NCBI GenBank assembly: GCA_003152995.1 | Contig: PMBR01000109.1 | Span: forward strand, 427-41,298 | DNA length: 40,872 bases | Reading direction: 5' to 3' | From: Chloroflexota bacterium | GTDB taxonomy: Bacteria; Chloroflexota; Limnocylindria; Limnocylindrales; CSP1-4 | Shown: in pieces, positions 1 to 40,872 of the stretch | Numbering within the stretch: position 1 is the first letter of the stretch | Layout: every line of letters starts with the position of its first letter | Made by a program: the position numbers and the translations under genes | The notes under the pieces: model-generated | Database searches by the model: none | What the model was told of the DNA's origin: nothing | What the model saw: only the letters and a program-made list of their open reading frames with translations

Positions 1-37
1 GGGACACGCTCGACCCTATCGACGCCTCACAGAACTG

Positions 38-2878
38 TTATCCGTGGAATCCCGGAGGAGGTTCGTTCGTCTCGCGTAGTGCCATCACGTGGCCCAGTTC
101 GGCCCTCGAAGTGACACCGAGCTTCCCGTACAGGCTTGCCAGATGCGTCTCCACCGTTCGCGGGCTGATCCCCATCTCCGCAGCCACGTCCCGTGTCGAG
201 AGGCCGTCGCCTGCAAGCCGCGCCACGCGGGCTTCGGTCGGCGTCAGAGCCAGCGCGGACGACCGCGTCAATCCCAGGCGAGCCCGCTCGGCCGAGACGC
301 GGTCTGCCCACACGGCTGCGCCAAGGTCCCGGAAGATCGCGAGCGCCCGTCCCAGTGCTTCGTCCGAGTCACGCCGACTCCGAGCGTGGCGCAGCGCCTC
401 GCCGCGCACCAACAGCACTCGACCAACATCGAAACGGCTCCATCCGGGTGGCGAGCCGGCCGCCACCAAGGAAGTGGCCGCTATGGCCGCCTCGATGTCG
501 CCGTCGGCAAGAGCAACCCGGGCCCGACCTCTGGCAATTGCGGCCGCGGCCCATGGTTTGGCCACTCGACGGTGGCGAGCTTCGAGCCCTGCAAGCTGCA
601 CGCGAGCTTCATCAGTTCTGCCCAAGATTGCCAGGGCCTCGATGCGTTCGGGAGATGGGTCCAGCCGCATCGGCTCCACGTAGCCGACCTGGCGAAGGTG
701 GCGCCACGCCCGTCCGGTTGCCTCCTCCACCACAGCGGCGTCGCCCCTGCTCGCCGCGACGAGCGCCGTCACCAGGAGCCATGCCGCGGTCAGCGCACCG
801 CCTCCGTCCCGTTCCGTCCGCTCGGTGCCGTCGGTCGCCGCGGCCTGGGCACGCTCAAGGTACCCCTCGTGGGCGTCGACGAGTGCCACCGCCCGCAGCG
901 CCATCTCGGCCGCGCCGGCGCCGGTTTCAATGCCGGCTTCCACCGCGGCAACAGCATGACGCCGCGCCGCCGGCCAGTTGTCTGACCACAGTTCGACTTC
1001 GGCCAGCCGCGTCTGCAGATTCGCGACGTTCGAGTACTGGCCGTCGGCAAGGTCGAAATCGAGCATGTGTTGGAACCGTGCTCGCGCAAGGTCCAGGCGG
1101 CCAACCCCCGCCCACCACATCCCCGGGCTCGTCAGTCGATCGGTCAACGGACCCTCAGCTTCAACGTCCAGCCCTTTGGCAAGGAGGGCCATGGGCGGTC
1201 GACGCCCAAGCAGGACGGTCCAGTGGAAGGTCTGGAGCAACGCCGCCGCCAGGTGACCTCGGTCGGCAGTGCCTTCGAGCAACCTAGCTGCAAGTGCCGA
1301 GTGCTTCCGTGCGCCTGCGATATCGAAGTCGCGAAGGACCGCTAGATAGAAGTGGAGCAAACCAAGAAGTGGACGATCGTTGCGGGCGGAGGCGAGGGCT
1401 GGCAATAGTTCGGCGACGGCCTCTTGAGCTGTGCCCGTATACCACGCACAGAGGCCCATCAGTAGGAGAGCGCGGGCCCTAAGCGGCCCCCGCACGGATG
1501 GGATGAGTGCCCCAGCCCGGTCGCGAGTCGCTGGGAGATCGCCCGCGGCAAACCACGCTTCGGCCGCGGCGAGAGCCCGATCGGACCGCTCCCGGCTAGC
1601 CCGCGGTGTGCGCTCCACTGCCATGTCGGCCAGCTCGCCGGCCATCGCCGGGGCACCTCGTCCCCGAGCACGGGCCGACGCCCGGGCGAGGGACCTGGCG
1701 ACTCCCGCGTCGGGGCCCTCAGAGGCCAGTGCTAGATGGCGGGCGCGGGCTTCCGGGTCCTCGGCGGCGGCATGCCCGAGCACGGCGTGCACCGCCCTCA
1801 CTTCGTCGGCGGGCGCCTGCGCAACCAGAGTGGAGGCGTACAAGGGATGCTCGAAGGTTACTGTCGGCCCCTCGACACAGATCAGGCTCGCATCTATCGC
1901 GGGTTCCAGCAGAGTCCGAGTCCCAGGTCCACTTATCGCCTCCAACAGGGCCATCGTCGGCTTCGTGCTCAACGCCACCGTGAGCAACAGTCGCCGCGTC
2001 GATGCTGGGACGCGGTCCAGATGGGCCCCGACCAGAGCACGTAGCGACGATGGCATGGGCAGGTCCTGCCCCGGGCGGACGGCCGTGCCCGACGCCACCC
2101 AGGCGCGCGCGAGTTCGAGGGCGTAGAACGGGTTGCCGCCCGAGAGTTCCTGGATGCGGAGCAGCGTCGGCCGCGTGAAGCTGGAGTCGGTGGCAGAGCG
2201 AAGCAGCTGATGGAGCGCCCCCATCGAGAGGGGTTCGAGCCACAATCGCTCGATGGGCATAGGGCGTGCCGCCTCCGCCAGGCCGAATGGCGGTGGCCCT
2301 CCTGGGATGTCGCCGCGTTGGGCGATCAGGAGTCGCACCGGCAGGCCGGCAAGCCGTCGCATGGTGAAAGCGAGCGCATCGCGACTGGCCGGGTCAGCCC
2401 ATGGCGCATCGTCGATAGCAATCAGCAACGCTCCACCAGCGGCGAGCGCACGGAACGCGGCCAGGACGGCAATGGCGACGCGTTGTGCGTCGGGCGCCTC
2501 ATCCGCGACTGCGTCGGCCGGCCCGGGGCCGTCGTCGTTACCCAGGGCCCGCTGCAGCACGGCGCGATGGCCCTCCGACAGGCGAACGTCGATCGATACA
2601 AGGTGGGGTCCCAACAGGTCGCCAAGCGTGGCATAGGCATAGTTAGCCTCTGTCTCGACGGGCCGTGCATATAGGACTGTCGCACCCGCGGCCTCCGCCT
2701 TTGCAACGCCGGCACGCAGCAGGCTCGTCTTGCCGATTCCGGCCGGCCCCTCGATCAGGACGGCCAGCGCATCAACGTATGGTGGTTGGACGCCGGCCAG
2801 AACGCGCGCAACTGCCTCGTCGCGTCCGACCAGGGACGAGGCAGGGTCGTCGGGCGGCTGTCGCGCGGCGGTGGTCAT
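38..2878 (-). CDS. MalT/LuxR-type ATPase transcriptional regulator
   Basis: This is a large STAND-type transcription activator of about 946 residues. The N-terminal ATPase has a Walker A motif (EGPAGIGKTSLL, around residue 42) and a Walker B motif (LLIAIDDAPWAD). A long helical alpha-solenoid middle follows, and the C-terminus is a LuxR/GerE helix-turn-helix (TPTEARVARLAGDGLSTRD, then ISPRTVETH). Family members (MalT, LAL regulators) bind ATP and an inducer, oligomerise and activate transcription. I chose the ATG at 2876-2878 because homology to the AAA_16 domain begins just after it; the frame is open 33 codons further upstream, but that would overlap the divergent gene at 2955. The gene ends in TAA at 38-40 and lies outside the proposed mobile element. 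Its inducer and target genes cannot be read from the sequence. Confidence 0.88.
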   Translation of the reverse strand: MTTAARQPPDDPASSLVGRDEAVARVLAGVQPPYVDALAVLIEGPAGIGKTSLLRAGVAKAEAAGATVLYARPVETEANYAYATLGDLLGPHLVSIDVRLSEGHRAVLQRALGNDDGPGPADAVADEAPDAQRVAIAVLAAFRALAAGGALLIAIDDAPWADPASRDALAFTMRRLAGLPVRLLIAQRGDIPGGPPPFGLAEAARPMPIERLWLEPLSMGALHQLLRSATDSSFTRPTLLRIQELSGGNPFYALELARAWVASGTAVRPGQDLPMPSSLRALVGAHLDRVPASTRRLLLTVALSTKPTMALLEAISGPGTRTLLEPAIDASLICVEGPTVTFEHPLYASTLVAQAPADEVRAVHAVLGHAAAEDPEARARHLALASEGPDAGVARSLARASARARGRGAPAMAGELADMAVERTPRASRERSDRALAAAEAWFAAGDLPATRDRAGALIPSVRGPLRARALLLMGLCAWYTGTAQEAVAELLPALASARNDRPLLGLLHFYLAVLRDFDIAGARKHSALAARLLEGTADRGHLAAALLQTFHWTVLLGRRPPMALLAKGLDVEAEGPLTDRLTSPGMWWAGVGRLDLARARFQHMLDFDLADGQYSNVANLQTRLAEVELWSDNWPAARRHAVAAVEAGIETGAGAAEMALRAVALVDAHEGYLERAQAAATDGTERTERDGGGALTAAWLLVTALVAASRGDAAVVEEATGRAWRHLRQVGYVEPMRLDPSPERIEALAILGRTDEARVQLAGLEARHRRVAKPWAAAAIARGRARVALADGDIEAAIAATSLVAAGSPPGWSRFDVGRVLLVRGEALRHARSRRDSDEALGRALAIFRDLGAAVWADRVSAERARLGLTRSSALALTPTEARVARLAGDGLSTRDVAAEMGISPRTVETHLASLYGKLGVTSRAELGHVMALRETNEPPPGFHG

Positions 2879-2954
2879 CCGATCCAAAGCATACCGGCGG
2901 CGGTAGGTGGTTTCCCGGATACCGACCCATCGGTTCTGGTGCACGGTTTGAGCC

Positions 2955-3266
2955 ATGCAACGGACCGTCCGCGTCATCGAAGCCTACTTGCCGGGGTTGA
3001 CTGAGCGACCGACCGATTGGTATGAACAGCTCCAGGCTCGCGCCGCCGCCGCATTACGTGCTGCGGGCCTCGAGATCGCTTTGCTGGCGATCCCAAATGA
3101 CGAAACCCTCATATGGCTCGTCTGGAGCCGACCCGATCAACCCGATCCAGGGCCGGACGTAGCCGAGGCGATCATGCGCGAGGTTACGAGCGCCAGTGGT
3201 GCAGCCGTGATTGAGCGAGCGATCGATGCGCGTTTCGTCTGGCTTGAATCAGGTCGAAAAGCCTGA
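2955..3266 (+). CDS. small hypothetical protein
   Basis: This is a 103-residue ORF with an ATG start and no recognised domain. It is divergent from the LuxR-type regulator with a gap of about 76 bp, so a shared promoter region is likely there. The protein alternates helix-forming stretches (DWYEQLQARAAAALRAA) with beta-like segments, and has no signal peptide or membrane segment. I do not recognise the family. It is kept because it is well placed and nothing better occupies this strand; confidence is moderate. Confidence 0.5.
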   Translation: MQRTVRVIEAYLPGLTERPTDWYEQLQARAAAALRAAGLEIALLAIPNDETLIWLVWSRPDQPDPGPDVAEAIMREVTSASGAAVIERAIDARFVWLESGRKA

Positions 3267-3353
3267 TCTGGCGGCCTTCGCGGAAGGGGCCAGGTCGCGC
3301 GGCTCAGGATCATGCTCGACTGGTGAGGCGGGGGAGGACGAGCGTTGGCTCGC

Positions 3354-3394
3354 CACGGGTAGGTCGCACCTACCTGAATGGTCGGGGCGAGAGG
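3354..3394. repeat. attachment-site-like repeat, copy 1
   Basis: This 41-bp stretch matches 4423-4464 closely, with a few mismatches and one indel. It consists of a small palindrome (3358-3374, GGTAGGT-CGC-ACCTACC) followed by the core AATGGTCGGGGCGAG (3377-3391) and AGG. The same core recurs at 4447-4461 and 40858-40872. Copy 1 is the only one that continues into recognisable tRNA sequence inside the window. It is probably an old att site left by an earlier integration into the same tRNA gene, or a displaced tRNA 3' end. Confidence 0.75.
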
Positions 3395-3405
3395 ATTTGA
3401 ACCCG
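3379..3405 (-). pseudogene. tRNA 3'-end remnant (probably tRNA-Pro)
   Basis: On the minus strand this reads GGTTCAAATCC (T-loop), then the acceptor 3' strand CGCCCCG, discriminator A and an encoded CCA. C1:G72 with A73 is what bacterial tRNA-Pro has, so that is the likeliest parent (inference). The 5' side of the T-stem (GCGGG) no longer pairs well with CCTCT, and no anticodon or D arm follows, so this is a fragment and not a functional tRNA. An intact tRNA would be expected just beyond the right end of the window. Confidence 0.6.
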
Positions 3406-3576
3406 CGATTCCCACGTGCCGGTTGATCGTTCCCGTATGGATCGCCGACGCACTGCGCGGGGCCGCGTAATGCAGCCCGTCTGAGCGCTCCTTCGTCGGC
3501 CCTTCGAGCGGCGAGGGTTGCCTAGCCTGCCTGCTGGCGGACGACTAACACTTCCGACCCTCGCCGCCCGACACCC

Positions 3577-3592
3577 TCGCCGCCGGCGGCGA
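3577..3592. promoter_or_regulatory. perfect GC palindrome
   Basis: TCGCCGCCGGCGGCGA is a perfect 16-bp palindrome, extended by CCC/GGG with a one-base bulge. It is preceded by a second ACCCTCGCCGCC direct repeat (about 3557-3568). It lies about 95 bp upstream of the gene at 3686. It could fold as a terminator-like hairpin or act as an operator. There is no clear T tract. Confidence 0.35.
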
Positions 3593-3685
3593 AGGGCGAG
3601 CAACAAGAAGAAATGAGACAGCGGGGTGGGCTGGTCGGGCCGTGGGATGATGAGGTACTTGAGATCTCTCGCAGAGGTTGGGGTG

Positions 3686-4369
3686 ATGGACAACTCAATC
3701 CGCGTGATGGTCGAGTTCGGCAAGAAGAAGCGGACCGTGGCCGCCGCGTTCGACTGGCCCGGCTGGGACAGGAGCGGCAAGTCTGAGGAGGACGCGCTGC
3801 GAGTGCTCGCCGCCTACCGCCAGCGCTACGGGGAAGCGGCAGCGCTGGCAGGCCTCGCCGACGAGTTCTTGGCGACTGGGGAGTTCGCCATAGTCCAGCG
3901 ACAGGCGGGTATCGGCATGACCGACTACTACGGGGCGTCGGGCAGGTGGGCCGGGCCCGAGGAAGAGCCGATGAGCGAGGCCGCGTGCGAACGCAAGATC
4001 GCCCTGCTCCAGGCCTCTTGGGCCACATTCGATGCTGTCGCTGCCCGCGTCTCGCCGGAGCTGCGGAAGGGCCCCCGCGGAGGAGGGCGCGAGCGAGAAG
4101 AAATCGTCCGCCATGCGAACGGTGCCGAAATCTACGAGTTCGCGCCGAAAGTGGGCGTGAAAGTGCCGCTCGAGACCCGTGGGGACCCGGAGAAGCTCCG
4201 AGACTATCGCGGGGCGTTCTGCACAGGGATTCGCGAGTTCGCCGCGCGCGGAGCAGTGGCAGGATCGGTAGGCAAGTGGCCGGTCCAGTTCCTGATCCGT
4301 CGCTGCGCCTGGCATATGCTCGACCATGCCTGGGAGATGGAGGATCGCGACCTGTCCGGCGGCTCCTGA
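3686..4369 (+). CDS. hypothetical protein, DinB-like C-terminus
   Basis: This 227-residue soluble protein has an ATG at 3686, with AGAGG about nine bases upstream; an earlier in-frame GTG at 3626 has no better site. The C-terminal motif AWHMLDHAWEMEDR has the His-x3-His spacing seen in DinB/YfiT-like four-helix proteins. The N-terminal part (RTVAAAFDWPGW) resembles small actinobacterial and Chloroflexota conserved proteins. Function is unknown; a DinB-like metal-binding role is a guess. The gene sits alone between two copies of the att-like repeat (3377 and 4447), so the roughly 1.07 kb segment could itself be the remnant of an integrated cassette. Confidence 0.7.
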   Translation: MDNSIRVMVEFGKKKRTVAAAFDWPGWDRSGKSEEDALRVLAAYRQRYGEAAALAGLADEFLATGEFAIVQRQAGIGMTDYYGASGRWAGPEEEPMSEAACERKIALLQASWATFDAVAARVSPELRKGPRGGGREREEIVRHANGAEIYEFAPKVGVKVPLETRGDPEKLRDYRGAFCTGIREFAARGAVAGSVGKWPVQFLIRRCAWHMLDHAWEMEDRDLSGGS

Positions 4370-4422
4370 CCGGACTCGATCGGCCGGTCATCCGAGACAC
4401 GGGTGCAAGCCGCCACAGACAG

Positions 4423-4464
4423 CAGGGATAGGTCTGGACCTAGCTGAATGGTCGGGGCGAGAGG
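4423..4464. repeat. attachment site, left boundary of the element (attL)
   Basis: The palindromic flank TAGGTC-TG-GACCTA (4429-4442) is followed by the core AATGGTCGGGGCGAG (4447-4461) and AGG. To the right the sequence diverges from copy 1 at once. The 15-bp core is identical to the last 15 bases of the window. The position is consistent with attL of the element carrying the serine recombinase at its other end. Confidence 0.75.
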
Positions 4465-4546
4465 TCTAAAGACATCGATATCGTTCTCATGGAGTAGGGG
4501 ACAAGGGCAGCCTGAGGGCGACCCGCAGACCGCGGTGGTGGCGTGA
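4448..4546 (+). CDS. possible leader ORF / displaced recombinase 3' end
   Basis: In the recombinase reading frame, the core supplies an ATG (4448) directly after a TGA (4445-4447). The frame stays open for 32 codons to TGA at 4544-4546, overlapping the methyltransferase start (GTGATG). In an excised circle this stretch is the natural C-terminus of the serine recombinase. In the integrated state it could be translated as a short leader coupled to the methyltransferase. No good ribosome-binding site precedes this ATG, so expression when integrated is uncertain. Confidence 0.35.
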   Translation: MVGARGLKTSISFSWSRGQGQPEGDPQTAVVA

Positions 4547-5919
4547 TGGCTGCCACGACTGCAGCCCCCTGGCGCTCCCGCATCGTCGGCCACGGCGAAG
4601 AGCCGCCCGATCAGCTACTGGCCCACCCGCTGAATTGGAGGATTCACGGCAAGGAGCAGCAGCGTGCCCTCGCCGGTGCACTCTCGGAGGTGGGCTGGGT
4701 TGCCCAGTGCTTGGTCAACCGGCGCACTGGCAATCTCGTGGACGGCCATCTGCGCGTCGAGCTGGCGATCGCCCGGGGCGAGCCGTCGGTCCCCGTCACC
4801 TATGTCGATCTGTCCGAGGACGAGGAGCGGATAGTCCTCGCGACGCTCGACCCTCTGGCGGCGATGGCCACCGCGGACAAGGCGAAGCTCGAGGAGCTGC
4901 TCCGCGAACTCACGCCCAACGACGACGCCCTTATAGCGATGCTCGCGGAGCTGGCCGAGCACAACGGGATCCTGCGGGCCGGCCTGACCGATCCCGACGA
5001 ACTCCCACCGGTTCCCGCCGAGGCGGACGTGTACGTCAAGCCCGGGGAGATGTACGCGCTCGGCGATCACCGGCTGCTCTGCGGGGATGCCACCAACTCC
5101 GACGACGTGGCGCGTCTCCTGGCCGGTGCCGAGCCGACGCTTCTCGCCACCGATCCGCCATACGGCGTGGAACTCGATCAATCCTGGCGCGACGGTGTGT
5201 ACAACGGCCCGCGCAAGCGGGTGCGCGGATGGTCCGTCAAACAGGGCGCCGAGCGGCCCTACATGATGCGCGATGGAGCATCCGACCAACCCGACGGAGA
5301 TGACGCGCCCACGGCGCCCGCGGCGCGCCACGGACGAACAGTCGGCCATCGCCAGACGAAGATCTCAGGTGACGTCCGGGCCGACTGGTCCGAAGCCTTC
5401 GCCCTCGTTCCATCCCTGGAAGTCGGGTACATCTGGTATGCCAGTGCGCACACCCTTGCGGTGCTCAACGGGCTCATATCGATCGGCTTCGAGCTCGCGC
5501 AGCAGATCATCTGGGACAAGGGGCTCTTCTCGATTGGACGGCAGTGGTATCACTGGGCCCACGAGCCCTGCTTCGTGGTCCGCAAGTCCGGGGCCAAGGT
5601 CCCCTTCTACGGCGAGCGCAACCAGGCCACGATCTGGCGGGCCCCCAGCCCCAAGAGGCTCGGCGCCGGAAGCACCGAGGCCAAGCAGGACCACCCGACC
5701 CAGAAGCCTGTCCTGCTGTTCGAGACTCCCATCGCCAACCATCTGAAGGCAGGCGAAGCCCTCTACGAGCCCTTCAGTGGTTCGGGCACGGCGATCATCG
5801 CCGCCGAGCAACTCGGCCGTCGCTGCTATGCGATGGAGATCGACCCCCGCTACGTGCAACTCGCGATAGAACGCTGGGCCGCGTTCAGCGGCGCTGTGGC
5901 GGTGCGCCTCGATGGCTAG
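4543..5919 (+). CDS. ParB-like/DNA methyltransferase fusion
   Basis: The protein has about 458 residues. The N-terminal part is a ParB/Srx-like domain (LNWRIHGKEQQRALAGA, then a GHLRVELAIARG-like segment). It is followed by an amino-methyltransferase with motif IV DPPYG near residue 204 and the SAM-binding motif FSGSGTA near residue 411. DPPY before the SAM motif is the beta-class order of N6-adenine or N4-cytosine methylases. This fusion is common in phages and satellites and modifies element or helper DNA. The start is GTG 4543 or ATG 4546, with no strong Shine-Dalgarno. In the excised circle the upstream recombinase frame ends at 4544-4546, so translational coupling would explain the weak site. 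No cognate restriction endonuclease is present, so it is an orphan methylase. Target specificity cannot be read. Confidence 0.88.
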   Translation: MMAATTAAPWRSRIVGHGEEPPDQLLAHPLNWRIHGKEQQRALAGALSEVGWVAQCLVNRRTGNLVDGHLRVELAIARGEPSVPVTYVDLSEDEERIVLATLDPLAAMATADKAKLEELLRELTPNDDALIAMLAELAEHNGILRAGLTDPDELPPVPAEADVYVKPGEMYALGDHRLLCGDATNSDDVARLLAGAEPTLLATDPPYGVELDQSWRDGVYNGPRKRVRGWSVKQGAERPYMMRDGASDQPDGDDAPTAPAARHGRTVGHRQTKISGDVRADWSEAFALVPSLEVGYIWYASAHTLAVLNGLISIGFELAQQIIWDKGLFSIGRQWYHWAHEPCFVVRKSGAKVPFYGERNQATIWRAPSPKRLGAGSTEAKQDHPTQKPVLLFETPIANHLKAGEALYEPFSGSGTAIIAAEQLGRRCYAMEIDPRYVQLAIERWAAFSGAVAVRLDG

Positions 5920-5976
5920 GCCGACACGATGTAGCGATGCTGACGCGGATTCCGGCGTGGGAGAAGGGGTGGCCAG

Positions 5977-6393
5977 GTGACAGAAGTGACACCCAAAAGC
6001 CGGCGCGACTGGCGACCGAGCTTCCTTGCGACCTTTGGCAGCACCGGCATCGTGCGCGTCGCCTGCCATGCCGCGGGCATCAGCCGCACCCAGGCATACC
6101 GGGAGCGGCAACGCAACCCGCGGTTCGCGACGGCCTGGGACCAGGCGCAAGAGGACGCCATCGAGATCCTCGAAGCCGAGGCGCGCCGCCGGGCGATGAG
6201 CATGAGCGACACCCTCCTGATCTTCCTGCTCAAGGCCAACCGGCCGGCCGTCTATCGCGACAACGCCCGCCTCGAGCTGACCGGAGCGGCCGGCGGCCCG
6301 ATCGTGACTCAGGTCCTCTCTGGACTCGACGACCACGAGAAGGCGGCCCTGCGCAAGGCCATCGACGAGGTGCTGGCCGAGGAGAAGGAGTGA
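5977..6393 (+). CDS. terminase small subunit-like protein
   Basis: This 138-residue protein has an N-terminal helix-turn-helix (VACHAAGISRTQAYRERQR), followed by the segment ATAWDQAQEDAIEILEAEA and a LKANRPAVYRDN motif. These are typical of phage terminase small subunits of the HTH/transposase-like type, which bind the packaging site and present DNA to the large subunit. It starts with GTG 57 bp after the methyltransferase. It overlaps the terminase large subunit by four bases (GTGA), indicating translational coupling. The assignment rests on this pattern and on context. Confidence 0.82.
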   Translation: MTEVTPKSRRDWRPSFLATFGSTGIVRVACHAAGISRTQAYRERQRNPRFATAWDQAQEDAIEILEAEARRRAMSMSDTLLIFLLKANRPAVYRDNARLELTGAAGGPIVTQVLSGLDDHEKAALRKAIDEVLAEEKE

Positions 6394-7814
6394 ACGTCTC
6401 GGCCGGACGCCTGCGGAGCCTGCCTCGGGCGACCCTGGAAGCCCTGCGGGCCGAACTCGGGCCCCGCTTCGTCAACGCCCAGCAGCGGGCCTTCTTCGAC
6501 TCCGATGCACCAGAGGTGCTCTATTCGGGCGCCTTCCGGGCGGGCAAGAGCCGCATCGGCTGTGAGAAGGCCTACTACCTCGCGAAGACATACCCGGGCA
6601 TTCCGATCGGCATCTTTCGCAAGACCGCCGCCTCGCTCCCGGCTTCGACTGAGCGGACGCTCCTGGTGGACGTCATACCCGCAGGGTCGATCGCGCGGTC
6701 CAACGCCGCCCAGCACTGGTATGAGCTGCCCAACGGCTCGCGCATCTGGCTCTTCGGTCTAGATCCCGACCCGATCACAGGCGTCCCCTCCAAGGTCGGC
6801 TCGGTCGAGTTGGGCTGGGCCTTCATCGACGAGGCGGCCGAGTGCAGCGAGGGCGACTGGGTCATGGTCAAGGGCCGCCTTTCCTGGCCAGGGATTCCGT
6901 ATCACCAGCTCACCGCGGCCACCAACCCGGCGGGCCCGACCCACTGGCTCAAGAGCAGGTTCACGCCACCAAGTCCGTCCCGGGTCTACCTCCACGCCTC
7001 GACCTTCGACAACCCGGCTCTGGCGGCCGACTATCTCGCCGAAGCCCATGCGAGCCCGGACGACTTCTATCACCGGCGCTATCACCTGGGTGAATGGGTC
7101 GCCGCGCAAGGTGCCATCTGGAATCTGCCCGACGACCAGGTCCGAGCCGCGGGCCAGACCGACTGGCACCACGTCTTTGCCGGGATCGACTGGGGCTACC
7201 AGCACGCCTTCGCCTGCGAGGTGGTCGGAGCCACAGGAACCGGTCGCCTGGGGGTACTCGGCGAAATCTACGAACACCGGCTCACCCTCGACGATCTCAT
7301 ACCAGCCCTCACGGAGTTGCAGAAGCGTTTCCGGATCGAGGCTTTCTACGGCGATCCCTCCGAGCCCGCCTACATCGACGCCTGCCGGGCCAAGGGTCTC
7401 AACATCCGCAAGGCCGAGAACGCGGTCCTGCCGGGTGTCACCGCGGTCACAGCCGCCATCGCCGCCGGTATGACCGTGGACCCCTCCTGCGTCGGTCTCC
7501 TGGCCGAGATGCCGGGCTACTCCTGGAAGCCCGAGCGCGGGTCGGGCGAGATGACCGACGTTCCCGTCAAAGCCCACGACGACGCCTGCGACGCCTTGCG
7601 CTACGCGGTCATGGCCCACAACGCGCCGGAGCCCGGCATCATCGGTCTATACAGGCATCTCGTCGCCGAGGCCACCGCGAAGCAGACGGGCTCGGTGGCG
7701 CAAGTTCAGCCCCAGCGCTGCGGTGGTCGCTACCTGACGTTGATCGACTCGATCGGCCGCTGCGGTATGCCTGCTGGCCACGCAGGGCGGCACGGAGAGG
7801 GGACGGGCAGGTGA
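6390..7814 (+). CDS. terL: terminase large subunit
   Basis: This 474-residue packaging ATPase/nuclease has all expected motifs. Walker A SGAFRAGKS lies at about 46-54, Walker B WAFIDEAAE at about 144-152 and coupling motif TAATNP at about 175-180. The RNase-H-like nuclease acidic residues are in GIDWGY (about 266), YGDPSEP (about 322) and HDDACDAL (about 397). A short Cys/Gly-rich C-terminal tail follows. It starts with GTG 6390, overlapping the small subunit stop; the open frame further upstream is only the shadow of the methyltransferase. It is apparently intact. In phage it would join a portal and prohead, but no such genes are here. It may package element DNA into helper capsids, or direct packaging of a separate particle. 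Confidence 0.93.
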   Translation: MNVSAGRLRSLPRATLEALRAELGPRFVNAQQRAFFDSDAPEVLYSGAFRAGKSRIGCEKAYYLAKTYPGIPIGIFRKTAASLPASTERTLLVDVIPAGSIARSNAAQHWYELPNGSRIWLFGLDPDPITGVPSKVGSVELGWAFIDEAAECSEGDWVMVKGRLSWPGIPYHQLTAATNPAGPTHWLKSRFTPPSPSRVYLHASTFDNPALAADYLAEAHASPDDFYHRRYHLGEWVAAQGAIWNLPDDQVRAAGQTDWHHVFAGIDWGYQHAFACEVVGATGTGRLGVLGEIYEHRLTLDDLIPALTELQKRFRIEAFYGDPSEPAYIDACRAKGLNIRKAENAVLPGVTAVTAAIAAGMTVDPSCVGLLAEMPGYSWKPERGSGEMTDVPVKAHDDACDALRYAVMAHNAPEPGIIGLYRHLVAEATAKQTGSVAQVQPQRCGGRYLTLIDSIGRCGMPAGHAGRHGEGTGR

Positions 7815-8009
7815 CTGCTGGGTCGCTCGAAGGCCCGGAACGACCGACACTATGGAACGATCGTGGAGCGGTTAGCCACCCGCGCGGATAGGCCAGCGCG
7901 ACGATCCTCCCACTCGATTGCACGGGCCTCCTGCCGGAACAATGATCCGCCCGGCGGTGCGGCCACATGCGCGTCCCAGCGAAACTCGCGCCGTCTGGAG
8001 GGTCTCCCG

Positions 8010-8453
8010 ATGGCTGTCGAACCGCTGACCGAAACGATCGTCGTGTCCGATGCCGCTCCTGAAGTTCCGCCGGCTGAGCCGGCCCGCTCGCGCCGCTCGA
8101 TCCTGGGCGCCGGACTCGCCGGCCTGGCCGGTCTGGTTCTGGGCTCGCTCGGGAGGCCCGCTCCGACCGACGCCGCGGCGGGTGGCTCGCTCGTCATGGG
8201 TGCCTCCAACAGCGCTGGCATGACGAACACGGACCTCGCCACCAACTCGACCGGCACCGCGCTATACGTCCACCAGAACTGATCCGGCACTGCCGTCCGG
8301 GACATAGCCAACAACGGCATCGCGGGCTTCTTCACGAGCTCCAACGGTTCGGGTGTCTCAGGTGTCGTGGCCAACAACACCAAGTACGGCGTGTTCGGCG
8401 CCAACGACCGCCGGGTTGCGAAGGTCTTTCGTGGCGGGCGTGAGGCCCTCTAG
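8010..8453 (+). pseudogene. Tat-signal surface protein with in-frame stop
   Basis: ATG 8010 follows a good ribosome-binding site (CTGGAGGG). The first 90 codons encode a twin-arginine-like signal (PARSRRSILGAGLAGLAGL) and a Gly/Ser/Thr-rich segment. TGA at 8280-8282 interrupts it. The same frame then continues for 56 codons with matching character (SGTAVRDIANNGIAGFF, then GSGVSGVVANNTKYGVFGAN) to TAG at 8451-8453. A TGA to GGA change would restore QNGSGTA. This resembles secreted glycine-rich proteins with GVxG-type repeats seen in Chloroflexota. It is most likely a recent nonsense mutation or a sequencing error; only the exported N-terminal piece would be made now. Confidence 0.65.
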
Positions 8454-8459
8454 GCTGCC

Positions 8460-8475
8460 GAGAGAATGGCCTCTC
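8460..8475. terminator. possible bidirectional hairpin
   Basis: GAGAG-AATGGC-CTCTC lies between the convergent 3' ends of the pseudogene (8453) and the STAND/TPR gene (8476). The stem is only five base pairs and has no T tract, so it is a weak candidate supported mainly by its position. Confidence 0.25.
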
Positions 8476-11400
8476 CTAGTAGCTCTCGAGATCGGATAGG
8501 CGACCCCGTAAAGCCAGTCGTTTGGACACATCAGCCACGAGTTCACGCACGGTCGGATCGCCGCTCGCCCCGAAGCGCGACATAAGCTCCTCGAAGCAGG
8601 AGATCTCCTGGTCATGGCGGTCGAGCTCGCCGAGCGTGACGCCTCGGTTGAACAACGCCATCGCTACTTCGGCCCGAGGCTCAACTCCATCCTTGACTAT
8701 GAGCGCCCGGATTAGTTCCTCGTAGGCCGCCGCAGCTTGCTGCGGTTGGCCCGTTTGCCCGAGAAGCACACCTCTGTTGAAACGCGCCCGCACTACTTCT
8801 TCCACGAACTCAATGGACTCCTCGCCGCCGAACCGTTCGATCAACTCGTGCAAAGCTGCGATGGCCTCGGTTTCCCGGCCGAGCGCTGCGAGAGCCGAGC
8901 TCTTCGCAGAGAGGGCGCGCGCCAACTGCCGGCGCATTGCGACATCTGAGGCGTTGTCGAGTCGATCAACGATCGCTGTGGCGCAGGCGAGCGATTCCAC
9001 GTCTCGCCCCAATGCCTCCAGGCGATTTGCTTTGTTCACCAAGCACTTCGCCTGGAGCTCGCGCAAAGCTGGTTCCGCCGGTTGTTCACCCAGTCTGGCG
9101 AGTGCGGCATCGTAGATGCCTATGGCTTCGGCCGCATCTTGGGTCGCCGCAGCCTTGTTGTATGTAGCTCGAATTACATGCCCCCGCAGCTCGACTTCGT
9201 CTGATCCGCCGAACCGGCTGATTACCTGATCACAACCAGCTATGAGTTCCTCCAGCCGACCGAGCCCGTCGAAGCAGAAGCATTTCACCATCATTGCTGC
9301 TGCTACCTGTCTCTGGAAGCCAGGATCCCTCGAGTCGATATAGCGACTGACGACCTCGTTCGCGATGTTGGCAGCTTCGTCCAGCGAACCGGACTCAGCG
9401 AGCGATGAGGACAAGCGGACTCGCCCAATCGCGACGCGAAGCCGCATCTCTTCCTCATCGTTAGCGTCGAATTTGGTAACGAATCCGCGGAAGACCGGGA
9501 TCGCTTCGGCGGTGCGTTGCAACTGAGCCAGGCGCGTGCCGAGGTCAACCATGGCCATCGCGACTTGGCGAGGGAGCTCCGGCTCGCTGGCCTCACCGAA
9601 GAGATCAATGACTTGCCGGTAGGTCTCCATCTCCATCTCGTAGGAACCCAGCTGGCCGAGAGAGAGCCCTTTGTTGACCAGCGCGGCAGCCCATTCTTCA
9701 TGTCCCTCGACTGGAGTTGGCCCAAGAGCAGGGCAGGATCGCTCCCGATAGCTCGCTATTTGATCGTCGTAGGTAGCTAGCTGGCCAAGGCCGAGCCCTC
9801 TCTGAAGGCCGTGTCGAACGTAGCTCGCGCGATCGACTTTCGTAGACGCAATTGCGTGGGCAATGGCCTCGTCAAATGCCGAGACTGCGGCTTCATGGTC
9901 GCCCTGTTCAGCCAGCCTATGTCCCTTGTTGAACAGAGCGATCGACGCCTGGCTCCGTAGGGCAGGTTCCTGAGCTTGGCCGTACCGAGTGCTGACCTCG
10001 GTATAGGCAGCGATCGCCTGATCCGGTCGAGCCAGCCGGTCGAACGCGAGCGCCCTGTTGAACATGGCCGTTGAGACCTGAATCTGAACCCGCGGATCAT
10101 GGTCCTCGCCATACCGAGCGACTACCTCCTCATCTACTGCGACAGCTTCAAGCCGGCGGTCAAGGCGTTCGAGCGCCACAGCCTTCAGCACCAACGCGCC
10201 GGCAGCGAGAGACCGCAGTTTGGGCTCATGAACGGCTCCGAATCGGTCGACTACTCTTTGATAGCCAGAGATCTCATCTTCTGGCCGTCCAGCTTCACCG
10301 ACAGCGCCGGCTTCGTTGATCATCGCCATCGCCACCTGGACCTGGAGCCCAGGTTCGGGGCTGTCGCCGTACCGGCGGAGAACCTCGTTGGACGTCGTGA
10401 TTGCCTCCGCCGGGCGCTGACTTTGCCGAAGCAGAGACGTCAAGTTGACGAGGGCCATGCCAGTTTGTTCGCGTAGCCCGGGATCCTTGGACGACCCGAA
10501 ACGATCTACCAAGTCGCGGTAGGCGGCAATGGCATCTGCCGACCGGCCAAGATTCGAGAAAGCAACCGCGGTGTTGTAAATGGCGGTAGCTACCTGATCC
10601 TGCAGTGCGGGTTCATGTGCCGTCCCCAACCGAGTAATCAGGGCTTTGTAGGCGCCGATCTCTGCATCAACACGATTGAGACGCCCAAGAGCCGAGCCTC
10701 GGCTTATCGTGGCTTTGGCAACGTGCTCACGCAGAACAAGAGACCTGGCTTCTCCGAACCGCTTCTCGACGCTCTCGAAAACGCTCACGGATTCTTCGTA
10801 TCGTCCAAGGTGGCTCAACAGCACACCGAGGTTCACCGAGGAAGCAGCGGCGGGATAAGGTTCGACCGCCCCGCTGGCTTGCCGCCAGGCCCCCTCGGCA
10901 TGGTCCACCTCCCCCTTCAGTACTCCCAGCAGGCCAACAGAGAGAAGCGACGTAGGATCGAGGAGCCTGATGGCCGTGTCCCACGTGAACTTCGGTATCG
11001 GCCGATGCACGTCGGTGGACGCTTCAGACAGATCCCCAGACCTTGCGGCTACTAGGTAATCGAACGGGACATAGCCTCCGTTCGGCTCAAGCCGAAGGAG
11101 CGAGACCGAGGGAACATCCGATTCGGGAGCAGTGGCCCAATCTAAAGCCTCCTGCATCAGCGCGTCGTCAGGCTCCCGTTCAGGCGCGAGCTCCCGGAGG
11201 TACTGCGGAAAGAGCTGTGAGAGTTCGTCTCGCGAGATCGGCCTGTCGACACCGATCCGCCGGTAGTCAATTGCGGAGTAGATCACAGCTGCCCGCTCCG
11301 GCTTTCGGATGGGCGCTTCTGCGAGCTTCTCCAGCATTCGCGCACCGCCAATGAGAAAGGCGCCGAGGCCGCGTCCTTTCGGTAGTCTCAAGCCAGGGTA

Positions 11401-12993
11401 TGTGGTCGAGAGGCTGATCTGCTCTGCGAGCGTGGTCAGCTCAGACTGAAGCACGCACGGTGGACCCAGCACATCCAGAATTCGAACAACCTCTGCAGCA
11501 AGCTCGGTTTCGCTGCCATCCCAGCCGTGGAGCTTTTCGTAATCGACCGCCTGCATGGTGGCTATCAGCGCGACCTCTGGGAACTCTCGCTGGATCCGCA
11601 AGATCAGTGATATGTCGAGTGCGTTCGTGGCTAGGAACGGCAGCACGTCGTCGAACCACAGGACATAGCTTTTGCCTGGCACCGAACGATGACGGTCACG
11701 TGCAAGTAACTCCCGCACCACGTTGGAGTTGGCGTTTGGTGATCCTGCTACCAACAGCGTCGCATCCGGACAGCAGCGACGGATCGCCTCATAGGCAGAC
11801 CTGCTCTTGCCCGACTTGGAATCCCCGATGAGCAACGCTATCCGCCTCTTGGAGATAGCCGCATCCAGACAATCATCGACGCTCCGTCCAACATAGGGAG
11901 GACGGAGTTGGTCGCCACTCATAGCCTCCGCGATCGAGGATCGAGATACCCCTATCTCGTACGGATCGATGTCTCCAACCAACGCGGGCGGAATCCGCAG
12001 TAGTTGGGCAACTCCTGCTTTTGCGCCAGCAGCAGCGGCCTGCGACGCCACCGGCTCTGCATCGGATGGGGTCGACTCGGACCACCGGCCCCCGATCTTC
12101 TCAATAACGGCGACCGCGAAAGCAGCTGCAGCGTCGGCAGCATAGCCGTGCCAGTCGTCGTTCTTGCTCGTATCCGCGAGGTCCGAGACGGCCTTAACTA
12201 CAAGAATGTCTGGCGGCTGTGTGGATTCCGCTGCGGCAGAGAAGACGCCGCCAGCCTCAGTGTCGACCGTAACGACTTTGTCCCACCGAGACAGTACTTC
12301 CCGGACGGCCGGGGCTTCTTCATCTGCCCATACATCTTCGCCGGAAGCCATGTCGCCGCGGACTATCCTTGGAACGCCAGGTTCATTGGCAGGCTTGCTC
12401 GCAGAAATCTGCCGATGCCACCGCGGATCGGTCTCCATCGCGAGGGCATCGACAGCTGTCAATAGCCGGGGAGACGCCTCTCGCGAGGGCCCTCGAAGGC
12501 GACGCGAACCTGGGGTTAGCTTGCCAGGCTCGTAGTAGTGGATCCGGTTCGGAACCACGACATCGCCCAGCTGCGCGCCTCGAGATGCCACACCCCCTGC
12601 GATCCCGACGAGCAGTAAATGTCTCGGTTTCCAGCCGGAGATGAGGTCGCTGGCCGCATTCTGGGCCGCTAGTTGACCCATCTGACTTGCCTTGACGCAG
12701 ACGACTGACTGCTCGGAACCGTCCTGACAGTGGACGAAAGATCTGTAGTAGTGGCGAATGTCACGCGACCCTAGGTCGACCTCTTCGTACTTCCCAAGCG
12801 CGGACAGCATTGCCGCCAACTCTTCCTGCAGCGCAACAACTACCCCAAAGTCAGTTTTGGAGGAATCCGTGCGGATCGCGGGTCGCCGTGCTGGAGCCTC
12901 CCTATTTCGCGCCCTTCCGGCAGCGTGGTGCCGCGGCAGACGCTTGGCCACGGAGAACGCTCCTTTCGCGACTACACAGCGGGGGCCGTTCAA
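8476..12993 (-). CDS. PNP-like nucleosidase / STAND NTPase / TPR protein (NLR-like)
   Basis: The protein has 1505 residues in three parts. Residues about 47-300 are a PNP_UDP_1 (nucleoside phosphorylase/nucleosidase) domain with GIAGG (130-134), GDVVVP (143-148), a glutamate-bearing DTEAGG (244-249) and VSDLAD (269-274); the catalytic-type Glu and Asp are kept. Residues about 365-680 are a P-loop NTPase with Walker A GDSKSGKS (390-397) and Walker B YVLWFDDV (443-450). Residues about 680-1500 hold some 19 TPR-like repeats with a period near 43, each with a core like ALFNRGxxLGxLGR. Effector-NTPase-solenoid is the layout of STAND/NLR immune receptors, and the PNP-NTPase-TPR order also occurs in fungal NLRs. 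I infer that the TPRs sense a trigger and the PNP domain acts on a nucleoside or nucleotide. The start is TTG 12993 with AAGGGGCAGG upstream; the first 46 residues are weakly supported. It sits alone, without partner genes. Confidence 0.9.
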   Translation of the reverse strand: MNGPRCVVAKGAFSVAKRLPRHHAAGRARNREAPARRPAIRTDSSKTDFGVVVALQEELAAMLSALGKYEEVDLGSRDIRHYYRSFVHCQDGSEQSVVCVKASQMGQLAAQNAASDLISGWKPRHLLLVGIAGGVASRGAQLGDVVVPNRIHYYEPGKLTPGSRRLRGPSREASPRLLTAVDALAMETDPRWHRQISASKPANEPGVPRIVRGDMASGEDVWADEEAPAVREVLSRWDKVVTVDTEAGGVFSAAAESTQPPDILVVKAVSDLADTSKNDDWHGYAADAAAAFAVAVIEKIGGRWSESTPSDAEPVASQAAAAGAKAGVAQLLRIPPALVGDIDPYEIGVSRSSIAEAMSGDQLRPPYVGRSVDDCLDAAISKRRIALLIGDSKSGKSRSAYEAIRRCCPDATLLVAGSPNANSNVVRELLARDRHRSVPGKSYVLWFDDVLPFLATNALDISLILRIQREFPEVALIATMQAVDYEKLHGWDGSETELAAEVVRILDVLGPPCVLQSELTTLAEQISLSTTYPGLRLPKGRGLGAFLIGGARMLEKLAEAPIRKPERAAVIYSAIDYRRIGVDRPISRDELSQLFPQYLRELAPEREPDDALMQEALDWATAPESDVPSVSLLRLEPNGGYVPFDYLVAARSGDLSEASTDVHRPIPKFTWDTAIRLLDPTSLLSVGLLGVLKGEVDHAEGAWRQASGAVEPYPAAASSVNLGVLLSHLGRYEESVSVFESVEKRFGEARSLVLREHVAKATISRGSALGRLNRVDAEIGAYKALITRLGTAHEPALQDQVATAIYNTAVAFSNLGRSADAIAAYRDLVDRFGSSKDPGLREQTGMALVNLTSLLRQSQRPAEAITTSNEVLRRYGDSPEPGLQVQVAMAMINEAGAVGEAGRPEDEISGYQRVVDRFGAVHEPKLRSLAAGALVLKAVALERLDRRLEAVAVDEEVVARYGEDHDPRVQIQVSTAMFNRALAFDRLARPDQAIAAYTEVSTRYGQAQEPALRSQASIALFNKGHRLAEQGDHEAAVSAFDEAIAHAIASTKVDRASYVRHGLQRGLGLGQLATYDDQIASYRERSCPALGPTPVEGHEEWAAALVNKGLSLGQLGSYEMEMETYRQVIDLFGEASEPELPRQVAMAMVDLGTRLAQLQRTAEAIPVFRGFVTKFDANDEEEMRLRVAIGRVRLSSSLAESGSLDEAANIANEVVSRYIDSRDPGFQRQVAAAMMVKCFCFDGLGRLEELIAGCDQVISRFGGSDEVELRGHVIRATYNKAAATQDAAEAIGIYDAALARLGEQPAEPALRELQAKCLVNKANRLEALGRDVESLACATAIVDRLDNASDVAMRRQLARALSAKSSALAALGRETEAIAALHELIERFGGEESIEFVEEVVRARFNRGVLLGQTGQPQQAAAAYEELIRALIVKDGVEPRAEVAMALFNRGVTLGELDRHDQEISCFEELMSRFGASGDPTVRELVADVSKRLALRGRLSDLESY

Positions 12994-13405
12994 GACCTGC
13001 CCCTTCAGCAGCTATCTGAGGTCCCTAGACAGCCTGGCAGGAACGCGACTAAGGAACAAGGGTCTGACATCGAGAAGGTGCCCTCGTCAGGCCGACCCGT
13101 CCTGAGCTTCCGTTGACACGGGGACGCCGAAGCTGATCCGGCAGTTACGGCGACCCGCCATCCCCGTCGGCCTACTCGGAGCCATGTGGGGTTTCGGCAT
13201 CGGACGACGGGTCGCTCCACGCCATTGTCCGCGGGCCGGTCCCCGCGTCAAAAACTGATCATTCCAACCCAGAGTCTCGGCGTGAAACCACAGGGGAATC
13301 ACAGTCCGCTTCCTTGTTCGGGGCCGGACACGTCGTCCACGATGAAACCATCGTGAGTCCAATCGCAGACAGAGCCTACAACTCGTACGGTTGGTTGCCC
13401 GAAGA
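12994..13405. other. intergenic region, no gene seen
   Basis: The stretch separates two minus-strand genes. It should hold the promoter of the STAND/TPR gene near 13000-13100, but I see no convincing -35/-10 pair. The only clear structure is the hairpin at 13338-13355. Frames crossing it lack coding character. Confidence 0.5.
13338..13355 (-). terminator. hairpin downstream of the Kelch lipoprotein gene
   Basis: CACGATG-AAAC-CATCGTG is a perfect 7-bp stem with a 4-nt loop, about 50 bp after the stop of the minus-strand Kelch gene. It lacks a T tract, so it may be a non-canonical terminator or a protein-binding palindrome. Confidence 0.35.
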
Positions 13406-14689
13406 TCACGGGTTGTACAGGTACACCCACGGCGAGGCGGCATTCGCGCCGAAGTCCGATCCGCCGACGAACATGACCCGGCCATCCGCCAGCCGTGCGG
13501 CCGAGATCGCGTCCCGGGGGGCCGGCATCGAACCGGTCGGCGTGAACTTGCCGGACGAGGGGTCGTAGATCTCGGTGGAGGCCAGGCCGACGTCGTTGTT
13601 GTCGCCGCCCGCTACCAGGACGCGTCCGTCGGCCAGCAGAGTTGCAGTGTGGAACTCGCGGGCCTGGCTCATCGAGCCGGTGGGTGTGAACTTGCCGCTG
13701 GAAGGGTCGTAGACCTCGGTCGACGCGACCACGTGGCCCGTGTCAGCCATTCCTCCGGCGACGAGGACCCGGCCGTCTGCCAGCAAGGTTGCCGTGTCGT
13801 TGAACCGAGCATGTGCCATGGACCCGGTCATGGCGAATTGACCGGTCGATGGGTCATACAGTTCCGCCGAGGAGAGGTAGGCACCGGAGTGGTCCATGCC
13901 CCCGATGAACAGCACTCGTCCGCCGGCGAGCGGTGTGGCAGTTGCCCCGTTCGCGACTGCCAGCATCGACCCTGTTGGGCTGAACTGGCCGGTGGCAGGG
14001 TCATAGATCTCGGCCGAGGCCCTCGGATTGAGGGTGATACCGTAGTTGCCGCCGACTACCAAAACGCGCCCGTCGGCCAGCAGGGTGGCAGTCATGCCCC
14101 CTATCCGCGGGCCGCTCATCGATCCCGTGAGGCTGAACTGGCCCGTCGCGGGGTCATAGATCTCGGCTGAGGCAAGGCTGGCGGCGTGGACACCTTCGCC
14201 ACCGGCGATCAGGACCCGGCCGTCAGCCAACAGCGTGGCGGTGTGAACCCACCTCCCGGTCGACATGACACCGCTGGCGGTGAACGTCCCGGTCTTCGGG
14301 TCGAACACTTCGGCCGACGACAATGGGACGTGGTTGTCGCCGATGCCGCCGGCGATCAGGACCCGGCCGTCCTTCAGCAGCGTCACCGACGCAAGCCCTG
14401 CTATCGAGCTCACCATCGGCCCGGCCACGGTGAACGTGCCGTGCCCCGGTGTCGCCGTCGGAGCGAGCGTGATTGAAGGCGCGGGCGTGGGCGTCAGGCT
14501 CGGAGAGGCGCTGAAAGCAGGCGTCGGCATCGAAGGTCGGCTGCTGGAAACGGTACCGCCCGGAGTGCCACTCGGCGTCGAGCCGCCCGCGTTGCATGAG
14601 GCGGTGCCGAGCGCGACCAGACCCGCAACCATGACCATAGCCGAGGCTCGTGCTCGGGTCGCGCTCCACACGTCTCCGTGTCTAGGCAT
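13406..14689 (-). CDS. Kelch-repeat lipoprotein
   Basis: This 427-residue protein starts at ATG 14687-14689. It has a hydrophobic signal ending in a lipobox (GTASC), then a Thr/Ser/Pro-rich linker, then seven Kelch/galactose-oxidase-type repeats of about 49 residues. Each has a core like ATLLADGRVLVAGG and a strand like AEIYDPATGQFSPTG; seven repeats make one complete beta-propeller. It is expected outside the membrane, lipid-anchored, as a binding module; no oxidase residues are evident. It lies just downstream of the giant RHS gene on the same strand (67 bp), so co-transcription is possible. A related Kelch domain recurs at 32031-32876. A role as RHS partner or immunity protein is only a positional guess. 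Confidence 0.85.
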   Translation of the reverse strand: MPRHGDVWSATRARASAMVMVAGLVALGTASCNAGGSTPSGTPGGTVSSSRPSMPTPAFSASPSLTPTPAPSITLAPTATPGHGTFTVAGPMVSSIAGLASVTLLKDGRVLIAGGIGDNHVPLSSAEVFDPKTGTFTASGVMSTGRWVHTATLLADGRVLIAGGEGVHAASLASAEIYDPATGQFSLTGSMSGPRIGGMTATLLADGRVLVVGGNYGITLNPRASAEIYDPATGQFSPTGSMLAVANGATATPLAGGRVLFIGGMDHSGAYLSSAELYDPSTGQFAMTGSMAHARFNDTATLLADGRVLVAGGMADTGHVVASTEVYDPSSGKFTPTGSMSQAREFHTATLLADGRVLVAGGDNNDVGLASTEIYDPSSGKFTPTGSMPAPRDAISAARLADGRVMFVGGSDFGANAASPWVYLYNP

Positions 14690-14755
14690 CCGACAAACCG
14701 CCTCTCGGTATATGGCGCGAACGACAAGCAACGTCGAGCAGAGCGAATCGAGCGA

Positions 14756-17700
14756 TCACCACGGGTAGTGACAAATGGCATTCCCATTGAAGTAGACATA
14801 CGCGCTTTTCCATCTGTGCACTCCCGGTTTCGTTGTCCATTCGTACATCAACTGGTGCATGTCATCCTTGGATATCTTCCATACATGGTTGATATGGCTC
14901 GTGTCAGACGCACCATGGCGGTACGAGAAGCCGGTGTAGTCGTCGTATGGTCCGGCACGGCAACTCACGTGGGCGCCGTTGAATTGGCCTTGCCCGCAAG
15001 TATCGATGTAGTAGTAGTTCGACGAGTCATATCCAACGATCGCGATCGCGTGACCCGCGTTTAGCGGCCCCTCGTCGAGGCTGTGGTAGTCGCTCCATTT
15101 CGCGTAGGTGCTCCATTTGCCGGCGAGTTTTCGGCCATATGGGACATTGCGGACACGCCAGCTAGGAAGGCCGATGTTCCTGTATAGCGAGGCGGTTCGA
15201 ATCGCGACCCAAACTGGAACGCCCAGGTCGATGGACATACTCACGTTGGAATCAACAGCCAGCTCGGTGTCACCACCGCTTCCCATCGCGAACTGGGCAG
15301 AGCCCGATTTCTCTCCGTTGGTCTCCCAATTCGCCATGCTCAGCGCATCTTCTGCGATATTGCCGCTCCGCCTCAAGCCGACGCCCGTCATGCCAGGAGC
15401 CTTGAGTCCATATCCGAGGTACAACATATAGTTCTGGCCATACGTGTCCCCTCCCTTGTCAGCTTTGGCCGTCGCGTGCGTCGTGGGGTCGGTGTAGCTT
15501 GAGACTGGCCAAGTCCCGTGGTAGTACCCCGACCCGTAGTTCTGATTCCAGACATAGGTGGTGTTCCAGCGGGGCGCGATCGGCATCGTCCCAGACGGGT
15601 CGCCTGCCCCGACGGTGAAGGCCAGCACGACTCTCAACGCTCCGGACTGGCAAAGGCCGTAGTTGCCATCGGGGTCGCTGAAGAAAGGCTCGTGGTACCC
15701 AGCCACGACAGAGTAGTTGGACAACAGAACCGGGTCACGCCCGTCCGGGTCAGTTGAGCCGGTTGCGTCTCCGGCCCCGTAGGCATAGGGATCGCGGCCT
15801 TGCGGATCGGCCTGGTCTTGCGTGATTGGGTCGTTTGACACGAACCGGCCGCTCGCCGCGGAATACCAGCGCGCGACGACGTAGTAGAGGCCGCTCGCAC
15901 CATCCTGCCAGCTACCCTGCCAGCGGGTGCTCGGGACCGAGCCGCTCGAAGCCACGATGTTGCCATAGGGATCGTAGTAGGCAGTCGAGTTGACGGCGCC
16001 GGTGGCGTCGGCTGTCCAGGTCACATCGTCGTGGCCGTTGCGACCCAGGTAGGTCGGAGCGAGGCTGGTGGCGTCGTAGTCGTAGAGTTCGGTGCCGTCC
16101 AGATCGGTCACGAGCTTGGTCACCGTGGAGCCGGTCGTCACCTGGGCGACTGCGTCGGTCAGCCCGACATAGAGGAAGCTCGTGGTCGTCCCGTTCGAGA
16201 GGATGGTCTCCAGTCGATCGAGCGGGTCGTACGTGAAGGTCGCGCTCGAAGCTGCACCGAGGCTCGACGAAGCTCCCGTCAAGCGGCTCGCTGGGTCCCA
16301 GCTCAGGGTCAGGGTCTCGCCCGCATGCGAGCCCGGAAGCTCCGTGATCCGGCCCTCGGCGTCCGAGGAGTCCGAGGCATCGGCCACCGGACGGCTGGCA
16401 GCGTCATAGGAGGTCATGATCGGGCTCGCGGAGCCGGTCTTGATCGAGGTCCGGTCCGGGGTCGCGTTCCAGGTGTAGGTCTGGTTCGCGCCACTCGTGG
16501 GTGGGGTGTAGGTGAGCAGGCGCGACATCGGATCGTACGTATAGGCGGTGGTGCCGTTGGCCGAACCGCCGGAGATGTTGGCATTGGCGCTGATCTGGTT
16601 GCCCGCGGCGTTGTAGGCGTAGTTGTAGTAGGCGCAGGTGGTGCAGGCCGAACTGCCGCCCGTCGACTGGCCGATCAGCCGCCCCAGGGCGTCGTGGCTG
16701 TAGGTTGTGGCGTTGAGCGTCGGATCGGTCACGCTCGTCGTCGTGCCGGTGGCTGCATATTCCCAGGCGTAGTCGTTGCCGCTTGAATGGAGCGGGTCCG
16801 CGAGGCTCACTTGCCGGCCGGCGGTATCGAGGGTGAAGCTGTAGGAGCCCGACGCATCCGTGCGCCCCCCGGTGCTGTAGCCATACGTGTAGGTCGTGCC
16901 AGGATCGGTCGTGGCACCGCCTGTGTCGCTCACGCTGGTCGGACGGGCCAGGGCGTCGTATGTGGTGCCGATCACCTGGCCGCTGATGGCATCGGTGGCA
17001 CTGGTCTGATTGCCGTCATTATCGTAGGAGTAGAGGGTGTCCACCGCGGCGCCGGCCACGGCGGTCGCGCTCGTGCAGGGCGATGAGGGGAGCGTGTACG
17101 TGGCGTTGGGGGCGAAGGCCACGCGGCGGCAGAGGCGAGCGGCGTCGTCGTAGAACCAGTAGGTCTTGCCGCCGTCGGGATCGCTCTGGCTAGCCTTGTT
17201 GCCGCCGGCATCGTAGCTCCAGCTCGTGACGTTGCCGTCGGGGTCGGTCTGGCTGAGCTGGTGTCCGAGGACGTCGAAGCCGTAGTGGGTCGTGCCTGCG
17301 GGGTCGCCCGCACTCGGCTCGCCCGCGCTGTACTGCGTAGCGAGGTTCCCGTTGGCGTCATAGCTGTACCGGGTGTCGATATTGGCGGTGGCGCTCGAAG
17401 TGATCGTGCCGGCGCACGGGTCGGCCAGGCTAGTGAGATCGAGGCTCGGGCTGGCGTTCTCCACGACTCGGCACAACCGGCTGGCCACGTCGTAGGCGTA
17501 GTCGGTGACGACCGTGCTCGCCGGGGTCGCGCCATCGGCTGGCGATGGGGCGATCATCGCGATCTTGTGGCCCGCGGCGTCGTAGCGGTACCCGGTGTCG
17601 ATGTTGACGCTCGCGGTCTGGCCCGCGAGCGGATCGGTGCAGGGATTGGTCAGGGTCATGGGATCGATCGTCGCGTGACCGATCGTCCGGCAAACGTTGC

Positions 17701-20700
17701 CGTTGGCGTCGTATACGGTGGCGGTGATGACGCCCGCAGGGTCGGTCGAGGTGATCTGGCGGCCGGAGTCGTCATACGCGTAGCTCGTGGTCGCATTCAC
17801 GCTCGGGTCGATGCCGACGTACCCGAGAACGTAGTTAGTGATCTCGCTGGTCAGGTTGCCATCGCCATCGTAGACATCGTGGGTAACGGACGCGTCGGGC
17901 GCGGTCTCGTCGGTCTTGTTGCCGGCGGCGTCGTACGAATCCTGGGTGTCGACGTTGGCGGTCGCCGTCTTGGCCGCGATCGGGTCGGTGCACGGATTGG
18001 TCAGGCTCGTCGGGTCGATCGTCGCATTCGCGATCATCCGACACTCGTTGCCATTGGCGTCGTAGACCGTAGCTGTCACGATGCCTGCGGGGTCGGTCAC
18101 GCTGATCTGGCGGCCGGCGCTGTCGTAGGCGTACCTCGTGGTCAAGTTGAGATGCCCGACGTCGACGACACTCGACAGCGTGTTACCCGCGCCATCGTAG
18201 GTCGTGTCGGTCTCCACTCCTGCGACTGTGCTCGCCGAAAGCAGCAGGCCGCCGCTGGCGCCGTAGGTGTTGGTGGTGATGATATTCGTTTCAGCGTCTT
18301 GGGTACCTGTGCCAGCGCAGCTAACCGGGTCGGACGGAGGCGTCGTGCCTGAGTTGGTGCAGCCCTCGACCGTCTTTGTGACCCCGCCACCGATGTCGTA
18401 GAACGTCCGAGTCACCGATGCGCTCGTTGATCCATCGTCGTTGACGGTGGCGATCGTGTCACCTGCGGCGTCGTGGTAGGTCGTGGTCGTGATGTTCGTG
18501 GTGTCGGTGCCGCTGATGGGGTCCGTGCACGGGTGCGTCAGAGTCTGCAGATCGAAGGTCGCATCGTCCACGACCCGGCATTGGCGGCCCAGACCGTCGT
18601 ACGCGGTGGCCCTCGTGGTCTTGGTCGGGTTCTGGTCCGTGGAGTCATACGGGCCGACGAACGTGATCGCCTTGCCGTCGCGGTCGTAGGTCGTGTCCGA
18701 AGCCGCGGTGCCCATCACGGAGTGGACCACCCGGCCAGCCGCATCGTATGCCTTGGTATTAACCTGGCCTTCGGGGTCGGTGCTCTGCACCGTCCGACCC
18801 AGCAGGTCGTACATGTTGGTCGTGGTCGAGACCGAGCTGTCCGTGCTGTCGGTGGCGGACTGGATGAGCAGATTGCCGTCCGCGTCGAAGGTACGCGTCG
18901 TGGTGAGGGTGCCCGTGTCAGACCCCGGAGCGACCGTTGTGACCTCGCGCCCGAGACCGTCGTAGGCATGGGTCGTTGTAGCCCCGGACGCACTTTCGGA
19001 GACCAGTTCGCCGAGGGCGTCGTAGGTGTCGCCGGTGGTCGCGCCGTCGGGCGTGGTCGTAGATAGGACGTCACCCGCGAGATCGGGGGCGTAGCTTGTC
19101 GTTGACACGAGGTTGGACTGACCCGACTCGAACGTCGTGTCGGTTGCGCGAGTGGTATGAGCCAGGGCGTCGTAGACCGTCGTCGTCGAAGTCAGGCTCG
19201 TCCACGTGCAGCCCGACTGGCCCGGAACGCATACCTGGTTCGTGGTCGAGGTCTTCTCGCCGAATTCGTCGTAGGTGCTCAGCGTCCGGGTCGATGGGAT
19301 CGAGGCATCGCCTGGATCAGTCTCGATGAGGCCCTGGCCCAGCAGGTCGTAGGTGTAGAGCGTGGTGGCGCTGACCGGGCCGATCACCGAGATCGGCTTG
19401 GTCTCCGATAGCACGTCGCCCGCGGCATCGTAGGTGTAGCTCGTGGTCACGTTGGTGGAGTCGTCCACGGGCCCCGAGGCGACGTAGTTGCGGGTGACCG
19501 CGGTCTGATTGCCCGAGTCTGAATAGGTGTAGGCGGTGACGATGCCTGCCGGATCGGTCTGGCTCGTCATCTGATTGTGCGTGTCGTACGCGTAGCGGGT
19601 GTCGAGGTTCTGGTCGGCTGCTCCGCCGGGCAGCGTGCTCGTGCAGGTGATCGTAGAGGGATCGACGCTCGGGTTAGCGACCTCGCGGCAGAGCCTATGA
19701 AGTGAGTCGTACGCATAGGCCCTAGCCTGGCTCAGGGTGCGCTCCGAGTCCGAGGCAGACACCACCTTGAGGATGAGATCGTGGAATGCGTCGGTGGAGT
19801 ACGTGTAGCTCGTCGTGATGCCGGCCGGGTCGGTCTGGGTGGCGACATCGCCCCACGCGTCGTACGTCGATGAGCCCGTCGCGTAAGGGCTAGCGGCGTC
19901 GATCTGGTGGCTCGCGTTCGTGAGGTTGCCATCGGCGTCATAGGCGAAGTAAGTCGTCCAGCTCACCGGGTCTGGGTCGTCGACCGCGCTCGCGTATTCC
20001 ACCATGGAGCTGACCCAACCGCGACCAGAATCATCGAGGCTGTACCCGGTCGTGGCCGGCGGCGTGATGCCAGTCGCGTCGCGTGGTCGGACGACGGTTG
20101 TCGTTCCAGCCGCGTACCCAGAGTCGTAGGTGAATGTGCTCGCGTTCTCCGTTCCGCCGGTCGGGTCGGTGACGCTCGTCACCATTCCCGAGGTTTGGTC
20201 ATACGCGATCGACCAGACGACAGGAGCCTGCGAGCCGCCATATGGTGTCAGCCCGCGGCTGATCGAGGTCAAGCGGCCGAAGGCGTCGTAGGCGAGGGTT
20301 GTGAGGTTGCCCGCCGAATCGGTGATGCCGGTCAGCTGGCTGCCGTTCGCCGAGTAGGCATAACTCCAGCTTCGATTGGCGGAGTCCGTCAGGCTGGTGA
20401 TCCGCTGATGACTCGAGTCGGTTGTAAACGTCGTCGAATGGGTGGACGTCGCGTCTGTCGCGCTGGAGCCCCAGACGATCGCCAGAGACACGCCATAACG
20501 ATCGGTAAGCGCGCTCAGGTGGCCCGAGCTATCGAAGCTCAGTGAGCTGCCGTCGGTTTCGGTGATCTTGTATCCGCCCCCGCTCGGCTGAGTGAGGATC
20601 TCGTAGTGGCCGGCCAGAGCCGTCCAGGCATTCTGCACCTGGCCGAATGGGACGCGGCCGCCGTCGGCCCCGTGCCAGACCACGAAGCCCGACTCAAAGC

Positions 20701-23700
20701 TCAGATACTGGGTCAGATTGCTCGACCAGCCGGTACCGAACAGCCCGGCCGTGCTGGGGTCCGCTGAGTTGTAGGCGAGCGAGAGCGACTGGCCCGGACC
20801 CCACGATGGAATGCTGAACAGACCGCGCGAGAGGGACGCCTCGCCGGTGGCGACGTTCACGCCCAAGTTCCAGCCACTGCCGAGATCGAACGGCACGCTC
20901 GTGTAGTAGGGCTCGTGGCCACGGTCGGTGTTGTCGAGGTAGATGGCGTTGGTCACCACGCTGGTGTTGTTGGCGATATCGGTGGCGGTGAGGCGCAGCG
21001 TGTAGACGCCGGTCAGCGACCCTGTCACCCAGGTTCCCAGGGTGCCCGTGGTGACCGGACTGGCCGAGGTCACGATCGTCGTCCAGGCGTCCGGCGCCGA
21101 GCCGGCGCCATAGTCGAGGACGTAGCCGCTGAAGTTGAGATCGCTCGCGCTGCCGGTCACAATCACCGTGCCCGCCAGCGGCTGGCCCGTTTCCGGCGCA
21201 GTGATGTCTGCGCTCGGGGGACTCGTGTCGACCAAGACCCGGCCCGAGGTGAAGCTTCGCGCGTTGCCGACGTGGTCGGTCAGGGTCACGATCCACTGAT
21301 AGCAGTAGCCATCGGACAGGGTGGTAGCCTGCGGCGAGGCCGTGCTCGTGGGGCTCCCGTCGTTCTGCCAGTTGCCGGTGCATGTGCCCCCCGAGGCCGC
21401 TAGGCGCTGGCGCTGCAGCGAACGCGACGCGATGCCCGAGGCCGGGTCCGCCTCGCTCCAGGTCACGCTGTTGCTCGTAGAGTTCATGAGCAGCTGGGCG
21501 GACTCGTTGGGTGCGCTAAAGTCCGCCCCGATCGAGGAGCCATTGTCCGGCGTGAGGGTGATGGTCCGAACGGCGGACCAGGTCCCGGTGCCGTCCTGTA
21601 CCAGGACCTCGATCGTCGCGGCGCCGCTCGATGAGCCAAAGCCGAGAGTCTCGGTGTACGGGCTCGTGGTATCGCAGGCCGGCAGAGTGGGGTTCGGCGT
21701 CCAGCCGCTCGAGGGGGTCAGGTTCTGGAACTTGATGCAGTTGATGCCCGAGGCGGGGATCGGCGACTCGGTCGCGGTCAGGGTCATCGAGCCGCCGGTG
21801 GTCGGGCGGAAGTAGACCGTGCCGTTGGTGCCGGGCTGGTAGACAGGTGAGCCCGACGCGGTCACATCGGGCAGGGACGGCGGGCTGGTGTCGATCAGGA
21901 CGGAGCCGCTCGTATACGGGGTGTTGTTGTAGTTGCCGATGTTGTCGGTGACCGTCAGCTGCCAGCGGTAGCAGTAGCCGTTGACTAGACCGGTCACGCT
22001 CAAGGGCGAGGCGGACGTGGTCGGGCTGCCATCGTTGCCCCAGGTCACGCCGGTGCAGGTGCCGGCCGTCACGACCGGGCCCTTCTGGCGCTGGAGCGAG
22101 CGCGAGGCCACCACCGTGGGCGATGCCGTCTCGGTCCAGGCGACCGTGTAGGACGTGCCGGACTGCATCACCAGGGCGCCCTCGCCAGGCGTAGTGAAGT
22201 CACCGACCGGGGCGCTCGTATCGGGCGTGAGGGTGATGGTCGTGGCCGGTGAGATGAGCCCAGCCCCGTTGGTCGTTCGTACCGTCAGGGTCGCGGCAAC
22301 GGCGCTGCCCGACCAGGTCAGGTTCTTGGTCGCGGGGTCACCCGATACCGTGCCCGAGCTGTACGTCCAGCCGGTCGCGGGCGAGAGCGTGCCGTAGGTC
22401 GAAGACGCGATGGCCGACTCGTCGTCGGTCCCGGTCGAACTCAGGGTCACGGTCCCCGCGGCTGCCGGCCGGAAGTAGATCGTGTCGCCGCTGCGCGCGC
22501 AAGAGCCCAGAGTGTCGCAGTTGTCGGTCACGAACGGCCCGCCGCCAGGCGCGCCGCCGGGCGTGGTGGTGTCGACCAGGATCGGGTTGGAGTAGGCGTA
22601 GCCCGAGTGGTTGCCGGCGTTGTCGAATGACCGCACCGCGATCCGGTAGCAGGTCGCGGTGACCATGTTCGACAGCGCGAAGCTCGTGGCGCTCGTGGGC
22701 TGGTTGCCGGTCATGTTGACCCAGGCGGTGGCGCAGACATCGGGCGAGGCGATCGCGACCGACTGCGGCACCACCTCGTAGTGGTCGAGGCCCGACGTGT
22801 CAGTGGTGATCGCGCTCCAGCCAAACGTATAGGAGAGAGCGGACTGGTCGTGCTGGGCCGTCGGCGCGGTGAACGCGTTCCAGACCGGCGCTGTGGCATC
22901 CCAACGGAAGGAATCGCTGTCCCAGGCCGACCAGATATGACCGTCGGAGGCTGCGACCCGCCAGTAGTAAGTGGTGCCGTCGGTGAGCGTCGTGCCGCTC
23001 GGGATCGAATAGCCCTGGGTCGAGCTCGACTGGGTCCCGCTATCGAGGATCTTGTTCGCGAAGCCCGAATCGGTGGCGACTTGCACGTCGTAGGCGGCCT
23101 GACCGGGGCCGTCGGTGGAGGTGTAGCTCCAGGCCAGTGTGCGGCTGTTGGTCCAGGTGCCACCGGTCGGCGAAGAGATGGTCGCGACAGGCTTGCTGTA
23201 GGTGATCAGGAGCGTCGGAATGTCGCCGCCGCCCTGTTCTGACGAGATCAGGCGCTTCCAATACGTACCGCCGTTGCCGTTCTCGTTGAGCTGGATGCCG
23301 TGGTTGGTCGAGGGCGTATCGACCCAGCCCTGGACGAAGTCGGTGATGTTGAACGTGCCCGTCGTTCCCTCGACCAGAGCGGCGGTCACGGCGCCGGTGG
23401 TCGTTATGGATGGCTGGGTGTTCCAGGTCACGCTCGACGCCGTCCAGCTCGAAGTCACCCGATCGACCCAGGTCGTGGTGGCCGTCGGGGAGCTGTAGTA
23501 CTGGTGATAGGGATCGACCGTGAGCGTGGCCGAGTCGACGGTGGAGTTGTTCACGTCGGTCGGCAGCGTGAAGCTGATAAGGTCCTTGCAGACTTGGTCG
23601 GGGTAGCTAGGGTCCTGGCCGAGCAACATCTCGTAGTAGTAGGGGGAGTCCGAGCGGGCGAAGCCTTCCCAGTTGTAGGTCGGGTACATCGCGTCGACGA

Positions 23701-24670
23701 AGGTGTCCTTCATGCTGGCCGTGCCGCTGACGTTGACCGAGGGGTCGACGTACACCGGATACACCGCGCTCGCGAGCCAGGCGGGATCGACGCTGACCCG
23801 GAGCAGAGTCGTGGACCCAGCCGCTATGAGCGAGTAGGCGACGCCCACCGTCATCTGACCGCTGCCGCGCCGATCATCGGGCGTCGAGTCGGTGGCGTAG
23901 GGATGCGGCATCGTGGCCACAGTGTTGCCGGCCTTGTCGAGGAAGTTGATCGAGCCGTCCGACGCGGCGACAGGTGTCAGCCCCGGCGAGTTCAGGGCAA
24001 AAGTGAACGAAGAGGAGGCAGGCTCAGAGGCAAGGGCCAGGAAGGTGCGAAAGCCCGAAGGGCTGGCCATAACCTTCAGATCCACGCCCGGCAGCAAGCC
24101 CGCGACGTCCGCGCGGCCCGATGTGCTCGTGGGGCGGGAATCCGCCCGGCCCGCCTTGGCGCCGGGAGCGAGCGCCAGGCTGATCACGCCCTTGCCCGTG
24201 TCAACACTTACGAAGCCCGTAGCATCGTCGGGGGCTCCAACCTCGACTGGGGCCGGCGTCTTTGCGGCTCTGACGCGGCCGTTGCGGCCCGACATCAGTC
24301 CGAAGGACAGATCGATCGGCGCGAAGGCGGCCCCGGCCGACGGTTGGTAGTTGACCGGGTCGGGGCTTACGTGGGCGGTGAACGTGCCGTCGTGGTTGTC
24401 GTAAGTGTTGCTGTAGGTCGTGCGCAGCGACGGGACCTCGGTCGGGGCCTGCTTGGGCACGGCGGCCTTGAATCGCTTCCCACCGGGAGTCTTGGCGGTC
24501 GGCGCCTGAATCTGGGCATGGTCCGGCTGAGTTCCGGTCGTGGCCAAGACGACAGGAGCTACGTCGAACGACATGGAAACGAGCACCAGGCAGGTGGCTG
24601 CGCTCAAGCCACGACGGAGCAGACCACGGCGAAGCAGACGCGAGCTTGATCGTCGCGCGAAGCCGAGCAT
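14756..24670 (-). CDS. giant secreted RHS protein with C39/papain-like C-terminal domain
   Basis: The protein has 3304 residues. ATG 24668-24670 is preceded by GGAGGG (24679-24684) at good spacing; the 23 codons further upstream are probably untranslated. Residues about 1-45 form a signal peptide after an Arg-rich n-region. A DNRLRE-type domain covers about 310-490, followed by FnIII/Ig-like modules to about 1255. Long YD/RHS repeats (YDAxGxxT pattern) run to about 2940, with the core motif ending in SGRFVSNDPITQ near 2947. The C-terminal domain (about 2975-3304) has a papain/C39-like order: Cys3007 (GLCQSGALR), His3207 (NAGHAIAIVGYD), Asp3223 (YYYIDTCG). RHS shells encapsulate a variable C-terminal toxin, so I infer a protease or transglutaminase-like cargo. 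No obvious frameshift was seen. An ECF sigma/anti-sigma pair lies upstream on the same strand. Confidence 0.9.
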   Translation of the reverse strand: MLGFARRSSSRLLRRGLLRRGLSAATCLVLVSMSFDVAPVVLATTGTQPDHAQIQAPTAKTPGGKRFKAAVPKQAPTEVPSLRTTYSNTYDNHDGTFTAHVSPDPVNYQPSAGAAFAPIDLSFGLMSGRNGRVRAAKTPAPVEVGAPDDATGFVSVDTGKGVISLALAPGAKAGRADSRPTSTSGRADVAGLLPGVDLKVMASPSGFRTFLALASEPASSSFTFALNSPGLTPVAASDGSINFLDKAGNTVATMPHPYATDSTPDDRRGSGQMTVGVAYSLIAAGSTTLLRVSVDPAWLASAVYPVYVDPSVNVSGTASMKDTFVDAMYPTYNWEGFARSDSPYYYEMLLGQDPSYPDQVCKDLISFTLPTDVNNSTVDSATLTVDPYHQYYSSPTATTTWVDRVTSSWTASSVTWNTQPSITTTGAVTAALVEGTTGTFNITDFVQGWVDTPSTNHGIQLNENGNGGTYWKRLISSEQGGGDIPTLLITYSKPVATISSPTGGTWTNSRTLAWSYTSTDGPGQAAYDVQVATDSGFANKILDSGTQSSSTQGYSIPSGTTLTDGTTYYWRVAASDGHIWSAWDSDSFRWDATAPVWNAFTAPTAQHDQSALSYTFGWSAITTDTSGLDHYEVVPQSVAIASPDVCATAWVNMTGNQPTSATSFALSNMVTATCYRIAVRSFDNAGNHSGYAYSNPILVDTTTPGGAPGGGPFVTDNCDTLGSCARSGDTIYFRPAAAGTVTLSSTGTDDESAIASSTYGTLSPATGWTYSSGTVSGDPATKNLTWSGSAVAATLTVRTTNGAGLISPATTITLTPDTSAPVGDFTTPGEGALVMQSGTSYTVAWTETASPTVVASRSLQRQKGPVVTAGTCTGVTWGNDGSPTTSASPLSVTGLVNGYCYRWQLTVTDNIGNYNNTPYTSGSVLIDTSPPSLPDVTASGSPVYQPGTNGTVYFRPTTGGSMTLTATESPIPASGINCIKFQNLTPSSGWTPNPTLPACDTTSPYTETLGFGSSSGAATIEVLVQDGTGTWSAVRTITLTPDNGSSIGADFSAPNESAQLLMNSTSNSVTWSEADPASGIASRSLQRQRLAASGGTCTGNWQNDGSPTSTASPQATTLSDGYCYQWIVTLTDHVGNARSFTSGRVLVDTSPPSADITAPETGQPLAGTVIVTGSASDLNFSGYVLDYGAGSAPDAWTTIVTSASPVTTGTLGTWVTGSLTGVYTLRLTATDIANNTSVVTNAIYLDNTDRGHEPYYTSVPFDLGSGWNLGVNVATGEASLSRGLFSIPSWGPGQSLSLAYNSADPSTAGLFGTGWSSNLTQYLSFESGFVVWHGADGGRVPFGQVQNAWTALAGHYEILTQPSGGGYKITETDGSSLSFDSSGHLSALTDRYGVSLAIVWGSSATDATSTHSTTFTTDSSHQRITSLTDSANRSWSYAYSANGSQLTGITDSAGNLTTLAYDAFGRLTSISRGLTPYGGSQAPVVWSIAYDQTSGMVTSVTDPTGGTENASTFTYDSGYAAGTTTVVRPRDATGITPPATTGYSLDDSGRGWVSSMVEYASAVDDPDPVSWTTYFAYDADGNLTNASHQIDAASPYATGSSTYDAWGDVATQTDPAGITTSYTYSTDAFHDLILKVVSASDSERTLSQARAYAYDSLHRLCREVANPSVDPSTITCTSTLPGGAADQNLDTRYAYDTHNQMTSQTDPAGIVTAYTYSDSGNQTAVTRNYVASGPVDDSTNVTTSYTYDAAGDVLSETKPISVIGPVSATTLYTYDLLGQGLIETDPGDASIPSTRTLSTYDEFGEKTSTTNQVCVPGQSGCTWTSLTSTTTVYDALAHTTRATDTTFESGQSNLVSTTSYAPDLAGDVLSTTTPDGATTGDTYDALGELVSESASGATTTHAYDGLGREVTTVAPGSDTGTLTTTRTFDADGNLLIQSATDSTDSSVSTTTNMYDLLGRTVQSTDPEGQVNTKAYDAAGRVVHSVMGTAASDTTYDRDGKAITFVGPYDSTDQNPTKTTRATAYDGLGRQCRVVDDATFDLQTLTHPCTDPISGTDTTNITTTTYHDAAGDTIATVNDDGSTSASVTRTFYDIGGGVTKTVEGCTNSGTTPPSDPVSCAGTGTQDAETNIITTNTYGASGGLLLSASTVAGVETDTTYDGAGNTLSSVVDVGHLNLTTRYAYDSAGRQISVTDPAGIVTATVYDANGNECRMIANATIDPTSLTNPCTDPIAAKTATANVDTQDSYDAAGNKTDETAPDASVTHDVYDGDGNLTSEITNYVLGYVGIDPSVNATTSYAYDDSGRQITSTDPAGVITATVYDANGNVCRTIGHATIDPMTLTNPCTDPLAGQTASVNIDTGYRYDAAGHKIAMIAPSPADGATPASTVVTDYAYDVASRLCRVVENASPSLDLTSLADPCAGTITSSATANIDTRYSYDANGNLATQYSAGEPSAGDPAGTTHYGFDVLGHQLSQTDPDGNVTSWSYDAGGNKASQSDPDGGKTYWFYDDAARLCRRVAFAPNATYTLPSSPCTSATAVAGAAVDTLYSYDNDGNQTSATDAISGQVIGTTYDALARPTSVSDTGGATTDPGTTYTYGYSTGGRTDASGSYSFTLDTAGRQVSLADPLHSSGNDYAWEYAATGTTTSVTDPTLNATTYSHDALGRLIGQSTGGSSACTTCAYYNYAYNAAGNQISANANISGGSANGTTAYTYDPMSRLLTYTPPTSGANQTYTWNATPDRTSIKTGSASPIMTSYDAASRPVADASDSSDAEGRITELPGSHAGETLTLSWDPASRLTGASSSLGAASSATFTYDPLDRLETILSNGTTTSFLYVGLTDAVAQVTTGSTVTKLVTDLDGTELYDYDATSLAPTYLGRNGHDDVTWTADATGAVNSTAYYDPYGNIVASSGSVPSTRWQGSWQDGASGLYYVVARWYSAASGRFVSNDPITQDQADPQGRDPYAYGAGDATGSTDPDGRDPVLLSNYSVVAGYHEPFFSDPDGNYGLCQSGALRVVLAFTVGAGDPSGTMPIAPRWNTTYVWNQNYGSGYYHGTWPVSSYTDPTTHATAKADKGGDTYGQNYMLYLGYGLKAPGMTGVGLRRSGNIAEDALSMANWETNGEKSGSAQFAMGSGGDTELAVDSNVSMSIDLGVPVWVAIRTASLYRNIGLPSWRVRNVPYGRKLAGKWSTYAKWSDYHSLDEGPLNAGHAIAIVGYDSSNYYYIDTCGQGQFNGAHVSCRAGPYDDYTGFSYRHGASDTSHINHVWKISKDDMHQLMYEWTTKPGVHRWKSAYVYFNGNAICHYPW

Positions 24671-25007
24671 TGCGGGATCCCTCCGGCCCCAGGCCGATGA
24701 TGGCGCAGACGCGCCGGTGGCCTCCTCCGCGGCCGTCATGAGCGACGGACCGAGCTCCGGTGGACGCGCCGGTCAGGACCCCTGGCACCAATCCCGCTTC
24801 TGTCTGCCCAATCCCCTACCGGCTGGAGCCAAGCTGGAGTCTAATACAATTGAACCAGCCTCTGGCGACGGATCTGCAGGAGCCAGTCCCGATGACCCAA
24901 CTCGACTCCGATCCACTCTGGCTTCGGGCCGCTCGCTCACGACCGCGCAGCCGGAGCGCCAGAGTCATTGTTGGGGTCGAAGTGGACCTCTTCGTGACGG
25001 CTCAGGC
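24671..25007. other. intergenic region upstream of the RHS gene
   Basis: There is no gene. It contains the RHS ribosome-binding site (24679-24684) and presumably its promoter. An AT-rich patch around 24841-24855 (CTAATACAATTG) is the most promoter-like spot, but I cannot fit a consensus -35 to it. Confidence 0.4.
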
Positions 25008-26144
25008 CTATGTGGTCGGATTGGCGCTCGGTGCATGGGTCGGCGTCGGCTTATCCGTCGCTTTCGCCGTTGGCGGGGCGGTGAGTTTGGCCGTCGGCTC
25101 GGCCGTTGCGGGCGGCGGAGTCGCAGCTGCGAGGACCTTGACCGTGCCCGATGCCGATACGACGTTCTCGTTCATGTCGGTGCAGTTGACCGTGTAGGGC
25201 CCGGTCCCAGGCCTCGTATCGGCGGGCAGGCTGATATCGAAAGACTCGCTGGTGTCGGCCACTGTGGGCACGTCGGTCTCACCATCCAAAGTTCCGTCGG
25301 GGAGCGTGACCCTTAGGGTGCAGTGGACCGACTCTGATGTCCGAAAGCGGACAGACAGCGTGCCACCGGCTCGGCCAGGGGCCGAAGACGCAGTGAGCGT
25401 CCAGAGCGGCGCGGGCGAGGGCCCTTGAGTGACAGTCACTGTCAAAGTCCAGGTGTGCTTGGGACCGCTCTCGGGCCCATCCCGCCAGCACGAGACCTTC
25501 GGGTATGCGGTCCCGGTGAAGTCGTCGGGGACGCTGTAGGTATCGCGTCGCGGGCTGTTGCTCGGAGCCCCGAAACCGCCCAGGTTCTGCGTCAGCGCGG
25601 ACGAGTAGTAGACGAGCAACTCACACTGCGTAGGGCCGTGGGTGGTCACCTCGACCCAGCCCTCTCCACCAGACTGGGCCTTGGTTGCGGCCGTGACCAC
25701 GATCGAGCTCCACCAGCCCGAGCCTCCGCCGCCCGGAGCCTCTGTCGGCGCCGGCGTCGAGTCGATGATGATCCCGACCGAGGGCATGTCGGTCGGGAGC
25801 TCCACGACGATGTCGGTGGCGTCGGCGGTCGGCACCTCCGAGAGGGCAGGAGTCGAGGTCTCGTCGGCAACGGAACTCGGCTTCGCGCTCGCGCTTGGCG
25901 TTTCCTGCGCTCCCGCACCGGTCATCAGGAAGGGCAGCCCGAGAGCGCCTCCAACCAGCAGTACGACGGCCGCGAGGGCGACGATCGCCGGCCGGCCCGA
26001 GAGGCCGCGACGGCGGAGCTTGGGATCGTCCGGGAGGGTGCGCATGACATCGCCCAGCGACGGCGGCTCCACCGGCTCACGCGCGCCGCCGAAATGGGCG
26101 TGGAGCTCAGCCTCGAGTTCGCGCTGGGTCATCCCGGGCTTCAT
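25008..26144 (-). CDS. membrane anti-sigma-like protein
   Basis: This 378-residue protein has a short cytoplasmic N-terminus (MTQRELEAELHAHFG) and one membrane span (about 54-75, IVALAAVVLLVGGALGL). The exterior has Ser/Thr-Pro linkers, an Ig-like region with conserved Cys, and a Thr/Pro-rich tail. Its start overlaps the sigma factor stop (ATGA at 26141-26144), so the pair is translationally coupled. That placement and topology are typical of anti-sigma factors, although the HxxxCxxC zinc motif is absent. It probably holds the ECF sigma factor at the membrane until an outside signal is sensed. Confidence 0.75.
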   Translation of the reverse strand: MKPGMTQRELEAELHAHFGGAREPVEPPSLGDVMRTLPDDPKLRRRGLSGRPAIVALAAVVLLVGGALGLPFLMTGAGAQETPSASAKPSSVADETSTPALSEVPTADATDIVVELPTDMPSVGIIIDSTPAPTEAPGGGGSGWWSSIVVTAATKAQSGGEGWVEVTTHGPTQCELLVYYSSALTQNLGGFGAPSNSPRRDTYSVPDDFTGTAYPKVSCWRDGPESGPKHTWTLTVTVTQGPSPAPLWTLTASSAPGRAGGTLSVRFRTSESVHCTLRVTLPDGTLDGETDVPTVADTSESFDISLPADTRPGTGPYTVNCTDMNENVVSASGTVKVLAAATPPPATAEPTAKLTAPPTAKATDKPTPTHAPSANPTT

Positions 26145-26713
26145 TGCGTCTCCTCCCTCGCCGACCCGGCAAGCTCATTTCGGAGTCTTGCGCAGGCGGC
26201 GTGCAGTCTCCATTTGACGGTTCCGCTGGGCACGCCCACGAGTCTGGCAATCTCATCGACTCTGAGATCGTTCCAGTAGCGGAGCACGACCACGATCCGC
26301 TGCTCGGGGCTGAGGCGATCGATGGCCCGACCGACCGTGTCGCGAGCCAGTCCGCTCTCGAAGGGGTCGGCTCCCTGTGGATCGAGATCTCCAAGGGGCC
26401 CGATCTGGACCGTCCGCCGGCGCTCCAGGATGTTTCGGCACACATTCACTACGATCTGCGCCAGCCAGGGCCGGAAGCTGTCGGGCTCTCGTAATCCATC
26501 GAACGCGCACCAGGCCCGCAGGATCGCCTCGTTGACGGCGTCCTCAGCGTCGCATCGGTCACCCAGGATCCGGGCGGCGAGACGATAGGAGGCGGCGAGT
26601 TCCGCGCTGGCGAGCCTGCCGAACGCGTCGCGCCGATCTTCGGCCGCCGACCCGGTCGCAAGCGCCGATACCATCCCTCTCTGTCCCTTCATCACAGTTA
26701 GCAAGTCTGACAC
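26141..26713 (-). CDS. ECF RNA polymerase sigma factor
   Basis: This is a 190-residue sigma-70 family ECF protein. Region 2 spans about 28-95 (SYRLAARILGDRCDAEDAVNEAI, cut here into its helices; then FRPWLAQIVVNVCRN). Region 4 is near the C-terminus, with a helix-turn-helix (LRVDEIARLVGVPSGTVKWRL). The start is probably GTG 26713; in-frame ATGs at 26692 and 26674 are alternatives. It is coupled to the anti-sigma-like gene. The two precede the RHS gene on the same strand, so the RHS gene or other surface genes are candidate targets; no motif matching an ECF promoter was recognised with confidence. Confidence 0.92.
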   Translation of the reverse strand: MSDLLTVMKGQRGMVSALATGSAAEDRRDAFGRLASAELAASYRLAARILGDRCDAEDAVNEAILRAWCAFDGLREPDSFRPWLAQIVVNVCRNILERRRTVQIGPLGDLDPQGADPFESGLARDTVGRAIDRLSPEQRIVVVLRYWNDLRVDEIARLVGVPSGTVKWRLHAACARLRNELAGSAREETQ

Positions 26714-26931
26714 CGCCCCTGCGTGATCCGCTCACCCATTAGGACAGTCGAGCTACGGCTTTCGTTGGGTTGCTCGGAGCGGTTGGTGACTCTACGCACC
26801 GCGAGGATCGCTGGTTAGCGACCATGCGGAATCCGCCTGTCGCCAAAACGAACGGCAGGTACGCTTGACTCGAATCTCGCCACTGCGGGGCTCATTCAGT
26901 TCGCCTGGCCGCCAACGATCGCAAGGGTCCG

Positions 26932-27462
26932 ATGTCTCAGCTGAAAGACGCGCCGACCTGTCCAAAGTGCGGTGCGGCGATGGTGCGGCGGGAGCGAGGC
27001 AGTGATGGCGCCCCATTCTGGGGCTGTTCACGCTTTCCTCAGTGCCGAGGCACGCGACAGCTGGTGGACACGGGCCACACCGGTCCCACATTCGGTCCCG
27101 AAGCCACCCCTGAGAGGCTCCGCGTAAGGCGCTTCGACGGGCTCGTGCTGGCCTGCGGCAGAGTCGGCCTGGTAATCGGGCTCGGGTTCATCTTCGTCGG
27201 GCTTGTGGCCGGGCCGACCGCGTACGGACTCCTCGGGGCCATCCTCGTGGCCCTGGTTGGACTCGTGGTGCTCCCCTCGCCGTTCCTGCCGCGGGACTTC
27301 GCCAGAGCCTCCGCGGTGAAGGTCGCGCTCTTCTGCGTTGTCGCGGCGGTCTTCGTCGTCGCTCTGGTTCCGGTGTCTGACTGGTTAGCCCACTACCTGA
27401 GCGGCGCGATCCTGCACTCGATCCCGACGCCCTCGGCGGCCGCTCCCTCGCTCGCACGCTGA
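26932..27462 (+). CDS. topoisomerase-type zinc-ribbon membrane protein
   Basis: This 176-residue protein begins with a topoisomerase-I-type zinc ribbon (CPKCGAAMVRRERG, then WGCSRFPQCRGTR; four Cys). About three hydrophobic segments follow between residues about 75 and 150, with a short hydrophilic tail. Such ribbons occur in NERD and restriction-like proteins as nucleic-acid-binding modules and are often fused to membrane anchors. It is divergent from the sigma factor and convergent with the membrane STAND/TPR gene. Function is unknown. Confidence 0.75.
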   Translation: MSQLKDAPTCPKCGAAMVRRERGSDGAPFWGCSRFPQCRGTRQLVDTGHTGPTFGPEATPERLRVRRFDGLVLACGRVGLVIGLGFIFVGLVAGPTAYGLLGAILVALVGLVVLPSPFLPRDFARASAVKVALFCVVAAVFVVALVPVSDWLAHYLSGAILHSIPTPSAAAPSLAR

Positions 27463-27550
27463 TTGAGCCACGCCTGAGCACCCAGTTTCGCGACTAACCG
27501 CGCATAGTGCCGGCCCAGTCGCTGCTATGGATACGACAATTGACCCGGGT

Positions 27551-30493
27551 TCATTCGAAATCTCGCGCCTCCATAGTGGCCGCCTCAGCCTCTCGGTGAC
27601 GGCCGACTGAGTCCAAGAGCCACGCAAGGCCGTGGAGAGACCGGGCCACATCGAGCCGGAAAGTCTTGGGTTGGGCGGCAGCGAGTGCCCTACAGATCTC
27701 CAAAGCCTCGGTTGCGGAAACGAGCGCCTCCTCTTGACGGTGAAGACGTGCCTGCACCAGCGAAAGGTCCCTGAGAGAGATGGCGAGGAGTGGCCGGTAG
27801 ACGGCAGGACGGACATCAACGAGTGCCCGGCAGATCGTCACCGCCTCCGTTATCGAGGCCATGGCGTCTGAGCGGAGGCTCAGATCTGCCTGCAGCGTCG
27901 AAAGGTTGATCAGAGACCCGGCCAGTTTGCCCAGGAAGATCTGACTCCTATCTACCGCTAGAGGCCTGTAGATTGTTACCGCCTCCATCATTGAGGCCAG
28001 AGCCTCCCTCAGCCGGCCCTGGTCGTGTCCATGCCCCCCAGCCTCTCCCGACAGCAGGGCGCGGCCGTGTCTTGAGGGTGGAATAGCCTCATTCGCCACC
28101 TGCAAGGTTGCCGCTGACGCCCGGGCGCGGCGCGCAATCGCGGCTTGATGGTTCGACAGATTGCTGAGCACCATAGCTAGATTGGGCCGAAATGCGTCGG
28201 GTCGGGCAGCAGCAAGCGCCCTATACATCTCCACCGCCTCGAGGCTTGAGACAAGGGCCGCCTCAAAGTCACCTAGCTCGGCCTGACACCCCGCGAGGTT
28301 GTTGAGAGCCATAGCTAGATCGGGCCGGAGCGCGTCTGGCCGGGCAGCAGAGAGGCCCCGAAGAACCATCACCGCCTGGGTCGCAGAGGCAAGAGCATCC
28401 TCTCGGTGTCCGATCTGACGGACAGAGAGGTTACTGAGCGAGAGAGCCAGTGCGTGAAGGGAGCCGTCTCTTCCATCGACCGCAAGTGCCCTCCGGATCT
28501 CCACTGCCTCCGTGATAGACGCCAAGGACTCCTCCGGGCGATCGAGTTCTGCTTGCCTGTTGGAGAGGCTGAGAAGCGACTGCGCGAGGTCGGCCCGATA
28601 GAGATCGGGCTGATCGGCCGCTAGGCCTCGACCAATGTCCACCGACTCAGTGATAGCGACCTGTGCCTCCCCGAACCTACCCAGTGCCTCCAGGTGGCCT
28701 GAGAGGTTGTTGAGCGCCCTCGCTAGACCGGGCCGGAAAGCGTCGGGGTGGGAAACGGCCAGGACCCTAGTGATCTCCACGGCCTCGGCGATTGAGCCCA
28801 ATGCCTCATTGAATCGCCCGAGCTCTGACTCGTAGACGGAGAGGTTGCTCAGCAGCCGGGCGACCTGTGGCGCGTCATCCCTAGCTCTTGCAGCCGCCAA
28901 AGATGCGCGCGTTACGACCAACGACAGTTCACGTAACGCCACAGTAGGATGGGGAAGGCGCTCCAGAACACCCTCGACGACTGCGGGGCGAGGGTCTCGC
29001 TCAACGGCTGCCGCTAGGACCTGACCCACTGGGTCTCCTACGTCCTGGGCCACCTCCATTGCCGAGAGCCACAGCCTCTCGACGTCCCCGGCGACCGCCG
29101 CCTCGAGCGCCCTCCTCGTGCTCGGGTAGCAGGAGGCCCCTTGGCCCAGGACCCTGAGCGTCCGCTTAACGCTTGCCGGCTCGGCACCGGCCAGCAGGTG
29201 CTCGGCAAGTGAGGGGACGTCCCGAAGCACCGCGGCGACATGAGCTTCCCCGAGCAGGTCCGGCTTGAGCGGCTTGAACCACTCGTCAGGGGCGCCCGGA
29301 TACAGGTTGCGAAGCCACCTCGCCACAAGGCGGCGAGTCCCCTCAGAATGGCTGGCCAAGTCGGGCACTGCGCACAGAGCCTTCTCTGCCTCATCCTCGT
29401 TCCTGGCGCTGACCAAGGTGGCGACAACCACGGCCCGCTCGGTTGAAGCCCCGTCGTCCCCGAGCTCAATGCGGGCTTCTGCGGAAGTGGCGCGCCAGTA
29501 CCTCCGCTCTCGATCCAGGGCGTCCGTGAGGAGCGAATCTCGAGTAATCGGCCCATGTCTCGCATGGGCCGCGCCTGAGAAACCCGGCGCGCAGATTGTC
29601 GAGAGGGCGGACATCTGGAGAAACAACGGCCCGTTGCCCCATCGCGAATCGAGATGGGGCACGCGGAGATTCTCAGTCGGCATTCCCAGGAGCTTGCCGA
29701 ACGACGCTAGCGCCGCTCGTAACGCGTCCCGCCGGTCGCCTTCGGTGGGATCAACGTCGCTGGGTTCGTAGAAGGTCGTCGACGCCACGAGCGGCTCGGC
29801 CTGTGTTTCTTCTGACTTCGCGTGCAGATGTGACCACCAGTCGCCCTTCCAGCGAGCGAGCAAGACGATCCGCCAGGGTTTGCGTGGCGGTTCGTCTAGG
29901 AGCACGCCAAGAAGGCGCAGGATCTGATCGACGCGACCCTCGGCGTCATCGACGACCACCAGGGTCGGCCTTCTGAGACGCGCTATGCCGGCCAGGGAGG
30001 CCGGCGACGGGTCAGCCTTGAGGAAGCCCGTGAGCCAGCCGGCGTTGGCCTGGGACCTGCACAACTCGGCCGCGAGCCTGGTCTTGCCGATCCCGGCGGG
30101 GCCGCTGATCAACGCCAGACCAGACCGCGGATCGGACGCGCACCAACCCAAGAGAAGTCCGAACTCCTTGTCTCGGCCGCGGAATGGAGCAGCTTCGTAC
30201 TCGGGGTGCAGCAATAGATTGGGATTGGCCCGAGCTATCTTGCGGGGCAACGTCGCGTAGGGTGGGTTGAGCGCCCGCCGTGGGTCCCCTACCGAAGGTT
30301 CGCCGCCTGGAAACAGGTGGCCGATCAGGAACGGCGCCGTGACTCCCAAGACTGCGGCCATTCCAGCGAACAACGCCCCAGCCGCCACTAGAGAGAGTCC
30401 CAAGAAGAGCGACGCGGTGGCGGCCGCAAGGGCTACGACACCAAGTACGAGGGCTACCAGCAAAACCTTGAGCCAGAGTGCCCACTCACGCAT
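27551..30493 (-). CDS. membrane-anchored STAND NTPase / TPR protein
   Basis: The protein has about 980 residues from ATG 30491-30493; a TTG at 30520 is an alternative. Two N-terminal membrane spans (about 5-60) are followed by a P-loop NTPase: Walker A GPAGIGKT (131-138) and Walker B LVVVDDA (about 178-184). A helical middle part leads to TPR_10/12-type repeats of about 48 residues (ALNNLS...LGR..EAL, with an AARPDAFRPDLA linker). One repeat near residues 770-815 is replaced by unrelated sequence (AIARRARASAATLQVANEAI). The layout is that of STAND sensors, here tethered to the membrane. It is the second such protein on the element and differs in N-terminal domain and repeat type from the one at 8476-12993. 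An immune or signalling role is an inference. Confidence 0.85.
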   Translation of the reverse strand: MREWALWLKVLLVALVLGVVALAAATASLFLGLSLVAAGALFAGMAAVLGVTAPFLIGHLFPGGEPSVGDPRRALNPPYATLPRKIARANPNLLLHPEYEAAPFRGRDKEFGLLLGWCASDPRSGLALISGPAGIGKTRLAAELCRSQANAGWLTGFLKADPSPASLAGIARLRRPTLVVVDDAEGRVDQILRLLGVLLDEPPRKPWRIVLLARWKGDWWSHLHAKSEETQAEPLVASTTFYEPSDVDPTEGDRRDALRAALASFGKLLGMPTENLRVPHLDSRWGNGPLFLQMSALSTICAPGFSGAAHARHGPITRDSLLTDALDRERRYWRATSAEARIELGDDGASTERAVVVATLVSARNEDEAEKALCAVPDLASHSEGTRRLVARWLRNLYPGAPDEWFKPLKPDLLGEAHVAAVLRDVPSLAEHLLAGAEPASVKRTLRVLGQGASCYPSTRRALEAAVAGDVERLWLSAMEVAQDVGDPVGQVLAAAVERDPRPAVVEGVLERLPHPTVALRELSLVVTRASLAAARARDDAPQVARLLSNLSVYESELGRFNEALGSIAEAVEITRVLAVSHPDAFRPGLARALNNLSGHLEALGRFGEAQVAITESVDIGRGLAADQPDLYRADLAQSLLSLSNRQAELDRPEESLASITEAVEIRRALAVDGRDGSLHALALSLSNLSVRQIGHREDALASATQAVMVLRGLSAARPDALRPDLAMALNNLAGCQAELGDFEAALVSSLEAVEMYRALAAARPDAFRPNLAMVLSNLSNHQAAIARRARASAATLQVANEAIPPSRHGRALLSGEAGGHGHDQGRLREALASMMEAVTIYRPLAVDRSQIFLGKLAGSLINLSTLQADLSLRSDAMASITEAVTICRALVDVRPAVYRPLLAISLRDLSLVQARLHRQEEALVSATEALEICRALAAAQPKTFRLDVARSLHGLAWLLDSVGRHREAEAATMEARDFE

Positions 30494-30593
30494 CGCGCAA
30501 GCCCCCGTAGCGATCGACAAGCCCCTGCTGGCAGTTTACCTGGCGAGATCGTGCACTACGTGGTCATCGTGCGGGCGGCCAGCACAGCTGTGA

Positions 30594-31073
30594 CTACGGC
30601 CAGAGAGCTTTCTTCGCGCCCTCGGCGACGACCTCGATCAGGACGCTCCGGAGGGCGTCCGCCGCCCCTTTGCCGCCCTTGGCTGCCAAGCGGCGGAACC
30701 TGAGGGCGGCACCCTGGGTCCGCGCAGTGTCGCGCACGAGGTCGGGGAATGTCGCCTTCAGCTCATCGCGCTCCTGAGCACTGAGCCCATCGGCCTCGTC
30801 GGCAAGGTCGGCAGCGGCGGCAAGGGCGCTAGTGGTCCAGGGATATGGGGCGCCACAGGCCTGGCAGTAGCTCGGCCGGTCGAAGGCGAAGCCGCCGAGC
30901 ACTCCAGGGACATGGTAGTGGCCGCGAATGGCCGCCTGGCAGCCATCACACGCCGTGACCGTCGCGGAGCCGCACTTTGCGCAGAAGGCTTCGTTGCTCT
31001 CCGGGTAGTCGCGGGCCATCGTGTTGACTACGTGACCTTCGCGGCAGATCTGCGCGATGTCGTAGGTGCCCAT
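30594..31073 (-). CDS. DUF2321-family zinc-ribbon protein
   Basis: This 159-residue soluble protein has an ATG start at 31073. The N-terminal signature (YDIAQICREGHVVN) and three CxxC-type pairs (CAKCGSA, CDGCQAA, CQACGAPYPW) match the DUF2321 pattern as I recall it. The C-terminal half is helical. Zinc binding by the cysteine pairs is likely; function is unknown. It lies directly upstream of the membrane STAND/TPR gene on the same strand (100 bp), so it may be co-transcribed with it. Confidence 0.8.
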   Translation of the reverse strand: MGTYDIAQICREGHVVNTMARDYPESNEAFCAKCGSATVTACDGCQAAIRGHYHVPGVLGGFAFDRPSYCQACGAPYPWTTSALAAAADLADEADGLSAQERDELKATFPDLVRDTARTQGAALRFRRLAAKGGKGAADALRSVLIEVVAEGAKKALWP

Positions 31074-31141
31074 ACGTTGAGGTTAGCAGAGCCGCGCGGC
31101 CGCATTTCAGTGGCGCTATCAAGCCGTAGTCAGGGTTGCGT

Positions 31142-31792
31142 TCAGCTCTTACGGGTTCCGCCCGGTGTATCGCCAGTATCTGAGGAACCCGAAGAACTGC
31201 GCTTGCCTGCCATCTTGTCAGTCGCTCTTTGTAGGGCCGTGAGATCAAGCTTTCGCGCGGTCTCGGCGTCGAGAACCAGCAACTCCTGGCCGCTCAGTAC
31301 CCTTTCCTCCTGTCGTCGAAGCGCGCCGAGCATTGCGGCAATCGCCCGGTCGATCTCCTCGACATCCTCACGCTTCCACGGGTTCCAGAAGAAAAGCACA
31401 ATGGGCGCCATCCACGGTCGACTTGGCCACGGATGCGCAAGCCGGATGATGGCGTTGGCCCACGCGTCGTAAGCCCGAAGCTCTCCCAAAAGACTCAGGT
31501 CGGCGAGAGTGAGCTTGGCCATCTTTCGTTTGGCTTGCCATCCGATCCACATACCACTGAAGAAGCGGAGCTCACCGGAAGCGGCGTCTTTCATGAGATT
31601 CGTGAAGACGACGCAGTACTCACGAGTTTCGCGGATCTGCTCCCTGCGGAAGTCGCGAAGCCTGTCTTTCCTGCGCCGGCCCTCTTCGAGCCGGCCGGCA
31701 AACAGGCTTCCGCCGACATTTATCAGGCCGACGATCGTGGCGGCGATCGCGGTCAGTAGACCCGCCAGAAGAATCGCAGTCGCCTGATCCAT
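31142..31792 (-). CDS. single-span membrane protein, coiled-coil
   Basis: The protein has about 216 residues. I chose the ATG at 31792 because a membrane span (AILLAGLLTAIAATIVGLIN) begins a few residues later; an upstream in-frame start at 31858 adds only unstructured residues. After the span comes a charged helix (EEGRRRKDRLRDFRREQIRE), a Trp-rich middle and a helical C-terminus. I do not recognise the family. It is encoded 68 bp upstream of the DUF2321 gene on the same strand, possibly in one transcript. Confidence 0.65.
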   Translation of the reverse strand: MDQATAILLAGLLTAIAATIVGLINVGGSLFAGRLEEGRRRKDRLRDFRREQIRETREYCVVFTNLMKDAASGELRFFSGMWIGWQAKRKMAKLTLADLSLLGELRAYDAWANAIIRLAHPWPSRPWMAPIVLFFWNPWKREDVEEIDRAIAAMLGALRRQEERVLSGQELLVLDAETARKLDLTALQRATDKMAGKRSSSGSSDTGDTPGGTRKS

Positions 31793-32030
31793 CAGGCTGA
31801 CGGGAGTTCGCGCAAATGCGCGTTGGGTTCGACAACCAGTTTGGTCGGCCGGTGCCACCAGTCGTTCATCGCCCTCGCCTCCTGCTCGGACCCTCCTCGG
31901 CGCCCGACGCCTCGGTTGTCAGGATACCCCTGCCGTCGCTCCCCTAGATCCCACACGAGCGGGTGATGGTGTTGCCGGTCGCACGGGAGTCCGGCTGCGA
32001 GTCTTGTGGACCGGCCCAAGAAAGCGTCAA

Positions 32031-32876
32031 CTATGGCCGATAAATCTCTGCGCTCGATAGCGTCGGGCCGCTAGCTGTGGCAAGGCCGCAGAAGACGAGG
32101 ATACGACCATCGTTGAGCGTGGCGGCCATCGGGGCCACGCGGGCTTGCAACATGTTGCCGGTCTTCGAGAAGACCCCGGTCGCCGGATCGTACGGCTCTG
32201 CCGACCCAGGTGTGCCATCGCCCGCAACTAGGACAGAACCGTTAGGCAATAGCGCGGCGATAGACTGCCGGTGGGTCGAGTTCATGTCGCCGGTGCGAGC
32301 AAACCGACCCGTGGAGGGATCATAGAGTTCGGCCTCGAGGACCCCGGAGCAAGTGTTTCCACAGGCCTCCCCACCTGTCACAAGTGTGCGTCCGTCGCTC
32401 AGCAAGGTGCCGTTCTGCGACATGCGGCCGGCAATCAGTGAACCTATCGCGTGGAACTTTCTTATGGCCTGCCCGAAGGCGGCCCCGACCTTTGGCATGG
32501 GGACTACGGTTCCGTTGTGGTACGCCCGGCCCATCGCCTCGTCGTAGGCGGTCGTGAACGCATACGCCGACTCAGGCGCCTGCGCAGCAAGCTCACGGAC
32601 GCGATCTGCAAATCGGGCGGCCCTCGCCTCGTCCTGTTCGGCTTGGCGTGCATCGCGCGCATCCTGGATCGTGCGCTTGGCGACGGCCAGGGCGGCCCAG
32701 GCGCCGACTGCGGCGCCAACCACGCCACCGCCCACTCCCGCAATGGCACCGACAATGGCCCCTTGCACAGCCGGATCGGCAGACTTGACGCTCACCAGCA
32801 CAGCGATGCCGAAGCCAAGCCCGGCAGCTGCCACGGCTACCACCGGGAGGACGATCCGCGGACCCCACTTGCCCAT
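32031..32876 (-). CDS. membrane protein with C-terminal Kelch repeats
   Basis: This 281-residue protein has two N-terminal hydrophobic segments (about 8-28 and 38-66, Gly/Ala-rich), then a helical coiled stretch (about 66-100), then a C-terminal region (about 145-281) with three Kelch-type repeats (LLSDGRTLVTGG, LLPNGSVLVAGD, TLNDGRILVFCG). The repeat style is the same as in the lipoprotein at 13406-14689. Three blades are too few for a closed propeller, so the gene may be a recombinant fusion or truncated. It ends in TAA shortly after a blade-end motif (AEIYRP). Location is probably the membrane; function is unknown. Confidence 0.7.
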   Translation of the reverse strand: MGKWGPRIVLPVVAVAAAGLGFGIAVLVSVKSADPAVQGAIVGAIAGVGGGVVGAAVGAWAALAVAKRTIQDARDARQAEQDEARAARFADRVRELAAQAPESAYAFTTAYDEAMGRAYHNGTVVPMPKVGAAFGQAIRKFHAIGSLIAGRMSQNGTLLSDGRTLVTGGEACGNTCSGVLEAELYDPSTGRFARTGDMNSTHRQSIAALLPNGSVLVAGDGTPGSAEPYDPATGVFSKTGNMLQARVAPMAATLNDGRILVFCGLATASGPTLSSAEIYRP

Positions 32877-33090
32877 GCAGTGATTGTCGCAGCGCGATAA
32901 GCCTGACGTAAGCTGACACCGCTAGCCTCGCCCATGGCCCCCGCTCCGCTGGTCGCCGACGATCCCGGCCCGGTGCCGGCCAGTTCGAGCGACTGCGTCG
33001 GGGGCGCCCTTCGGAACACTCGCCAACGGCGTACAGTGGCTCAATCGGCTGGCCACCCTGGCGCGCCAGCGGCTAGTGGGGGCGAGACGT

Positions 33091-34470
33091 ATGTCACGCG
33101 TGACTGAGCGTATCGGAGCGCACCCGGCCTATGCCCAGCTGGTGGGCGCTAGGCGCCGTTTGGCAGAGGTCGCACCGCCGAGCGACTCGGACTCATTTCA
33201 GTCGTATGAGCGAATCCGGCAGGTGCTGGAGCGGGTGGAGAGCCTCATCAACGAGGCCGACCCAGCCCTCGTGTCGCCCGATCTCCTGCAGCTCATGGCG
33301 CCCATCATGGCGGAGCTGGCAACGGCTGTAGAGCAATACGCCCAGACGCCCGACGCTCCGCAACTTGCAAGTGCTGAGGCCAAACTGGACGCACTGATCG
33401 CCGTTATCGGGTGGCCCATCGCGTACGCCTTCAAGAAGCCATCGGGGATGGGCCAGGCCGTGGCTTCTTACCGAGACGCGGTGCAGACCTACCTAGGCAG
33501 ACTGCGGAAGCAGGGCGATCAGTTAGCGGCGCAGCTGGCATCGCTGCAGGCCGAGGCCGAGCAAGCCACGGCGACAGTGGCCTCAGCTGCCACCGATGGC
33601 GTTGCCGAAGCGAATGCAGTCGCCGCTGCGGCCGAGGCACGTCTGACCGCGGCTTCCTCTGATGCCGACACCACCTTGGCTGCAGCTATAACCGCGGCCG
33701 AAACACAAGCCAACGCCCTTGTCGCCACAGCCGAGGAACACCTGACCACATTGGCAGCGGCTGTGGAGGCGCACAAGGCCCGCTTGGATACTCTGACCGC
33801 GAGCTACAGCGACGTGTATACGGCGGAGCAGAAGGTGCGCGATGCCAATGCCGCCGCGGCGCTGACAGACGAGGCCGCCCGAAATGAGGTCGCCCGAGCA
33901 GCGGCAGCCGCGGCTGCACAGACAGCACTTGCCGGGTGGACAGCGGACGCCCAGGCAACGCTCGACAAGCTCGCCGCCTGGGAAGCGGATGCCGAGCGCC
34001 GGGGTAAAGACATGCTCGGCGCCCTTGCCGGGCGGGCCATGGCTGCCGGCTATGGCAAGTACGCGGACGACGAACGGCGGACCGCCAACTGGCTCCGGCG
34101 GGGTGCGGTCGCCGCTGGGGCGGTAGCCATCCTGTGGTCGGTGGGGGTTGCCGCCTTTGCGCTTAGCTCGGCGTTCGAGTGGACCTTGTTGCTGCGATTC
34201 CTGGCAGCCGTCCCGATGTTGGCCATCGCGCTGTACCTGGGCGAGCAGTCCGGCAAGCACCGAGACACTGAGCGCCAGGCCCGCCGAAGCGAGCTAGAAC
34301 TGGCCGCCCTGGACCCCTACCTAGCCAGCCTAGACCCCGTGAAGCGGGGCGAGGTCAAGGAGAAGCTCGCGGACAGGATGTTCGCCCAGCCGCAGGTCCC
34401 AACCGAGGCTCCCTCCGACGTGATCGGCCGCCTGTTTGACCTGTTGGAGAAGCTGATCAAGAAGCAGTAG
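33091..34470 (+). CDS. long coiled-coil membrane protein
   Basis: This is a 459-residue, Ala-rich protein. ATG 33091 has a GGGGGCGAG stretch upstream; GTG 33076 is an in-frame alternative. Residues about 95-320 are predicted coiled coil (EAEQATATVASAATDG and similar heptads). Two membrane spans lie at about 337-385, then a charged helical C-terminus. This resembles no family I can name. The topology suggests a membrane-anchored cytoplasmic coil. It is divergent from the membrane/Kelch gene with about 214 bp between starts. Confidence 0.75.
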   Translation: MSRVTERIGAHPAYAQLVGARRRLAEVAPPSDSDSFQSYERIRQVLERVESLINEADPALVSPDLLQLMAPIMAELATAVEQYAQTPDAPQLASAEAKLDALIAVIGWPIAYAFKKPSGMGQAVASYRDAVQTYLGRLRKQGDQLAAQLASLQAEAEQATATVASAATDGVAEANAVAAAAEARLTAASSDADTTLAAAITAAETQANALVATAEEHLTTLAAAVEAHKARLDTLTASYSDVYTAEQKVRDANAAAALTDEAARNEVARAAAAAAAQTALAGWTADAQATLDKLAAWEADAERRGKDMLGALAGRAMAAGYGKYADDERRTANWLRRGAVAAGAVAILWSVGVAAFALSSAFEWTLLLRFLAAVPMLAIALYLGEQSGKHRDTERQARRSELELAALDPYLASLDPVKRGEVKEKLADRMFAQPQVPTEAPSDVIGRLFDLLEKLIKKQ

Positions 34471-34858
34471 CCGGCCCCGTTCCGCCTTACTAACTCGGTG
34501 CCAGTACCTCGGCGAGGGCAGCAGGTCGCGGTGGAGGGCCGGCTCCAGACCCGGCAGGGACGACGACCGCGGCACGCGCCATTGTTAGGTTCGACCCGCA
34601 GCCATTAGGCCCCCGCGCAGCCGCTCCGGCTTGCCGCACCACGTCGGGATCGTCGTTTAGGATGGCTTCTGACCGCGTCGTCCGACGCGCACAGGAGGGT
34701 TGGCGACATGGGTGGTTGGGAGAAGGCTGCCGATCCCCGCGCTTCCCATCCACTCGGACACGAAACGGATGCTTGGGCACGATGCCGCGATAGCGTTGCT
34801 ATTGCGGGCCCGCGGAGTGAGTCATGTGGGCGTCCACTCCGCACCCGAGGCGCCCACC
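34471..34858. other. intergenic region upstream of the tyrosine recombinase
   Basis: There is no firm gene. AGGAGGG at 34693-34699 is a strong ribosome-binding site eight bases before ATG 34708, which opens an 84-codon frame to 34962 (MGGWEKAADPRASH) overlapping the recombinase start in another frame. The peptide has no recognised features. It could be a short leader, or the site could serve a recombinase start at TTG 34700, only one base away from it. Confidence 0.3.
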
Positions 34859-35794
34859 ATGACCGCTCAACCCTTGCCCGCCCTGACCAGCGGAGACCCC
34901 TCCGCGTGGGACCAGGCCCTCTACGCCTTCTTGATCGAGAAGGGCAACCGCTCAGGGTCTAGGAGAACCGTCGAGTCATACAGCCGGATGCTCTGGCCCT
35001 TCTTCGCCGAGCGCAGCTTGACCCCAGATCGAGTCAAGCCTGGCGAGGTCCTCGCCTGGGTCCACGGCATCGGGAAGTCGGGCCGGACACCGTCCTCGAC
35101 CACGGTCGGCGCCCGGATCGCCTGTCTCTCCTCCTTCTACCGCTTCCTGATTCGGATGGGCCTGGTCGTGTCCAATCCCTGTGACGCCGTCGAACGCCCA
35201 AGAGCCGTCCAGTCGGTCGCCCGTGGATACAGCGCCGACGAGGTGCGACGGCTCCTTGCCGTCGTCCCCGACACCGTGGCCGGCCGCCGGGACAGGGCGA
35301 TCCTGCTGACCCTGGTATTAACCGGAAGGCGTCGAGCCGAGGTGGTTGGTCTGAAGGCTGGCGACCTCAGCATCGAAGGCGAGACGGTCTTCTACGCCTA
35401 CCGAGGCAAGGGCGGTAAGAGAGGACGACGGGAACTCCCCCGCCCTGCATACGAGGCGATATGCGCGACGCTTGCCGATGCCGGCAAGGAGCTGGCCTCG
35501 ATGACTCCGGCCGAGTCGCTCTGGCAAGCCGCCGCACGAGTGGAGGGAGTCACGAGCGGCACGTTCTACGCTAGGTTCCGCCGATATCTGCAGCTTGCCG
35601 GCATGGCCCCGACCGGCATACACGTCTTGCGGCATACCGCGGCAAAGCTGCGGCGAGATGCCGGGGAGTCGATCGAGGGAATAAGTTCATGGCTCGACCA
35701 TTCGAGCCTGCAGGTCACTTCTGTCTATCTGCGGCGGCTTGAGGGGCAGGAGGATCTGACCTGGCGCGACGTGGCCGAAGCGATCGGACTGTAG
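34859..35794 (+). CDS. tyrosine recombinase (XerC/D-like integrase)
   Basis: This is a 311-residue phage-integrase-family protein. It has an N-terminal SAM-like core-binding domain (about 15-100) and a C-terminal catalytic domain with the expected residues: Arg in TGRRRAEVVGL, Lys in RGKGGKRGRRE, HVLRHTAAK (His-x2-Arg), LDHSSLQVTSVY (His and nucleophilic Tyr). Length and motifs are those of XerC/D-like recombinases. ATG 34859 fits the start of the conserved domain; a TTG at 34700 would add 53 residues of poor character. It differs from the serine recombinase at the element end, so it may mobilise an inner cassette or resolve dimers. No att pair for it was recognised. Confidence 0.9.
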   Translation: MTAQPLPALTSGDPSAWDQALYAFLIEKGNRSGSRRTVESYSRMLWPFFAERSLTPDRVKPGEVLAWVHGIGKSGRTPSSTTVGARIACLSSFYRFLIRMGLVVSNPCDAVERPRAVQSVARGYSADEVRRLLAVVPDTVAGRRDRAILLTLVLTGRRRAEVVGLKAGDLSIEGETVFYAYRGKGGKRGRRELPRPAYEAICATLADAGKELASMTPAESLWQAAARVEGVTSGTFYARFRRYLQLAGMAPTGIHVLRHTAAKLRRDAGESIEGISSWLDHSSLQVTSVYLRRLEGQEDLTWRDVAEAIGL

Positions 35795-35881
35795 AAGCTG
35801 GTGGCCGGCCGATCCTAACGGGCGCTTCGAATGAGTCTTCCAGGGGAACATGTCGAGTCTTCGACGTGGCAGACTCATCGC

Positions 35882-36964
35882 ATGACTGACACGCCAGGTT
35901 GGGTTGACCCGCTTCAGAGCAGGATCGAGGAGGCGTTGTCGCGTGGTGCTTGGGCCGCCTCGTGCGCTGGCTACGAGCGCGATGGTCGGCTCGAATTCGT
36001 CACGAAGACCAACGGCGACGTCCTCGCCACGATCAGGTTCCAGGCACCCGGCGAGACGGCCGTACGAAAGTGGCGCTGTTCGCTTGGGGTAGCTCTCATT
36101 CTGGCCGCCGGCGGGGCTCGCATCGAACGGATCTGCGGCCCCGACGAAGCCATCGGCTGGGAGGCAACGGCCGTCATCAACATGTCCTGGAGGATGCCGC
36201 CCGTCCCGGTCAGGCTTCGACCGATCGATCGGGATCGGGGCTGGGCCGCTATATGCACAGACTTCCGGGGCGTGGCGGCTTTGCCCTTGTCGCGGATCCA
36301 GATGTCTCTGCTCGGCGGCCGGCGGCTTGGAGAGGCCTTGTCGGAGGCGGTTGCGAGGACGAAGATCCCCGGATTGCGTGCGCGGATTGACGCCGAGCGC
36401 CGGGGACTCGGCGACGACTTCCCTGTCACCGTCGCCGCCGCTGCGGCCGACGTCTTCGACGGCCCGGCAGCGATGGCTGGCGCCGATGATGGGCTCGCCA
36501 CGCTTGAGTGGCAGGTGATGAGCCGTGGCCTCGCTGAGAGCGAGTGGACGATCGTGGCGAGTACGCCAGACGCAGACTCGCTGGCTCGAACCCCGCGGCG
36601 CCGCGCCCGACTGAATGCTGCGGTCGAGAAGCAGGCGCAAGAAGACGCCTTCGGTACGGGAGTCCACTCACCCCGCTCGACCTGGAACATCGTCTCACTC
36701 GACGCGCCGGTCGGGACTTCCGACGAGTCCGCCTCGTTGAGCGATCTTCTCCCCGGAGAGCTTGACGTGAGTTCTGGCCTCGAGATCGACGACCTCCTTG
36801 CGGCGGCCAGTCTGACCGACCGGGAGAAAGAGGTCCTTGAACTTCAAATCGACGGGCTGAAGCAGGTCGAGATCGCCGATCGCCTCGGCATCGCCCCGGG
36901 CACCGTCGCTGCCTTGTCCGGCCGGGCAAAGCAGAAACTCAAGCGAGCGCGCTCCGACACGTAA
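35882..36964 (+). CDS. regulator with C-terminal sigma-70 region-4-like HTH
   Basis: The protein has about 360 residues. ATG 35882 begins the stretch I trust; an in-frame ATG at 35831 is an alternative. The first ~290 residues match no family I recognise (some beta-rich segments such as GDVLATIRFQAPG). The C-terminal 60 residues are a sigma-region-4/LuxR-like helix-turn-helix (SLTDREKEVLELQIDGLK, then EIADRLGIAPGTVAAL). It is 87 bp downstream of the tyrosine recombinase and 31 bp upstream of the small gene that opens the replication operon, on the same strand. A role in controlling that operon is an inference. Confidence 0.7.
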   Translation: MTDTPGWVDPLQSRIEEALSRGAWAASCAGYERDGRLEFVTKTNGDVLATIRFQAPGETAVRKWRCSLGVALILAAGGARIERICGPDEAIGWEATAVINMSWRMPPVPVRLRPIDRDRGWAAICTDFRGVAALPLSRIQMSLLGGRRLGEALSEAVARTKIPGLRARIDAERRGLGDDFPVTVAAAAADVFDGPAAMAGADDGLATLEWQVMSRGLAESEWTIVASTPDADSLARTPRRRARLNAAVEKQAQEDAFGTGVHSPRSTWNIVSLDAPVGTSDESASLSDLLPGELDVSSGLEIDDLLAAASLTDREKEVLELQIDGLKQVEIADRLGIAPGTVAALSGRAKQKLKRARSDT

Positions 36965-36995
36965 AGAATCCCCTCGACAGCTGCCCTTACTCGGT

Positions 36996-37229
36996 ATGGA
37001 CAGCTCAAGAGTCAGAACCTTCATCGCCATCTATCGCGGCCGCACGGCGTCAGACGCGCGTCTGGTCGCCATCACCTCCGACCCGGCCATCGTCGCAACC
37101 GTTGTCGGGCAGATGCTCGCCGACCAGAAAGACGGAACCGGCGACGATCCCGTAGTCGGTGCGATCGACCGGGCTCGTCGCCACGGGCTACGCGTCATTC
37201 GGCGCGAGCTTCGAGATCAGCGGCCATGA
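36996..37229 (+). CDS. small hypothetical protein, first gene of replication operon
   Basis: This is a 77-residue protein with an ATG at 36996. It is beta/alpha in character (RVRTFIAIYRGRTASDARL) with a basic C-terminus. It overlaps the Prim-Pol start by four bases (ATGA at 37226-37229), which marks it as translationally coupled. The family is not recognised; an accessory role in replication is suggested by position only. Confidence 0.65.
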   Translation: MDSSRVRTFIAIYRGRTASDARLVAITSDPAIVATVVGQMLADQKDGTGDDPVVGAIDRARRHGLRVIRRELRDQRP

Positions 37230-39196
37230 CGACGCTGCTGGACGCAGCCCTGGAGATGGCCGCAGCGGGCTGGGCCGTCATCCCGCTGCACTCACCAGTC
37301 GATGGCGCCTGCGATTGCCGCAAGCCTGACTGCCCGTCGCCAGGCAAGCATCCGCGGACCAAGAACGGCCTGAGGGATGCGACCACCGACGCCGATCAGA
37401 TCCGCCGCTGGTGGGCCATGTGGCCTGACTCGAACATCGGCGCAGTGGTTCCCGACGGCTATGTCGTCGTAGATGTGGACGTGGCCGACCTCGCGACAGT
37501 GTTCGCGGCCGGCGAGATCCCGGCAACCGCAACCGCGAGGACTGGGCGAGGCTGGCATTTCGTCTATCGCACGCCCGTGCCGGTCAGACCAAAGGTCGCT
37601 GTGCGAGAGCACGTCGATCTGCGAGGGCCTGGCTCGTACATCGTCGTGGCCCCATCGCGGCATGCGAACGGCAGGCAGTACGAGTGGGTGACAGCACTCG
37701 CCGAAGGCGTCGCCCCGGCTCCCGAATGGGTGCTGCGGGCCGCCGGACCCCGACCTCAGGAGCCAGGAGGCGCTGAGGGCGCGCCGATCCCCCAGGGCAG
37801 TCGGAACGACACACTGGCACGGTTGGCCGGTGCGATGCGGCGCCAGGGGATGACGGTCGATGAGATCTCCGTCGCGCTGCAGGCCGTGGACGTTGCGCGC
37901 TGCCGCCCGCGGCTCGAGCCCGAGGAACCCGGCTCGGTCCGACGGATCGCCGCCAGCATCGGGCGCTACGCACCCGCCGAAGCCGCCAAGGCCGCGCCTT
38001 GGCCGGAGCCCGAAGATCGCGGCACCGCTACGCTGTCCGAACTGGGGGACGTGCAATACGTCGAGGACCTCGTTCGACCCGGCCGCATCATCGTGTGGGC
38101 TGCCGAAGAGGGTTCGGGCAAGAGCTACGCCGTCGACGACGAACTTGCGATCCGGGTCGCGGTGGCAGGCGGGTCTTTCGCGGGCACTTGGCCGATCCTC
38201 CAAACCGGGCCGGTCCTGGTGCTCTCCGAGATGCATTCAGATGACGACTATCAGCGCGAGACGACCGTGCTCGCCTCGCTCGGCCTTGAGCGCTCGGCTC
38301 TGGCGGATCGCTACTTCCGATTGCCGTTGATGACCGCGGCCGGCGGCAAGCCGGCCCTCACGGTACCGGAATGGCAGGAGTGGATCACAACGTGGCTGCG
38401 CGACCATGAAGCGCTCCTGTTGGTGGTCGACACTGCGACGGGCGCGACTCAGGTCGACCCGTGGGGCGCGGCGATCCAATCCGTCTACCAGAACCTCCGA
38501 GGCATGCTGGCCGCCTATCCGGCCCTGGCCGTGGTCCTGGTCGTTCACTGCAAGAAGCCGAGCGGCCGGGGTGATCGGCGCCTGTCCGACGTTCTCGGCG
38601 AGTGGGGTCGCTGGTGCGATGTGGTCGTGCTCCAGGAGAACGACGGAGCGAGTCTGACGCGGACGAAGATCTCGGTCCGCAAGCGCGTCTCCCACGAGCG
38701 GCGGATTGTCGCCACCAAGGCCGGCGGCCTCCTGGTCGATCCGCATGACCTCGTCTCCGAAGGGCCGAAGGTTGGGCTCGACACGGTCGTCAATGTCATC
38801 GCTGGCGCCTTGGGCATGACCATCAAGGACCTGGCGAAAGCTCTCAAGGTGGCCCCGTCGACAGCAGCGACCTACGCGCAGGAGGCCGAGCGCAGCGGGC
38901 GGATCGAGCGACGGCGGAGTGGCCCGAAGGGGCAATTCAGGCTGTATCCGGTTACCAGCGACCCAGGCGAAAGCGCTCCTTCCAATCCTCCGAGTGCTTC
39001 CGCCGAGGGGTTCGGAAGCTTCTGGGACACCACCCCCCGAAGCGATCCGGCTTCCTTCCGACCTTCCGACGACCCTATAGGGTCGGAAGGAAGCCGGTCG
39101 GAAGGAAGCGGCTCCGTGGGCCCAGCGGACGGCATCTTCGGCGACCAGGGCGGAGCGGAGACCGACCTTGGGCAGCGGGACAGGGGGCCAGCGTGA
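37226..39196 (+). CDS. Prim-Pol/AAA replication protein
   Basis: The protein has 656 residues. The N-terminal bifunctional primase-polymerase domain (about 1-170) has GKHPRTKNGLRDAT, the catalytic-type acidic VVVDVDV near 80-86 and a GRGWHFVYR segment. The AAA/RepA-like helicase domain (about 270-470) has Walker A AEEGSGKS near 291-298 and Walker B LLVVDTA near 398-404. The C-terminal winged helix is at about 525-590 (IKDLAKALKVAPSTAATY), then a Gly/Ser-rich tail. Prim-Pol-helicase fusions initiate and drive replication of plasmids, AICEs and phage satellites. It overlaps both neighbours by four bases. DNA for its tail carries the repeat cluster at 39047-39109, so the replication origin may lie inside the gene. 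Confidence 0.92.
   Translation: MTTLLDAALEMAAAGWAVIPLHSPVDGACDCRKPDCPSPGKHPRTKNGLRDATTDADQIRRWWAMWPDSNIGAVVPDGYVVVDVDVADLATVFAAGEIPATATARTGRGWHFVYRTPVPVRPKVAVREHVDLRGPGSYIVVAPSRHANGRQYEWVTALAEGVAPAPEWVLRAAGPRPQEPGGAEGAPIPQGSRNDTLARLAGAMRRQGMTVDEISVALQAVDVARCRPRLEPEEPGSVRRIAASIGRYAPAEAAKAAPWPEPEDRGTATLSELGDVQYVEDLVRPGRIIVWAAEEGSGKSYAVDDELAIRVAVAGGSFAGTWPILQTGPVLVLSEMHSDDDYQRETTVLASLGLERSALADRYFRLPLMTAAGGKPALTVPEWQEWITTWLRDHEALLLVVDTATGATQVDPWGAAIQSVYQNLRGMLAAYPALAVVLVVHCKKPSGRGDRRLSDVLGEWGRWCDVVVLQENDGASLTRTKISVRKRVSHERRIVATKAGGLLVDPHDLVSEGPKVGLDTVVNVIAGALGMTIKDLAKALKVAPSTAATYAQEAERSGRIERRRSGPKGQFRLYPVTSDPGESAPSNPPSASAEGFGSFWDTTPRSDPASFRPSDDPIGSEGSRSEGSGSVGPADGIFGDQGGAETDLGQRDRGPA
39047..39109. 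repeat. iteron-like repeat cluster, candidate origin
   Basis: GGTCGGAAGGAAGC occurs twice in direct orientation (39081-39094 and 39096-39109, 15-bp period). It also occurs once inverted as GCTTCCTTCCGACC (39050-39063), part of a perfect 17-bp inverted repeat (39047-39063 with 39081-39097). The 17-bp spacer holds CCCTATAGGG, itself part of a near-palindrome. Iterons of this kind are bound by Rep proteins at origins. The encoded peptide is low-complexity (GSEGSRSEGSGSV), consistent with DNA-level constraint. Confidence 0.55.
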
Positions 39197-39441
39197 GCAC
39201 GCCGTGGCGGTCCTCGGGTTCCAAGGCTGCCCCAGCCGGTGCCGCAGCTGAGCCCGTGTGGACCGCCTCGTCAGGCCAGGCCTTGCGGACCAATCCGGAC
39301 CGCCTGATCCGGGTTCTCGCCGAGGGCCTGCGGACCATCGAGGAGCGTCGCGCACGCGAGCAGACGGAGTTCCGAAACAGAGCAATCATCGTGCCCCCAA
39401 AGACGGAGGAACCAAGCGATGAGCCTACCCCGGAACCCTGA
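39193..39441 (+). CDS. small hypothetical protein between rep and recombinase
   Basis: This is an 82-residue protein with a GTG start overlapping the Prim-Pol stop (GTGA). It ends 22 bp inside the recombinase gene (TGA at 39439-39441). The middle helix (RLIRVLAEGLRTIEERRARE) is amphipathic and the C-terminus is Pro/Glu-rich. A recombination directionality factor or DNA-binding accessory protein is conceivable from its place beside the recombinase, but it has no recognised helix-turn-helix. Confidence 0.6.
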   Translation: MSTPWRSSGSKAAPAGAAAEPVWTASSGQALRTNPDRLIRVLAEGLRTIEERRAREQTEFRNRAIIVPPKTEEPSDEPTPEP

Positions 39442-40872
39442 CGACCTGCGCGGCCTGCGAGCGGCTATCTGGATCAGAGAGAGCACGCGGGGCCAGTTCG
39501 ATCGCTACGGCCCAGAGACCCAGCGCCGTCTGATCGCGGCCGCCATTGCCCGCTTGGGCCTGGTCAACACCGGCATCGAGTTCAGCGTGGCCCGCTCCGG
39601 CTCGACCGTCTACCTCCATCGGACCATGCGCGAGGCGATCGCGGCGGCTCAGGCCGGCGCCTACGACGTGCTCGTCGTCGCCTACGTCGACAGGTGGCAG
39701 CGCAATCTCCGTCAGACGCTCAATGTCCTCGAAGATGAGCTCCATCCGGCGGGCGTGGGGGTCTGGTTCTGCGACGAGGAACTCCTCTCGAGTTGCGAGC
39801 GCAGCTGGGACCAGCTGGTCGATCTGGCCAAGGCGGCCGAGTCGTGGCTGCGGCGTCATCGCCGCCGGGTCAAGGAAGGCCTCGCGGCCAAGCTGGCCTC
39901 GAAGCGCGACCCCGGTGGCCGTCCGCCCTTCGGTTTCCGGCGCAACGAGGGCAAGCTCATCGTCGTCGATCCAGAGCGGATCGAGGTCGCCAAGCGTGCG
40001 TTCAGCCTGGCCCTGGAGCGCCTCACGGACCGTGCCATCGCGGCGCGCCTCGGTGTCCCGCTCTTCACCGTTCGCGGCATCCTGACTTCGCCGCTGTACG
40101 TCGGCCGACTGCGCGACGGTGGCCCCGCCAACTGGCCCCCGGTCATCGACGTCACGACCTGGAACGCCGTGGCCCAGCTCCGTGCGGCGCGATGTCGGCG
40201 AACCCCGGGCCGACCCGAGACCCGGCGGACCTACTTGCTGCCGATGCTCGAATGCGCGGCGTGTGGACGACGTCTCGTCGGTGACAAGGATCGCTACCGC
40301 CACATCAATGCGTGCGAACCGTTCAGGGCGGTGGTTCCTCAGCCTGAGCGACCCACCCGCGGCCAGCACCTGCGCATCCCGGGTCAGAGCTACCCCCGGA
40401 TCGACTTCGAGTCGCTCGTGCCGCTTATCCTCGAACGGGTCAGCCTCGGCGCAGCCGATATCGCGTCAACGGTCTCGCTCTACCACTCGATGCGTGGACC
40501 GGGTCCCGACCGGCTGGCCATCGCCCGGATCGCTCACGAACGCGACCGTGCGGCAGCGACCTTCGTCCGCGACCGCGATATGGTCGCGCTGGGGGAGGGG
40601 ATGGCCAGACTCGACGAGGAGGAGCGAGCCGCCAAGGTGAGCGTTCCGGCGGAGCCGCTCCCGCCTGCCGAGATCCGGCGCTACCTGGAGCATCTGCCTG
40701 AGTGGTGGGCAGCCGTGGGGCCCGAGGATCGCAAGGCCCTCGCCGAGACACTCTTCGCCAAGATCAGGGTGCTGGGCCTGCGGAAGGCTATAATAGAACC
40801 GACGTTCGAAGCGGCCGCTCGGGGCCTGCCTGAAGCGTTTGGAATAGATGAGGTCGAAATGGTCGGGGCGAG
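39419..40872 (+). CDS. large serine recombinase (integrase), open at window end
   Basis: ATG 39419 has a strong GGAGGA (39405-39410) eight bases upstream. At least 484 residues are encoded. The resolvase domain carries Arg20 and nucleophile Ser22 (WIRESTRGQ), and DRWQRN at 91-96 corresponds to the DRLSRN motif. A recombinase/DNA-binding domain covers about 165-265 (PPFGFRRNEGKLIVVD). A zinc-ribbon segment follows (LECAACGRRLVG), then a helical C-terminus. The frame has no stop before the window ends and reads through the 15-bp att core at 40858-40872. If the core is joined to the left copy, the protein gains 28 residues (beginning RGLKTSISFSW) and ends at TGA 4544-4546, for 512 residues in all. 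In the integrated state the end is instead set by antisense tRNA sequence beyond the window. Confidence 0.93.
   Translation, partial: MSLPRNPDDLRGLRAAIWIRESTRGQFDRYGPETQRRLIAAAIARLGLVNTGIEFSVARSGSTVYLHRTMREAIAAAQAGAYDVLVVAYVDRWQRNLRQTLNVLEDELHPAGVGVWFCDEELLSSCERSWDQLVDLAKAAESWLRRHRRRVKEGLAAKLASKRDPGGRPPFGFRRNEGKLIVVDPERIEVAKRAFSLALERLTDRAIAARLGVPLFTVRGILTSPLYVGRLRDGGPANWPPVIDVTTWNAVAQLRAARCRRTPGRPETRRTYLLPMLECAACGRRLVGDKDRYRHINACEPFRAVVPQPERPTRGQHLRIPGQSYPRIDFESLVPLILERVSLGAADIASTVSLYHSMRGPGPDRLAIARIAHERDRAAATFVRDRDMVALGEGMARLDEEERAAKVSVPAEPLPPAEIRRYLEHLPEWWAAVGPEDRKALAETLFAKIRVLGLRKAIIEPTFEAAARGLPEAFGIDEVEMVGA
40858..40872. repeat. attachment core, right boundary (attR)
   Basis: AATGGTCGGGGCGAG is identical to 4447-4461 and 3377-3391. 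On the minus strand it is a tRNA 3' end (acceptor CGCCCCG, discriminator A, CCA). The tRNA body should follow to the right, outside the window. The core lies within the recombinase coding frame. Confidence 0.75.

Follow-up and report, generated by a model that had tools for sequence, protein, structure and literature searches.

The stretch of DNA analysed here (the window; 40,872 nucleotides, G000:C103:427-41298) comes from a Chloroflexota bacterium and carries a set of cargo genes between phage-type ends (Table 1). The right end holds the gene of a large serine recombinase. In a profile search, the body of this protein matches Resolvase (2.3e-11; PF00239, over its cut-off) and phrog_95 (1.1e-44), with Recombinase (4.3e-4; PF07508) falling just short of its cut-off (20.9 against 21.1 bits). 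The order of an N-terminal Resolvase catalytic domain and then a Recombinase domain is that of large serine recombinases. In these enzymes the serine of the RES(T) motif and the cysteines of the zinc ribbon have established roles; across 29 aligned sequences S22, C279 and C299 are invariant and C282 is nearly so, in line with the motifs of that class.

Table 1. Features of the window, with the basis of each assignment
Feature	Positions	Strand	Basis or remark
Third core copy and second frame-B tail	3377..3470	+	VGARGFEPAIPTCRLIVPVWIADALRGAA, then stop; similar tails in L237, L238, L239
Left core copy (attL)	4447..4464		Repeat match
Recombinase C-terminal tail	4451..4546	+	Frame B; 31 codons from core (VGARGLKTSISFSWSRGQGQPEGDPQTAVVA), then stop
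ParB-like/DNA methyltransferase	4543..5919	+	Profile matches; start overlaps tail stop
Terminase small subunit (TerS)	5977..6393	+	phrog_4044, 3.3e-24
Terminase large subunit (TerL)	6390..7814	+	phrog_2, 4.7e-41; ORF open from 5544
Cargo between phage-type ends	8476..34470		TPR, Kelch, 3327-aa RHS protein, sigma factor, STAND/TPR, DUF2321
Tyrosine recombinase	34700..35794	+	Profile matches
Small ORF, first of overlapping run	36996..37229	+	ORF list
Prim-Pol primase with AAA domain	37226..39196	+	PF09250, 1.4e-36
Small ORF between primase and recombinase	39193..39441	+	ORF list
Large serine recombinase body	39419..40872	+	484 codons, open at contig end; enters core in frame B (MVGARG)
Right core copy (attR side)	40858..40872		Cut by contig end; full core in relatives is TGGTCGGGGCGAGAGG

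A base-by-base check finds 484 stop-free codons from the ATG at 39419, with the partial codon AG last, and the repeat AATGGTCGGGGCGAG at 3377-3391, 4447-4461 and 40858-40872. The contig (41,298 bp) stops at the last base of the window, inside the right copy of this core, which in relatives reads TGGTCGGGGCGAGAGG and forms the 3' end of tRNA-Pro(CGG). We rejected the contig end as proof of an assembly fork; it lies three bases short of the end of the relatives' core. When the right core is joined in silico to the left one, the A at 4462 completes the codon AGA and the frame continues as GLKTSISFSWSRGQGQPEGDPQTAVVA to a TGA at 4544-4546. The first-pass annotation had read the recombinase frame as open on entering the core at 40858-40872 and, once joined to 4447, as open for 28 more codons up to this stop, overlapping the GTGATG of the methyltransferase; both statements are confirmed (GTG 4543-4545, ATG 4546-4548). 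The attachment core lies inside the recombinase ORF, as in the integrase genes of the Mx8, rumA-ICE and dsiB type that span attP.

An open frame alone is weak evidence, because 58% of random starts in this GC-rich window also stay open for at least 28 codons, and relatives were tested for that reason. The overlap of stop and start is better evidence: of 20,000 random starts in the window, 312 (1.6%) lead to a first stop that overlaps the beginning of an ORF of 300 aa or more.

The genes around the predicted junction had been described as one continuous overlapping operon. Upstream this holds, since successive ORFs overlap (36996-37229, 37226-39196, 39193-39441 and 39419 onwards); downstream a gap of 57 nt separates the methyltransferase from TerS. 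TerL presumably starts at a GTG overlapping the TerS stop, and a scan for consensus sequences alone gave 0 promoter-like sites in 4300-6100.

To call these genes the packaging operon of a phage is an overstatement. A profile scan of the ten large middle ORFs recognised no portal, capsid or tail family (divergent genes can escape profiles), and relatives of the Kelch and sigma genes are present in other tRNA-Pro elements. Together with the TPR, RHS, STAND and DUF2321 cargo, this suggests that the element may combine the ends of a phage with the cargo of an island, whether as a defective prophage, as a satellite or as the product of a deletion between tandem neighbours. The third core copy, which the first-pass annotation left unmentioned and which has its own tail, is probably the left end of another, mostly lost element, and it adjoins the one studied here. 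A composite or decayed origin of the 36-kb unit, with ends from different members of a tandem array and a circle that never forms or is non-functional, is therefore a minority possibility of some substance: because the middle is not phage-like, the two ends could belong to different elements fused by deletion, and both the cargo and the adjoining core would fit. On the other hand, body and tail agree in frame in the window, and the orders primase-recombinase and tail-methyltransferase-TerS are also found in phage relatives.

Read-through of the core in relatives

We collected 92 distinct recombinase C-termini, after dropping matches that ended before query residue 430 and removing redundant copies, taken as those exceeding 95% identity over the last 120 residues. 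The core was recognised in 78 of them, and the ORF passes through it in 76, which bears out the claim that the gene spans its attachment core. Relatives stopping well before the core had been named in advance as counter-evidence; two stop before it, and both look decayed. The other 14 lack a recognised core, the window (whose core is cut) among them. A tRNA-Pro(CGG) or tRNA-Arg(CCG) lies beside the core in 27 of the 78.

What follows the core differs between the tRNA-adjacent and the tailed forms, as expected if integration changes the C-terminus of the recombinase. Some integrated copies end in GRGERI*, their TGA being provided by the T-loop in antisense, and others continue into antisense tRNA, for example as GARGFEPPTSSS or ARPTGFEPATFGSGG. 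In virus contigs without a tRNA, the ORF mostly goes on into recurring conserved C-terminal tails, such as GRGERxxxSxxQIRGCRVTMP..RRIRLVG* and ARPTGVG..TTYRIPIEGRDEWLAA..SA*, and tails of these kinds also stand behind the core at the left end of integrated elements. This difference between integrated and free arrangements is seen in relatives; the window itself displays the attL tail alone, its attR being cut by the contig end.

The match of frames can be followed where both cores of an element are available (17 fetched loci and one joined contig). Sixteen core pairs have a recombinase at the right core, and its body reaches the core in 14 (four of them fragments), while in two further pairs the body falls short. 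At the left core, the body frame is open for 28-43 codons in 13 of the 14, compared with openings of at least 22 codons in 8 of the 28 other frames (Fisher 8e-5). The failing pair (G037, cores 18980-31596) has a body-frame arm of just 12 codons. Sequences to the right of the core behave similarly. After removal of arms shorter than 135 bases or with Ns, 100 distinct right arms were left, of which 15 hold a tRNA and the rest form 77 clusters below 85% identity; frame A or B is open for 22-50 codons in 72 of these clusters, against 40% of random positions in the same loci. The corresponding p-value of 5e-23 is overstated because the clusters share ancestry.

The overlap with the next gene also recurs. 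Among 25 tail-bearing recombinases (24 from virus contigs and a second copy from the window's own genome), 23 have a tail stop that overlaps the start of an ORF of 50 or more codons, as the first-pass annotation would lead one to expect, whereas 532 of 1490 random stop triplets do so. Six virus records and three genome contigs have a relative of the window's primase upstream of the recombinase. When chains of same-strand ORFs were followed downstream (gaps of up to 120 nt allowed), they reached TerL in three of seven virus records (G118, G133 and G108). G108 also holds a methyltransferase and a portal, G133 a methyltransferase and G118 a portal. The chains of G136, G126, G114 and G128 ended earlier, at a gap or the end of the stretch, or had ORFs that were partly scanned. 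Relatives of the methyltransferase were confirmed in 92 cases in virus contigs, the best 80 of which were used. The order predicted for the circle (primase, recombinase, core, tail, methyltransferase, TerS, TerL) is built from these family orders, that is, from primase-recombinase neighbours and tail-to-TerL chains in relatives; the exact predicted junction of the window element had 0 matches in IMG/VR viral contigs.

Integration target and individual relatives

Recombinase relatives occur in 59 of 107 genomes of the GTDB family, and in many of these genomes an intact tRNA-Pro(CGG) lies in antisense behind the recombinase, its 3' end being TGGTCGGGGCGAGAGG. In a sister group tRNA-Arg(CCG) is the target. 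In a second, named collection, 55 loci were confirmed, 51 of them labelled Chloroflexi or Chloroflexota (including CSP1-4) and the remaining four Actinomycetes (2), Thermoleophilia or Frankiaceae. Tandem arrays of cores are present on several contigs.

The tRNA anticipated at the right end of the window is thus a tRNA-Pro(CGG) in relatives, but it was not found in the window's own assembly (73% complete). Neither it nor tRNA-Arg(CCG) is among 30 covariance-search matches typed by ARAGORN, a list that is incomplete, as ARAGORN found a tRNA-Ser on contig C48 outside it. A pattern search of the assembly for the 3' end of tRNA-Pro(CGG) returned just the site at 3377 and two variants on contig C26. 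The second recombinase of this genome, on C48, has a tail, with one Arg-type core in the assembly; its contig ends 0.5 kb further on, and we did not adopt it as proof of excision.

Two IMG/VR contigs come close to showing both arrangements of one recombinase. G128 (71,171 bp) has a recombinase body, core and tRNA-Arg(CCG) at 27,390 on one strand and, on the same strand to the left of the body, two tails. The first, at 70,679, lies 43.3 kb away and has its core intact; the second, at about 67.0 kb, has a core that is broken and is fused to an apparent methyltransferase fragment. In G136 (41,679 bp) the tail is attached to a body that is 92.5% identical to that of G128 over the last 600 bases (45 differences) and identical over the 40 bases left of the core. 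Both ends of the G136 contig fall within the recombinase gene, of which about 0.4 kb is lacking; a circle opened at that point would look like this. The tail at 70,679 differs from that of G136 at 22 of 81 bases, more than the bodies do. Reading G128 as a clean split prophage is weakened by its two left tails, either of which could belong to the body.

Other relatives carry parts of the arrangement, or depart from it. The left end of L090 runs stop, core-like stretch, Arg-type tail, small ORF, methyltransferase (76% identical to that of the window) and TerS. L039 and L102 (one record with L181) combine a body in frame A with a tail in frame B; the ORF of each ends two codons past the core. L039, with its order recombinase-core-methyltransferase, was considered as the circle junction itself and dropped, given a recombinase in frame A against a methyltransferase-side tail conserved in frame B. 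Because of this mismatch and of a replication-initiator-like ORF upstream (read from the translation), two tandem elements are the likelier source. In L102/L181 a primase lies upstream of the recombinase, which makes a single phage lacking an in-frame tail conceivable. We read both loci as tandem junctions of two elements, although either could be a free phage of that kind. L215, the nearest relative of the window's tail, likewise follows frame-A sequence; its tail resembles that of the window, in frame B, and precedes a gene that is ParB-like by eye.

The conserved tail and what it may do

The tails are conserved as proteins. Pairwise dN/dS of the tail ranges from 0.1 to 1.0 and is below 0.6 in 26 of 31 non-independent pairs (21 Pro-type, 10 Arg-type); for most Pro-type pairs the body has the lower value, and Arg-type pairs give a mixed picture. 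Five selected pairs (L169-L172, L173-L175, L174-L178, L081-L187 and L188 with the left end of G128) have 41 of their 83 differences at third positions (p 0.002). Conservation of attP at the DNA level is unlikely to be the whole cause, as most Pro-type pairs have a tail dS close to, or higher than, that of the body.

The tail appears to be an appendage outside the catalytic and canonical DNA-binding domains, because solved large serine integrases align with the model up to residue ~469, before the core begins (near 476 in that model). A phmmer search of one recombinase against the PDB gave 0 matches. Over its whole length, the modelled fold is like that of solved large serine integrases, with structural matches that mainly cover model residues 9-460 and hardly touch the tail. 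In the AlphaFold2 models the Pro-type tail contains two strands (block means 72 and 80), and the Arg-type tail contains a strand plus a helix (block means 55, 90 and 79); pTM is low (0.43 and 0.46), and parts of the tail fall below pLDDT 60.

Read-through in relatives, recurring tails and the body-frame match in 13 of 14 pairs lead us to conclude that integration exchanges a conserved C-terminal module outside the canonical fold. This anatomy, with its exchange of the C-terminus, is very probably as described, judging from the sequences compared. Body-only and body-plus-tail arrangements and the stop/start overlap fit the fuller account, which we hold to be likely: the attachment site lies inside the 3' part of the recombinase's own gene, integration removes the conserved tail and excision would restore it.

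A simpler view is that the overlap is passive: the core merely falls in the last codons, the enzyme works with whatever C-terminus it receives, and splitting the gene has no effect. In its favour, everything that aligns with solved serine integrases precedes the core, the body stays open in integrated copies, whose ends vary, and the ORFs of L039 and L102 stop just past the core; for dsiB, McMurdie et al. put this view forward as the trivial one (PMC3146451). We consider it unlikely, however, as a passive overlap sits poorly with tails that belong to repeatedly found protein families, with dN/dS under 1 for almost every pair, that stand in the body frame at almost all paired cores and that are predicted to form strands and a helix.

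Could the tail mainly serve the next gene? It would then deliver ribosomes and a Shine-Dalgarno-like stretch to the overlapping start, and its conservation would reflect translational coupling. The overlap in 23 of 25 cases speaks for this, as do four of the 25 tails (L177, L187, L191 and L193) that end AGG TCN GC(A/G) TGA, with AGG at the position expected of a ribosome site. Such coupling leaves unexplained the conserved residues 15-25 codons before the stop and the structure predicted there, and as the main role of the tail it seems improbable.

More improbable still is a tail that marks the protein for degradation and is lost on integration, by analogy with the integration-dependent immunity of mycobacteriophages. 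Many tails end in small residues (SA, TA, LVG, AG), and BPs-like systems carry C-terminal tags on repressor and integrase (PMC8092301). Against a tag, the ends observed are not of the -AA type and owe part of their sequence to the overlapping start codon, and the strand-forming conservation sits further in.

Exchange of the C-terminus thus remains our preferred account, and its proposed course can be set out step by step. In the free circle, the recombinase gene would read through the core into a conserved tail of about 27-43 codons counted from the core, and the tail stop would overlap the start codon with which the leftward module (here methyltransferase, TerS and TerL) begins. The recombinase would integrate the circle at the 3' end of tRNA-Pro(CGG), or of tRNA-Arg(CCG) in the sister group. 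Body and core would then stand at attR, where the gene would end within the antisense tRNA or soon beyond it, and attL would hold the tail; excision would bring the two together again.

Both protein forms would presumably be made. The tail may alter the activity, direction or stability of the recombinase, making integration self-limiting until excision restores the gene, and the downstream genes may be expressed differently in the integrated and free states. We see an even chance that the tail controls the recombinase, and find it rather doubtful that integration silences the packaging genes. A tentative extension, which we hold to be less likely than not, makes the tail a state-dependent control module. 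The tailed form from the circle would integrate, and integration would strip the tail to give a form locked or poised for excision; a single excision event would then bring back the tail, the recombinase and the translationally coupled downstream genes. Within tandem arrays, a resident's recombinase would obtain its tail (in frame or truncating) from the left end of the element that arrived last, so that each newcomer would re-set its neighbour's recombinase.

Known systems and significance

An attachment site inside an integrase gene is not a new idea. The likeness to mycobacteriophages with attP in the repressor gene, drawn in the first-pass annotation, is the less apt one, as integrases spanning attP (Mx8, rumA ICEs and dsiB) are nearer precedents. 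In myxophage Mx8, attP lies within the integrase gene, which receives a new 3' end on integration (PMC6070905); a stretch of 13 residues takes the place of the 112 at the C-terminus, and the protein encoded by the prophage has lower activity (PMC4701971). Our family resembles Mx8 in both the site and the new 3' end, but Mx8 has a tyrosine recombinase that loses a large part, whereas here a serine recombinase keeps its canonical fold whole and loses an extra tail. The streptococcal rumA ICEs also have their att site in a serine integrase gene, with different C-termini in integrated and excised forms (PMC4701971). Their target, however, is a protein gene whose 3' part is reciprocally exchanged, and the available text describes neither a conserved tail nor downstream coupling.

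The genes of SSV-type 'suicidal' archaeal integrases likewise span the attachment site and are cut by integration (PMC8371274), yet the product there is a tyrosine recombinase split into two non-functional parts with the catalytic domain separated, while here all canonical domains of a serine recombinase lie before the core and stay in the body. In mycobacteriophage BPs and its relatives, attP sits in a coding sequence and integration shortens the product by 20 to 35 residues (PMC8092301), a comparable change of a C-terminus. Those systems place attP in the repressor gene, use a tyrosine integrase and often have an ssrA-like tag as tail, in contrast to the core inside the recombinase gene described here.

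Dehalococcoides is a member of the Chloroflexota. Its serine recombinase gene dsiB overlaps the att repeat of ssrA and has its stop beyond the repeat, in tandem islands, and the authors suggested that the recombinase may be fully functional only on the circle (PMC3146451). Shared with our family are the serine recombinase, its overlap with the att repeat of a tRNA-like gene and the tandem islands. On the other hand, dsiB is ccrB-like with a partner, dsiA, and has divergent ends with no conserved tail described in the part of the article available, as opposed to targets in tRNA-Pro(CGG)/tRNA-Arg(CCG) and conserved tail families. In the accessible portions of the literature searched, we found no description of a conserved split tail family, of coupling to the next gene, or of tRNA targeting by such a serine group, Chloroflexi included.

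The 2014 Islander database paper gives serine-family integrases as not known to target tRNA genes (PMC4383910); the present family shows serine recombinases using tRNA genes as targets. There is also a practical caution, in that a C-terminus read from an integrated element of this kind may derive from the antisense of a tRNA or from a neighbouring element and so not be the true end of the enzyme. Genome writing makes wide use of serine integrases, and how their reversal is prevented is a central question. The phages and mobile islands of environmental Chloroflexota bacteria offer a natural family in which integration would edit the enzyme's own C-terminus, with many relatives in both arrangements, and in which the tailed and tail-less enzymes are predicted, testably, to differ in direction, activity or stability.

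Tandem cores and decayed left ends

Tandem arrays of the attachment repeat (the core) occur in relatives at L070, L071-L072, L237 and L243, and the fullest of the fetched stretches, L237, holds six cores. In these arrays the left ends of neighbouring elements adjoin recombinase bodies (the gene up to the core), some in frame and some out of frame. At L250, which lies at about 67.0 kb of the contig in the IMG/VR record G128, the core is broken and the tail, i.e. the conserved C-terminal codons beyond it, is joined in frame to a candidate methyltransferase fragment; this fusion is a decayed left end.

The window itself has a third core copy at its left (3377-4447), carrying a conserved tail of its own in frame B, one of the reading frames through the core. 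This stretch probably represents an older element's left end, that element having shrunk to about 1 kb.

Other sites, cargo and spread

Features in the window and its assembly (G000)
Feature	Location	Remarks
Second recombinase, Arg-type (L081)	G000:C48:91749-93152	Same assembly as window; core and full tail
Two more core-like sites (TGGCCGGGGCGAGAGG; L080)	G000:C26:6877 and 9621	2.7 kb apart; other contig, same assembly
979-aa ORF	window 38-2977, minus strand	Outside element
Tyrosine recombinase, then protein with sigma-region-4/LuxR-type HTH	window 34700-36964	Both inside same element
RHS-repeat protein, 3327 aa	window 14756-24739	TPR and Kelch proteins on its flanks; cargo of tRNA-Pro element

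The Arg-type core of the second recombinase is present in a single copy in the assembly, and the next gene, ParB-like by eye, overlaps via ATGA. Each L080 site is followed by a tail-like open frame. By eye, the 979-aa product looks like a LuxR-type ATPase regulator. The tyrosine recombinase/HTH region gave no tblastn matches (1e-8) among the other fetched loci.

MAGs that bear the labels Actinomycetes, Thermoleophilia and Frankiaceae also contain recombinase relatives (L261, L285, L288 and L295); this may reflect either binning errors or a wider host range.
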